From: Microtetraspora niveoalba
GTDB taxonomy: Bacteria > Actinomycetota > Actinomycetes > Streptosporangiales > Streptosporangiaceae
NCBI RefSeq assembly: GCF_001570405.1
Contig: NZ_BBYM01000052.1
Location: 1,044 to 45,696 of the forward strand
DNA length: 44,653 bases
Direction of reading: 5' to 3'
The notes beneath the pieces are model-generated. The model had not been told where the DNA came from. It saw nothing but the letters and a program-made list of their open reading frames with translations, and did not search any database. The first letter of the stretch is position 1, and each line of letters starts with the position of its first letter. Of the stretch, positions 1-44,653 are shown piece after piece. A program made the position numbers and the translations under genes.

Positions 1-96
1 GTCCATCCAGTGGGGGGTGCCTGCTCGGGGGTGGGTTGAGCGGGGGTGCCTGGTCCGGACTGGCGAGCGGGGGCGGTTGCGGGAGGACGGGGTGGG

Positions 97-834
97 TCAG
101 GCGGTCTCCTGGTGGAGGCGGCCGAGATAGGCGGCCTGGACGCGGGGGTCGTCCCGCAACTCGGCGGCGGTGCCCTCGACGGCGACCCGGCCGCGTTCCA
201 GCACGTATCCCCTGTCGGCGAGCCGCAGTGCGGTGCCGGCCTGCTGTTCCACGAGCAGGATGGTCAGGCCGCGCTCGTCGTGCAGGCGCTTGAGATAGCC
301 GAACAGCTCGGCCACCTTGAGCGGGGCCAGGCCGAGGGACGGCTCGTCCAGCATGAGAAGCCGGGGCGCCGCCATCAGGGCCCTGGCGACGGCGAGCATC
401 TGAGCCTCTCCCCCGGACAGCGTGCCGGCGAGCTGGGAGCGACGCTCGGCCAGGCGGGGGAAGATCTCCAGCATCTCGTCGCGCCTGCGCTCGGTCTCGG
501 CACGGCGGCGGCGGGTCGGGAAACCGCCGAGGGCGAGGTTCTCCAGGACGGTGTGGTCGGGGAAGATCTGCCGCCCCTCGGGAACGTGGCCGAGGCCGAG
601 CCCGGGACGGCGCCATCCCGGCACCTTCGCCAGGTCCTGGCCGGCGAACAGGATCCGTCCGGAGACCGGCTTGAGCAGGCCGGAGACGGTCTTCATCGTG
701 GTGGTCTTGCCGGCCCCGTTGGGGCCGAGCAGGACCACGAACTCCCCCTCGTCCACGTGCAGGTCGAGCCCGTCGAGGGCGCGCACGCCACCGTAGGCCG
801 CGGTCAGCCCGGACAGTTCGAGCAGTGTGCTCAC
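97..834 (-). CDS. livF: Branched-chain amino acid-type ABC transporter ATPase (LivF)
   Basis: This is the 245-aa ATP-hydrolysing subunit of a HAAT-family importer, acting on the inner face of the membrane. Visible motifs are Walker A (GPNGAGKTTT, about residues 38-47), the ABC signature LSGGEAQML, Walker B (LLMLDEPSLGL) and a LivF-like GHVPEGRQIF segment. The length is normal for LivF. The ATG at 834 overlaps the stop of the livM-livG fusion by 4 nt, so the two are translationally coupled as last and second-last genes of livH-livMG-livF. The substrate is unknown. Its place next to a catabolic regulon and under the shared operator at 3624-3650 suggests uptake of the pathway substrate rather than leucine (inference). 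No gene is seen in the 96 bases downstream to the window edge. Confidence 0.93.
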   Translation of the reverse strand: MSTLLELSGLTAAYGGVRALDGLDLHVDEGEFVVLLGPNGAGKTTTMKTVSGLLKPVSGRILFAGQDLAKVPGWRRPGLGLGHVPEGRQIFPDHTVLENLALGGFPTRRRRAETERRRDEMLEIFPRLAERRSQLAGTLSGGEAQMLAVARALMAAPRLLMLDEPSLGLAPLKVAELFGYLKRLHDERGLTILLVEQQAGTALRLADRGYVLERGRVAVEGTAAELRDDPRVQAAYLGRLHQETA

Positions 835-2717
835 GACGCCTCCTCCACGAGGTCGGGGCGGCCGAGGTACGCCTCGAGGACCGCCGCCGAGTTACGCACC
901 TTCTCCGGGGTGCCGCGCTCGATCACCTTGCCGCTCTCCAGGACGGTGAGCTCGTCGCAGAGCCCCATCACGAAGTCGACGTTGTGCTCGATGAGCACGA
1001 CGGCCAGCCCCCGCTCGCGCAGCACCCGGCACAGCCGGCCGAGGGCGTCGAGCTCGTCGGAGGTGAGGCCGGTGGCCGGTTCGTCCAGGATGAGCACCTT
1101 CGGACGGCTGGCCACCGCGCGCACCACCTCCAGCAGCCGCTTCTGGCCGTGCGAGAGCGAGGACGCGAGCCAGTCGGCGCGGGAGGCGAGCCCGGCGAAG
1201 GCGAGGAGTTCCCTGGCCTCCTCACGTTCCTTCCGGTCCTGGCGGCGGTAGGACGGCGACCGGAGGACGGCGCCGACCCATGAGTAGCTCTCCCGCATCC
1301 GCATGCCGGTGAGCACGTTGTCGAGGACGCTGACCCGCTCGAAGAGATGCGGCACCTGGAACACCCGCGTCACCCCGGCGTGCGCGACGCCGTGGGCGGC
1401 GTGCGGGGCGTCCTCCCCGAAGATCCGCACCTGTCCGGCGTCGATCTGGTGGTAGCGCGTGAGGCAGGAGACGAGCGTGGACTTCCCCGAACCGTTGGGC
1501 CCGATGATGCCGTGCACGGTGCCCGGCATGATCCGGACGTCGACGCCGTCGAGGGCGTGCACGCCGCCGAAGTGCTTCACGATGCCGCTGCCTTCGAGCG
1601 CGGCCACGCCGTCGGGGACGTCCCGCACCTCCGGCACCACGTCGGGGACGGTGTCGGGCAGCGTCTCGTCCTCGGGCTCGGACAGCCTGTCCCGGCCCAC
1701 CCTGGACGCCTTCCACGTGCCCACGATGCCCTGCGGGATCACCATCATGGCGACCAGCAGCAGGACGCCGAGCACCAGCGTGGTGTAGCGCGCCTGGTCC
1801 TTGATGAGCTCGACGAGCGCGGCGATGAAGCCGACGCCGATGACCGGCCCGATCAGGGTGGAGATGCCGCCGAGGAACAACCCGACGAAGAAGATGATGC
1901 CGTTGTCGAGCAGGCCGACGTCGGGGTTGATGAAGCCGAGCTGCAACGCGTACAGCGCGCCGGACAGACCGGCCACGCCGCCGCAGACGGCGAAGAGCAG
2001 GAGCTTGGCCCGGGACGGCGAGATGCCCATGGCGGAGGCGGTGTCGGAGGACTCGCGCACCGCCATGGAGGCCCGGCCGACGCCGCTGCGCACGAGGTTG
2101 CGCTGCAGGACGTACGCCAGGGCGAGACAGGCCAGCACCACGTAGTAGAAGGCGCGCTTGGACATGATCTCGTCGCCGATCGAGGGGGCGATGCCGCTGA
2201 CGCCGACGATGCCGCCGGTGACCGGCTCCCATTCGCGCCCGACCTCGATGACGATCAGGTTCGCGGCCAGGGTGATCATGCCGAAGTACAGGTAGGTCGC
2301 CCGCAGGCTGACGAGCAGGACCAGCATCGCGACGACGGTCCCGACGGCCACCGAGGCGGCGACGCCGAGCAGCCACGAGCCGCTCAGCTTGACCACCAGG
2401 TATCCGGTCGCGTAGCCCCCGGCCAGCTGGAGCCCGGAGTGCATCATCGAGAGCATCCCGCCGTACCCCATGGACAGGTTCAGGGAGATGGTCAGGATCG
2501 CGCTAATGGCGGCCGAGGCGACGATGCCGTCGTAGTACGACGCGTTGTAGCTGTAGTAGTCCGTGATGGCCGGCCAGGCGAGCAGCACGGCGACCGCGAC
2601 GACCGCGAGGACGGCGAGGACGGCCTTCCGCGCCCGGTGGTAGCCGGTCGAGTCGAACACGGAGCCCCGGACCGCCGTGCCGCCGGCGCGCGCGGGGCGA
2701 GAGTCCACCGTTGCCAT
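831..2717 (-). CDS. LivM permease fused to LivG ATPase
   Basis: A 628-aa fusion of two normally separate importer subunits. Residues about 30-335 are a LivM-type permease, with many hydrophobic segments and the conserved GGMLSMMHSG and GGISTLIGPVIG regions. A charged, proline-rich linker (about 340-372) follows, then a LivG-type ATPase with Walker A at 406-414 (GPNGSGKST), signature LSHGQKRLL and Walker B VLILDEPATGL. I chose the ATG at 2717 because it overlaps the livH stop by 4 nt and starts just before the first membrane segment; the reading frame stays open further upstream but runs through livH. It pairs with LivH in the membrane and LivF in the cytoplasm. LivM-LivG fusions occur in actinobacteria and proteobacteria, so the fusion is notable but not unique. 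Confidence 0.93.
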   Translation of the reverse strand: MATVDSRPARAGGTAVRGSVFDSTGYHRARKAVLAVLAVVAVAVLLAWPAITDYYSYNASYYDGIVASAAISAILTISLNLSMGYGGMLSMMHSGLQLAGGYATGYLVVKLSGSWLLGVAASVAVGTVVAMLVLLVSLRATYLYFGMITLAANLIVIEVGREWEPVTGGIVGVSGIAPSIGDEIMSKRAFYYVVLACLALAYVLQRNLVRSGVGRASMAVRESSDTASAMGISPSRAKLLLFAVCGGVAGLSGALYALQLGFINPDVGLLDNGIIFFVGLFLGGISTLIGPVIGVGFIAALVELIKDQARYTTLVLGVLLLVAMMVIPQGIVGTWKASRVGRDRLSEPEDETLPDTVPDVVPEVRDVPDGVAALEGSGIVKHFGGVHALDGVDVRIMPGTVHGIIGPNGSGKSTLVSCLTRYHQIDAGQVRIFGEDAPHAAHGVAHAGVTRVFQVPHLFERVSVLDNVLTGMRMRESYSWVGAVLRSPSYRRQDRKEREEARELLAFAGLASRADWLASSLSHGQKRLLEVVRAVASRPKVLILDEPATGLTSDELDALGRLCRVLRERGLAVVLIEHNVDFVMGLCDELTVLESGKVIERGTPEKVRNSAAVLEAYLGRPDLVEEAS

Positions 2718-3592
2718 CAGTGCGCCTCCATGGGCTTGCCGAACAGTCCGGACGGGAAGACGACCAGGATCACCGCGAGCGCCGCGAACACCGCGAAGTT
2801 GCCGACGGAGCCGCCGACCAGGCTCCGGACGACGGTGTCGAGAACGCCGACGATCATGCCGCCGACGAGCGCTCCGCGCGGGGACCCGACTCCGCCGATC
2901 ACCGCGGCCGTGAAGCCCTTGATGGTGAACATCAGGCCGGTCGCGGGAGCCACGAAGATCACCGGCGCGGCGAGCATGCCCGCGACCGCGGTGATGACGG
3001 CGCCGATCACGAACGAGAGCACCACGATGCGCTGGACGGGGATCCCCATGAGGACCGAGGTGTCGGAACTGTGCGCCGTGGCCCGGATGGCGCGCCCGTA
3101 GACGGAGCGCCGCAGGAACAGGTCGTAGCCGGCCATCACGACCAGTGCCACGACGATCGTCAGGGCCTCCTGCCACTCGACGGTGATCCCGGCGACCTGG
3201 AAGCCGCCCGCGATGACCGGGTTGGGACGGAGGGCGTCCACGTCGATGAACGCGAGGTTGAACAACGACTGGAAGATCAGCGCCGCCGCCAGGGTCGCGA
3301 TGATCCACGCGTAGCGCGAACCGGACATGCGGACCGGTAGCATGATCATGCGTTCCATGAGCAGGCCCATCAGGGCGGCCAGCACGATGGTGACGCCGAG
3401 GGTCACGACCCAGCCCAGCTTCTCGAGCGCGACGATCTGGTACGCGGCGGCGGCACCGAGGATCACGGCCTCGCCCTGCGCGAAGTTCATGATCCGGGTC
3501 GGCTGGAAGACGATGGTCAGGGCGAGTGCGACCAGAGCGTAGACGGAACCGGCGAACAGTCCATCGATGATCGCCTCAGGGCTCATCTGCAC
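2717..3592 (-). CDS. livH: Branched-chain amino acid-type ABC transporter permease (LivH)
   Basis: A 291-aa polytopic membrane protein, the second permease of the importer. It starts MQMSPEAIIDGLFAGSVYALVALALTIVF and contains the LivH-typical ARIMNFAQGE-like segment (TRIMNFAQGEAVILG, about residues 32-46) and a C-terminal GFTAAVIGGVGSPRGALVGG motif. The length is normal for LivH. A Shine-Dalgarno GAGGAG lies about 8 nt before the ATG. It is first in the livH-livMG-livF operon, and its promoter carries copy 1 of the 27-bp operator. No substrate-binding protein is adjacent; the two lipoproteins at 27.5-30.1 kb, under the same operator, are the likely partners (inference). Confidence 0.94.
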   Translation of the reverse strand: MQMSPEAIIDGLFAGSVYALVALALTIVFQPTRIMNFAQGEAVILGAAAAYQIVALEKLGWVVTLGVTIVLAALMGLLMERMIMLPVRMSGSRYAWIIATLAAALIFQSLFNLAFIDVDALRPNPVIAGGFQVAGITVEWQEALTIVVALVVMAGYDLFLRRSVYGRAIRATAHSSDTSVLMGIPVQRIVVLSFVIGAVITAVAGMLAAPVIFVAPATGLMFTIKGFTAAVIGGVGSPRGALVGGMIVGVLDTVVRSLVGGSVGNFAVFAALAVILVVFPSGLFGKPMEAH

Positions 3593-3623
3593 TGCTCCTC
3601 AAAGTACAGAGATTTACTAACCC

Positions 3624-3650
3624 TGTTCCGGAGTACGGAACAAGGTTTTG
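3624..3650 (-). promoter_or_regulatory. Operator copy 1 (27-bp regulon element), liv operon
   Basis: On the minus strand this reads AAAAC, 3 nt, GTTCCG, 5 nt, CGGAACA. The inner 19 bp are a perfect 7-bp inverted repeat (TGTTCCG/CGGAACA, 5-nt spacer). It starts 2 nt after the predicted -10 box, which suggests repression of livH. One of eight related sites in the window. Confidence 0.8.
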
Positions 3651-3652
3651 GA

Positions 3653-3682
3653 AACATAGGCTCGCGCTCGTCCGCGTGTCAA
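3653..3682 (-). promoter_or_regulatory. Promoter of liv operon
   Basis: On the minus strand: TTGACA (3682-3677), an 18-bp spacer, TATGTT (3658-3653). The operator begins 2 nt downstream. A TCAGACC motif lies just upstream of the -35 box (3686-3692). Confidence 0.65.
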
Positions 3683-3958
3683 TAGGTCTGACGTTTCAAA
3701 ATGGGACGTTTCGACTGCGACCGCCAAGTCCGGCACACGAGCCCGACATTCGGCCCGACATTCCGCCCGACATTCGACCGACCCACAAACCGGACATATT
3801 GCCCCAAACGCGTGGATCGACGTATAACTCAGACATTCAATCGGGACGCGCGGGCCGGACGTTCGGGCCGGACGTTCGGCTCGGAAATTCAGGCCGGACA
3901 TTCTGGTCCGCAACGTTCGCGCGCGAGATTCCGGCCGCAGACCCAGACCGGACGTGCG

Positions 3959-4036
3959 GGCCGGACGTTCAGGCCGGACACCCAGACAGGACGTTCCGGC
4001 CGGACGTTCAGGCCGGACACCCAGGTGGAACGTTCC
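3959..4036. repeat. Two tandem 39-bp repeats
   Basis: Units at 3959-3997 and 3998-4036 are near-identical, differing only around the middle of the last third (CAGACAGGACG versus CAGGTGGAACG). Both carry the GCCGGACGTTC core that is scattered through the spacer. Confidence 0.85.
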
Positions 4037-4051
4037 GGTCGAAGATCCAGG

Positions 4052-4161
4052 CCGGACATGCAGGCCCGGCGTGTCAGCTCGGGCCTGGCCGGACATGCAG
4101 GCCCGGTGTGTCAGCTCGGGCCTGACCGGACATGCAGGCCCGGCGTGTCAGCTCGGGCCTG
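4052..4161. repeat. Three tandem 37-bp hairpin repeats
   Basis: Units begin at 4052, 4089 and 4126 with one or two substitutions between them. Each contains the inverted pair CAGGCCCG/CGGGCCTG around an 11-nt loop, so a transcript through the array could form three successive hairpins. The last one is extended to a 12-bp stem by flanking sequence. Confidence 0.88.
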
Positions 4162-4165
4162 CATG
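4131..4165 (-). terminator. Hairpin downstream of the hydantoinase operon
   Basis: A perfect 12-bp stem (CATGCAGGCCCG with its complement, 4131-4142 and 4154-4165) and an 11-nt loop lie about 30 nt after the stop of the amidohydrolase gene. There is no U-tract, as is common in high-GC actinobacteria. It is the last and strongest of three tandem hairpins. Confidence 0.6.
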
Positions 4166-4194
4166 TCGCAGGAACGGAGCGCGAGCCCGTTCGG

Positions 4195-5634
4195 TCAGGC
4201 GCGGCGCGCGTACTGCCCGGTGGGCTCGCCGACGACGTCGCCGTCACGGAACCGCACGTGGCCGCCGACGACCGTGGTCACCGGCCAGCCGGTCAGGTCG
4301 ACCCCGTCGAACGGACAGTGGTCCTGCCCGGACAGGCACACCTCGGGCGTCACCGTGCGGGTCAGCTCCGGATCCACCACGGTCAGGTCGGCGTCGAAGC
4401 CGACGGCGAGGCTGCCCTTGCGGCCCCACAGGTTGTACGCCTTGGCCGGGTTGGCCGAGGCCAGCTCCGCCACACGCGCGAGCGGGACGCCGCGCTTGAG
4501 GTGCCCCTCGGAGAACAGGGCGGGGTAGAGCAGGGCGGTGCCGCCGAAGCCGGGACGGGCCGGCCAGAGCTGGTCGCCCTTCTCCGCCTCCATGCAGCAG
4601 GCATGGTCGGAGGCGACCCAGTCGACGGTGCCGTCGGCGACCCGCCGCCACAGCGCCTCGTTGTCGGCCTTGGTGCGGATCGGCGGGTTGACCTTCCCGC
4701 CGAGCCCGCCCCGCGCGTCAAGGGTGTCGTGGTCGAGGCACAGGTGGTGCAGCGTGGTCTCGGCGCGCATGTCCACCGCGCCGAACGACCTGCGGGCCAG
4801 CGCCACGGCGTCGATCGCCTCGCGGCTGGACAGGTGCAGCAGGTTCACGTTCGTGCCGGTGTGGCTGGCCAGGGTGGTGGCCTCGCCGATGGCCACCCGC
4901 TCCGTCAGCGGCGGGCGCCCCTCGTGGTAGGCGCGCAGCGTCTGCGGGTCGCCGTTCGCGCGCACCCGGTCGATGAACACCCGCATCAGCTCGGACTGCT
5001 CGCAGTGCAGCGAGACCGACAGGCGCAGCCCGGGGTTGGCCTCCTGGGCCGCGGTCACCTGCTCCATGAGGAGGTAGAGGTGGCCCAGGTCGTACTCGTC
5101 GCCCATGGTGAACGAGCGCGCGTCCCGGCTGTTGGCGGCCAGGTCGAAGCCCTTGTAGAACATGTAGTACTTGAACGACGAGACCCCGTGTTCCTCGATC
5201 AGGTACGGGATCTCGGCGATCTGCTCCACCGTCATCGGGGCGAGGTGGAAGCCGTAGTCGGTCCAGGCGCGTCCCGCCACCGCGTCCAGAACCTCGGGGA
5301 AGATGTCCTTGTACGACCCGGTGCGGTCGAGGTAGTGCGATCCGGTGCGGAAGTACGACAGCACCGTCGTGGCGCCGCCGACCAGGGAGGAGCGGGTCTC
5401 CTCGAAGGCGTCGAGGGCCAGGTCGCGGTAGATGCCGAGATGGAAGTGGGCGTCGACGGCTCCGGGAAGGACGACCTTCCCCCTGGCGTCGACGACCTCG
5501 GCGGCCTCGGAGACGGCGATGTCGTCCGCGAGGGCCGCCACCTTCCCGCCGGAGACGGCCACGTCGGAGCGGATCTCGCCGTGGTACGGAAGGACGACGG
5601 TTCCGCCCTTGACAAGCAGGTCGTATCGGGACAT
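4195..5634 (-). CDS. Dihydropyrimidinase/hydantoinase-type cyclic amidohydrolase
   Basis: A 479-aa binuclear metal amidohydrolase of the dihydropyrimidinase/allantoinase family, which opens cyclic amides or imides by hydrolysis. All expected metal ligands are present: His63 and His65 (DAHFHLG), Lys155 (SSFKYYMFY, the carbamylated Lys), His210 (SLHCE), His267 (LLHLSS) and Asp343 (ASDHACC). The first motif is HFH rather than the usual HTH. I chose the ATG at 5634 (MSRYDLLVKGG) because it matches the family N-terminus; a longer reading upstream runs into the IclR gene. It lies 28 nt downstream of iclR in the same operon. The family is clear, but the substrate is not; a hydantoin, imide or reduced N-heterocycle are all possible. 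Confidence 0.88.
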   Translation of the reverse strand: MSRYDLLVKGGTVVLPYHGEIRSDVAVSGGKVAALADDIAVSEAAEVVDARGKVVLPGAVDAHFHLGIYRDLALDAFEETRSSLVGGATTVLSYFRTGSHYLDRTGSYKDIFPEVLDAVAGRAWTDYGFHLAPMTVEQIAEIPYLIEEHGVSSFKYYMFYKGFDLAANSRDARSFTMGDEYDLGHLYLLMEQVTAAQEANPGLRLSVSLHCEQSELMRVFIDRVRANGDPQTLRAYHEGRPPLTERVAIGEATTLASHTGTNVNLLHLSSREAIDAVALARRSFGAVDMRAETTLHHLCLDHDTLDARGGLGGKVNPPIRTKADNEALWRRVADGTVDWVASDHACCMEAEKGDQLWPARPGFGGTALLYPALFSEGHLKRGVPLARVAELASANPAKAYNLWGRKGSLAVGFDADLTVVDPELTRTVTPEVCLSGQDHCPFDGVDLTGWPVTTVVGGHVRFRDGDVVGEPTGQYARRA

Positions 5635-5662
5635 GCGAGACGGCCGGCCGGCGGGCCGGCCG

Positions 5663-6490
5663 TCACCCCCTTTCCGGTTCGGTCCATCCCATCTGGATGG
5701 ACAGTCGTCGAGTGGAATCAAGCAGTGCCTCGACGCACGCGTCGACCTCCTCGCGGAACCGCTCCAGCGGTCCGCAGACGCTGATGACGGCCACGGGCCG
5801 GCCGTGGTGGTCGAGAACGGGCGCGGCCACCGAGGCGGCGCCCGACATGCGCTCGGCGAAGGACTGCGCCCAGCCGCACTCGCGGATCGCCGCGAGCTCC
5901 TTGCGCAGCTTGCGGACGTCGGTGGTCGCCGTGCCGTTCTGGGCCGCCGGCATGGCCTCCGACAGATAGGCCTCGATCTCCTCGTCGGTGAGGAAGGCGA
6001 GGAACGCCTTGGACGAGCCTCCGACGTGCAGGGGATAGGGCACGCCGAGGGAGACGCTCATGATGACCTCGCGGGCAGGGGTCACCTGGTCCGCGTAGAT
6101 CCTGGTCCAGCCGGTGCGTACGGACAGGGTCGCCGTCTCGTCGGTGCGCTGCGACAGCGTGACGAGCTCGGGTGCGGCGATCCGCCTGATGTCCAGCCGG
6201 TCCAGGTAGGCGAGTCCCAGCCGCATGGCGCCGACTCCCAGGGAGTAGCGCCGGCTGGCCGGGTCGAGCTCGATGAGGCGCCGAACCCGTAGCGACGCCA
6301 GTATCCGGTGGACGGCGGCCTTCGACATGCCCAGCGCCTCGGCGATCTCGGTCACTCCGAGGGTGGCCGAGGGCGTCTCGGCGAAGTGCATCAGCACATC
6401 CGCCGCACGTTCGACGGTGGCGATGGCCTGGCCGGCGCTCTCCCGAACGGGGGCGTCTCCGGACACGGTGCCGCGGCTCTTGGTCGGCAT
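5663..6490 (-). CDS. IclR-family transcriptional regulator
   Basis: A 275-aa regulator. An N-terminal winged helix-turn-helix (about residues 22-85, with LGVTEIAEALGMSKAAVHRIL as the HTH) is followed by an IclR effector-binding domain (about 100-270, including the GSSKAFLAFL and RECGWAQSFAERMSGAASVAAPV regions). The start at 6490 has a strong GGAGGA ribosome-binding site. It sits between the 116-aa protein and the amidohydrolase in one operon, whose upstream region carries operator copy 2. IclR-family operators such as KdgR's GAAAC/GTTTC type match the half-sites of the 27-bp element. I therefore propose this protein as autoregulator and master regulator of the 36-kb locus (inference). Confidence 0.9.
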   Translation of the reverse strand: MPTKSRGTVSGDAPVRESAGQAIATVERAADVLMHFAETPSATLGVTEIAEALGMSKAAVHRILASLRVRRLIELDPASRRYSLGVGAMRLGLAYLDRLDIRRIAAPELVTLSQRTDETATLSVRTGWTRIYADQVTPAREVIMSVSLGVPYPLHVGGSSKAFLAFLTDEEIEAYLSEAMPAAQNGTATTDVRKLRKELAAIRECGWAQSFAERMSGAASVAAPVLDHHGRPVAVISVCGPLERFREEVDACVEALLDSTRRLSIQMGWTEPERG

Positions 6491-6519
6491 GATTCCTCCA
6501 GGAAATCGGTCAGTTTCGC

Positions 6520-6870
6520 TCAACCATCCTGGTGCCGAAATCCGACCTTCACCGGAAGATCCGTAACAATGCGCGTGTCCAGGAAGTCCCACCACTCGCC
6601 CTGGCTGACGCGCTGCGTCTCCCACGCCTCGTCGGCCTTGAGAGTCGCCAGGGCGGAGCGGTACTCCCCCCAACCGGCTTCGTCGTCGAACGCGGCCCAG
6701 TTCTCGACAACGTACACGTCTCCGACGACGCTGTAATACCAGCGGACTTCCCGCACCATCGGCAGGTCGCGGTAGAACCAGGACTCCCTGTCCTCCAGCC
6801 ATTTCCAGAAGCCACGCATGTCTTCGCGGGCTCGCGGGCTGAGCTTCATCCGGTAGACGAGATAGATCAT
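6520..6870 (-). CDS. Small dimeric alpha-beta-barrel-like protein
   Basis: A 116-aa soluble protein, rich in Trp and Tyr (for example FWKWLEDRESWFYRDL and EVRWYYSVVGDVYVVENW). Size and pattern fit the dimeric alpha/beta-barrel (ferredoxin-like, NIPSNAP/monooxygenase-like) superfamily, but I do not recognise a specific family. The ATG at 6870 is first in the operon with iclR (29-nt gap) and the amidohydrolase, and is divergent from the CaiB operon. Its location under operator copy 2 suggests an accessory or small catalytic role in the pathway (inference). Such folds include heme-free monooxygenases and isomerases, so a direct role on an intermediate is possible. Confidence 0.75.
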   Translation of the reverse strand: MIYLVYRMKLSPRAREDMRGFWKWLEDRESWFYRDLPMVREVRWYYSVVGDVYVVENWAAFDDEAGWGEYRSALATLKADEAWETQRVSQGEWWDFLDTRIVTDLPVKVGFRHQDG

Positions 6871-6912
6871 CGAGGGTCCTGCCCCCTCCTGGATGCGTAT
6901 GTAAGGTGGACT

Positions 6913-6939
6913 TGTTCCGCAGACAGTAACGCTGTTTCA
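6913..6939. promoter_or_regulatory. Operator copy 2, divergent iclR / CaiB promoter region
   Basis: On the minus strand it reads TGAAAC, 3 nt, GTT, a divergent 8-nt middle, CGGAACA. Outer half-sites are intact, but the central GTTYCG is reduced to GTT. It lies between start codons at 6870 (minus) and 7054 (plus), so it can control both units, including iclR itself. A TAAGGT (6902-6907) could be a -10 box for the plus-strand unit, ending 5 nt before the site; no good -35 was seen. Confidence 0.75.
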
Positions 6940-7053
6940 ATAGCTTGGGAAGCCCCCGGCGAGCGCGAACGCCTGCCCCGGGGCCGCGCTTCCGGGCTCA
7001 GAGCAGCCGGAACACGCCAGAACAAGCCAGAACACACGTGAGGAGGCCGTTTC

Positions 7054-8310
7054 GTGGAGGCAGAGCAGATCGTTCCGGAGGAACGATCGGCGACGGCTGG
7101 ACGACCGGAGAACCCGGCGGGACCGCTGACCGGTGTCGTGGTCGTCGACGCGGCCACCCTGTTCGCCGGACCCCTGGCGGCGACGATCCTCGGCGACTAC
7201 GGCGCCGACGTCATCAAGATCGAGCACCCCGACCGGGGAGATCCCTCTCGCACCCACGGCGCGAGCAAGGACGGGATCGGCCTGTGGTGGAAGATGCTCG
7301 GCCGCAACAAGCGCGCGGTCACCGCCAACATCGGCAGGCCGGAGGGGGCCGAGCTGCTCAAACGGCTGGTCGCCCGCGCCGACGTGCTCATCGAGAACTT
7401 CCGCCCCGGCACGCTGGAACGGTGGGGCCTGTCCCCGCGGACGCTTCTGGAGATCAACCCGCGGCTGGTCGTCGCGAGGGTCACCGGCTTCGGCCAGTTC
7501 GGCCCGTACGCGAAGCGGCCCGGCTTCGGCACGCTCGCCGAGTCGATGAGCGGCTTCGCCGCCGTCACCGGCGAACCCGACGGACCGCCGACCCTGCCGC
7601 CGTTCGGGCTGGCGGACGGCGTGTCCGCGCTCACCTGCGTGAACGCCGTCATGATGGCGCTGCACCACCGCGACCGGCCGGGCGGCAGCGGCCGCGGGCA
7701 GGTGATCGACCTGGCCATCATCGAGCCCCTGGTCACGCTGCTCGGCCAGCAGCCGCTCGTCTGGGACCAGCTCGGCCAGGTCCAGCCGCGCACCGGAAAC
7801 CGGTCGGTCAACAACGCGCCGCGCAACACCTATCGGACGCGGGACGGCCGCTGGGTGGCCATCTCCACCTCGGCGAACTCGATCGCGGAACGTGTCATGC
7901 GCCTCGTCGGACACCCCGAGGTGATCGACGAGCCGTGGTTCTCCTCCGGAGCGCGCCGCGCCGAGCACGCCGACCTGCTCGACGGGTACGTCGGGAAGTG
8001 GATCGGCGAACACGACCTCGCCGAGGTGGTCGAGGAGTTCGAACGCGCCGAGGCGGCGGTCGCCCCCATCTACGACATCCGCGACGTCTTCGCGGACCCG
8101 CAGTACCGGGCCCTCGACACGATCACCACGGTCGACGACGACGACCTCGGGCCGCTGCGCATGCAGAACGTGCTCTTCCGGCTCTCGGAGACGCCGGGCT
8201 CGATCAGATGGGCGGGCCGCGCGCGCGGCGCCGACAACGACGACGTGTGGGGCGGCCTCGGCGTGAGCGCCGACGAGCTGGCCGTCCTGCGAGAAAAGGG
8301 AGTTGTGTGA
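7054..8310 (+). CDS. CaiB/BaiF (family III) CoA-transferase
   Basis: A 418-aa family III CoA-transferase, moving CoA between a carboxylic acid and an acyl-CoA to activate a pathway intermediate. Family features include the N-terminal VVVVDAATLFAGPLAATILGDYGADVIKIEHP segment, NFRPGTLERWGL, VARVTGFGQFGPYAKRPGFG, and Asp188 in the GLADG motif, the position of the catalytic Asp. The GTG start at 7054 has GGAGG 7 nt upstream. It heads a three-gene plus-strand operon with the cyclase (1-nt overlap) and PrpD genes, transcribed from the region carrying operator copy 2. A second CaiB paralog lies at 20.7-21.9 kb, so there may be two activation steps or different acids. Confidence 0.9.
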   Translation: MEAEQIVPEERSATAGRPENPAGPLTGVVVVDAATLFAGPLAATILGDYGADVIKIEHPDRGDPSRTHGASKDGIGLWWKMLGRNKRAVTANIGRPEGAELLKRLVARADVLIENFRPGTLERWGLSPRTLLEINPRLVVARVTGFGQFGPYAKRPGFGTLAESMSGFAAVTGEPDGPPTLPPFGLADGVSALTCVNAVMMALHHRDRPGGSGRGQVIDLAIIEPLVTLLGQQPLVWDQLGQVQPRTGNRSVNNAPRNTYRTRDGRWVAISTSANSIAERVMRLVGHPEVIDEPWFSSGARRAEHADLLDGYVGKWIGEHDLAEVVEEFERAEAAVAPIYDIRDVFADPQYRALDTITTVDDDDLGPLRMQNVLFRLSETPGSIRWAGRARGADNDDVWGGLGVSADELAVLREKGVV

Positions 8311-9113
8311 TGTCCTTGTGGCGCCACCTCGACGACGCCAAGGTCGTCGACCTCGCGCAGCCCATGCGCACCGGCATGCCGCAGTCGCCGAACCATCCGC
8401 GGTTCCGGATGGTCATCGAGCGCCGGCACGGCGACATGGTCCGCGAGGACGGCGGCTCCGCCGCCAACGAGGTCATCCTCACCGGCGGGCACGTCGGCAC
8501 CCACGTCGACGCCCTCGGGCACGTCTCCCAGGACGGGTACGTGTACGGCGAGGTCGAGGCCGCGGGCATCCAGTCGCACCAGGGCCTGTCCAAGTACGGC
8601 ATCGAGACGTTCACCCCGTACGTCGGCCGCGGCGTGCTGCTCGACGTGGCCGCCGTGCACGGGGTCGAGGTGCTGCCGCCCGGCTACGAGGTGACGCCCG
8701 ACGACCTGGAGGCCGCGCGGCGGCGGGCCGGCGTGGACATCCACCCCGGCGACGCCGTGCTCGTCGGCACGGGATGGTCCCGCCAGTGGGACAGGCCGAG
8801 CCTGTTCGTCGGCGACGAGGGCGGTGTGCCCGGGCCCGGCCCGGACGCGGCCCGCTGGCTGGTCGACCACGGGGTCGCGGTCGCCGGAGGCGAGACGATC
8901 GCGTTCGAGCGGATCGCGCCCGGGCGCGGCCACGCCACGCTCCCCGTGCACCGGATCCTGCTCGTGGAGGCGGGCGTGCACATCGTCGAGACGATGCGCC
9001 TGACCGAGCTGCTCGACCTCGGGCGCCCCGAGTTCCTGCTGGTGCTGAACCCGCTGCCCGTCGTCGGAGCCACCGGCGCGCCGGTGCGGCCGCTCGCGGT
9101 GCTGGCCGCATGA
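8310..9113 (+). CDS. Cyclase-family metal-dependent hydrolase (kynurenine formamidase/isatin hydrolase-like)
   Basis: A 267-aa cyclase-fold protein of the superfamily that includes bacterial kynurenine formamidase and isatin hydrolase, which hydrolyse amides or lactams in a metal-dependent manner. The signature HxGTHxDxxxH is present as His61-Val-Gly-Thr-His65-Val-Asp67-Ala-Leu-Gly-His71. The ATG at 8310 overlaps the CaiB stop (TGATG), so translation is coupled. The protein follows a CoA-transferase and precedes a PrpD protein. With the hydantoinase it makes two candidate amide/lactam-opening enzymes in the locus, which argues for a nitrogen-containing ring substrate (inference). Confidence 0.85.
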   Translation: MSLWRHLDDAKVVDLAQPMRTGMPQSPNHPRFRMVIERRHGDMVREDGGSAANEVILTGGHVGTHVDALGHVSQDGYVYGEVEAAGIQSHQGLSKYGIETFTPYVGRGVLLDVAAVHGVEVLPPGYEVTPDDLEAARRRAGVDIHPGDAVLVGTGWSRQWDRPSLFVGDEGGVPGPGPDAARWLVDHGVAVAGGETIAFERIAPGRGHATLPVHRILLVEAGVHIVETMRLTELLDLGRPEFLLVLNPLPVVGATGAPVRPLAVLAA

Positions 9114-10585
9114 CCTCCCGCGACACGACCTCCCGAGCCGCGACCTCCCCCGACACGACCTCCCACGCCATGACCGTCGTCGCGGCGCTGGCCGAGTTCG
9201 CCGCCGCGAGCCGGACGGGGCTCCCGGACGCCGTCGTCGCCGACGTCACGGGACGCGTGCTCGACACGTTCGGCAACTGCCTCGCCGCCCAGGAGCTCAC
9301 CGGCCCGGCCGAGCCGCACGAGGCGACCGCCCGGATGGCCGCCCGGTGGGGCGGCGCCGGGGAGTCGTCCGTCATCGGCCGCGGGCTGTCCCTCCCCGCG
9401 CCGTCCGCCGCGCTGGTCAACGGCACGCTCGCGCACGCGCTCGACTTCGACGACACCCATCTGCCCTCCGTGCTCCACCCGTCGGCGTCGGTCGTCCCCG
9501 CCACCCTGGCCGTGGCGGAGGCGGTCGGCGCGTCGGGCGCGGAGCTGTGCCGGGCCGTGGCCGTCGGCGACGAGATCACCAACCGGCTCGGGATGGCGTC
9601 CTACATTCCCGAGCTGCGCAACTCCCTCTTCTTCGAGAAGGGCTGGCACGCGACGTCCATCTGCGGCACCGTCGGCGCCGCCGCCGGAGCGGCCCTGCTG
9701 ATGGGCCTTTCCGCGGACGGCATCGCGGACGCCATGGGGATCGCGGCCAGCATGGGCGCGGGCGTCATCGAGGCCAACCGCACCGGTGGCACGGTGAAAC
9801 GCGTCCACTGCGGCTGGGCCGCCCACGCCGCCGTCGTCGCCGCCACCATGGCGGCCGAGGGCGTCACCGGGCCGCCGACCGTCTTCGAGGGCCGGTTCGG
9901 CTTCTTCCAGGCGTTCCTCGACGGCCGCTACGACCGCGACGCGATCACGGACGGGCTCGGCGAGCGGTGGGAGCTGCTGCGCACCGTGTACAAGCCCTAT
10001 CCGTCGAACCATTTCACCCACCCCGGCATCGACGCCGCGCTCGCCCTGCGCGCCCGGGGACTGCGCCCCGAGGACGTGGCGGAGATCGAGCTGGGCGTCG
10101 CCGCCGCCCCGCTGCGCACGATCGGCGAGCCGTACGAGGAGAAGGTGCGGCCGCGCACCCCCTACCACGCGAAGTTCTCCGGGCCGTACACGGTGGCCAG
10201 CGCGCTGGTCGGCGGCGGCGGGCTCGGCCTGCACCTCGACGACTTCACCGAGACGGCCTTCCGCGACGAGCGGCGGCTGGCGCTGGCCGCCAAGGTCAGG
10301 GTGGTGGCCGACGAGGAGTGTTCCGAGGAGTTCCCCCGGGCCTTCTCGGCGGTGCTGCGGGTCCGCACCGTGGACGGGAGCGTCCTCGAACACCGGGTCC
10401 ACTCCTCGCGCGGCGGCCCGGAGCACCCGCTGACGTTCGACGAGCTGCGCACGAAGTACACGCTCAACGCCTCACGCGTGTTGTCGCCGGACGCGGCGTC
10501 GGCGCTGGCGGAGGAGGTACGCGGCCTCGCGGCGCGGGAGAAGGTGGAGGGCCTGCTCGACGCCGCGCTGATCGCGGGCGCCTGA
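9110..10585 (+). CDS. MmgE/PrpD family protein
   Basis: A 491-aa MmgE/PrpD-fold protein, the family of 2-methylcitrate dehydratase, cis-aconitate decarboxylase and iminodisuccinate epimerase. Recognisable segments are HALDFDDTHLPSVLHPSASVVPATLA, GWHATSICGTVGAAAGAA, NRTGGTVKRVHCGWAAHA and KPYPSNHFTHPGIDA. The ATG at 9110 overlaps the cyclase stop (ATGA). The first 20 residues are four in-frame copies of a 15-bp repeat (TSRDT-type), so a start at 9170 (MTVVAALAEF) would also give a complete family domain. It is last in the CaiB-cyclase-PrpD operon and is followed by a strong terminator. A paralog is at 19.3-20.7 kb. Confidence 0.88.
   Translation: MTSRDTTSRAATSPDTTSHAMTVVAALAEFAAASRTGLPDAVVADVTGRVLDTFGNCLAAQELTGPAEPHEATARMAARWGGAGESSVIGRGLSLPAPSAALVNGTLAHALDFDDTHLPSVLHPSASVVPATLAVAEAVGASGAELCRAVAVGDEITNRLGMASYIPELRNSLFFEKGWHATSICGTVGAAAGAALLMGLSADGIADAMGIAASMGAGVIEANRTGGTVKRVHCGWAAHAAVVAATMAAEGVTGPPTVFEGRFGFFQAFLDGRYDRDAITDGLGERWELLRTVYKPYPSNHFTHPGIDAALALRARGLRPEDVAEIELGVAAAPLRTIGEPYEEKVRPRTPYHAKFSGPYTVASALVGGGGLGLHLDDFTETAFRDERRLALAAKVRVVADEECSEEFPRAFSAVLRVRTVDGSVLEHRVHSSRGGPEHPLTFDELRTKYTLNASRVLSPDAASALAEEVRGLAAREKVEGLLDAALIAGA
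9112..9171 (+). repeat. Four in-frame 15-bp tandem repeats at the prpD 5' end
   Basis: Units at 9112, 9127, 9142 and 9157 all begin GACCTCCC and encode five-residue blocks TSRDT, TSRAA, TSPDT, TSHAM directly after the start codon. Confidence 0.85.
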
Positions 10586-10587
10586 GC

Positions 10588-10645
10588 GGCGGCACGGTCC
10601 CGGACGGCGGCACGGTCCCGGACGGTGGCATCCCGGACGGCGGCA
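10588..10645. repeat. Short 18-bp tandem repeats in the convergent intergenic region
   Basis: About three units of GGCGGCACGG plus TCCCGGAC follow the stop of the PrpD gene; one unit lacks 3 bp. The 10586-10832 interval has no gene, only these repeats and the terminator. Confidence 0.75.
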
Positions 10646-10744
10646 CGGCCCAACTGCCGGGGCCGGCCGCACCGCCGCCATGCCGCCGCCACTCCACCGG
10701 CCCGCCCGGGTCGTCCCGAAAGTCGCCCGGGTCGTCCTGAAAAG

Positions 10745-10781
10745 CGAAGCACCCGGCCGCGCTCTGCGGCCGGGTGCTTCG
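10745..10781. terminator. Bidirectional terminator between convergent operons
   Basis: A perfect 16-bp stem (10745-10760 with 10766-10781; CGAAGCACCCGGCCGC and its complement) has a 5-nt loop. It lies between the convergent PrpD (plus) and double alpha/beta-hydrolase (minus) genes and is flanked by AAA on the left. It probably ends both transcripts. Confidence 0.9.
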
Positions 10782-10832
10782 TGTGCGGCGTGTACGGGTG
10801 CGCGGTTCACCGGGTCCCGCCCACCCGGCGCC

Positions 10833-12407
10833 CTATCCGATGCCGTCCAGGTAGCGGGCCAGCGTGGCGGCGTTCGCCTCCGGCGAGCCCGGCGCGCCCA
10901 GAGGCGCGAACCCGGTCTCGGTCGCGTCGTCCAGCAGCCGCAGGGCCGCCGGGGTCATCGCGGCGAGCGGATCGGTGGGCGTGGTGCCGACGAGCGCGGG
11001 TCTCCGGACCATCGGCAGCCGTTCCGAGCCGGGCCACCGCCAGGCCGCGCGGTAGCAGCGGTGGTAGTGCGGGGCGGAGCGCAGCATGTCCAGCACGACC
11101 CGGTGCAGGAACTCCGGCCGGTACGCGTCGACGTCCCGGATGCCGGCCGGGGTGTGCTCGAACCAGGGCCACCACAGCGCCATGTCCGCGGAGGCCCCCC
11201 AGGCCCGGCGCAGGTGCGAGCCGTGCGGGTCGGGGGTCAGGTCCACGAAGTAGTTCGCCAGGACGGAGGCGACCAGGTCCGGCCGGTCGTCGAAGAGCGG
11301 CACGCCGTCGAGGACGAGCGCCCCGACCCGGTCGGGCGCCGCGATGGCCAGCTCGACGGCGAGCCCGGCTCCGGTGTGCGTGCCGTACACGTCGCACCGC
11401 TCGACGCCCAGCGCGTCCAGCACCTCCACCAGGAGCGGCGCGTAGGTCCCGGCGAGGGTGGGGGCACGCCCGGCATCGTCCGGCAGCGGGGTGGACCGGC
11501 CGTGTCCGGGGGTGTCCCACACGATGACCGGCCGGCTCTCGCCGAGCGCCCTGGCCAGAGGTTCGAGGCCCGACCCCGAGCCGGGGTTGGCGTGCAGCGC
11601 CAGCACCGGGCGGCGGGTGGACGACCGGTCGCCGAAGCGGCGCACGTGGACGTCGCCCGTGCTCACCCGGACGTATTCGCGTTCCCCGGGCTCGGCGTCC
11701 GCCGGCTCGCGGGCGGCGTCGCCCTCCGGGAGCGCCAGGATGTCGGCGGCCCACGCGTCACCCGCGGCGACCAGGCCCGATGCGGCGGCCTCCAGGTGCG
11801 GCCACGCCGTCGCCGCGCTTCGCGCGAGCCGCCGGTGCGCGTCGCCGTGCTCGGCGGTGTCGAGGAAGAGCTCGTGCAGGACCGCCGCGGGAGGCAGGCC
11901 GCGACGACGCCGGTTCGCCGCCGCGGGCCGCCACCAGGGGCTGAAGACCAGGCTGTCGCGGATCTCGTCGTACAGCCGCAGCAGGTGCCCGCCGCTGCCG
12001 TCGATCGGGGACGGGTCGGGCGGCTGCTCGGTGCCGTGGTAGGGGGCGTGGAGGACCAGGATGCCGCCGACCAGGCCCGGGTGGCGCCGCGCCAGCCGCG
12101 CGGCCACCGCCGCCCCGGCGCCTTCGGCCGCCACCGGGGTCCGCCGTACTCCGAGCGCGGCCAGGGCGGTGGCCAGCGCGTCGGCCTGGGCGTCCAGGTC
12201 GCCGGGGTCGCCGGTCGCGGTGGTGCCGCCGAAGCCGATCAGGTCGGGGGCGATGACGCGGCGGGCCCGCGCCACCTCGGCGAGCAGACCGGCGTCCCAT
12301 ACCGCGCCCGAGCCGGGCGCGTCGTGGAGCAGCAGCACGGGCGAACCGGCGCCCGCCTGCCGTACGTGCAGTTGCCCGGAGGGCAGGGTGAAGTATCCCG
12401 ACCGCAT
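10833..12407 (-). CDS. Tandem alpha/beta-hydrolase fusion lacking the usual nucleophiles
   Basis: A 524-aa protein made of two alpha/beta-hydrolase domains, residues about 8-230 and 243-524. Each has the typical core (VLLLHDAPGSGAVWD and APDLIGFGGT; VLALHANPGSGSG and VWDTPGHGRS). The nucleophile elbow is altered in both. In the first, AAEGAGA places Gly96 where Ser is expected; in the second, YGTHTGAG places His344 there. It may therefore be a non-hydrolytic or scaffold protein, or use another mechanism, as some alpha/beta-fold lyases and dioxygenases do. It is the last gene of the 14-gene operon (29 nt after the cupin-like gene) and ends at the shared terminator. Fold confidence is high; activity is unknown. 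Confidence 0.85.
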   Translation of the reverse strand: MRSGYFTLPSGQLHVRQAGAGSPVLLLHDAPGSGAVWDAGLLAEVARARRVIAPDLIGFGGTTATGDPGDLDAQADALATALAALGVRRTPVAAEGAGAAVAARLARRHPGLVGGILVLHAPYHGTEQPPDPSPIDGSGGHLLRLYDEIRDSLVFSPWWRPAAANRRRRGLPPAAVLHELFLDTAEHGDAHRRLARSAATAWPHLEAAASGLVAAGDAWAADILALPEGDAAREPADAEPGEREYVRVSTGDVHVRRFGDRSSTRRPVLALHANPGSGSGLEPLARALGESRPVIVWDTPGHGRSTPLPDDAGRAPTLAGTYAPLLVEVLDALGVERCDVYGTHTGAGLAVELAIAAPDRVGALVLDGVPLFDDRPDLVASVLANYFVDLTPDPHGSHLRRAWGASADMALWWPWFEHTPAGIRDVDAYRPEFLHRVVLDMLRSAPHYHRCYRAAWRWPGSERLPMVRRPALVGTTPTDPLAAMTPAALRLLDDATETGFAPLGAPGSPEANAATLARYLDGIG

Positions 12408-12436
12408 GTCGTTCCTCTCGTCGGGGGGATCGGGGA

Positions 12437-13117
12437 TCAGGCGCCCGAACGGGGCCAGCGTCGGACGAGGACCGGTCCGGGGAGGTCGGGGAAGGGTTCG
12501 CCGGCCGGGACGTACGCCCAGGTCCGCGCCTCGACGAAGACCGCGTCGAACCCCTCCGCGGCGAACTCCTCTCCGGCGTCCCCGTCGGCCGGGCCGCCGG
12601 GCAGGCGGTCCGGAAGCTCGGCGACGGAGCCGAGCAGCACGGAATCAGGCGGCACAGAACCAGGCGGCACAGAACCAGGCAGCACAGAACCAGGCAGCAC
12701 GGAATCAGGCAGTACGGGGCCGGACGCGACTGGGCGGTCGGGGGCGCTGTGGGAGGCTGCTCCGTCCCGCCAGACAGGAGGGCCGGAGAACCAGGCGACG
12801 GCCAGGCACCCGTCGGGGCCCGCCGAGCTGTCCGACCTGGTCGCCAGCGCGGGCAGGTACTTGTGCGCGCCCGCGGGGAAGCCGGCTCCGCTGACGGAGA
12901 TCCGGCCGTCGAGCGCCACGAACTCCTCGGCGCAGGTGTAGTGGCCGGTGCCCGGCCTGGCCCACCCGGCGGGGAAACGGACCAGCGACACCGACGCGCC
13001 GGTGGCCCGGTCGGCGTGCAGCCGTACGAGCCGCACGGGACCGGACGACGCGGGCATGGTCACCTCGACCCAGGTCAGGCCGGGGGCGTCGAGGTCGACG
13101 ACGCGGACCGTCCCCAT
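12437..13117 (-). CDS. Cupin-like protein with repeat insert
   Basis: A 226-aa soluble protein. The first 110 residues contain a cupin-type pattern (SLVRFPAGWARPGTGHYTCAEEFVALDG, with a beta-barrel-like run), and the last 40 residues (FDAVFVEARTWAYVPAGEPFPDLPGPVLVRRWP) look like a second strand set. Between them is a low-complexity insert of five-residue repeats (PDSVL/PGSVL/PGSVP), encoded by five 15-bp units. The ATG at 13117 overlaps the stop of the lipocalin-like gene (ATGA); a Met three codons upstream is less likely. Cupins bind metals and often act on small substrates, so a dioxygenase or isomerase role is possible but not shown. Confidence 0.72.
   Translation of the reverse strand: MGTVRVVDLDAPGLTWVEVTMPASSGPVRLVRLHADRATGASVSLVRFPAGWARPGTGHYTCAEEFVALDGRISVSGAGFPAGAHKYLPALATRSDSSAGPDGCLAVAWFSGPPVWRDGAASHSAPDRPVASGPVLPDSVLPGSVLPGSVPPGSVPPDSVLLGSVAELPDRLPGGPADGDAGEEFAAEGFDAVFVEARTWAYVPAGEPFPDLPGPVLVRRWPRSGA
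12638..12712. repeat. Five 15-bp tandem repeats inside the cupin-like gene
   Basis: Units of CACRGAAYCAGGCRG start at 12638, 12653, 12668, 12683 and 12698. They preserve the reading frame and encode a Pro/Ser/Val/Leu linker, so copy number could vary between strains without breaking the gene. Confidence 0.9.
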
Positions 13118-13575
13118 CAGTGCCACACCTCCGGGACGGCGCCGTGGACGCGGTGCTCCTCGACGACGGTGATCTGCTCCAGCCGGCCGTCGCGGAACGT
13201 CTTCCAGACGCGCGACTTGTGGTCGTCACCGGTGAAGGTGATCAGCTCGACCATCTCGAGGCCGGGCTCGGCCGTCCACCGGTAGGGGAACAGCAGGAAA
13301 CGCCCGTCGACCAGCCGCGCGCGTCCCTCGAAGTCGGCCGAGTCGAAGACGAGGTCGTCGTCGCCGTCGAACCGCGCCCGGAAGTCGAGCGCCCGCGGCC
13401 CGGCCCCTTCGCGCCGGTGGACGATCCGCTCGTACCAGCGGTCGCCCTCGAGGCGGGTCTCCTGCCGCGACGCGTACGTCTCCAGCAGGACGCCGCCGGG
13501 AGTGCGGTGGGTGTAGGCGCCCTCCCAGACACCGGTGACGGACGACAGGCGTTGACGCAGGGTGGTGGCGTTCAC
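13117..13575 (-). CDS. Lipocalin-like beta-barrel protein (paralog of the 24.4-kb gene)
   Basis: A 152-aa soluble protein with alternating hydrophobic strands, probably a small beta-barrel. It shares a pattern with the 151-aa protein at 24430: a WEGxYT opening motif, a long central DLVFDSADF/RLYFDTERI strand, a YRW motif and a C-terminal SRVWxxxxxGxxxxxTxxxEHR segment. I conclude they are paralogs. The GTG start at 13575 overlaps the CitE stop (GTGA). Lipocalin-like proteins bind small hydrophobic ligands or catalyse isomerisations; a role on a pathway intermediate is inferred only from position in the operon. Confidence 0.78.
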   Translation of the reverse strand: MNATTLRQRLSSVTGVWEGAYTHRTPGGVLLETYASRQETRLEGDRWYERIVHRREGAGPRALDFRARFDGDDDLVFDSADFEGRARLVDGRFLLFPYRWTAEPGLEMVELITFTGDDHKSRVWKTFRDGRLEQITVVEEHRVHGAVPEVWH

Positions 13576-14399
13576 CGTGCCCTCCCGAGGATCCTGCGTG
13601 CCTGGCGGACGACCGCCTCGTCGACCATGCGCCCGCCGGAGTCGAGGAGCACCCCCGATCCGGACGTCTCGAAGCGGTCCACCAGGTCGCGGGCCCAGGC
13701 AAGCTCCTCGGCCACCGGGGTGAAGACCTCGTTGACGACCGCGATCTGCGCCGGGTGGATGCAGGCCCGGCCGACGTAGCCCAGCCGGGCCAGCGCGGCC
13801 GTCGACTCCCGCAGCGCGCCGAGGTCGCGGAAGTCGGTGGAGACGGGGGCGACGGGGGGGTCGATGCCCGCGGCCGCCGAGGCGAGCACCACCTGGGACC
13901 GGACCCACAGCAGCTCGCGCTCGTCGGGGCCGGGGGTGATGCCCGCGTCGGCGCGCAGGTCGGCCTCGCCGACCTGGAGCCGGGCCACGCGGGGAGCCGC
14001 CGCGATGCGGGCGGCCCGCAGGACGGCGGCGGCCGACTCCAGCAGCGGGACGACCGGCAGCCGGTCCGCGCCGAGGGAGGTCAGCAGGGCGTCGATCTCG
14101 ACGAGCTCGTCCTCGGTCTCGACCTTGGCCAGGACGAGGCCGGTCAGCGCGGGCGCGGCGGCGACGGCCCGCACGTCCGGCTCGCGCAGCGCGCCGGGGT
14201 TGACCCGGACCCAGATCTCCACCGGCCCGTGGTCGGCCGTCCGCAGCCACCCGGCCACCGCCTCCCTGGCCGCGTCCTTCCCTGCGGGCGGCACCGCGTC
14301 CTCCAGGTCGACGATGAGCGCGTCCGCGCCCCGGCCGAGCGCCTTGGCGAGCTTCTCCGGCGCGTCGCCCGGAACGTAGAGGTACGACCGGGCGCTCAT
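13572..14399 (-). CDS. HpcH/HpaI-CitE family acyl-CoA lyase
   Basis: A 275-aa CitE-like lyase, cleaving or forming C-C bonds in malyl-, methylmalyl- or citramalyl-CoA type substrates with Mg2+. It starts SARSYLYVPGDAPEKLAKAL and carries the DLEDAVPPAGKDAAR motif with the Mg-binding acidic residues, plus a VVPLLESAAAV strand and a GRACIHPAQIAVVNEVFTP C-terminus. The length is normal for stand-alone CitE-like lyases (about 270-300 aa). The ATG at 14399 overlaps the acyl-CoA dehydrogenase stop. With the MaoC (22.9 kb) and CaiB (20.7 kb) genes of the same operon it resembles the transferase-hydratase-lyase trio used for itaconate or mesaconate (inference). Confidence 0.88.
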   Translation of the reverse strand: MSARSYLYVPGDAPEKLAKALGRGADALIVDLEDAVPPAGKDAAREAVAGWLRTADHGPVEIWVRVNPGALREPDVRAVAAAPALTGLVLAKVETEDELVEIDALLTSLGADRLPVVPLLESAAAVLRAARIAAAPRVARLQVGEADLRADAGITPGPDERELLWVRSQVVLASAAAGIDPPVAPVSTDFRDLGALRESTAALARLGYVGRACIHPAQIAVVNEVFTPVAEELAWARDLVDRFETSGSGVLLDSGGRMVDEAVVRQARRILGRAR

Positions 14400-15565
14400 C
14401 AGGCCCACCCGACCTTGGCGTCGCCGCGGGTGAGGGACTTGGCGACGACGGTGCGCAGCACGTCGTTGGTGCCCTCGCCGATGCTCATCAGGACGGCGTC
14501 GCGGTAGAGCCGCTCCACCTCGTACTCGGTGGAGTAGCCGTAGCCGCCGTGGACCTTCAGCGCGTCGATGGCGGCCTGCAGCGCGACCTCGGAGCAGAAG
14601 ATCTTGGCCATGCCGGTCTGCGTGTCGGCCCGGCCGCGCCTGACCCGGTCCGCCGCCCAGTACGCCATGAGCCGGGCGGCCTGGAGCGTCGTGGCCAGCG
14701 AGGCGAGCTGGAGCTGGACCGCCTGGAAGTCGGCGATCGGCCGTCCGAACGCCCTGCGCTGGCGGGAGTAGGCGAGCGCCTCGTCGTAGGCGCGCTGCGC
14801 GATGCCGACCGAGCGGGACGCGATGTTGACCCGGCCCCATTCGAGCGCGGACAGCGCCTGCTGCATGCCCCGGCCCTCGACCCCGCCGAGCAGGTTGGCG
14901 GCGGGGACCCGGACCTCGTCGAGCACGATCTCGCAGGACTCGGTGCCCTTGTATCCCAGCTTCGGGATGTCCTTGGTGACCTGGTATCCGGGGGTGTCCG
15001 CGTCGACGAGCAGGATGCTCATGCCGCGGTGGGCGGGGCTGGCGGCCGGGTCGGTCTTGACCAGCACCGGCAGCGGGTCGGCGTACCTGGCGTTGGTGAT
15101 CCAGGTCTTGGAGCCGGAGACCACGTAGTGGTCGCCCTCGCGGCGGGCGGTCGTGCGGATGCCCTGGAGGTCGGTGCCGGCGTCCGGCTCGGTGAGCCCG
15201 ATGCCGGTGCGCCGCTCGCCGGTGGCCAGCTCCGGCAGGTAGCGCCGCTTCTGGTCCTCCGTGCCGTGCGTCGCGATCATGCGGCAGGCCAGCGAGTGGC
15301 TGCCGAGGATGCCGGCCACGCCCATCCAGCCGCGCGAGATCTCCTCGAAGACCAGCGCGAACGACACCGGGTCCAGGTCGTGCCCGCCGTACTCCTCGGG
15401 CACGGTGACGCCGAACAGGCCCATGTCCTTGAAACCCTGGACGATCTCGGTGGGGTACCGGCCCGAGTGCTCCCAGTCCCGCGCGACGGGCACGATCTCC
15501 TTGTCCACGAACGCGCGCAGCAGCGCGCGGAACTCACGCTGGTCCTCGTTCAGCTCGAAGTCCAC
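14399..15565 (-). CDS. Acyl-CoA dehydrogenase
   Basis: A 388-aa FAD-dependent acyl-CoA dehydrogenase that introduces an alpha-beta double bond into a CoA thioester. Features include the N-terminal helical domain, GIGLTEPDAGTDLQGIRTTA and YVVSGSKTWITNA in the beta domain, and the C-terminal YSTEYEVERLYRDAVLMSIGEGTND with Glu364 at the usual catalytic-base position. It has the normal length and ends near the family C-terminus. The start at 15565 lies 3 nt after the stop of the DUF35 gene, one of only two junctions in this operon without overlap. Chain length or substrate class cannot be read from the sequence. Confidence 0.93.
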   Translation of the reverse strand: MDFELNEDQREFRALLRAFVDKEIVPVARDWEHSGRYPTEIVQGFKDMGLFGVTVPEEYGGHDLDPVSFALVFEEISRGWMGVAGILGSHSLACRMIATHGTEDQKRRYLPELATGERRTGIGLTEPDAGTDLQGIRTTARREGDHYVVSGSKTWITNARYADPLPVLVKTDPAASPAHRGMSILLVDADTPGYQVTKDIPKLGYKGTESCEIVLDEVRVPAANLLGGVEGRGMQQALSALEWGRVNIASRSVGIAQRAYDEALAYSRQRRAFGRPIADFQAVQLQLASLATTLQAARLMAYWAADRVRRGRADTQTGMAKIFCSEVALQAAIDALKVHGGYGYSTEYEVERLYRDAVLMSIGEGTNDVLRTVVAKSLTRGDAKVGWA

Positions 15566-15568
15566 GAT

Positions 15569-15967
15569 CTACTCCTCGGAGGGGATGAAAACCGGCAGTG
15601 CGCGCCCGTCGGGCAGCGGGCGCCAGTCCAGGCGGAGCGGGACGCCGACGCCCACGCGGTACGGGTCGGCGGCGCCGACGTTGCTGAGCAGCAGCACACC
15701 CTCCGCCAGCCGGACCCGCGCCACCACGTACGGCGGGTCGAAGCCGGGCATCGCCCGCTCGACCACGGTGCAGGCGTCGACCTCGGCGGCGCCCGACGCC
15801 TCCGTCCAGCCGAGGTCGCGGCCGGAGCCGCACCCGACGCAGAGGGCGCGCGGCGGATGCTGCGCGTGCCCGCAGGCGCCGCAACTCTGGACGAGCAGGA
15901 CGCGCCGCCGGGTCGCGTCCCACCACGGCCCGGTCACCTCGTCGGGCTCGGGCGCTTCCGTGCTCAT
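15569..15967 (-). CDS. DUF35 Zn-ribbon/OB-fold protein
   Basis: A 132-aa protein with an N-terminal zinc ribbon (Cys29-x2-Cys32, then Cys43-x2-Cys46) followed by an OB-fold. DUF35 proteins typically pair with thiolase-like or SCP2/Ltp-type aldolase subunits and help acyl-CoA binding. The adjacent upstream gene encodes exactly such a thiolase-like partner, with a 4-nt overlap (ATG at 15967). The pair, next to two MaoC proteins, recalls the hydratase-aldolase (ChsH-Ltp2) module of steroid side-chain degradation; here the substrate is unknown (inference). Confidence 0.88.
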   Translation of the reverse strand: MSTEAPEPDEVTGPWWDATRRRVLLVQSCGACGHAQHPPRALCVGCGSGRDLGWTEASGAAEVDACTVVERAMPGFDPPYVVARVRLAEGVLLLSNVGAADPYRVGVGVPLRLDWRPLPDGRALPVFIPSEE

Positions 15968-17154
15968 CGGTCCACCCCCAGCAGGACGGTCGCGTGCGTG
16001 GACAGGATCCCTCCGGTGCCGTGCGCGAGCGCGATCTCCGCGCCCGGCACCTGCCGCGCGCCGCACTCGCCGCGGAGCTGCCGTACGGCCTCGACCAGCA
16101 GCAGCACGCCGTACTGGCCGGGGTGGCAGTAGGACAGGCCGCCGCCCGAGGTGTCGAGCGGGAAGTCGCCGCCGGGCCGGATCCGGCCTCCGGCGATCCA
16201 GTCGAGCGCCTCGCCCCGGCCGCAGAAGCCGAGCGCCTCCAGAGTGAGCACGACGGTGATCGTGAAGGAGTCGTACACCTCGGCCACGTCCACGTCGGCC
16301 GGGGTGAGCCCGGCCATCGCGAACGCGGCCCGGCCGGACTCGACGGCGCCGGTGACGGTGAGGTCGTCGACGGCGGTCATGGACGTGTTGGTGGTGCGCT
16401 CGCCGTAGCCGAGCACCCGTACCGGGGGCTTGGGCAGGTCGCGGGCGCGCTCCAGGGAGGTGAGCACGACCGCCCCTCCCCCGTCGGTGACCAGGCAGCA
16501 GTCCGCCGTGGTCAGCGGAGTGGACACCATGGGGGCGGCGAGCACGTCGGCGGCGGTCAGCGGGCCGGCGCCGTGCCGGAAGGCCGCCGGGTTGAGCAGC
16601 GCCCACTCGCGGGCGGCCACCGCGACCTCGGCCAGCGCCTCGCGGCTCCCGCTGTACCGGTGCAGGTACCGCTGGGCCGCCATGGCGTAGTACGAGATGG
16701 GGTAGAGCGGCCCGTACGGCGTCTCGAACTGCGCCTCCGGGGTGTGCGCCTCGACCACCCCGGCGAGGGAGCGGGAGCGGGCGGACCGCTGGTTGGACGC
16801 GTAGGAGATGACGACCGTCGAGCACTGGCCGGCCTCGATGGCCTGGGCGGCGCGGGCGACGTACATCTCGAACGCGGATCCGCCGGCGAAGGTCGAGTCG
16901 GTCCAGGCCGGGCGCAGGCCGAGGTAGTCGGCCACCTGCGTCGCGGAGAACCGGGACACGCCGGTGGTCGCCAGGCCGTCGACATCGGCGAGGGTCAGAC
17001 CGGCGTCCTCCAGCGCGCGGGAGATCGCCTGGGCCTGCAGGCCGAGGATCGATCTCCCCGTGACACCGAGGTCGCTCTCGGCCGCTCCGGCGATCGCCAC
17101 ACCGGCGCGCGCTGTGCCGGTCATCCCTGCGCCGGTCATCCCTGCGCCGGTCAC
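15964..17154 (-). CDS. Thiolase-like/lipid-transfer (SCP2-type) protein, putative aldolase
   Basis: A 396-aa thiolase-fold protein. The usual first catalytic Cys (CxS/CASG) is absent: the region reads TFAGGSAFEMYVARAAQAI (about residues 88-106). The second motif SYCHPGQYG with His344 is kept, and the last Cys motif is replaced by AHGTGGILSTHAT. This pattern matches SCP2/Ltp-like enzymes, which are retro-aldolases rather than true thiolases. It overlaps the MaoC gene (GTGA at 17154) and the DUF35 gene. The first residues are three in-frame copies of MTGAG/MTGAG/MTGTA from 15-bp repeats, so the biological start may be one of several Met/Val codons. Confidence 0.85.
   Translation of the reverse strand: MTGAGMTGAGMTGTARAGVAIAGAAESDLGVTGRSILGLQAQAISRALEDAGLTLADVDGLATTGVSRFSATQVADYLGLRPAWTDSTFAGGSAFEMYVARAAQAIEAGQCSTVVISYASNQRSARSRSLAGVVEAHTPEAQFETPYGPLYPISYYAMAAQRYLHRYSGSREALAEVAVAAREWALLNPAAFRHGAGPLTAADVLAAPMVSTPLTTADCCLVTDGGGAVVLTSLERARDLPKPPVRVLGYGERTTNTSMTAVDDLTVTGAVESGRAAFAMAGLTPADVDVAEVYDSFTITVVLTLEALGFCGRGEALDWIAGGRIRPGGDFPLDTSGGGLSYCHPGQYGVLLLVEAVRQLRGECGARQVPGAEIALAHGTGGILSTHATVLLGVDR
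17110..17154. repeat. Three 15-bp tandem repeats at the thiolase-like gene start
   Basis: Units start at 17110, 17125 and 17140. Each carries a potential start codon (GTG or ATG) followed by Thr-Gly, so copy number changes would only alter the number of alternative starts. Confidence 0.85.
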
Positions 17155-17579
17155 GGCTCCTCCCCCGCGCGCAGGACGACCACGGCCCCGGCGGGCTCGA
17201 CCGCCACCCGTTCCGGCTCGTCGCCGTCGATCAGCACGATGCGCTGCTCGACCGTGATCGTGTCGCCGTCCACCGCGACGACCCGCCCGGTGCAGCGGAC
17301 GGTCTCGCCTGCGAACACCAGGTTCTTGAACCGGAAGTGCAGGCGGCGCACGACCGCGCGCGGTCCCAGCCAGTCCTGGAGCTGCTCGGCGAGCAACGCG
17401 CCGAAGACCTGCCCGTCCACGACCGGCGCGGGCAGCCCCCGCTTGGCCAGGTACTCGGCGTCGTAGTGGAGCCGGTGCCAGTCCCAGGTGGCCCCGGCGT
17501 AGGCGACCATGTCGCGCAGCCCGATCGTCCGCTCAAGGGGCGGGACCTCGGAGCCGGCCGTCACGTCGGGCCCGGTCAC
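17151..17579 (-). CDS. MaoC-like hotdog protein, probable catalytic hydratase subunit
   Basis: A 142-aa single hotdog-domain protein. The segment TWDWHRLHYDAEYA supplies an Asp...His pair at the positions of the catalytic residues in R-specific enoyl-CoA hydratases. With the neighbouring MaoC protein, whose equivalent His is a Tyr, it fits a HadAB- or ChsH-type heterodimer with one catalytic chain. The GTG start at 17579 overlaps the stop of the partner gene (GTGA), and its stop overlaps the thiolase-like gene, so hydratase and aldolase would be made together. Confidence 0.82.
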   Translation of the reverse strand: MTGPDVTAGSEVPPLERTIGLRDMVAYAGATWDWHRLHYDAEYLAKRGLPAPVVDGQVFGALLAEQLQDWLGPRAVVRRLHFRFKNLVFAGETVRCTGRVVAVDGDTITVEQRIVLIDGDEPERVAVEPAGAVVVLRAGEEP

Positions 17580-18130
17580 CGTGCCTCCTCCGATCCGTCC
17601 GTCTTCCCGGGCGCGGCCTCGGGCCCGGTGTTCGGCCCGGCCGCGGGGGCGACGAAGATGATGGTCTCCTCGTTCGTGACGAGGAGCGTGCCGTGCTGGT
17701 TGGTGTAGGCGGCGACCGACGAGACGACGAGCATCTCCTGGCCGGAGGAGGTCCGGCGCTCGGTGACGCCGTCGAGCCGCCACGTCGCGGTGATCACGTC
17801 GTCCGGGCGCACCGGTTCGTGGAAGGTGTACGCGTTGCCGCCGCGCACCTTCCGGCTGCCGGGGATGTCGATGTGCCAGTCGTGCCCGGCGTAGCCGTCG
17901 GCGTCCGGCGGCAGGTCGGCGTACTGGTTGGTCTCGCAGATGAGCGTGGGCGGCGCGATGACGCCGTCGTAGCCGTGCTCGCGCGCGTACGCGTCGTCCG
18001 TGTAGAGCGGGTTGTCGTCGCCGACGGCGCGGGCGAAGTACCGGATCGCGGCCCGGCCCAGCGGCTCGGGGGCGGTGTAGGACACCTCGGTGCCGACGAG
18101 CGCGCGGATCTCCTCGGTCAGCAGGCTCAC
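17576..18130 (-). CDS. MaoC N-terminal-type hotdog protein, probable non-catalytic partner
   Basis: A 184-aa protein resembling the FAS1-like dehydratase/MaoC N-terminal family. The hydratase motif reads GDDNPLYTDDAYA, with Tyr where His normally acts, so it is probably the structural or substrate-binding half of a hydratase with the 142-aa MaoC. Further marks are APPTLICETNQYADLP and a charged C-terminal tail. The GTG start at 18130 overlaps the RidA-gene stop. Both neighbours are coupled by 4-nt overlaps. Confidence 0.8.
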   Translation of the reverse strand: MSLLTEEIRALVGTEVSYTAPEPLGRAAIRYFARAVGDDNPLYTDDAYAREHGYDGVIAPPTLICETNQYADLPPDADGYAGHDWHIDIPGSRKVRGGNAYTFHEPVRPDDVITATWRLDGVTERRTSSGQEMLVVSSVAAYTNQHGTLLVTNEETIIFVAPAAGPNTGPEAAPGKTDGSEEAR

Positions 18131-19290
18131 GGCAGCACCGCCGCGGGGAAGACCTCCAGCAGGAACTCCGGCCGGAGCAGTCCGGCGCAGATCGCTCCGG
18201 TGGACGCGGGCCACGGGTCGCGCAGCCGCTCCTTGCGCACGCCGGCGACGCCGCGGTAGTCGGCCAGGCCCTCGGGGCAGACGAACTCGATCGTCGAGAT
18301 CAGGTGCTCGGGCCCGGCCCCGGCGGCCTCCAGCACCTGGAGGATCGCGTCGTACGTCACCTCGGCCTGGGCCACCACGTCGCCGGGGTGCAGGGCCCGC
18401 TGGGTCTCCATGTCCAGCGCGGCGAACCCGCTCATCCACAACATGCCGCCGGCCTTGACGCCGGGAGTGTACGTGAGGGTGTCGTAGCGGGACCAGCCCG
18501 GGTTGACCGCTTCGAGCGGATGCCGGGACGCGGTGACGTCGAGCGCGACGAGCACGCCGGGCCGGTGCAGCCGGCTCATCAGGATGCCGCCCGCGCCCGG
18601 GAAGACGCCCGCGCCGCCGAGCCGCTCCTTGCGCACCCCATGCGTACGCCGGTAGACGTCGCGGGTGGCCGGGGTCGTGTAGTCGTAGGTCGTGACGGCG
18701 GCGTCCAGTGACAGCCCGGCCCCGCGCAGCAGCCGGTCGGCCGTGTCCAGGCAGTGGGCGTACTGGCCGGCCAGGTCGCCCTCGTGGACCACGTCGCCGT
18801 GCTCGTCGAGGGGCAGCAGCGTCGGCAGGAAGACGGTGCCGTCGCGCGCCTCGGCCACGCCGCCGGGCAGCGCGGCCGGGCCGCCCTTGCCCGCGTGCAC
18901 CTCGACCTCGATGAGGGCGGCCGGGCGCAGCAGGCGGTCGACGATCACGGTGCCGACGGCCGGGCGGTGCTCGCCGAAGATCTCGGCCCGTACGGCGGCC
19001 GCCTCCTCGTAGCGCTCCAGGCCCGCGACCGTGACGTTCTCGGTGATGTGGGTGACGTCGGCGAACGACAGCCCGGCGGCCTCCAGGATCGCGGCGATCT
19101 TCGCGTACGCGGTGCGGGTCTGCTCGGTCATGCCGCCCCGCACGACCATGCGCCCGGACTCCGGGTCGTGCTCGCTGGCGGAGTGGCCGGACAGCCAGGC
19201 GTCCTCTCCGTGCGTCAGCCCGAGTGAGAAGGAGTAGCCGTCGTAGCGGAACCACGGGAAGCGGTCCGGGCGGATCGCGTTCAGCGTCAT
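18127..19290 (-). CDS. Triple-domain RidA/YjgF-family protein
   Basis: A 387-aa protein made of three consecutive RidA-like domains (about residues 1-135, 136-258, 259-387), each near the 125-130 aa of a single RidA. RidA proteins trim reactive enamines/imines or act as lyases/hydrolases in trimers. Aligned to the E. coli FPARS motif holding the active-site Arg105, the three domains read RPAVG, FPGAG and WPAST, so all lack that Arg. One polypeptide could fold as a full pseudo-trimer. The ATG at 19290 overlaps the PrpD stop. A RidA function beside hydantoinase-like and CoA enzymes points to a nitrogenous intermediate (inference). Confidence 0.85.
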   Translation of the reverse strand: MTLNAIRPDRFPWFRYDGYSFSLGLTHGEDAWLSGHSASEHDPESGRMVVRGGMTEQTRTAYAKIAAILEAAGLSFADVTHITENVTVAGLERYEEAAAVRAEIFGEHRPAVGTVIVDRLLRPAALIEVEVHAGKGGPAALPGGVAEARDGTVFLPTLLPLDEHGDVVHEGDLAGQYAHCLDTADRLLRGAGLSLDAAVTTYDYTTPATRDVYRRTHGVRKERLGGAGVFPGAGGILMSRLHRPGVLVALDVTASRHPLEAVNPGWSRYDTLTYTPGVKAGGMLWMSGFAALDMETQRALHPGDVVAQAEVTYDAILQVLEAAGAGPEHLISTIEFVCPEGLADYRGVAGVRKERLRDPWPASTGAICAGLLRPEFLLEVFPAAVLP

Positions 19291-20699
19291 GCGTGTACCT
19301 CCGGCGCCGGCCGGGCGAGCCGGTCGGCGAGTGCGACGATGGTGGTCAGGTCGGGTTCGGCGGCGAGGCCGCGCACCCTGCGCGCCAGCTCGGCGGCCTC
19401 CGGCGCGGGGCCTCCGGCGTTGGCGGTGAACTTGGCGTCCAGGGCGGCGTCGCCGAGCGGGCGGTCGGGGCCGCCGACGCTGCGGGGGACGCGCCCCTCG
19501 ATCTCGCGCCCGTCCGCGAGCCGCAGGAGCACGCGTCCGGGCGCGTCGGCGGCCACGCCTTCGGCCTCCGCGCCGCCACTGGTGACGACCGTGCGCACCC
19601 GGGCGGCCAGGTCCGCGACCTCGGGCCGCGCCAGAGAGCCGGGCGCGTAGGTCGCGAGCGTGACCGCGCCGTCGAGCAGCAGCGCCGCGGCGCTCCACGG
19701 CAGGGAGAACTTGGCGTCGTACGGCGTGCGCGGGGCGACCTTGCGCGCGGCGGGCTCGCACACGATGGAGGCGCTGTCCGGGTGAACGTCGGCGACCACC
19801 TCGACCACGTCGGCGGCGTCCACCCGCCGGAGGCCCGCGACGCGCATCGCCTCGGCGACCGCGTCGAGGGTCGCGTGCATGAGCTGGCAGGCGGGGTACG
19901 GCTTGACGGTGACGCGGGTGGTCTCCCACGCCTCCCCCAGGCCGCGGGTGACGTCCGCGGCGTCCACGGTCCGGCCGGCCAGCGCCGCGTACAGGCCGTG
20001 CGGGCCTTCGAGCACGCTGTCCGGCCCGCTCGCCCCGGCCGCCGCGAGCCGGGCGGCGAGGATGCCGGAGGCCGAGGCGAAGCCGGGGTGGAGCTGCTTG
20101 GTGGACGCGCCGGTGGACAGGAACTCCAGCAGGCCGCCGGCCTGGCTGCCCGCGACGCCGAGCGCGTTCACCGCGGTGTCCGCGTCGAGCCCCAGCAGCC
20201 GGGACGCCACGACGGCGGCGGACAGCACGCCACAGGCCATGGTCGCGTGCAGCCCCCGGCCGTGGAACGCGTGCGGCGCGGCCGCCGCGACCCGGCACAC
20301 CGTCTCGTAGCCGGCGACCGCGGCGGTGAGGACCTCCGCTCCGGACGCGCCGACCTGCTCGCCGACGGCGAGGGCCGCGGGCAGCACGACGGCGGTGGCG
20401 TGGACGAGCCCCCCGGCGTGGGTGTCGTCGAAGTCGAGCGCGTGCACGAGCGTGCCGGTGGCGAGGGCGGCCGCGACGGCGGAGCCCCGTTCGCCGGTGC
20501 CGAGCAGCGCCGACTCGGGCGCGCCGCCGAGACCGCGGGCGACCGTGAGCGCGGGACCCGCCGCTCCGGCGCGGCCGGCGGCGAGCGCGGCGCCGAACCC
20601 GTCGAGCAGGTGGCGGCAGGCCGCCTCGCGCACCTCCTCCGGCAGGTCGCCGGGACGCAGTCCGGTCGCCCATTCGGCCAGGACGCGGGCGGCGGTCAC
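19287..20699 (-). CDS. MmgE/PrpD family protein (second copy)
   Basis: A 470-aa MmgE/PrpD-fold protein. Typical segments are HALDFDDTHAGGLVHATAVVLPAALAVGE, GRGLHATMACGVLSAAVV, GASTKQLHPGFASASG and KPYPACQLMHATLDA. Together with the copy at 9.1-10.6 kb this gives two PrpD enzymes in one regulon. The GTG start at 20699 overlaps the CaiB stop. The family covers dehydratases, decarboxylases (cis-aconitate decarboxylase) and epimerases, so the precise reaction is open; a dehydratase or decarboxylase of a tricarboxylate-like intermediate is plausible next to CaiB and CitE. Confidence 0.88.
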   Translation of the reverse strand: MTAARVLAEWATGLRPGDLPEEVREAACRHLLDGFGAALAAGRAGAAGPALTVARGLGGAPESALLGTGERGSAVAAALATGTLVHALDFDDTHAGGLVHATAVVLPAALAVGEQVGASGAEVLTAAVAGYETVCRVAAAAPHAFHGRGLHATMACGVLSAAVVASRLLGLDADTAVNALGVAGSQAGGLLEFLSTGASTKQLHPGFASASGILAARLAAAGASGPDSVLEGPHGLYAALAGRTVDAADVTRGLGEAWETTRVTVKPYPACQLMHATLDAVAEAMRVAGLRRVDAADVVEVVADVHPDSASIVCEPAARKVAPRTPYDAKFSLPWSAAALLLDGAVTLATYAPGSLARPEVADLAARVRTVVTSGGAEAEGVAADAPGRVLLRLADGREIEGRVPRSVGGPDRPLGDAALDAKFTANAGGPAPEAAELARRVRGLAAEPDLTTIVALADRLARPAPEVHA

Positions 20700-21898
20700 G
20701 CGGGCGCTCCGAACGCACCCGCCTCGGTCAGCGCCGCCACCTTGTCGTCGTCGTAGCCCAGCAGGTCGCGGGTGACGTGCCCGAGGTCCTCGTTGCGATG
20801 GGGCGCGCGCCGGTAGGCCGGGCGCAATCCGCCGACGCGGACCGGTGAGGCCACCTGGCGCACCGTCCCCCAGACCGGGTGCTCGGTCTCCACGATCAGG
20901 TCCCTGGCGAGGGTGTGCTCCTCGGTGAGCGCGGCCGCGACGTCGTTGATCGGGCCGCACGGGATCGAGGCGGCGTACAGCGGGGGCAGCCACTCGGCGA
21001 CGGAGCGCTTGCGGAAGATCTCCTCGAGGAGGGGCAGCAGGACGTCCTGGTTGTCCCTGCGGGCGGCGAAGGTGGCGAACCGGGGGTCGTCGGCCCACTC
21101 GGGGTGCCCGATGACCTCGGTGAGCCGCCGCCAGAACTTCTCCTTGGCGCAGCCGACGACGAGCCAGCCGTCCTCCGCCTCGAACGCCTGGAAGGGCACC
21201 AGCGACGGGTGGGCGGAGTGCCGGGTGCGCGCGGGGACGAAGTCCGCGTTGAGGTGCCAGGCGGCGGGATAGGTGAGCAGCCCGATCGCGGTGTCGTACA
21301 GGCTGACGTCGCAGTCCATGCCGACGCCGTCCCTGCGGGCCGCGTGCAGCCCGGCGAGCAGCGAGATCGCCGCGACGAAGCCGCCGGAGTAGTCGACCAT
21401 CGACAGCCCGGACTTCGTCGGCGGGCCCTCGGGCTCGCCGGTGACGTGCATCCACCCGGCCAGGCCCTGCAGGACGTAGTCGTACCCGGGCTCCTTCTTC
21501 CTGGGGCCGGTCATGCCGAAGCCGGTGAGCGAGCAGCAGACGATCGCGGGGTTGAGGTGCTTGAGGTCGTCGTAGGTGATGCGCATCTTGGCCGGCACGT
21601 CGCCGCGCAGGTTGCTGTAGACGGCGTCGCTGACGCGGACCAGGTCCTCGAAGACGGCCCGGCCCTCCGCCGTGCCGAGGTCGAGCGAGAGGCTGCGCTT
21701 GCCCCGGTTGAACGCCTCGAAGAACAGGGAGTCCTCCCCCTGCGCGTACGGCGGCACGTACCGGCCGACGTCGCCGCCGACCCGCGGGTCCTCGATCTTG
21801 ATGACCTCGGCGCCGAGGTCGGCCAGGTGCACGCTGCCGAACGGACCGGCGCCGTACTGCTCGACGGCGATGATCCTGACGTCTTCGAGCGGCCTCAC
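20696..21898 (-). CDS. CaiB/BaiF (family III) CoA-transferase (second copy)
   Basis: A 400-aa family III CoA-transferase. Marks include RIIAVEQYGAGPFGSVHLADLGAEVIKIEDP, the CCSLTGFGMTGPRKKEPGYDY segment and Asp in SMVDYSGGFVAA at the catalytic position. It clearly differs from the copy at 7.0-8.3 kb, so the two probably serve different acids. The GTG start at 21898 overlaps the LLM gene stop. As the CoA-activating enzyme of an operon with MaoC, CitE and acyl-CoA dehydrogenase genes, it is a natural entry step (inference). Confidence 0.9.
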   Translation of the reverse strand: MRPLEDVRIIAVEQYGAGPFGSVHLADLGAEVIKIEDPRVGGDVGRYVPPYAQGEDSLFFEAFNRGKRSLSLDLGTAEGRAVFEDLVRVSDAVYSNLRGDVPAKMRITYDDLKHLNPAIVCCSLTGFGMTGPRKKEPGYDYVLQGLAGWMHVTGEPEGPPTKSGLSMVDYSGGFVAAISLLAGLHAARRDGVGMDCDVSLYDTAIGLLTYPAAWHLNADFVPARTRHSAHPSLVPFQAFEAEDGWLVVGCAKEKFWRRLTEVIGHPEWADDPRFATFAARRDNQDVLLPLLEEIFRKRSVAEWLPPLYAASIPCGPINDVAAALTEEHTLARDLIVETEHPVWGTVRQVASPVRVGGLRPAYRRAPHRNEDLGHVTRDLLGYDDDKVAALTEAGAFGAPA

Positions 21899-22929
21899 GC
21901 GCGCCCTCCTGTGATGTCGGCGATCAGCTTGATGATCGATTCCTGGGCCGCCCTGGTCTCGGCCGCGGGCAGGCCGTGCGTGGGCGGGGTCAGCTTGACG
22001 GTGTCGGCGAGGCCCTCGTAGGCGGCGAGCCGGGCGCGCACCTCGTCCGGGCTCCCGGAGAGGGTGACCGCGTCGGCCATGCGGTCCGGCACCACGCCGC
22101 CGAGGTGGTCGGCGCCGCGGCCGGACCGGAACGCCTCGACGACGGCGGCCTGCTCCTCGGCCAGCCCGTGGAAGGCGAAGAAGTCGGCGTAGCTGCGCAC
22201 GCTGGCGTAGAACCCGACCAGCCCGGCCGCGCGGCGGCGGGCGACCGAGGCGTCCGCGTCCACCGAGCAGCAGGCGGAGACCACGAGGTCGAGGTCGCCG
22301 CGGCCGCGGCCGGGGGCCTTCGCCAGGCCCGCCTCCACCTCGGGGAGGATGCGTTCCCGCAGGTAGGCGGGTGAGCACAGCTCGTGCGAGATCCAGCCGT
22401 CGCCGATCTCGGCGGCGAGCCTGGTCATGGCCGGTCCCACCGCCGCGAGGTAGATCGGGATCCGGGTGCGCGTGACCGGGAAGGGCCGCCGGTAGCCGCG
22501 GATGCTCATCGGCGCGTGCTCGCCGGTCAGGACCATCGGCTCGCCCGTGGTGCAGTTGGCCCAGAAGTGCCGGATGGCCCGGACGGTCTCGCGCAGCCGG
22601 CCGACCGGCTTGCCCCAGGCGACGTTGTGCCAGTCCTCGTTGAGCCGCTGCACGCCGGTGCCCAGCCCCAGGATGAACCGGCCTCCGGTCAGCTCGTCGA
22701 GGTCGAGGGCCTCCAGCGCGGTCACCATCGGGCTGCGCGTGAACGCGAGCGCGATGGCGGTGCCGACCTGGGCGGTCTCCGTCACCCGGGCCAGCGCGGC
22801 GGCGGAGCCGACGGCGCTGCGGTGCATCTCCGGCACCCAGACGACCTCGGCCCCGGCCCGCTCGGCCGCGCGCGCGGCGTCCGCCATCTCGTCCAGGGTC
22901 TCGCCCCATGGACCGTACGTGATGCGCAT
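21895..22929 (-). CDS. LLM-class (luciferase-like/F420-dependent) oxidoreductase
   Basis: A 344-aa luciferase-like TIM-barrel protein. It shows the family run GGRFILGLGTGVQRLNEDWHNVAWGKPVGRLRE and the IPIYLAAVGPAMTRLAAEIGDGW segment. In actinobacteria this group includes F420-dependent reductases and FMN monooxygenases; without a flavin reductase gene nearby an F420-type enzyme is somewhat more likely (inference). The ATG at 22929 overlaps the MaoC stop. A non-aromatic ring or carbonyl oxidation/reduction in the pathway is possible. Confidence 0.88.
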   Translation of the reverse strand: MRITYGPWGETLDEMADAARAAERAGAEVVWVPEMHRSAVGSAAALARVTETAQVGTAIALAFTRSPMVTALEALDLDELTGGRFILGLGTGVQRLNEDWHNVAWGKPVGRLRETVRAIRHFWANCTTGEPMVLTGEHAPMSIRGYRRPFPVTRTRIPIYLAAVGPAMTRLAAEIGDGWISHELCSPAYLRERILPEVEAGLAKAPGRGRGDLDLVVSACCSVDADASVARRRAAGLVGFYASVRSYADFFAFHGLAEEQAAVVEAFRSGRGADHLGGVVPDRMADAVTLSGSPDEVRARLAAYEGLADTVKLTPPTHGLPAAETRAAQESIIKLIADITGGRA

Positions 22930-23450
22930 CAGCCCTCCAGGGTGAGCGGCCGCTCGGCCGTGGGGAACACGCCCTCGACCTGCTCGGCTCCGCGCCGGTA
23001 CACGTAGAAGGTCCGCCTGAAGGAGCAGACCTCCTTGCCGTCCTGGTTGATGGTGCGGGTGCGAACGGTGACGATGCCGGCGTGCGGGCGGCTGGCCGAC
23101 TCGCGCTTCTCCAGGACGATCGACTCGCTCCAGAGCGTGTCCCCCGCGAACACGGGGTGGGTCATCCGGATGTCGTCCCAGCCGAGGTTGGCGAACGCGT
23201 TCTGGGTGAGGTCGGTGACGCTCTGGCCGACCGCGATCGCCACGGTGAACGTGGAGACCACGAGCGGCCGGCCGAACTCCGAGCGCGCCGCGTACTCGGC
23301 GTTGAAGTGCATCTGGTTCGTGTTCATCGTCAGCAGCGTGAACCAGGTGTTGTCCGCCTCGGAGACGGTTCTGCCGAGCGGATGCTGGTAGACGTCGCCG
23401 ACCTCGAAGTCTTCGAAGAACCGTCCCTGCCATCCCGGCTTGACACCCAT
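22929..23450 (-). CDS. MaoC-like hydratase, mesaconyl/itaconyl-CoA hydratase-like
   Basis: A 173-aa MaoC-fold protein heading the 14-gene operon. The segment DNTWFTLLTMNTNQMHFNAEYA is typical of the mesaconyl-CoA hydratase/beta-methylmalyl-CoA dehydratase branch, with His in the motif and Asn in place of the last Asp. With CaiB and CitE proteins in the same operon it completes a transferase-hydratase-lyase set. A purine-rich AAGGGG precedes the ATG at 23450. The promoter (-10 at 23489-23494) and operator copy 3 lie upstream. Function as a short branched enoyl-CoA hydratase is likely; the exact acid is not. Confidence 0.85.
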   Translation of the reverse strand: MGVKPGWQGRFFEDFEVGDVYQHPLGRTVSEADNTWFTLLTMNTNQMHFNAEYAARSEFGRPLVVSTFTVAIAVGQSVTDLTQNAFANLGWDDIRMTHPVFAGDTLWSESIVLEKRESASRPHAGIVTVRTRTINQDGKEVCSFRRTFYVYRRGAEQVEGVFPTAERPLTLEG

Positions 23451-23488
23451 TGGCGCCCCTTAACCCCAGACCTGTGCGTACGCGGCCG

Positions 23489-23518
23489 AGCCTAAAGGTC
23501 AGACTATTAAGAAATCAA
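23489..23518 (-). promoter_or_regulatory. Promoter of the 14-gene operon
   Basis: On the minus strand: TTGATT (23518-23513), an 18-bp spacer, TAGGCT (23494-23489). The spacer holds the TCAGAC motif (23499-23504 on the plus strand). Operator copy 3 ends 6 bp upstream of the -35 box. Confidence 0.6.
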
Positions 23519-23523
23519 GGGGT

Positions 23524-23550
23524 TGTTCCGCTGACGTTAACAGCGTTTCA
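23524..23550 (-). promoter_or_regulatory. Operator copy 3, 14-gene operon
   Basis: On the minus strand: TGAAAC, 3 nt, GTT, a divergent 8-nt middle, CGGAACA. It lies about 42-68 bp before the predicted start point, upstream of the -35, where an activator would bind; contrast copies 1, 5, 6, 7 and 8. Confidence 0.75.
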
Positions 23551-23565
23551 ATTCGCCGGGTCCGT

Positions 23566-24276
23566 TCAGGCGGGACGCTCCCGGTCGATCCGGGTGTAGG
23601 TGTCGCGCAGGTGCTCCAGGTGCTCCCGCTGGGCCCGCTCGGCCCCCTGGGCGTCGCCCGCCTCGACGCAGGCGAAGATCTTCCGATGGTCGTCGTCCAC
23701 CCGGTCCCAGAAGCCGTCGGACGCCTCGTCCCGGGCGAACCTGCCCTCGATCACGCCGAACACGGGGGCGGTCACCGCGTCGAGCAGCGGGTTGCCCGCC
23801 GCCTCGAGCAGCGCCTTGTGGAACCCCCGGTTGGCCGTGTACGCCTTGCCCCGCTCGGCCGGGCGCGGCTCGAACAGCGTGCGCCGCAGCGTGTCGAGCT
23901 GCTCGGGCGACCGGCGGGCCGCGGCCAGCCCCGCCGCCGGCACCTCCAGCAGGATGCGCACCTCCAGCAGGTGGGCGACCGAACCCGAGTCGGTGAAGAG
24001 CATCAGGCTGGAACGGAGGTAGCCGCTGATGTCCTCGGGCTCGGGGCGGACCACGAAGCTTCCCCCGGCCACCCCCCGCCGGGTGACGAGCAGGCGCTCA
24101 CTGGACAGGACCCGCAGCGCCTCGCGCACGGTGCTCCGGCTCACGCCGTACAGGGTGCACAGCTCGGGCTCGACCGGGAGGCGGTCGCCCGGCTTGAGCT
24201 CTCCGGCGAGGATCTGCGCGCGGATCCGATCCGCCAGATCCTGGTATGCGGGCGCTAAGACACGATCGGTGGACAC
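23566..24276 (-). CDS. GntR-family (FadR/FCD) transcriptional regulator
   Basis: A 236-aa regulator with an N-terminal GntR winged helix (GDRLPVEPELCTLYGVSRSTVREALRVL, about residues 30-57) and an FCD effector domain with the helical, His-containing region NRGFHKALLEAAGNPLLDAV and the C-terminal DDHRKIF segment. I prefer the GTG at 24276: a TAGGCT -10 box ends 6 nt before it, so the message would be leaderless and the GTG two codons earlier (24282) would lie outside it. FCD proteins respond to carboxylic acids. It may control part of the locus, but the 27-bp element lacks the TnGTnnnACnA core typical of this subfamily. Confidence 0.88.
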   Translation of the reverse strand: MSTDRVLAPAYQDLADRIRAQILAGELKPGDRLPVEPELCTLYGVSRSTVREALRVLSSERLLVTRRGVAGGSFVVRPEPEDISGYLRSSLMLFTDSGSVAHLLEVRILLEVPAAGLAAARRSPEQLDTLRRTLFEPRPAERGKAYTANRGFHKALLEAAGNPLLDAVTAPVFGVIEGRFARDEASDGFWDRVDDDHRKIFACVEAGDAQGAERAQREHLEHLRDTYTRIDRERPA

Positions 24277-24282
24277 GCGCAC

Positions 24283-24288
24283 AGCCTA
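24283..24288 (-). promoter_or_regulatory. -10 box of a leaderless gntR transcript
   Basis: TAGGCT on the minus strand, 6 nt before the GTG at 24276. No clear -35 was found. Operator copy 4 would cover about -41 to -67. Confidence 0.5.
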
Positions 24289-24316
24289 GCCACAGACGGC
24301 GGCGATGTCCCCCGAA

Positions 24317-24343
24317 TGTTCCCTCTAGCGAAACGTTGTTTCA
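24317..24343 (-). promoter_or_regulatory. Operator copy 4, between gntR and the lipocalin/MDR operon
   Basis: On the minus strand: TGAAAC, 3 nt, GTTTCG, 5 nt, GGGAACA. It is intact apart from one base in the last half-site. It sits in the divergent region between 24276 (minus) and 24430 (plus) and may serve both. Confidence 0.78.
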
Positions 24344-24429
24344 ACATGTCACTCTGATGGCTCGCATCCCCACCAGACACGGCGGAGGCCCGCCCACGGC
24401 CGGCCTCCGCGGAGAGCAAGGAGCGACGC

Positions 24430-24885
24430 GTGAACATTCGCGAAGGCATGCCTCTGCTGGCCAGGCACGAGGGCGAATGGGAGGGCACCTACACCTACGT
24501 GGACCGCGAGGGGAACATCGTCGACCGGCACGCCTCCCACCTGAGCTGCACGTTCCCGCCCGAGCACCCCGACCGGTACGTGCAGGTCAACCGGTACCGC
24601 TGGGAGGACGGCCGGACGGAGGAGCACACCTTCCCCGGCGTCTTCGACGGCCGCGACCGCCTGTACTTCGACACCGAGCGCATCAAGGGCGTGACCTGGT
24701 GCCTCGACGAGAACACCGCGTACCTGACCTGGCGGTACAAGGCCGCCGCCGCAGAGCTGGACCAGCGGCTGTTCGAGTTGATCGTCCTCAGCGACGACGG
24801 CACCGAGCGGAGCCGCGTCTGGCAGTGGCTGGAGAACGGCGTCTGCGTGCGGCGCACCCTGATCAACGAGAAGCGCATCGGGTGA
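24430..24885 (+). CDS. Lipocalin-like beta-barrel protein (paralog of the 13.1-kb gene)
   Basis: A 151-aa soluble beta-rich protein with an early WEGTYTYVDREG motif, FDGRDRLYFDTERIKG in the middle and SRVWQWLENGVCVRRTLINEKR at the end. These mirror the 152-aa protein at 13117-13575. The GTG start at 24430 has an AAGGAG ribosome-binding site 8 nt upstream. It forms a two-gene operon with the MDR reductase (4-nt overlap) and is divergent from gntR. The function is unknown; binding or isomerising a small hydrophobic intermediate is a guess from fold and context. Confidence 0.8.
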   Translation: MNIREGMPLLARHEGEWEGTYTYVDREGNIVDRHASHLSCTFPPEHPDRYVQVNRYRWEDGRTEEHTFPGVFDGRDRLYFDTERIKGVTWCLDENTAYLTWRYKAAAAELDQRLFELIVLSDDGTERSRVWQWLENGVCVRRTLINEKRIG

Positions 24886-25901
24886 CCGGGCACCTGACCG
24901 GGCGCACGGCGGTCCCCGCGGCGCAGCGCAGGATCGTGCTCGCCCGCCGCCCGGACGGCGTGCCCGCCGAAGCCGACTTCCGCGTGGAGACGGCCGCGGT
25001 CGCGCCGCCCGGGCCGGGCGAGGCGCTGGTGCGCACGGTCCACCTCTCCCTCGACCCGTACGTCCGGGGCACGCTGACCGGCCGCGATCTCGGCCATCCG
25101 CCGGTGCGGCCCGGCGACCTCGTCCCCGGCCGGGCGGTCGCCCGGGTCGTGGATACCGGCGAGTGGGTCCTGGCCGAGACGGGCTGGCAGGAGTACGCCG
25201 CCGTCCCCTCGACGTCCCTGCGCCCGCTCTCCCTGCCGCCGGGTGTGCCCCGCACCGCGGCGCTCGGCGCGCTCGGGACACCCGGGCTCACCGCGTACGC
25301 CGCGGTCACGCGGCTGCTGCGCCCCGCCGTCGGCGACACCGTCGTGGTGTCCTCCGCGACCGGGGCCGTCGGCGGCGTCGCCGGACAGCTCGCCGCGCTC
25401 GCCGGGGCCCGTACGGTCGCCGTCGCCGGCGGGCCGGAGAAGTGCCGGATCGCGGTCGAGCACTTCGGCTACACGGCGGCCGTGGACCGGCACGACCCCT
25501 CGTGGACCGAGGCGCTCGCCGCGGCCTGCCCGGACGGGGTCGACGGCTACCTCCACATGGCCGGCGGCGCGGTGCTGGAGGGCGTGCTGAACCGGCTCGC
25601 CGTCGGCGGCCGGGTCGTCCTGTGCGGGCTGCCCGAGAACGCCAACGAGGTGGGCACGCCCGCCGCCCTGCCCGCCGGGCTCCTGATGCGCACCCGGGCG
25701 GTCGTGCGCGGGCTCGTCGTCTTCGACCACGAGGACCTGGCGCCGCGGTTCGCCCGGAGGGTCGGCGCGCTCGTGGCGGAGGGGCGGCTGCGCCTGCTGG
25801 AGGACGTCCACGAGGGCCTCGAATCGGCGCCCGCCGCGTTCCGCCGGCTCATGTCCGGCGGCAACGCCGGCAAGACGATCGTACGCGTGGCACAGGGCTG
25901 A
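24882..25901 (+). CDS. NADP-dependent MDR oxidoreductase
   Basis: A 339-aa medium-chain dehydrogenase/reductase lacking zinc ligands, of the leukotriene-B4-dehydrogenase/prostaglandin-reductase-like type that reduces alpha-beta unsaturated carbonyls with NADPH. Marks are LSLDPYVRGTLTG near the N-terminus, GTPGLTAYAAV, and the Rossmann turn SSATGAVGGVAGQLA. The GTG start at 24882 overlaps the lipocalin-like gene's stop (GTGA). A hairpin follows at 25931-25957. An enone- or enoate-reduction step in the pathway is likely; the direction and substrate are not shown. Confidence 0.88.
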   Translation: MTGHLTGRTAVPAAQRRIVLARRPDGVPAEADFRVETAAVAPPGPGEALVRTVHLSLDPYVRGTLTGRDLGHPPVRPGDLVPGRAVARVVDTGEWVLAETGWQEYAAVPSTSLRPLSLPPGVPRTAALGALGTPGLTAYAAVTRLLRPAVGDTVVVSSATGAVGGVAGQLAALAGARTVAVAGGPEKCRIAVEHFGYTAAVDRHDPSWTEALAAACPDGVDGYLHMAGGAVLEGVLNRLAVGGRVVLCGLPENANEVGTPAALPAGLLMRTRAVVRGLVVFDHEDLAPRFARRVGALVAEGRLRLLEDVHEGLESAPAAFRRLMSGGNAGKTIVRVAQG

Positions 25902-25930
25902 CCGGAAAGCACACCTGACCGTTGAACACG

Positions 25931-25957
25931 CCCGGCCGGAGAGCGCCCCCGGCCGGG
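25931..25957 (+). terminator. Hairpin after the MDR gene
   Basis: A perfect 9-bp stem CCCGGCCGG (25931-25939) with its complement (25949-25957) and a 9-nt loop, 29 nt after the stop. No U-tract. Confidence 0.6.
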
Positions 25958-25978
25958 ACGGGCCGCCTCCGCCGGGCC

Positions 25979-26008
25979 TTGACCCCCGATACCTCAGACA
26001 ATTAAGGT
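25979..26008 (+). promoter_or_regulatory. Promoter of the SnoaL/VOC operon
   Basis: TTGACC (25979-25984), an 18-bp spacer, TAAGGT (26003-26008). The spacer holds TCAGAC (25994-25999). Operator copy 5 begins 7 nt downstream of the -10. Confidence 0.6.
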
Positions 26009-26015
26009 CATCGAC

Positions 26016-26042
26016 CGAAACAGTGTTCCGTGTAACGGAATC
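26016..26042 (+). promoter_or_regulatory. Operator copy 5, SnoaL/VOC operon
   Basis: Reads CGAAAC, 3 nt, GTTCCG, 5 nt, CGGAATC on the plus strand, placed just downstream of the -10 box (repressor position), 33 nt before the ATG at 26076. Confidence 0.8.
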
Positions 26043-26075
26043 GCGGAGCGGCGGGTAGCAGGGGAAGGCGCACTT

Positions 26076-26513
26076 ATGAGGACACCTCTCGGCACGGCCG
26101 AGGCGATGCTCACGGCCGTCATCGACAAGGACCTGGACGGCGTGCTGGCGACCTTCTCGCCCGAGAGCGACGCGTACGTCTTCGTCGAGGGGCCGCGCTG
26201 GACCACCCACGGCGGCGACCGGATCGCCGAGGGGTGGCGGGCCTACTTCAAGGCGCCGGTCGGCATCACCGCGTTCCGCTGGGTCGAGGGCCCGTTCACG
26301 TACGAGAGCGACACCCTCGCCCAGGTGTGCGGCGTGATCGACTACGACGTCGTGGGCGACGGCGAGGCCGGGCGGCTGCGGATGCGGATGACGTGGCTGG
26401 TCCGCCGGGAGAACGGCGAGTGGCGCATCGTCCACGAGCACGGCTCCCAGCCGCTGGCCGACCCGTACGGCGCCGGGGACTGGTGGCCCGAGGGCGCCAC
26501 CCCCCTGACCTGA
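26076..26513 (+). CDS. SnoaL/NTF2-like protein
   Basis: A 145-aa protein with an NTF2/SnoaL-like fold pattern: AEAMLTAVIDKDLDGVLATFSPESDAYVF helix-strand start, a GGDRIAEGWRAYF middle, and a beta-rich MTWLVRRENGEWRIVHEHGS end. The family includes isomerases (ketosteroid isomerase) and polyketide cyclases, as well as non-catalytic stress proteins. A GGGGAAGG ribosome-binding site precedes the ATG at 26076. It is first in an operon with the VOC gene, directly under operator copy 5. An isomerase role is plausible but not proven. Confidence 0.82.
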   Translation: MRTPLGTAEAMLTAVIDKDLDGVLATFSPESDAYVFVEGPRWTTHGGDRIAEGWRAYFKAPVGITAFRWVEGPFTYESDTLAQVCGVIDYDVVGDGEAGRLRMRMTWLVRRENGEWRIVHEHGSQPLADPYGAGDWWPEGATPLT

Positions 26514-26527
26514 CCGGGGGCGAGCCG

Positions 26528-27460
26528 ATGATCAGCGAGCTGCGCGTGACGACGGTGGCCGTCGCGGACCTGGAGCGTTCGTGCTCCTTCTACGCGGAGA
26601 CGTTCGCCTACCGCCGGCTCGCCGAGGCGGCGGTCGCCGGGCGCGAGGTGGAGCTCCTGTGGCGGATGCCGGCCGGCCTCACCGGCCGCGCCGCCGTGAT
26701 GGGACCGGAGGGGGCCGCCACCGGCCTGCTGCGCCTGGTCGAGTTCGACGCGCCGGGCGAGCCGTACTGGGGCGACTACTCGCGGGCCCACGACTACGGG
26801 CACTACGCGCTCAACATCCGGGTGGACGAGATCCACTCCGCCGTCGCCCGGCTCCGTGCCGCCGGAGGCCGCACCAAGTCGGAGCCCGCCCACTGGACCG
26901 TGACGTCCGACCTGTCCGCCTGGGACTCGTTGTCGTACGACCCGGACGGCAACGTGCTCGACGTCTTCCAGCTCGAAGCGGCCGAGGGGTCGGCCCTGGC
27001 GGACTACGACGGGCGGCCGAGCGAGCTGCAGACGGTCGCGATCCACGTCTCCGACGCCCGCGCGTCCGCGGACTTCTACGCCGCGCTCGGCTACGTCGAG
27101 CTCTACGACAAGCTGATCGAGGGCATGGAGTCCTTCTTCCGGCTCCCTCCGGGAACCGGCCTGCGCAACATCAACATGTACGCCCCCGGCAGCCCGCTGA
27201 GCGGCCGGGTGGAGATCGCCCAGTACGTCGGGTTCCCCGGCGCGCCGCAGCGCGACCGCGCCGTCCCGCCCAACCTCGGGATCCTCTCCGTCTCCCCCGC
27301 CACCGCCGATCTCGCGGCCACCGCCGCCCTGGTCACCCGGCTGGGCGGCGAGCCGGCGAGCCCGCCGGTCGAGCTGGACCTCCCGCCGTACGGCCCGGCC
27401 CTCGCCCAGTCGTTCTTCGGCCTCGACGGCGAGGTCCTGGAGTTCCACCAGCCCCTCTGA
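26528..27460 (+). CDS. Two-domain VOC-superfamily protein
   Basis: A 310-aa protein with two vicinal-oxygen-chelate units: residues about 3-155 (RVTTVAVADLERSCSFYAETF through SLSYDPDGNVLDVFQLEA) and 165-310 (ELQTVAIHVSDARASADFYAALGY through GLDGEVLEFHQPL). The repeated start motif (V/I, acidic, Ser, FYxxxxY) and C-terminal DGxxxE/V segments are typical. VOC proteins include extradiol dioxygenases, glyoxalases and epimerases. The ATG at 26528 follows the SnoaL stop by 14 nt. It is similar in plan to the second two-domain VOC at 31.7-32.5 kb, but the two are divergent. Confidence 0.85.
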   Translation: MISELRVTTVAVADLERSCSFYAETFAYRRLAEAAVAGREVELLWRMPAGLTGRAAVMGPEGAATGLLRLVEFDAPGEPYWGDYSRAHDYGHYALNIRVDEIHSAVARLRAAGGRTKSEPAHWTVTSDLSAWDSLSYDPDGNVLDVFQLEAAEGSALADYDGRPSELQTVAIHVSDARASADFYAALGYVELYDKLIEGMESFFRLPPGTGLRNINMYAPGSPLSGRVEIAQYVGFPGAPQRDRAVPPNLGILSVSPATADLAATAALVTRLGGEPASPPVELDLPPYGPALAQSFFGLDGEVLEFHQPL

Positions 27461-27482
27461 CCCGCCGCGCCCACCGGCCGAA

Positions 27483-27518
27483 GGGCCCGCTTCGTCACCT
27501 CGGGGACGAAGCGGGCCC
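27483..27518. terminator. Bidirectional terminator
   Basis: A perfect 14-bp stem (27483-27496 with 27505-27518, GGGCCCGCTTCGTC and complement) and an 8-nt loop lie between the convergent VOC (plus) and substrate-binding-protein (minus) genes. Confidence 0.88.
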
Positions 27519-27547
27519 GGACGGAACGGGAGCTCACGCGCCGCGGG

Positions 27548-28777
27548 TCAGTGGGTGATCTCGACGGTGTGCCAGCCCTGGTCGGACTTCTTCCACTGGT
27601 AGACGTGGATGTCGTCCAGGCCGAAGAACTCGTGCTTGTCGGTCTTGACGGAGTTTCCCGACGGGGTCTCCTGGTCGGAGATGTCGATCTTCTCGAGGGC
27701 GGCCGCGACGGCGTCGGGGTCGAGGGACCGGGCCTGCTCGGCGGCGCGCGTGTAGGCGAACACGCAGTCCGCGGCGATCTCGGCGGCCTTGGGCGACTCG
27801 GCGCCGGTCTTAGGGCCGACGTTCTTGCCGAACCGCTTCTCGGTCTCCTCGATGTGCCGCCGGTACCCCGGCTTCCAGGTGTCCCTGCTCTCGGCGCCGG
27901 GATAGGGGTAGTAGGTGGCGCTGAAGAGCGCGCCGTCGGCGGCGTCGCCGGCCGCCTCGACGAACGAGATGTTGCGCGCGCCCGACCCGCCCACGATGAG
28001 CCCCTTGTAGCCGGCCTCGCTCGCGGCGGCCATGGTCTTGGCGCCGCTGGAGGAGTTGGAGATCCAGATCGCGCCGGCGTCCTTCAGCTTGTCGACGTAC
28101 GGCCGGTGCGACTGGTCGTCCGGCCTGGTGGCCTCGAACCCCTTCCAGGTCAGGCCCGCCGCCTCCGCCTGCGCCTTCACCTCGTCCGCCGTGTTCTTGC
28201 CCGCGTCGTCCCCCTCGTAGACGACGCCGATCGAGGTGACGCCCTCGGCCTTCACGTGGGCGATCATCTTCGCGACGTCGAGGCTGACCGGGTCCTGCGC
28301 GCGGAAGCCGTACTTGAGGGACGCGAAGTCCCCCGTGGCGACCATCGGCTGGCAGTTGATCTTCTTGTTGCTCTCGAAGGCGCCCTTGGCGGCGTTGTAG
28401 AAGGCGGTCAGCGCGGGCCCGACCACCAGGCCGACGCTCTGGTCGCCGGCGAACTCGTTCGCGGCCTGCACGGCCTTGGCCGGGTCGAGCCCGGAGTCGC
28501 GGACCACCAGCTCCAGCCTGGCCCCGCCGAGGCCGCCCGCGGCGTTGAGCCGGTCGATCTCGACCTTCAGCGAGTTCTCCAGCGAGATGCCCGCGACGGC
28601 GAACGGGCCCGTCATCGGGCCGATCAGCCCGACCTTCACCGCCGGGCGGCCCGCGCTCCACCCGTCGCCGGAGGACCCCTGCGTCACTCCGGCTCGTTCT
28701 TCCTTGCTCGCGCAGGCGGTGAGCAGCAGGGCGGCGCCGAGGAGCGCCGTGATCTTCCGACCGGCGTTGACGGTCAT
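27548..28777 (-). CDS. ABC transporter substrate-binding lipoprotein, LivJ/K type
   Basis: A 409-aa type 1 periplasmic-binding-fold lipoprotein. The signal peptide ends with lipobox LTAC (Cys22), followed by the two-lobed binding domain (VKVGLIGPMTGPFAVAGISLENSLKVEIDRLNAAGG, LVVGPALTAFYNAAKG). It delivers the substrate to a Liv-type permease. It is the second gene in an operon with its paralog at 28.8-30.1 kb (59-nt gap); each has an N-terminal CASKEERA just after the lipid-anchored Cys. The liv permease genes lie about 24 kb away but share the operator type, so a distant partnership is likely (inference). Confidence 0.92.
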   Translation of the reverse strand: MTVNAGRKITALLGAALLLTACASKEERAGVTQGSSGDGWSAGRPAVKVGLIGPMTGPFAVAGISLENSLKVEIDRLNAAGGLGGARLELVVRDSGLDPAKAVQAANEFAGDQSVGLVVGPALTAFYNAAKGAFESNKKINCQPMVATGDFASLKYGFRAQDPVSLDVAKMIAHVKAEGVTSIGVVYEGDDAGKNTADEVKAQAEAAGLTWKGFEATRPDDQSHRPYVDKLKDAGAIWISNSSSGAKTMAAASEAGYKGLIVGGSGARNISFVEAAGDAADGALFSATYYPYPGAESRDTWKPGYRRHIEETEKRFGKNVGPKTGAESPKAAEIAADCVFAYTRAAEQARSLDPDAVAAALEKIDISDQETPSGNSVKTDKHEFFGLDDIHVYQWKKSDQGWHTVEITH

Positions 28778-28836
28778 GGGGGTATTCCTCTCAGGCGATT
28801 GGGCGGGGCGCGCCCGGGTCACCGGACGCCGCCCGG

Positions 28837-30069
28837 TCAGGACTTCGGCGTGACGTCGGTGATGAACCAGCCCTGGGCGTCCTTGTCCCAGCGGTAGATG
28901 TGGAGATCGTCGACGTGGAAGAACTCGTGGTCGGCGGGCTTGATCCGGTTGCCGGACGGGGTCTCGGTGTCGGGGATGTCGAGCGCCGTCATCGCCGCGG
29001 CGAGCTTGTCGGGGTCGAGGGACTTCGCGTTCTCCGCGGCGGCGGCGAAGGCGGTGACGCAGTCGGCCGCGATCGCGGTGCCCTTCGGCATCTTCGCGCC
29101 GGACTTCGCGCCCTCGACGACGCCGTACTTCTGCACGATCGTGTCGACGTGCGCCTTGTAGCCGGGCTTCCAGGACGCGACGTCGCGGATGTTGAACTGG
29201 ACGTTGACCGCCGAGAAGACCGCGCCCTTCGCGAGGTCGCCCGCCGCGTCGAGGAAGGAGACGTTCTGCAGGCCGGAGGTGCCGGCCATGATGCCCTTGT
29301 ATCCCGCCTCGCCGGCCGCCGCCATCGTCTTGGCCCCGCTGGCGTTGCTGGAGACCACGATGGCGCCCGCGTCCTTGAGCTTGTCGACGTACGGCCGGTG
29401 CGACTGGTCGTCGGGCCGGGTCTGCTGGAAGCCCAGGTACGTGATCCCGTACTTCGGGGCCAGTTCCTTGATGAAGCCGTCGTTCGCCCGGCCGGCGTCG
29501 TCCGCCTCGTAGACGAGCCCGACGGACGTGACGCCCTGGCTCTTGAAGTACTGCATCAGCTTTTCCATGCCGATGTCGTTCGGGTCCTGCGAGCGGAAGC
29601 CGTACTTCAGCACGCCGAAGTCGCCGGTGCCGACGCCCGGCTGGCAGTTGAGCTTCCTGTTCTGCTCGTACGTGCCCTTGGCCGCGTTGTAGAACGCGGA
29701 GAGCGAGGGGCCGACGACCATGCGGACCTGGCCGTCGCCGGCCAGCTCGTTGGCCGCCTGCACGGCCTTGCCGGGGTCGAGGGCGGAGTCGCGGACGACC
29801 AGCTCCAGCTTGGCCCCGCCGACGCCTCCGGCCTGGTTGATCCGGTCCATCTCGACCTGGATCGAGTTCTGCTGGAGGATCCCGAGGACGGCGTACGGGC
29901 CGGTCATCGGCGAGATGAGCCCGATCTTCACCGTGCCGGATCCCGCGTTCCAGCCGGTGCCTCCGGCCGCGGCCGTCTCGGCCGCGCGCTCCTCCTTGCT
30001 CGCGCAGCCCGCGAGCACCAGCGCACTCACGGCCGCCGCCGACGCCCAGCGAATCGTGGACCTGCGCAC
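28837..30069 (-). CDS. ABC transporter substrate-binding lipoprotein, LivJ/K type (paralog)
   Basis: A 410-aa lipoprotein with signal peptide and lipobox LAGC (Cys22), then a type 1 periplasmic-binding domain (VKIGLISPMTGPYAVLGILQQNSIQVEMDRINQAGG). It is close in sequence throughout to the next gene, including the CASKEERA start and RPDDQSHRPYVDKLKDAGA. It heads the operon; its promoter carries operator copy 6. Two tandem binding proteins for one importer suggest two related ligands, for example a substrate and its metabolite (inference). Confidence 0.93.
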   Translation of the reverse strand: MRRSTIRWASAAAVSALVLAGCASKEERAAETAAAGGTGWNAGSGTVKIGLISPMTGPYAVLGILQQNSIQVEMDRINQAGGVGGAKLELVVRDSALDPGKAVQAANELAGDGQVRMVVGPSLSAFYNAAKGTYEQNRKLNCQPGVGTGDFGVLKYGFRSQDPNDIGMEKLMQYFKSQGVTSVGLVYEADDAGRANDGFIKELAPKYGITYLGFQQTRPDDQSHRPYVDKLKDAGAIVVSSNASGAKTMAAAGEAGYKGIMAGTSGLQNVSFLDAAGDLAKGAVFSAVNVQFNIRDVASWKPGYKAHVDTIVQKYGVVEGAKSGAKMPKGTAIAADCVTAFAAAAENAKSLDPDKLAAAMTALDIPDTETPSGNRIKPADHEFFHVDDLHIYRWDKDAQGWFITDVTPKS

Positions 30070-30107
30070 GTGCCACCTCCTGGTTTTGAACCCCGAAACA
30101 AAGTGAG

Positions 30108-30134
30108 AATTCCGATATGCGGAACAGCGTTACG
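30108..30134 (-). promoter_or_regulatory. Operator copy 6, substrate-binding-protein operon
   Basis: On the minus strand: GTAAC, 3 nt, GTTCCG, 5 nt, CGGAATT. It begins 3 nt after the -10 box. Confidence 0.78.
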
Positions 30135-30137
30135 AGG

Positions 30138-30166
30138 AGCCTAGGAACGGCTCACCCCGGCGTCAA
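30138..30166 (-). promoter_or_regulatory. Promoter of the substrate-binding-protein operon
   Basis: On the minus strand: TTGACG (30166-30161), a 17-bp spacer, TAGGCT (30143-30138). A TCAGACC motif lies just upstream of the -35. Confidence 0.68.
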
Positions 30167-30181
30167 GGATTGGTCTGATGT

Positions 30182-31693
30182 TTATTCCGGCAGTCGGCGG
30201 ACTGTAAGACCGCCTGCCAGAGCCGCGCCGCGACCGGTCCGCCGCGCGGCGAGCGCGCGCCCGAGTTCGCGCCCGAGCGTCATCGCGGGCGTCACGCTCA
30301 TGCCCCCGACGTAGTTGTCGCCGGCGAAGACGTTGTTGCCGAGCACCTCGCCCACCGCGTACAGGCCGGGGATCGGCGCGCCCGCGCGGTCGAGCACCGC
30401 GAGATCGCCGTCCACGCGCAGGCCGTCCCGGCTGAGCAGGGACGCGGCGACCGAGGTCAGTCCGTAGAACGGGGGCGCGGCGATCGGCGCGGGCAGGACC
30501 GTCCGCCCGTGCTCGGGATCGTGCCCGGCGGCCACCGCCTCGTTGTACCGCCGCACGGTCGCGGCGAGCCCTCCGGGGTCGACCCCGAGCCTGCCCGCGA
30601 GCTCCTCGATCGAGCCGGCGGCGACGATCCAGCGGCCGCTCTCGCACTCGGACAGCATTCGCTCGCGCGTCCAGTCGCCCGTGCCGTTCCTGATCAGCGG
30701 TTCGGCCGCCTCGGCGATGGCGCGGTCCCAGACGACGTGCATCGCGAGTCCGGGCTGCCGCAGCAGCCGGCGTTCCCGGTGCTCGGGGCTCGTGGTGTCC
30801 TCCGCGACGAAACGTTCGCCGTCGCGGTTGACCCAGATCTCGTGCGGGGTCCGGTACGCGGGGGCGACCTCCACGAACGCCTCGCGGTAGTCCACCGCGA
30901 AGCCCGGCCGCCCGGGATCGGGGATCAGCCCCATCACGGGGATGAAGTGCCCGTCGCCGCTCACGTCCGCGCCCAGTTCCTCGGCCAGCGTCAGGCCGTC
31001 GCCGGTCGCGTGGTCGAGGCAGGCGATCAGCGCGTCCTCGCACCCGGGCGGGAGGAACCGGTTCCGCAGGTGGAGGTTCGCGTCGTATCCGCCGCTGGCC
31101 AGGACGACGGCGTCGCCGTACGCGACGACCTCGCCGCCGTCGGCGCGTGCTCCGGTCACGCCGGCCACCCGCCCGCCCTCGAGGACGGCGCCGTCGACCC
31201 GGACGCCCAGGGCCACGGTCACCGCTCCGGCGCGGACGAGCTCGTCGAGCCGCCGCCGCAACACGGCCAGGACCGACCGGCCGAGCTCCACGCCCCAGTA
31301 CGTGCGGGGCGTCGAATAGACCTCGTGCCCGTGCACCAGTCCCGGCGTCGCGGGGTCGAAGTCGAAGCCGAGGCTCTCCAGCCAGTCGACCGTCTCCCCC
31401 TGCGCGCGCACGCTCCGCCAGGCGAGCCGCTCGTCCGCCTTGCCGTGCGACAGCCGCATCACGTCGGCGAAGTGCTCCTCGGGGGTGTCGGCGATGCCGT
31501 GCGCGGCCTGCCGGCGGGTCCCGGCGCCGCTGACCTCGCCGTTGGCGACGTGCAGCATGCCGCCGATCTCCGGCCGCTTGTCGAGCACGAGCACGCGGGC
31601 GCCTCCGGCGGCGGCCTCGATCGCGACGCACAGACCCCCGGCGCCGGCGCCGACGATCACGGCGTCGAACCGGCCCAGCTCGTCGGCGGTCAC
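30182..31693 (-). CDS. FAD-dependent fumarate-reductase/ketosteroid-dehydrogenase-type flavoprotein
   Basis: A 503-aa FAD-binding protein. The N-terminal Rossmann motif is DAVIVGAGAGGLCVAIEAAAGG, followed by ARVLVLDKRPEIGGMLHVANGEVSGAG. It ends with a second FAD-contact region (GLYAVGEVLGNNVFAGDNYVGGMSVTPAMTLGREL). The family transfers hydride at alpha-beta C-C bonds of acids or ketones. The GTG start at 31693 overlaps the VOC stop (GTGA). It is similar in plan to the flavoprotein at 35.2-36.7 kb. As one of two in the locus it could desaturate or reduce a ring or enoate intermediate. Confidence 0.88.
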   Translation of the reverse strand: MTADELGRFDAVIVGAGAGGLCVAIEAAAGGARVLVLDKRPEIGGMLHVANGEVSGAGTRRQAAHGIADTPEEHFADVMRLSHGKADERLAWRSVRAQGETVDWLESLGFDFDPATPGLVHGHEVYSTPRTYWGVELGRSVLAVLRRRLDELVRAGAVTVALGVRVDGAVLEGGRVAGVTGARADGGEVVAYGDAVVLASGGYDANLHLRNRFLPPGCEDALIACLDHATGDGLTLAEELGADVSGDGHFIPVMGLIPDPGRPGFAVDYREAFVEVAPAYRTPHEIWVNRDGERFVAEDTTSPEHRERRLLRQPGLAMHVVWDRAIAEAAEPLIRNGTGDWTRERMLSECESGRWIVAAGSIEELAGRLGVDPGGLAATVRRYNEAVAAGHDPEHGRTVLPAPIAAPPFYGLTSVAASLLSRDGLRVDGDLAVLDRAGAPIPGLYAVGEVLGNNVFAGDNYVGGMSVTPAMTLGRELGRALAARRTGRGAALAGGLTVRRLPE

Positions 31694-32529
31694 GACGCCG
31701 CCCCTCCGGCCCGGCGCAGCTCCACCTCGACGCCCCCGGGCCCGCGTACGGCGTGCTCGGCGAGGCGGACGCCGCCGGCCGCCTCCAGTGTGGCGGCCAG
31801 CGCGTCCGGGTCGGCGGCGGCGAACACCAGCCGGCGCAGCCCGAGGGGCCGGTCGGACAGGTCGCGCGCGTCGACGCCGGTGAACGACATGATCTCCAGC
31901 CGGGCGGGAGCCTGGTCGGCGGACACGAGGAAGGACAGCCGCAGGCTCGCGCCGGCCGGCATGCCGATCATCCGCTCGAACGGCTCGCCCTTCATCTCTC
32001 CGTCGAACGCGACCGTGAGACCGCCCGCCTCGGCGAAGAAGCGCAGCGCCGCGTCGTGGTCGGCGGGGACGATGACGGCGGTGTGCAGCTCGCCGTGCAG
32101 GCGTTCGCCGTCCCCCTCCAGGGCCGGGCTCGGCCGGTGGCCGGGGCCCGCCTGGGGCAGGGTCCACCACACGCCGTCGCGGCCGAGGGCCACGGCCTCG
32201 CTCAGCGAGGCGGAGCCGTACGGATAGGTCACCGGCTCCCTGGACCTGCCGCCCGCCGCGTCGATCGCCCGTACGGACCGGGCGAGGTCGCGCGAGTACA
32301 GGCCGAGCAGCCGGGGGCCGACGTCCCAGACCCTCGGGTCGGCGGCGTCATCCCCGGACGGGGCGGGCACGAGCCGTAGGCGGCCCGTTCCGACGCCCCG
32401 CACGCCGACGAGCGCCTCGGCGCCGTTCCGCTCGATCAGGTCGAAGCCGAACACGCGGGCGTGGAAATCGACCGACGCCTCGACATCCCGGCAGGCGACG
32501 ACCGCCTCGACGATCGCTCCAAGCGACAC
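31690..32529 (-). CDS. Two-domain VOC-superfamily protein (second copy)
   Basis: A 279-aa protein with two VOC units: about 1-130 (VEAVVACRDVEASVDFHARVFGFDL) and 140-279 (ELHTAVIVPADHDAALRFFAEAGG). I chose the GTG at 32529 because the GGAGGA ribosome-binding site lies 7 nt before it; the GTG at 32535 would be only about 1 nt from it. It heads an operon with the flavoprotein at 30.2-31.7 kb under operator copy 7. The reaction is unknown; ring cleavage or isomerisation are candidates. Confidence 0.85.
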   Translation of the reverse strand: MSLGAIVEAVVACRDVEASVDFHARVFGFDLIERNGAEALVGVRGVGTGRLRLVPAPSGDDAADPRVWDVGPRLLGLYSRDLARSVRAIDAAGGRSREPVTYPYGSASLSEAVALGRDGVWWTLPQAGPGHRPSPALEGDGERLHGELHTAVIVPADHDAALRFFAEAGGLTVAFDGEMKGEPFERMIGMPAGASLRLSFLVSADQAPARLEIMSFTGVDARDLSDRPLGLRRLVFAAADPDALAATLEAAGGVRLAEHAVRGPGGVEVELRRAGGAAS

Positions 32530-32551
32530 GGTCACTCCTCCATCTCACTTC

Positions 32552-32578
32552 TGTTCCGATTTGCGGAACGGTGTTTCA
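32552..32578 (-). promoter_or_regulatory. Operator copy 7, VOC/flavoprotein operon
   Basis: On the minus strand: TGAAAC, 3 nt, GTTCCG, 5 nt, CGGAACA: a full match to the consensus. It adjoins the -10 box (sharing one base). Confidence 0.82.
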
Positions 32579-32607
32579 CGCTAGGAGTGGAGGGTCTCCC
32601 GTGTCAA
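32578..32607 (-). promoter_or_regulatory. Promoter of the VOC/flavoprotein operon
   Basis: On the minus strand: TTGACA (32607-32602), an 18-bp spacer, TAGCGT (32583-32578). A very typical sigma70-type promoter, with the operator immediately after. Confidence 0.72.
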
Positions 32608-32632
32608 TGAGCCGTCCGGGACTCACGAAGGC

Positions 32633-32662
32633 TTCCCAAACCGGGACACGCTTCCCTATAGT
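32633..32662 (+). promoter_or_regulatory. Promoter of the nitrilase-like/ALDH/flavoprotein operon
   Basis: TTCCCA (32633-32638, weak), an 18-bp spacer, TATAGT (32657-32662). Operator copy 8 begins 6 nt downstream. Confidence 0.5.
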
Positions 32663-32668
32663 CCGTCC

Positions 32669-32695
32669 AGAAACAGCGTTTCGATACGCGGAACA
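32669..32695 (+). promoter_or_regulatory. Operator copy 8, nitrilase-like/ALDH/flavoprotein operon
   Basis: On the plus strand: AGAAAC, 3 nt, GTTTCG, 5 nt, CGGAACA. It lies immediately before the ribosome-binding site (GAGGAGG) of the ATG at 32706, so a bound repressor would block the start of transcription. Confidence 0.82.
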
Positions 32696-32705
32696 GAGGA
32701 GGCGC

Positions 32706-33752
32706 ATGAGTCACGACGATGCCGGCGAGCCGGTGACCGCCTTCCGCGCGGTCGCGCTGCAGAGCGCGTGTCACGCGGTGAACCGGGCCACGAGCCGCGC
32801 GGCCGCCCGCGACATGATCCGGGCCGCGATCGACCGGGTGCACGACCAGCTCTCCGCCACCCGGCGGTTCGCCGGAGGGCTCAGGCTCGCGGTTCTGCCC
32901 GAGTACCTCCTCACCGGGCACCCGATCGGCGAGCCGCTCCCCGAGTGGTGCGAGCGGGCGGCCCTCGACCCGGACGGCGAGGAGTACGCGCGGCTCGCCG
33001 ACGTCAGCCGGGACACCGGCATGTTCGTGTGCGTCAACGCGTACGAGCTGGACGAGCACTTCCCCGGCCTCTACTTCCAGGCGTCGGTCGTCCTCGACCC
33101 GCGCGGGACGACCGTCCTGCGCTACCGGCGGCTCAACTCGATGTACGCCGTGACGCCGCACGACGTGCTCGACCGCTACCTGTCGGTCTACGGCGAGGAG
33201 GCGCTCTTCCCGGTCGCGCGGACCGAGATCGGCAACCTCGCCGCCATCGCGTCCGAGGAGATCCTGTTCCCGGAGGTCGCCCGCTGCCTCGCCATGCGCG
33301 GCGCCGAGGTGTTCCTGCACGGCACCTCCGAGGTGTGCAGCGCGCTCCTGTCGCCGAAGAACGTCGCAAAGCTGGCCCGGGCCGTCGAGAACGGCGCGTA
33401 CGTCGTGTCCGCCAACACGGCCGGCGTGCACGGCATGGGCCTGCCCGCGGAGTCCGCGGACGGCGGCAGCCAGATCGTCGACCACCGCGGTCTCGTCCTC
33501 GCCAAGGCCGGCCAGGGCGAGTCGATGGCGGCGAACGCGGAGATCGACCTGGCCGCCCTGCGCCGGGCGCGCAGGACGCCGGAGATGACGAACCTCCTTC
33601 CCCGCCAGCGGTTCGAGCTCTACGCGCCGAGCTACGCGGGCACGTCGTTCTACCCGCCGAACACGGTGCGGCCGGGCGAGACCACACGCGCGCACTTCGC
33701 GACGACCCAGCGTGCCGTGATCGACCGGCTGGCCGCCGACGGCCTGATCTGA
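32706..33752 (+). CDS. Nitrilase-superfamily protein with altered catalytic residues
   Basis: A 348-aa member of the carbon-nitrogen hydrolase fold. The catalytic Glu is present (Glu66, LPEYLLTG). The catalytic Lys position (normally YRKLH) reads YRRLN, with Arg142. The nucleophile position (normally ICYDxxFPE) reads IASEEILFPE, with Ser183 in place of Cys. So it may be inactive as an amidase, or use a Ser nucleophile. GAGGAGG precedes the ATG at 32706. It heads the operon with the aldehyde dehydrogenase and the flavoprotein. Amide hydrolysis after the hydantoinase step would be the natural role if it is active (inference). Confidence 0.85.
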   Translation: MSHDDAGEPVTAFRAVALQSACHAVNRATSRAAARDMIRAAIDRVHDQLSATRRFAGGLRLAVLPEYLLTGHPIGEPLPEWCERAALDPDGEEYARLADVSRDTGMFVCVNAYELDEHFPGLYFQASVVLDPRGTTVLRYRRLNSMYAVTPHDVLDRYLSVYGEEALFPVARTEIGNLAAIASEEILFPEVARCLAMRGAEVFLHGTSEVCSALLSPKNVAKLARAVENGAYVVSANTAGVHGMGLPAESADGGSQIVDHRGLVLAKAGQGESMAANAEIDLAALRRARRTPEMTNLLPRQRFELYAPSYAGTSFYPPNTVRPGETTRAHFATTQRAVIDRLAADGLI

Positions 33753-33763
33753 GGAGCCCCGAG

Positions 33764-35200
33764 ATGACCTCCCGAACGACACGGACGATTTCCGTGCGCA
33801 ACCCCCGTACCGGGGCGACGGACCACGAGATCACCGCGCTGGACGCGGACGGCGTGGCCGAGGTCGTGACCCGGCTGCGGGCCGGCCAGGACGCGTGGGC
33901 GCGGCGGCCGGTCGAGCACCGGATCGCCGTGCTGCGCGAGTTCCGCGACGCCGTCGCGCGGCGCCGGGACGAGATCGTCCGGCTGCTCGAAGCCGACACC
34001 GGCCGCCACCAGGTCTCGGTGATCGAGGTGGACGCCGTACTCGCCGGGATCGACCGCGCCTCCCGCTTCGCCGAGGAGGTCTTCGCGCCCGCGGACCTCG
34101 CCGCCACGGCGGACCCGGCCGTCCGCACCGGCGGCGACCTGGTCGCCCACCCGGTCGTCGCCGCGATCTCCCCGTGGAACTTCCCGTTCCAGCTCGCGCT
34201 CATCGACGCGGTCCCCGCGCTCCTCGCCGGGTCGGCCGTGATCCTGAAGCCGAGCGAGATGACGCCCCGCTTCATCCCCGCGCTGCGCGCGTGCGTCGAC
34301 GAGACCGCAGGTCTCGGTGACGTCTTCGCGGTCGTGGAGGGGGACGGCGAGACCGGCGCCGCGATGATCGGCGCGGCCGACGCGGTGTGCTTCACCGGCA
34401 GTGTGCGCACCGGCCGCGCCGTCGCCCGCGCGGCGGCCGAGCGGTTCATCCCGGCGTTCCTCGAACTCGGCGGCAAGGACCCTGCGGTGGTCACGGCGAC
34501 CGCCGACCTGGACGCCGCCGCGTCCGCCATCCTGTGGGGCTCGACCGTCAACTCCGGGCACGCCTGCATGTCGATCGAGCGGGTGTACGTGGACCGGCGG
34601 GTCGCCGACGCGTTCGCCGAGACCCTGGCCGGCAAGGCCGAACGGGTACGGCTGGCCCACCCCCGACCGGCCGACGGCGACATCGGCCCGATCATCACGA
34701 GCGCCCAGATCGACATCATCCGGGAGCATCTGGAGGAGGCCGTCACGCTGGGCGCCCGGGTCCGGACCGGCGGCCGGATCGAGGTCATCGACGGCGGATC
34801 CTACCTGCGGCCGACCGTGCTGACCGACGTCGACCACTCGATGCGCGTCATGCGCGAGGAGACGTTCGGCCCGATCATTCCCGTGATGGCCTACGACGGC
34901 GAGGACGAGGCGGTCGCGCTCGCCAACGACACCGAGTTCGGGCTCAGCGCCGCCGTGTTCGCCGGTACGGCGGAGGAGGCGCTGTCGATCGCGCACCGGA
35001 TCGACGCGGGCGGCATCAGCGTCAACGACGTGTGCCTCACCGGCATGGTCCCCGAGGCCGAGAAGAACTCCTTCAAGATGTCCGGGCTCGGCGCCTCGCG
35101 GATGGGTCCGCCCTCCGTCCGGAGGTTCCTGCGCCGGCGGGCCCTGCTCGTCCGCGAAACCGCGGGTCCCCGGCCCTGGTACTACGACACCGCCCGGTGA
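33764..35200 (+). CDS. Aldehyde dehydrogenase
   Basis: A 478-aa NAD(P)-dependent aldehyde dehydrogenase, oxidising an aldehyde to an acid. Active-site positions are intact: Asn139 (SPWNFP), Lys162 (LKPSE), Glu234 (ELGGKDP) and Cys268 (NSGHACMS; usually GQxC). The C-terminus has EETFGPIIPV and KMSGLGASR. GAGGAG lies about 8 nt before the ATG at 33764, and the gene follows the nitrilase-like stop by 11 nt. The operon context suggests it finishes an aldehyde released by a lyase or hydrolase in the pathway. Confidence 0.93.
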   Translation: MTSRTTRTISVRNPRTGATDHEITALDADGVAEVVTRLRAGQDAWARRPVEHRIAVLREFRDAVARRRDEIVRLLEADTGRHQVSVIEVDAVLAGIDRASRFAEEVFAPADLAATADPAVRTGGDLVAHPVVAAISPWNFPFQLALIDAVPALLAGSAVILKPSEMTPRFIPALRACVDETAGLGDVFAVVEGDGETGAAMIGAADAVCFTGSVRTGRAVARAAAERFIPAFLELGGKDPAVVTATADLDAAASAILWGSTVNSGHACMSIERVYVDRRVADAFAETLAGKAERVRLAHPRPADGDIGPIITSAQIDIIREHLEEAVTLGARVRTGGRIEVIDGGSYLRPTVLTDVDHSMRVMREETFGPIIPVMAYDGEDEAVALANDTEFGLSAAVFAGTAEEALSIAHRIDAGGISVNDVCLTGMVPEAEKNSFKMSGLGASRMGPPSVRRFLRRRALLVRETAGPRPWYYDTAR

Positions 35201-35250
35201 CCCGGCACAACCGGGAGGAACCGATCGAAATCACGACAGGAGATCCGTCG

Positions 35251-36678
35251 GTGGAACTCAGTTATGACCTCGTGGTCGTCGGCGCGGGCACGGCGGGCAT
35301 CCCCTGCGCGGCCGAGGCCGCGCTCGGCGGCGCCCGGGTCCTGCTGGTCGAGAAGGACCAGCGGATCGGCGGCACCCTGCACATCTCCGGCGGCCACATG
35401 GCGGCGGCCGGGACGCGGCGGCAGGCCGAGCGCGGGATCGCCGACTCCGCCGAGGCGCACCTGGCCGACATCCGCCGGATCAGCTCCGGCACCGCCCGCG
35501 AGGATCTGATCGCCCTCGTGGCCGAGAACGCCGCCGAGACCGTCGACTGGCTGGACGAGCGCGGCTTCGCGTTCGCGCCGGAGACGCCGCGCATCGTCTA
35601 CGGGCACGAGCCGTACGGCACCGCGCGCACCTACTACGGGGTGGACGAGGCGCTGTCGATCCTCGCGGTGTACGAGCGCCTGCTCGACGAGGCGGTCGCG
35701 ACCGGCCGCCTCGACGTGTGGAAGAACTGCCCCGTCGTCGACCTGACCGTGGACGACCGGGGGGCCGTCACCGGGGTGACCGTACTGCGCGGCGGCCAGG
35801 ACGTGGAGGTCCGGGCCCGCGACGTGGTGCTGGCCACGGGAGGCTTCGCCGCGGACCCGGAGCTGTTCCTCGAACTGGAGGGCGCGCCGCTCGTCTCCGC
35901 GGCGTACCCGACCTCGACCGGCGACGGCATCATCCTCGCCCGGGAGCTGGGGGCGGCGGTGACCGGCACCGGCTCCTTCCTGCCCACGTTCGGCGGGCTG
36001 CCCGACCCCACCACCCCGGGGAAGGCGAACTGGTCGGACCGGCAGCTCCTCATCGCGGCCGAACGCCCCCCGGTGGAGATCTACGTCGACAGGTCCGGGC
36101 GGCGCTGGGTCGCCGAGGACGAGCCGTCGATCGACGAGAAGGAGCGCGCGCTCACCCGCATCGAGGACATGACGTTCTGGACCGTCTTCGACGACGCGAT
36201 GCTGGAGTCGACGCGGTCGGGCCGCCCGCTGGTGGTGGGCTGGACGCCCGAGGACCTGCGCGCCCGGGCCGGCTCGCGCGAGGGCGTGCACTCGGCCGGG
36301 ACGCTGGAGGAGCTGGCGGCGGTCGCGGGCATCGACCCGGACGGGCTGGTCGCGACGGCCGCCCGCTACAACGAGGCCGTCGCCGCCGGCTCCGACCCGG
36401 ACTTCGGGCGCGCCCACCTGCCGCTGCCGCTGGAGCGGGCGCCGTTCTACGCGATCCGCAACCACGCCATCTCGCTCGTGACGTTCGCCGGGCTCGACGT
36501 CGGCTCCGATCTGCGGGTGCTGCGTGTCGACGGCTCGCCGATCCCCCACCTGTACGCGATCGGCGAGGTGATCGGGGCGGCGGCGACCTGCGGGCAGAGC
36601 TTCTGCTCCGGCATGCTGGTCACCCCCGCGATCACGTTCGGGCGGCTGCTCGGCCGCCGCCTCGCCGCCACGGCCTGA
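35251..36678 (+). CDS. FAD-dependent fumarate-reductase/ketosteroid-dehydrogenase-type flavoprotein (second copy)
   Basis: A 475-aa flavoprotein. The dinucleotide-binding start DLVVVGAGTAGIPCAAEAALGG, then ARVLLVEKDQRIGGTLHISGGHMAAAG, and a C-terminal LYAIGEVIGAAATCGQSFCSGMLVTPAITFGRLLG mark it as a relative of the 30.2-31.7 kb protein. I chose the GTG at 35251 because AGGAGA lies 8 nt upstream; a GTG at 35197 overlapping the aldehyde dehydrogenase stop is the alternative. It ends the plus-strand operon, with a stem-loop after it. Confidence 0.87.
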   Translation: MELSYDLVVVGAGTAGIPCAAEAALGGARVLLVEKDQRIGGTLHISGGHMAAAGTRRQAERGIADSAEAHLADIRRISSGTAREDLIALVAENAAETVDWLDERGFAFAPETPRIVYGHEPYGTARTYYGVDEALSILAVYERLLDEAVATGRLDVWKNCPVVDLTVDDRGAVTGVTVLRGGQDVEVRARDVVLATGGFAADPELFLELEGAPLVSAAYPTSTGDGIILARELGAAVTGTGSFLPTFGGLPDPTTPGKANWSDRQLLIAAERPPVEIYVDRSGRRWVAEDEPSIDEKERALTRIEDMTFWTVFDDAMLESTRSGRPLVVGWTPEDLRARAGSREGVHSAGTLEELAAVAGIDPDGLVATAARYNEAVAAGSDPDFGRAHLPLPLERAPFYAIRNHAISLVTFAGLDVGSDLRVLRVDGSPIPHLYAIGEVIGAAATCGQSFCSGMLVTPAITFGRLLGRRLAATA

Positions 36679-36703
36679 CCTCCCCCGGGCCCGGGCCCGT
36701 GGG

Positions 36704-36734
36704 CCGCCTCCGGCCGCCACGGCGGCGGAAGCGG
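36704..36734. terminator. Possible terminator between convergent genes
   Basis: An imperfect GC-rich hairpin with one mismatch and a bulge lies between the flavoprotein (plus) and the GlxA-type regulator (minus). It marks the probable right edge of the regulon. Confidence 0.4.
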
Positions 36735-36809
36735 CTCCGAACGGGCTCCGAACGACGTGGAACGACTCCGAACCGGGAACGGGCCGCCGCGGCGGAACCC
36801 GCGCCGGAC

Positions 36810-37703
36810 CTACATCCGGGCGCGTAGGCGACGCAGCATGCGCGGGTCGCCGAAGCCGGCCTCGCGGGCGGCCGTCTCGGCCGTCGCGCCCTGCCCGAGG
36901 AGGTGTTCGGCCCGTTCCAGCCGCAGTGCGGTCTGGTAGGCCAGAGGCGTAAGACCCGTCGCCTGCCGGAAGAGCCGGGTGACGGTCCGTTCGCTGCATC
37001 CGACCGCGTCGGCCAGCGTCGAGAGCGTGAGCCGCTGGGTGAAACGCGCGTCGATCAGATCCTGAATGTGGTGCACGGTCTCGTCGTGGTGACCGCGGTG
37101 CCGGAGCATCGCGCTCATCTGCGGCGATGCTCCCTGACGGCGGGCGTACACCACCATTGCGCGGGCCACCCGGCTGGCGGCGTGCGGCCCGCGCCTGGTG
37201 CTCAGCAAGTGGAGCGCCACGTCGATGCCGCTGGCCACGCCCGCCGAGGTCACCACCCGCTCGTCCTCGACGTAGAGCACGTCGCGCACCACGTCGGACG
37301 CCGGATAGAGGCGGGCGAGCTCGTCCTGGGCCGCATGGTGGGTGGTGCAGCGGCGGCCGTCGAGCAGGCCGACCCGGCCGAGCGCGTCGGCGCCCGCGCA
37401 GATGCCCGCCACGGTGCCGCCGGCCGCGTGATGCTCACGCAGCCGGCGCAAGGTGTCGGCGCCGGCCATGCGTTCCGGGCCGCGCCAGCCCGGCACGATG
37501 ATGAGATCGTCCGGTTCCAGGCGGGGCCATGTCCGTTCGGCCTGCAGCGTCAGTCCCTGCACGGTGGCGACGTGCGTGTCCTCGGACACGTACGACAGGT
37601 CGTGCTCGTAGCCGAGGTCGGCCGCCGTGGAGAAGACCTGGGCCGGCCCGGCCACGTCGAGCAGGTGCACTCGTGGAATGAGCAGGAAGACGACCCGGGG
37701 CAC
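36810..37703 (-). CDS. GlxA-family AraC-type regulator
   Basis: A 297-aa regulator with an N-terminal DJ-1/PfpI-like domain (VVFLLIPRVHLLDVAGPAQVFSTAADLG, and GICAGADALGRVGLLDGR at the nucleophile-elbow position) and a C-terminal AraC DNA-binding domain (RLTLSTLADAVGCSERTVTRLFRQATGLTPLAYQTALRLERAEHLL). The GTG start at 37703 lies 11 nt after the stop of the isochorismatase-like gene, so they form a two-gene operon. No copy of the 27-bp element is nearby, so it appears independent of the catabolic block. Confidence 0.9.
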   Translation of the reverse strand: MPRVVFLLIPRVHLLDVAGPAQVFSTAADLGYEHDLSYVSEDTHVATVQGLTLQAERTWPRLEPDDLIIVPGWRGPERMAGADTLRRLREHHAAGGTVAGICAGADALGRVGLLDGRRCTTHHAAQDELARLYPASDVVRDVLYVEDERVVTSAGVASGIDVALHLLSTRRGPHAASRVARAMVVYARRQGASPQMSAMLRHRGHHDETVHHIQDLIDARFTQRLTLSTLADAVGCSERTVTRLFRQATGLTPLAYQTALRLERAEHLLGQGATAETAAREAGFGDPRMLRRLRARM

Positions 37704-37714
37704 AGCCGCCGAGC

Positions 37715-38299
37715 CTATGCCCCGGTCAGTTCGTCGACAGTGCGGATGTCGGCGAACCGGCCCGCGAGCGCGTACTCGGTGCGCGCGACGATGTCGGCGA
37801 CGCCCAGCGTCCGCGGGTCGTTCACCAGCCGCGAGAACGGCAGATTTTGCGGCGCGTCGCGGTGCGGGATGGGGGTGGTCGCGGTGGCGTCGGTGGCGAA
37901 GACGACGTCGAAGCCGAGGTCGGAGGCGATCCGGGTGGTGGTTTCGCAGCACTGCTCGGTGCGGATGCCGCACACGGTCAACCGACGGATGCCGCGACCG
38001 GTGAGGATCTGGTGCAGGTTCGTGGTGGTGAAGGCGTTGTGCGCGGTCTTGGTGATGAGCGGCTCGCCCACGTGCGGTTCGAGCCCGTCCATCAGGCGGA
38101 CGTGCCCCCGTGCCGGATCGAAGACGGTGCCGGCTCCCGGCCGGGAGCCGAGCACCCACACCACCAGGTGGCCCTGGGCGCGGGCCGCGGTGACCAGACG
38201 GTTGACCTGGCCGACGATGTCCGGCCGCGATACGAACTCCCAGTCCGGCAGTTGGCGGAAGGACTCCTGGACGTCGATGACGACGAGTGCGTTGTTCAC
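37715..38299 (-). CDS. Isochorismatase-family cysteine hydrolase
   Basis: A 194-aa protein of the isochorismatase/nicotinamidase fold. The catalytic triad is visible as Asp9 (VIDVQESF), Lys84 (ITKTAHNAF) and Cys117 (GIRTEQCC). Enzymes of this fold hydrolyse amides or enol ethers of small molecules. The GTG start at 38299 precedes the GlxA-type gene in the same operon; GlxA-type regulators often control such hydrolases. Upstream (38343-38380) lie two CCGGTCA repeats that could be an operator, but this is weak. Confidence 0.9.
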   Translation of the reverse strand: MNNALVVIDVQESFRQLPDWEFVSRPDIVGQVNRLVTAARAQGHLVVWVLGSRPGAGTVFDPARGHVRLMDGLEPHVGEPLITKTAHNAFTTTNLHQILTGRGIRRLTVCGIRTEQCCETTTRIASDLGFDVVFATDATATTPIPHRDAPQNLPFSRLVNDPRTLGVADIVARTEYALAGRFADIRTVDELTGA

Positions 38300-38417
38300 C
38301 CCCCAAGGGTGCAGCGGCGAGGGGCGGGCGCTGAAGGCGTTAACCGGTCAGCCTGCGGAACGATCCGGTCACCGGCCTTACGAGACGACGGAAGCGCCCG
38401 CCGCCCCCCGGCCCCCC

Positions 38418-38681
38418 TCACCGGCACGGAACGGCTCGCCCCGTGGCCGTGTCGCTCATGACGGGTGGCGATGACGCGGCCGCGGCCGCCCCGCCGGGCG
38501 ACGAGCCGCGCGAGCCGCGTCCAGGAGTACGGCGCGTGGTCCCGACCACCACGGCCAGGCCGACGTCGGTCGCCGCGAGCAGCGCGACGAGCCAGGGCGG
38601 CACGCCGCGTGACCGTCGGCCGGAGGCGGCCGCCAGGCCCGCTCCGTTGGCGTACGACCGGAAGACGCCGACCTGGACCAT
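38418..38681 (-). CDS. Possible small membrane protein
   Basis: An 87-aa reading frame with GC-rich third codon positions in its first 50 codons and one hydrophobic stretch (WLVALLAATDVGLAVVVG). It could be a small membrane protein, a decayed remnant or chance. No homologous family is recognised and no ribosome-binding site is convincing. The rest of the 38300-38693 gap (394 nt) shows no other gene. Confidence 0.25.
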   Translation of the reverse strand: MVQVGVFRSYANGAGLAAASGRRSRGVPPWLVALLAATDVGLAVVVGTTRRTPGRGSRGSSPGGAAAAASSPPVMSDTATGRAVPCR

Positions 38682-38693
38682 GGACGGCCGCCG

Positions 38694-39341
38694 CTAACCC
38701 ACCGCGATGAACGAGACGGTGCCCGAGCCCGTGACGCTGCCGATGCCCTTGGTGGAGCACTGGCTGATGTCGGAGGTGGGGGTGGCCTTGCCCATCGTGC
38801 GTGTGCCCTTGAGCTTCCCGCTGGTGATCTCGCCGAACAGCAGCATGTCACCCGGGTTGTACGAGTTCACCTGGTCGACGTTCGGGACGATGGTGGACGT
38901 TCCCACCTCCTTGCCCTGGGCGTCGCTCCAGGTGATGGTGCCGGTGCCGGTGACCTTCTCGACGCCGGTGCAGGACACCTGCCCGCTGCCCTGGATGGTG
39001 ACCTTCGCCGACCGCAGGTTCGGGAAGCTGTTGTCCGGCGAGGTGCAGCCGGTCAGTTTCAGGGTGCCGGTGGCCTTCACCGTGGCCGTCTGCTGGCCGA
39101 CCGGCGGGGTGAAGGTGATGGGCTTGGCGTCCGCCGTGGCGGCGGCGCAGGTCAGCACCGTCCGGACGCTCGGCCCGCCGGGCGAGGGGCTCGCGTTCGG
39201 CGCGGCGGCCCGGGCGCCGTTGCCGGACGCTCCCACAGCCACGGCCGGAGCCGCGACCAGGGCCAGGCCGAGGACGGCCGCCCCCGCGACGGCGAGGCCG
39301 GGGACCATGCCCGCGCGCGGGTTCTGCGAAGGAATCGTCAT
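38694..39341 (-). CDS. Secreted Ala-rich protein of unknown function
   Basis: A 215-aa protein with a signal-peptide-like start (MTIPSQNPRAGMVPGLAVAGAAVLGLALVAAPAVAVGASG), an Ala/Pro/Ser-rich linker, and a beta-rich domain with four Cys (SVRTVLTCAA, LTGCTS, VSCTG, SQCST). The Met at 39341 is preferred because it fits the signal peptide and has AGGAGA upstream; a longer frame starts at 39452. The Cys are probably paired outside the cell. I do not recognise the family. Confidence 0.72.
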   Translation of the reverse strand: MTIPSQNPRAGMVPGLAVAGAAVLGLALVAAPAVAVGASGNGARAAAPNASPSPGGPSVRTVLTCAAATADAKPITFTPPVGQQTATVKATGTLKLTGCTSPDNSFPNLRSAKVTIQGSGQVSCTGVEKVTGTGTITWSDAQGKEVGTSTIVPNVDQVNSYNPGDMLLFGEITSGKLKGTRTMGKATPTSDISQCSTKGIGSVTGSGTVSFIAVG

Positions 39342-39432
39342 GGCATCTCCTGAGTAGATCTCAGTGGGTGATGGTTCGGTCACAATAAGTAACACGCTTG
39401 GGCGGGGTTCGGCAGGGGACACGCAGATCCGG

Positions 39433-41613
39433 TCACGATCTCGCGGGGGCACCAGCCGGGAGGTCGCCCGAGGGGACGCGTGGCAGCAGCCGGGCCAGCG
39501 GGCCGGGCAACCACCAGTTGCGGTGTCCGAGCAGCCGCATGAGCGCGGGAACGAGGATCATGCGGATGAGGGTGGCGTCGACGGCGACCGCCACGGCCAC
39601 GGCGAACCCGGTCTGCTGGAGATCGCCTCTGTGGGTGAACAGCAGGCCGGCGAAGGTCGCGGTCATCACGGCCGCCGCCAGCGTGATGGGGCGGGCGGTG
39701 TGCCGGAGCCCGTGGAGGACCGCCGCGGTGTTGTCGCCGGTACGCCGGTAGTGCTCGGCGATGCGGTGGACGAGGAACACCTCGTAGTCCATGGACAGGC
39801 CGAAGACCACGGTGAAGGTCAGCAGCGGCACGAGAAGGTTGACGTCGCCGGCCTGGCCCGCGTTCTGGAAGCAGAGTGCGAGCAGGCCGAAGGTGGCCGC
39901 GATGGACAGCACGTTCATGCCGACGGCCTTCGCCGCGATGAGCGGGCTGCGGAAGGTGACCAGGAGCAGCACGAACGACGAGAGCAGCACGACCGCGACC
40001 ACCTGCCCCAGGCCGGCGCGCACCTGTTCGCCGAGGTCGGCCAGCAGCGCCGTCGGGCCGGCGGCGTACATCGGCTGGCCGGGAGGCAGTAATCGGGTCC
40101 CCAACTCGTGGACGCGCCGCAGCAGTGCGGCGGAGGCGTCGCTGTCCGGAGCGTTCCGCTCGGCGACCAGGACGAGCGTCAGGTCCCTGCCGTTGTCGAG
40201 GGCGGCGACCGGACCCACCCTCGGGTCGGCCTCCAGGGCGTCGGTCAGCGCGGCGGTGCCGACCGGGCCGCTCCCGGCCGGGTGGGGCAGGGCCAGCCCG
40301 GTCAGGCCGGCCATCCGGTCGGCCTCCATCCGGGCCAGGCCGCCGCCGCTGTCGGTGCCCGCCAGGGAACCGCGGTCGTAGTGCAGGCCGAGGCGCAGGT
40401 CCAGCACGGGCAGCGCCGCCACCAGGAGCAGGGCCGCCACGGCGAGCGCGTACCGGACGGGGTGGTCCATCAGGTGTCCGGCCAGGCGCAGCCAGGGCGG
40501 CCCCGAGGCGGCACTGCCGGAGCGCCGCCAAAGCGATCCCGAGGCGGCACTGCCGGAGCGCCGCCAGGGCAGCCTCCCCCACTCCAGCCACGGGTCCAGC
40601 CAGCGGAGCAGGACCGGGGTCAGGCTGAGCGCGGCCGCCGCCGTGACGAAGACGGCCAGCATCGCCGCCAGCGCGACGTGCCTGATCCACGACACGGGGA
40701 TGACGAACAGCGCGGCGGCGGTGAGCATGATGGCCGTGGCGCACCAGGCGACGGTGCCGCCCGCCGTCACCCTCGCCCGGACGGCCGCCGCCGCGGGCGG
40801 AAGGTTCCCCTCCCGGCGGGCCTGGCGGTAGCGCAGCAGGATGAGCAGCGCGTAGTCCAGCCCCACCCCCAGGCACACGGTGACCGCGACCGTCAGCAGC
40901 GTCGGGTCCACCTGGCCGAACACGCTGGCCAGGGACAGCACCCCCGCGCTCACCAGCATCGCCGCCCCGGCCACGAGCAGCGGCACGACGGCGGCGCCGG
41001 CCGATCCCAGCCCGAGGACGAGCAGCAGGACCACCGCGGGGACGGTGAAGGTCTCGATCCGCCGCAGGTCGTCCAGGTCGCTGCGGATCAGGTCGGCGAA
41101 CACCGCGGTCACCCCGACGACCGTGACGGTGACCGCGCCTCCCGACGCCGTCCGTACGGCGTCGCGTGCGGCCGCGATCTGGGTCGGGAGCCGCCGATGG
41201 CGGGCCGCCTCGTCGCCGGTGACGCCGAAGGCGACGTACGCGCGACGCGGGTCCTGGCCCTCGACGACGGGCAGCGGCAACATCGCGTCGATCTCCGGGC
41301 GGGCGGCCAGGCCGCGCATCGTCGCGCCCACCGCCCGCTGGTAGGCCGGGTCCGCGGCGCGCAGCGACGCCGAGTCGAAGACGAGGATCATCTGCTCGGT
41401 GCCGAACTGCGGGAAACCCCGGGCGATCAGGGCCGAGGCCGTCTCCGACCTCGACCCGGGCACCTGCAGCGACGGCGGGCTGAGCCGGGCCATCAGCCCC
41501 GGCAGCGACAGCGCGGAGACCACCGCCGCCAGGAGCCACGCCGCGATCACCGCCCGGCCGCGCCCGGTCAGGGCCGTACCCCGTCGTCCGGCCGCGCCGA
41601 CAGACATGGTCAT
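39433..41613 (-). CDS. MMPL-family transporter
   Basis: A 726-aa RND/MMPL-type membrane protein. It has an N-terminal membrane segment and large extracellular loop, then a membrane block (about 195-345, with VTVCLGVGLDYALLILLRYRQARREG), a second loop and a second block (VVFGLSMDYEVFLVHRIAEHYRRTGDNTAAV). In actinomycetes such proteins export lipids, siderophores or drugs. The ATG at 41613 has a nearby GGGG; an ATG at 41607 is an alternative. An exact 29-bp direct repeat (40502-40530 and 40538-40566) duplicates a short cytoplasmic or loop segment (WRRSGSAASG). Confidence 0.9.
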   Translation of the reverse strand: MTMSVGAAGRRGTALTGRGRAVIAAWLLAAVVSALSLPGLMARLSPPSLQVPGSRSETASALIARGFPQFGTEQMILVFDSASLRAADPAYQRAVGATMRGLAARPEIDAMLPLPVVEGQDPRRAYVAFGVTGDEAARHRRLPTQIAAARDAVRTASGGAVTVTVVGVTAVFADLIRSDLDDLRRIETFTVPAVVLLLVLGLGSAGAAVVPLLVAGAAMLVSAGVLSLASVFGQVDPTLLTVAVTVCLGVGLDYALLILLRYRQARREGNLPPAAAAVRARVTAGGTVAWCATAIMLTAAALFVIPVSWIRHVALAAMLAVFVTAAAALSLTPVLLRWLDPWLEWGRLPWRRSGSAASGSLWRRSGSAASGPPWLRLAGHLMDHPVRYALAVAALLLVAALPVLDLRLGLHYDRGSLAGTDSGGGLARMEADRMAGLTGLALPHPAGSGPVGTAALTDALEADPRVGPVAALDNGRDLTLVLVAERNAPDSDASAALLRRVHELGTRLLPPGQPMYAAGPTALLADLGEQVRAGLGQVVAVVLLSSFVLLLVTFRSPLIAAKAVGMNVLSIAATFGLLALCFQNAGQAGDVNLLVPLLTFTVVFGLSMDYEVFLVHRIAEHYRRTGDNTAAVLHGLRHTARPITLAAAVMTATFAGLLFTHRGDLQQTGFAVAVAVAVDATLIRMILVPALMRLLGHRNWWLPGPLARLLPRVPSGDLPAGAPARS
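40502..40566. repeat. 29-bp exact direct repeat inside the MMPL gene
   Basis: The same 29 bases occur at 40502-40530 and 40538-40566 (36-bp period). In frame they encode WRRSGSAASG twice, an in-frame 12-residue duplication between two membrane blocks. Confidence 0.9.
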
Positions 41614-41623
41614 GAGCCCCCCT

Positions 41624-41661
41624 TGTCACTGTTGGAGAAAGACCAAACACTCTCAGTGACA
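41624..41661. promoter_or_regulatory. Inverted repeat upstream of the MMPL gene
   Basis: TGTCACTG (41624-41631) and its complement CAGTGACA (41654-41661) flank 22 nt, and an inner GTTGG/CCAAAC pair adds dyad symmetry. It lies 11-48 bp before the ATG, a position fitting a TetR-type local regulator; no such regulator gene is in the window. Intergenic 41662-41812 shows nothing else. Confidence 0.45.
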
Positions 41662-41812
41662 CTCATGGGAGGTCAACGAACCGGGCCGTCCACGCCCGCG
41701 AAAGATTCACATGTGCGGATCCGCCGCGCCATGCGCCGGCGACCGATCCCGTCGGGCGGCCGTGCCCGTCGTGACGCCCGCCGTCACCCCGGACGGCCCG
41801 CCCGGCCCGCGA

Positions 41813-42658
41813 TCAGGCGTTCGCCCGGCCCGGCAGGATCGTACGGAGCCGGTCGGGGCGGTCCGGCCGCGCGCGCCACTCCCTGGGGTAGCCGACCGAC
41901 ACCTCCTCGAAGCGCACCCCGTCGTACTCGGTGGTCCGCGGGATGTGGAGGTGCCCGTAGACGACCGCGACCGCGTTGAACCGCACGTGCCAGTCCGCCG
42001 TCAGCTCGGTGCCGCACCACTGCGCGAACTCCGGGTGGCGCAGGACGCGGGTCGGCTCCCGTACCAGCGGCCAGTGGTTCACCAGCACGGTCGCCGCCCC
42101 GTCCAGCTCGCCGAGCCGCTCCCCGGTGTACGCCACCCGCTCCCGGCACCACGCGTCCCGGCTGACGTGGGGGTCGGGGTGGAGGAGATACTCGTCGGTG
42201 CACACCACGCCGGCCTCGTACGCCGCGTCGAGCGCCTGCTCCTTGGTGTACGTGCCGGCGGGACGGAAGGTGTAGTCGTACAGCAGGAACATCGGCGCCA
42301 CGGTCACCGGCCCGCCCGGCGAGGGCCAGACGGGATAGGGGTCCTCCGGGGTGAGGACGCCGAGCGAACGGCACAGGCGCACCAGGTGCCGGTAGCGCTC
42401 CAGCCCGCGTAGCTGCACCGGGTCCCCGGGGGGCGTCCACAGCTCATGGTTGCCCGGCGTCCAGATCACCGTCTCGAACCGGCGCGCCAGCTCGCCGAGC
42501 GCCCACTCGATGTCGGACATCGTCTCGGCCACGTCACCGGCGACGATCAGCCAGTCACCGTCGCGAGCCGGCTCCAGCCCCTTGAGGATCTCCCGGTTCT
42601 CCGGATGGGCGACATGCAGGTCGCTGATCGCAAGCAGCCTCGGCCCCTCGGCGCACAT
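41813..42658 (-). CDS. Metallophosphoesterase
   Basis: A 281-aa calcineurin-like phosphoesterase. The metal motifs are visible in order: Asp13-x-His15 (SDLH), Asp42 (AGDVAE), Asn70-His71 (PGNHE), NHWPLVREP and GHLH near residue 236. It hydrolyses a phosphoester or phosphoanhydride of unknown identity. The start at 42658 lies about 45 nt from the selB stop, so it may be transcribed with selA-selB; no selenium role is known for it. Confidence 0.88.
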   Translation of the reverse strand: MCAEGPRLLAISDLHVAHPENREILKGLEPARDGDWLIVAGDVAETMSDIEWALGELARRFETVIWTPGNHELWTPPGDPVQLRGLERYRHLVRLCRSLGVLTPEDPYPVWPSPGGPVTVAPMFLLYDYTFRPAGTYTKEQALDAAYEAGVVCTDEYLLHPDPHVSRDAWCRERVAYTGERLGELDGAATVLVNHWPLVREPTRVLRHPEFAQWCGTELTADWHVRFNAVAVVYGHLHIPRTTEYDGVRFEEVSVGYPREWRARPDRPDRLRTILPGRANA

Positions 42659-42703
42659 CCGGCGAGTCTACAAGCGCCCGCCGCCGAGCCGCAGGTGCAC
42701 GCG

Positions 42704-44485
42704 CTAACCCCTGCCGTTCACGGAGCGCAGTCGCGCGTCCACCCGGCGGGTGTGCCCTCGCCGGTCGAGCTCTTCGAACAGGGGCAGCGCGACACGGCGC
42801 GTCGTCGCGAGGGCCTGCCGGGCCTCGCTGGCGGTGAACGGCTGGGGAAGCGCGCTCAGGCGGCGGACGGCCTCGTCGATCGCGTCCGGGCGCAGGTAGA
42901 CGCCGCCCGCCAGCCGGACCAGGTCACCACGTTTCACGGCGACGCCGAGATGGCCCTCGGTGAGCCCGGCCTCCGCCAGTTCGCCCGCCTCCGGAGCGGC
43001 GAAGGGGCGGGCGGCGAGACGGCCGAGCAGGTCGTCGAGGGCGCGCTGGGCCCCGGGAGGCAACGTGACCGTCATCCGCCGCCGGTGCACACCGTCGCGG
43101 TCGGCCACCAGGCCGGGCTCCTGCCGTACGAGGGCGTCGAGCAGCGCGCCGTCCGGCAGGCCCAGCTCCCGTACGGCGGCGGCCGGGGGAAGGCCCGGCC
43201 GCATCGGATGCGCCGCGGCCCACCGGTCGACCGCCTCGGCGAGGCCGTCCCGCCAGCGGCTCCACATCTCGCCGTCGACGATCCAGCCGCCGGTTTCCAC
43301 GGCCCTGGCGGGCAGGGCGTCGCCGCCGCCGATCGCCCCGGCCCTGACCAGTTGCGCGCGGCGCACCGCGCCCCGTACGCGCACCTCGGCCGCCGGGTCG
43401 GGGGCGCCGGTCATCGCCGCCAGTTCCTCGCTCCTGCGGCGCGCGGCCCCGCGACGGCCCAGCGGCGGCGGGAACGGGTCGAGCACGACCACTCCGGCCG
43501 CCACGCCGACCCGTCCCGGGTCGCGCAGCAGGGCCCGCTCCCCGATGCGCACCGGAACCGGTCCGGCGAGGGTGAGGCGGGCGGTGTCCGCACCGAGCGG
43601 CCGGACGCGCACGGGCACCGAGGCCGACCCGATGTGCAGCAGCGCCTGCGCGGGCGGCCGTTCGGTCCGTACGGCGAGCCGGACGTCCATCGACGCGGTC
43701 ACGGCCCACTGGTCGGGCACGACCAGCGCCGAGCCGCGCGCGATGTCGTCCGGCCTGACGGCGCGAAGGTTCAGCGCGACGCGCGCCACGGCGCGCACCT
43801 CCCCCACCGGTGTCCTGAGCGTCTCGATGCCGCGGATCCGCACGCGGCCTCCGGACGGCACGACCTCGAGCTCGTCGCCGACGCGGAGGGATCCGGTGGC
43901 CAGCGTGCCGGTCACCACCGTTCCCGCACCGTGGACGCTGAAGGCGCGGTCGACCCACAGGCGGGCCGGCCGGTCCGGAGGCGGGGGCAGCGCCTCGGTC
44001 AGCCGGGCCAGCGCGGCCCGCAGCTCGCCGAGCCCCGTGCCCGCGACCGGGCTGACCGGCACCGCTTCGATGCCGGCCAGGCTCGTGCCGGCCAGGTGGT
44101 CGCGCGCCTCCTCCTCGGCGGACTCCGGGTAGCCGAGATCCGCCCGGCTGATCGCGAGCACGCCGTGCCCGACGCCGAGCGCGTCGAGGGCGTCGACGTG
44201 CTCCGAGGTCTGCCGGCACCAGCCCTCGTCGGCGGCGACGACCAGGAGCACCGCCGGCACGGGTCCGACGCCGGCGAGGGTGTTGGAGATGAACCTCCGG
44301 TGGCCGGGCACGTCGACGAAGGCGACCCGCGCGCCGTTGTCCAGCGTCGTCCAGGCGTAGCCCAGGTCGATGGTCATGCCGCGGCGGCGCTCCTCCGCCC
44401 ACCGGTCGGGCTCCATACCGGTGAGCGCCCTGACGAGGGTGGACTTCCCGTGGTCGACGTGCCCGGCGGTGGCGATCACGTACAT
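42704..44485 (-). CDS. selB: Selenocysteine-specific elongation factor SelB
   Basis: A 593-aa translation factor that delivers selenocysteinyl-tRNA to UGA codons marked by a SECIS element. The EF-Tu-like GTPase domain has G1 AGHVDHGKST (residues 7-16), G3 DVPGHRRF and a variant G4 SRAD (usually NKxD). Beta-barrel domains follow, then C-terminal winged helices that read the mRNA (LGVAVKRGDLVRLAGGVYLRPD is in this part). The ATG at 44485 overlaps the end of selA by 10 nt. The gene implies that this organism makes selenoproteins, but none is visible in the window. Confidence 0.92.
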   Translation of the reverse strand: MYVIATAGHVDHGKSTLVRALTGMEPDRWAEERRRGMTIDLGYAWTTLDNGARVAFVDVPGHRRFISNTLAGVGPVPAVLLVVAADEGWCRQTSEHVDALDALGVGHGVLAISRADLGYPESAEEEARDHLAGTSLAGIEAVPVSPVAGTGLGELRAALARLTEALPPPPDRPARLWVDRAFSVHGAGTVVTGTLATGSLRVGDELEVVPSGGRVRIRGIETLRTPVGEVRAVARVALNLRAVRPDDIARGSALVVPDQWAVTASMDVRLAVRTERPPAQALLHIGSASVPVRVRPLGADTARLTLAGPVPVRIGERALLRDPGRVGVAAGVVVLDPFPPPLGRRGAARRRSEELAAMTGAPDPAAEVRVRGAVRRAQLVRAGAIGGGDALPARAVETGGWIVDGEMWSRWRDGLAEAVDRWAAAHPMRPGLPPAAAVRELGLPDGALLDALVRQEPGLVADRDGVHRRRMTVTLPPGAQRALDDLLGRLAARPFAAPEAGELAEAGLTEGHLGVAVKRGDLVRLAGGVYLRPDAIDEAVRRLSALPQPFTASEARQALATTRRVALPLFEELDRRGHTRRVDARLRSVNGRG

Positions 44486-44653
44486 GGTCCGGCGCCTCCG
44501 TTCGCGGCGGGCGCCGCGGCCAGGACGGCGGCGGCGAGCCGGCCGTCCGCGTCCGGTGGGACGCAGCGCGGGTCGAGCAGGCAGCGGCCGTCGTCCACGC
44601 GCGCGACGACGGCGGGATCGCCCCGGCGCAGCGCGGCCGCGAAGGCCCGGGGC
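44476..44653 (-). CDS. selA: Selenocysteine synthase SelA, C-terminal fragment
   Basis: The last 58 codons and stop of a gene that runs off the right edge. The readable end has GDPAVVARVDDGRCLLDPRCV, the usual C-terminal SelA pattern (variable residue, I/VARxxDGRxxLDxRxV). The stop at 44476-44478 overlaps the selB start. SelA converts Ser-tRNA(Sec) to Sec-tRNA(Sec). The 5' part lies beyond 44653. Confidence 0.82.
   Translation of the reverse strand, partial: PRAFAAALRRGDPAVVARVDDGRCLLDPRCVPPDADGRLAAAVLAAAPAANGGAGPCT

Follow-up and report, generated by a model that had tools for sequence, protein, structure and literature searches.

A catabolic gene cluster of Microtetraspora niveoalba is very probably governed by a three-box operator of the IclR family, with the cluster's own IclR as its reader, an effect on transcription that depends on operator position, and a GntR regulator providing a second level. 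This reading was developed from sequence comparison. Throughout, the window denotes the whole stretch of DNA analysed (44,653 nucleotides of contig NZ_BBYM01000052.1), whose features are collected in the table.

Features of the window and of contig C55, in window coordinates unless a contig is named
Feature	Position	Strand	Remarks
Branched-chain-type ABC transporter genes	97..3586	-	97; 831, permease-ATPase fusion; 2717, permease
Site 1, three-box operator	3624..3650	+	in front of ABC genes 3586..97; forms a four-box palindrome with its mirror reading at 3616
Predicted promoter TTGACA-N18-TATGTT	3653..3682	-	-10 to operator 1, 2 bp
Candidate second operator AAACGTCAGACCTAT	3682..3696	-	abuts ABC promoter -35 from upstream, one base shared
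IclR-family regulator, likely operator reader	5663..6490	-	HTH_IclR and IclR_C domains
Site 2, three-box operator	6913..6939	+	between 6520/iclR/4195 unit and CoA-transferase unit 7138; holds putative iclR -10 TACTGT (6923-6928), overlapping box B
CoA-transferase, cyclase-family hydrolase and MmgE/PrpD genes	7138..10585	+	
Main catabolic operon	13117..23450	-	MaoC hydratase, LLM oxidoreductase, class III CoA-transferase, MmgE/PrpD, RidA-like, MaoC pair; thiolase, OB-fold protein, acyl-CoA dehydrogenase, HpcH-type lyase, DUF3598-like
Predicted promoter TTGATT-N18-TAGGCT	23489..23518	-	operator 3 stands 5 bp upstream of -35
Candidate second operator	23494..23508	+	in -35/-10 spacer of operon 23450..13117
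Site 3, three-box operator	23524..23550	+	in front of operon 23450..13117
GntR regulator with FCD domain (FadR subfamily), likely second-motif reader	23566..24282	-	GntR and FCD domains
Site 4, three-box operator	24317..24343	+	between gntR and 24430
Predicted promoter TTGACC-N18-TAAGGT	25979..26008	+	-10 to operator 5, 7 bp
Candidate second operator	25989..26003	+	in -35/-10 spacer of promoter 26106
Site 5, three-box operator	26016..26042	-	in front of 26106 and 26528
Site 6, three-box operator	30108..30134	+	in front of binding-protein genes 28837 and 27548
Predicted promoter TTGACG-N17-TAGGCT	30138..30166	-	-10 to operator 6, 3 bp
Candidate second operator AAACATCAGACCAAT	30169..30183	-	2 bp upstream of promoter 28837 -35
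Site 7, three-box operator	32552..32578	+	in front of 31690 and 30182
Predicted promoter TTGACA-N18-TAGCGT	32578..32607	-	one base common to -10 and operator 7
Predicted promoter TTCCCA-N18-TATAGT, variant -35	32633..32662	+	-10 to operator 8, 6 bp
Site 8, three-box operator	32669..32695	-	in front of 32706, 33794 and 35251
Candidate second operator	C55 6520		

The eight 27-bp sites claimed in the sequence-only reading are all present, intergenic and far beyond chance expectation. The strict string given there, GAAAC-N3-GTTYCG-N5-CGGAACA, fits just two of the eight (32552 and 32669), the rest deviating from it. The consensus comprises three boxes of alternating direction, TGTTCCG-N5-CGGAAC-N3-GTTTCA, in which boxes A (TGTTCCG) and B (CGGAAC) pair as one dyad, a second, overlapping dyad joins box B to box C (GTTTCA), and box C repeats box A in direct orientation at a distance of 20 bp, or approximately two helical turns. 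With a matrix built from the eight sites, each left-out site scored between 20.7 and 38.5 bits and ranked second to ninth in the window, outranked by other sites and by the mirror reading of site 1; Markov-random DNA (10 Mb, one strand) scored no higher than 20.0. The placement in gene-free promoter DNA is borne out for all eight, which lie outside the gene models of a simple codon-usage finder, the distance from site centre to the closest start downstream being 24-87 bp. That the element occurs nowhere else holds for the window, where the best non-overlapping match reaches 10.5 bits, but not for the genome: the proposed scan with the eight-site matrix gave three further strong sites on contig C55 (28.8-30.8 bits), bringing the regulon to at least 11 sites. 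A match of 19.8 bits on contig C59 was dropped as a member because it lies inside a predicted gene; weaker matches occur on C62 (15.9 bits) and C40 (13.1 bits). The promoters of 26106 and C55:5186 are similar beyond the operator, as they would be if the repeats merely reflected the common descent of duplicated promoters and had no regulatory role. However, a family-weighted logo of 109 sites has box columns of up to 2.4 bits and near-uninformative flanking columns, and relatives keep the sites at the same, orthologous genes, so that we consider descent without function hardly credible.

The cluster's IclR (5663-6490) is the likely reader of this operator. The protein combines the HTH_IclR and IclR_C domains that mark the family, and its best NCBIfam matches, BhcR (161.2 bits) and PcaR/PcaU/PobR (115.3 bits), fall below the respective equivalog (350 bits) and subfamily (284.75 bits) cut-offs. 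The pattern TTCC-N7-GNAAC-N3-GTTHC was counted in 297 family genomes grouped by best IclR identity, which are non-independent observations since IclR, enzymes and sites are co-inherited. It matched 99 times in the 14 genomes with an IclR at least 75% identical (at least once in 13 of them), 25 times in 19 genomes at 60-70% identity, 15 times in 19 genomes at 42-55% and 49 times in the 245 genomes with no IclR match at 1e-50, against 2, 10, 1 and 37 matches, respectively, for a spacing control with one extra spacer base. Counting against the link, the control still reached 10 matches in the 60-70% group, beside 25 for the pattern. Linkage of the sites to the IclR across genomes has one exception, G171, which has a 76% identical IclR but neither the cluster nor a pattern match, its highest site score in the fetched 40 kb not exceeding 9.9. 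All 14 IclRs of at least 75% identity have the recognition helix SKAAVHRILASLR, with a single I/V and a single A/S exchange as the only differences; in eight IclRs of 50-55% identity this helix reads TKAAVHRILTALR; sites in some 50-55% clusters (G246, G272) lean to TTTC instead of TTCC, and other clusters are mixed. It might be argued that the FCD-GntR reads the 27-bp element instead, given that it is encoded within the cluster and that its own promoter bears site 4. Four of the 14 genomes in the top identity group, however, are without a GntR match at 1e-50, and three of these four retain the sites; a separate motif with a FadR-type consensus exists near GntR homologues, and the box sequences fit both IclR consensuses given in the consulted part of PMC8222616. 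We regard the GntR as a very unlikely reader of this element. The earlier designation of the IclR at 5.7-6.5 kb as the regulator agrees with site counts that follow the IclR in 297 genomes and with the retention of sites in three of the four genomes without a GntR match.

At all 11 sites of the host genome, box A faces the nearest start. Counting the nearest start within 160 bp, with orthologous sites as non-independent observations, we found the start on the A side, on the C side or absent from this range at 87, 15 and 11 sites in the set of at least 75% identity (fetched stretches, all 14 genomes), at 32, 14 and 1 in the 60-70% set (8 of 19 genomes), and at 20, 7 and 3 in the 42-55% set (9 of 19 genomes). 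A universal polarity rule was rejected on account of the C-side starts in relatives, some of which look like mispredicted starts and others like real second sites. Promoters with a TTGAC -35 are predicted at 7 of the 11 sites (1, 5, 6, 7 and the three on C55), where the operator start ranges from a one-base overlap with the predicted -10 to 14 bp downstream of it; these are predictions rather than mapped starts, with hexamers chosen after the aligned sequences had been read. Site 8 is arranged likewise except for a variant -35, which there, as at site 2, is no better than TTCCCA. The gntR promoter (site 4) has a conserved -10-like hexamer downstream of the operator, and no clear -35 was seen at this promoter. 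Over 113 sites, which include those of relatives and are hence non-independent, TANNNT upstream of the operator peaks at 10-14 counts for individual offsets, compared with at most 5 in shuffled flanks. A fixed promoter element downstream of box A was discarded as a candidate, since most sites have none there and the promoters stand on the upstream side of the operator.

Based on these layouts, we propose a mechanism in which IclR would bind the three-box operator as a dimer or tetramer. Where the operator lies downstream of the -10 (sites 1, 5, 6, 7 and the three on C55), IclR on the operator would sit over the start or just beyond it and repress; the position of the iclR -10 inside operator 2 likewise predicts self-repression. 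The upstream positions at sites 3 (main operon) and 4 (gntR) are compatible with activation, although position allows no more than a guess at the sign of regulation there. Release or reshaping of IclR is presumably brought about by an intermediate of the pathway. The chance that IclR is purely a repressor, blocking the -35 from upstream sites 3 and 4, is considerable, if somewhat short of even: operator 3 ends near enough to its -35 for overlap (5 bp), and 8 of the 11 operators, one with a variant -35, have the plain downstream layout. Against this, the offset of sites 3 and 4 to the -10 is nearly constant in relatives, as expected of a dedicated arrangement, and the related IclR protein BhcR is described as an activator in the portion of PMC11323563 used here.

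The 8.47-Mb genome has a second motif, AWANNTCWGACNWWT, at five places, each of them within the regulon (six strand matches, versus none for the reversed control). Its core is GTCWGAC, palindromic at window positions 3682 and 23494, with the left G replaced by C at 25989, by A at 30169 and by C at C55 6520. The motif conforms to the FadR-subfamily operator consensus NyGTM-N0-1-KACNy, with GT and AC 3 nt apart, and in five further genomes that were checked it lies 0.1-1.8 kb from diverged GntR homologues (42-50% identity). This fit and this proximity make the cluster's GntR, whose GntR HTH and FCD domain place it in the FadR subfamily, the likely reader; most likely it acts at five promoters and would add a second control level there. 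A point against the IclR as reader of the 27-bp element is that many clusters also carry a gntR, albeit a more diverged one. Genomes with both regulators average 4.08 matches, those with only the IclR 1.04, those with only the GntR 1.0 and those with neither 0.51. The residual matches where neither regulator is found would also suit a promoter element or the site of another regulator, as would the location in -35/-10 spacers at three of the five places, the left G of the core at only 39% in the fetched set, and the retention of the motif at some promoters of G061, a genome with no GntR match at 1e-50. We nevertheless consider such an origin improbable: the motif takes up two distinct positions with respect to the -35/-10 elements, several 60-70% clusters have it as a near-perfect palindrome, AAARGTCWGACYTTT, and three diverged GntR homologues are preceded by it at a distance of 161-209 bp.

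The regulon exceeds the single 36-kb unit proposed initially, as it extends onto C55; a gene-by-gene comparison with three relatives places most of the genes from the window and from C55 in one cluster of 44-56 kb there. The accompanying idea of one control is right in that transport, CoA and redox genes and both regulators share the operator, but since five promoters carry the FadR/GntR-type second motif, the regulon is not under one control. It is probably a doubly controlled catabolic regulon. Family searches gave no confirmation of the suggested ring-opening step. In PDB and family searches, an LLM oxidoreductase came out near methylenetetrahydromethanopterin reductases, and one MmgE/PrpD protein is closest to IDS-epimerase and cis-aconitate decarboxylase; the searches also gave an amine oxidase and, below every cut-off shown, an amidohydrolase of allantoinase/hydantoinase-like character. 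The RidA-like protein 18127 matched only small RidA/YabJ-type proteins in the PDB, and a PDB search with 31690 at 0.001 found nothing. Among the literature matches listed (12 of 116 and 12 of 55), no paper was recognisable as describing this cluster, and none of the first 12 contained any of the three DUF names. A conserved, probably doubly regulated catabolic cluster of about 50 kb is defined in actinobacteria, tying the little-known DUF1838, DUF4437 cupin and DUF3598-like families to one regulon.

A bolder scheme, which we regard as unlikely but worth stating, would combine the polar operator as a positional two-way switch with a ligand-driven dyad change and GntR gating. If true, placement at the start site would repress peripheral enzymes and transporters while placement upstream of the -35 would activate the main operon and gntR, IclR would move between the A-B and B-C dyads upon ligand binding, and five promoters would fire solely when two different intermediates are present.

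Three-box IclR-family operators have been surveyed in 32 orthologous groups covering 199 regulators (Suvorova and Gelfand 2021, PMC8222616). As far as the consulted part of that survey goes, the operator described here has the same box order and a shared middle box, with one box pair fitting group 1 and the other group 2. The A-B consensus, GTTCCG-N5-CGGAAC, corresponds to the group 1 dyad GKTYCRYW3-4RYGRAMC (GTT-11-AAC subgroup), although individual sites depart from it and the W-rich spacer survives only in part, and the B-C consensus, GGAAC-N3-GTTTCA, corresponds to the group 2 dyad TGRAACAN1-2TGTTYCA in its N1 form. The earlier label "IclR/KdgR type" is therefore apt as regards IclR, whereas a KdgR type fits just one of the two overlapping dyads. 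Distinguishing features, relative to the consulted part of the survey, are the uniform orientation of box A in the host genome and the additional GntR-type motif at some promoters. The survey raises alternative IclR dimerisation on three-box operators as an open question, for which 11 sites of the same polarity in differing promoter layouts offer a natural test set. PcaU, PobR and HmgR, as cited there, also use three-box operators with a dyad and an external direct-repeat box, and PcaU binding requires the third box; the architecture is alike but the targets differ, with one operator here serving 11 promoters. A pairing of IclR and GntR regulators in one pathway is described, in the part of PMC11323563 drawn on, for glycolate metabolism in Paracoccus denitrificans, where the IclR activator BhcR, the best but sub-threshold NCBIfam match of our IclR, and the GntR repressor GlcR control different steps, whereas here both motifs stand on five promoters. 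Finally, the E. coli FadR operator, aaCTGGTCnGACC(T/A)Gtt as given in the excerpted text of PMC9329746, has the core GTCNGAC and the 3-nt distance between GT and AC in common with the second motif, but the flanks here are A/T-rich (AAAC..) instead of CTG, and the regulator belongs to a different subgroup.

All eight copies of the three-box operator claimed in the sequence-only reading are present in the window, and its claim that the window holds no further copy also stands, since the best match overlapping no site reaches 10.5 bits with a matrix of the eight sites. The strict string by which the copies had been defined fits only two of the eight, although the sites themselves are real. Read so that the conserved dyad comes first, the sites share the consensus TGTTCCG-N5-CGGAAC-N3-GTTTCA, with box B inverted relative to box A, and box C in the same direction as A and 20 bp from it. 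Left-out sites score 20.7–38.5 bits each; the top score on one strand of 10 Mb of Markov-random DNA was 20.0. Site 1 has a good match on the opposite strand as well (25.4 bits), which makes it a four-box palindrome; among its six printed orthologues, that of G096 is similar, those of G199 and G196 are similar in part, and those of G206 and G277 show the ordinary three-box form.

Control of these genes by the IclR regulator encoded in the window is well supported by comparative evidence, in agreement with the sequence-only reading. Among 297 genomes sampled evenly across the family, protein searches (E ≤ 1e-50) detected IclR in 52, and genomes were grouped by best IclR identity for counts of the pattern TTCC-N7-GNAAC-N3-GTTHC against a control with a one-base-longer spacer. 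Matches numbered 99 in the 14 genomes with at least 75% identity (control 2), 25 in 19 genomes at 60–70% (control 10, a modest contrast), 15 in 19 genomes at 42–55% (control 1) and 49 in the 245 genomes without an IclR match (control 37), the last background being close to chance. The operators recur at the same genes across successive relatives; in G171, one of the 14, neither cluster nor operator site was found. Orthologues of the window's GntR regulator are at least 77% identical in seven of the 14 and 45–48% identical in three; in the remaining four GntR was undetected at 1e-50, and three of these still carry sites. Across the 14 proteins, the recognition helix of IclR, SKAAVHRILASLR, varies only by one I/V and one A/S exchange; it reads TKAAVHRILTALR in eight IclRs of 50–55% identity, where sites in some clusters (G246, G272) tend to TGTTTC for TGTTCC and others are mixed. 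Five loci (L133, L134, L135, L139, L140) carry three-box sites in clusters around approximately 50%-identical IclR relatives, several with TTTC for TTCC, and are probably sister regulons. In a Spirochaetales bin, a similar three-box string at L049 13941–13967 lies close to an IclR of 29% identity, scored with a background model not fitted to that genome.

The regulon likely extends beyond the window. In the whole genome (8.47 Mb, 98 contigs), where the window occupies positions 1044–45696 of contig C52, TTCCGNNNNNCGGAACNNNGTTTC with at most two mismatches has 14 matches. Eight lie in C52, contributed by the site 1 mirror and by every site except site 3, which differs at three positions; a second contig, C55, has three, and the other three are elsewhere. 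Raising the limit to three mismatches gives 50 matches, and the reversed pattern then gives 14, which marks most of the weaker matches as chance. Scores of the C55 sites run from 28.8 to 30.8 bits. In G096, G196 and G277, most genes of C52 and C55 have orthologues that stand consecutively in a single cluster, which measures 51 kb in G096, 56 kb in G196 (stopping at the end of the fetched stretch) and 44 kb in G277 (stopping at a contig end and lacking the genes from C55:9931 onward). This suggests that C55 continues the window, with the joint outside this assembly. The C55 amine oxidase/DUF1838 pair is absent from these three clusters.

Features of the regulon and its surroundings
Feature	Location	Remark
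Operator, site 1	window 3624 (start)	palindrome 3616–3650; mirror reading at 3616
Operator, site 2	window 6913 (start)	
Operator, site 3	window 23524 (start)	
Operator, site 4	window 24317 (start)	
Operator, site 5	window 26016 (start)	
Operator, site 6	window 30108 (start)	
Operator, site 7	window 32552 (start)	
Operator, site 8	window 32669 (start)	
Operator	C55	before DUF4437 bicupin gene
Operator	C55	between glyoxalase-fold and DUF3598-like genes
Operator	C55	between amine oxidase and DUF1838 genes
Second motif	window 3682–3696	
Second motif	window 23494–23508	
Second motif	window 25989–26003	
Second motif	window 30169–30183	
Second motif	C55 (L031) 6520–6534	
Second motif, near-match	window 3824–3837	ATAACTCAGACATT, 14/15 letters; between amidohydrolase gene and ABC promoter
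CTTCCCAA	window 6945–6952	−35 position, iclR promoter
CTTCCCAA	window 32632–32639	−35 position, promoter of gene 32706
Promoter of gene 26106	window 25979–26008	
Promoter of bicupin gene	C55 (L031) 6515–6543	
DUF3598-like gene	window 13117–13575	
DUF3598-like gene	window 24430–24885	
DUF3598-like gene	C55 (L031) 9326–9754	
SelB-like elongation factor gene	window 42704–44485	window edge, outside regulon

The operator has a common polarity: its A box points toward the nearest gene start at all 11 sites of this genome (two-sided binomial 0.001) and at 87 of 102 scorable sites in stretches of the 14 genomes with IclR of at least 75% identity, this one included (11 more were not scorable). Upstream of seven operators (sites 1, 5, 6 and 7 plus those on C55) lies a predicted promoter with a TTGAC −35 and a TANNNT −10 spaced 17 or 18 bp apart, with gaps from −10 to operator of 2, 7, 3 and −1 bp (one base common) at sites 1, 5, 6 and 7 and of 9, 14 and 1 bp on C55, so that the operator spans the expected start site or comes immediately after it. 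The layout is the same at site 8 (predicted TTCCCA-N18-TATAGT, 6-bp gap). At site 2, a −10-like TACTGT, 17 bp from TTCCCA, overlaps box B and the A–B spacer, which would explain why this box B deviates from the consensus and why the spacer is nearly invariant in relatives. The order is reversed at site 3, where the operator comes first and 5 bp separate it from a predicted TTGATT-N18-TAGGCT; site 4 has a conserved −10-like hexamer at nearly the same offset, and no clear −35 was seen there. From these positions, we propose that IclR would repress most promoters, including its own, and may activate at sites 3 and 4. The string CTTCCCAA occupies the −35 position of the iclR promoter, where most printed relatives keep it, and of the 32706 promoter, where it is exact in four of nine printed; these promoters are perhaps activator-dependent or unusual. 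Similarity between the 26106 promoter and that of the C55 bicupin gene extends well past the operator, as if one had been copied from the other.

Alignment printouts of orthologous promoters revealed a second conserved string. Genome-wide, AWANNTCWGACNWWT has six strand matches at five places, every one inside the regulon, and its reversed control has none. Two promoters carry it immediately upstream of the −35, and three carry it inside the −35/−10 spacer. In the fetched stretches, its 14-letter form occurs in 11 of the 14 genomes with IclR of at least 75% identity (not G003, G187 or G171) and in six of eight of the 60–70% set (not G088 or G238), where it often reads AAARGTCWGACYTTT; none was found in the stretches of the nine fetched 42–55% genomes. 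Its core fits both the FadR-subfamily consensus, described as GT and AC 3 nt apart (PMC4494728), and the E. coli FadR operator, given as aaCTGGTCnGACC(T/A)Gtt (PMC9329746). Mean matches per genome are 4.08 with both regulators (n = 26), 1.04 with IclR only (n = 26), 1.0 with GntR only (n = 5) and 0.51 with neither (n = 240); by GntR identity, there are 40 in seven genomes (at least 77%), 71 in 24 (42–59%) and 149 in 266 (none). Among genomes with listed places, the motif is close to a GntR of 42–50% identity in five (161 bp in G052, 196 bp in G103, 209 bp in G010, 1.1 kb in G016, 1.4–1.7 kb in G226), and the nearest listed motif is 15 kb from the 58% GntR of G283 and 9 kb from that of a second G226 locus (56%). 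Consensus fit, co-occurrence and proximity together make GntR the likely reader of this motif, an assignment less certain than that of IclR to the first motif.

By family searches, the regulon encodes ABC transporters, two class III CoA-transferases, MmgE/PrpD proteins, MaoC hydratases, an acyl-CoA dehydrogenase, a thiolase with OB-fold partner, an HpcH-type lyase, an LLM oxidoreductase, a hydantoinase-like amidohydrolase, a cyclase-family hydrolase, a RidA-like protein, FAD oxidoreductases, glyoxalase-fold proteins and several DUFs. Taken together, these functions suggest CoA-dependent catabolism, perhaps of a nitrogen-containing compound; the ring-opening step assumed earlier is not proven by these searches. 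Two of the three small DUF3598-like genes directly adjoin operators.

Published three-box operators cover 32 orthologous groups of IclR regulators, and their arrangement of boxes equals that found here (PMC8222616). The kind of operator is known; what is added is the regulon, its larger extent, a common polarity combined with different promoter layouts, and a second operator with its probable reader.
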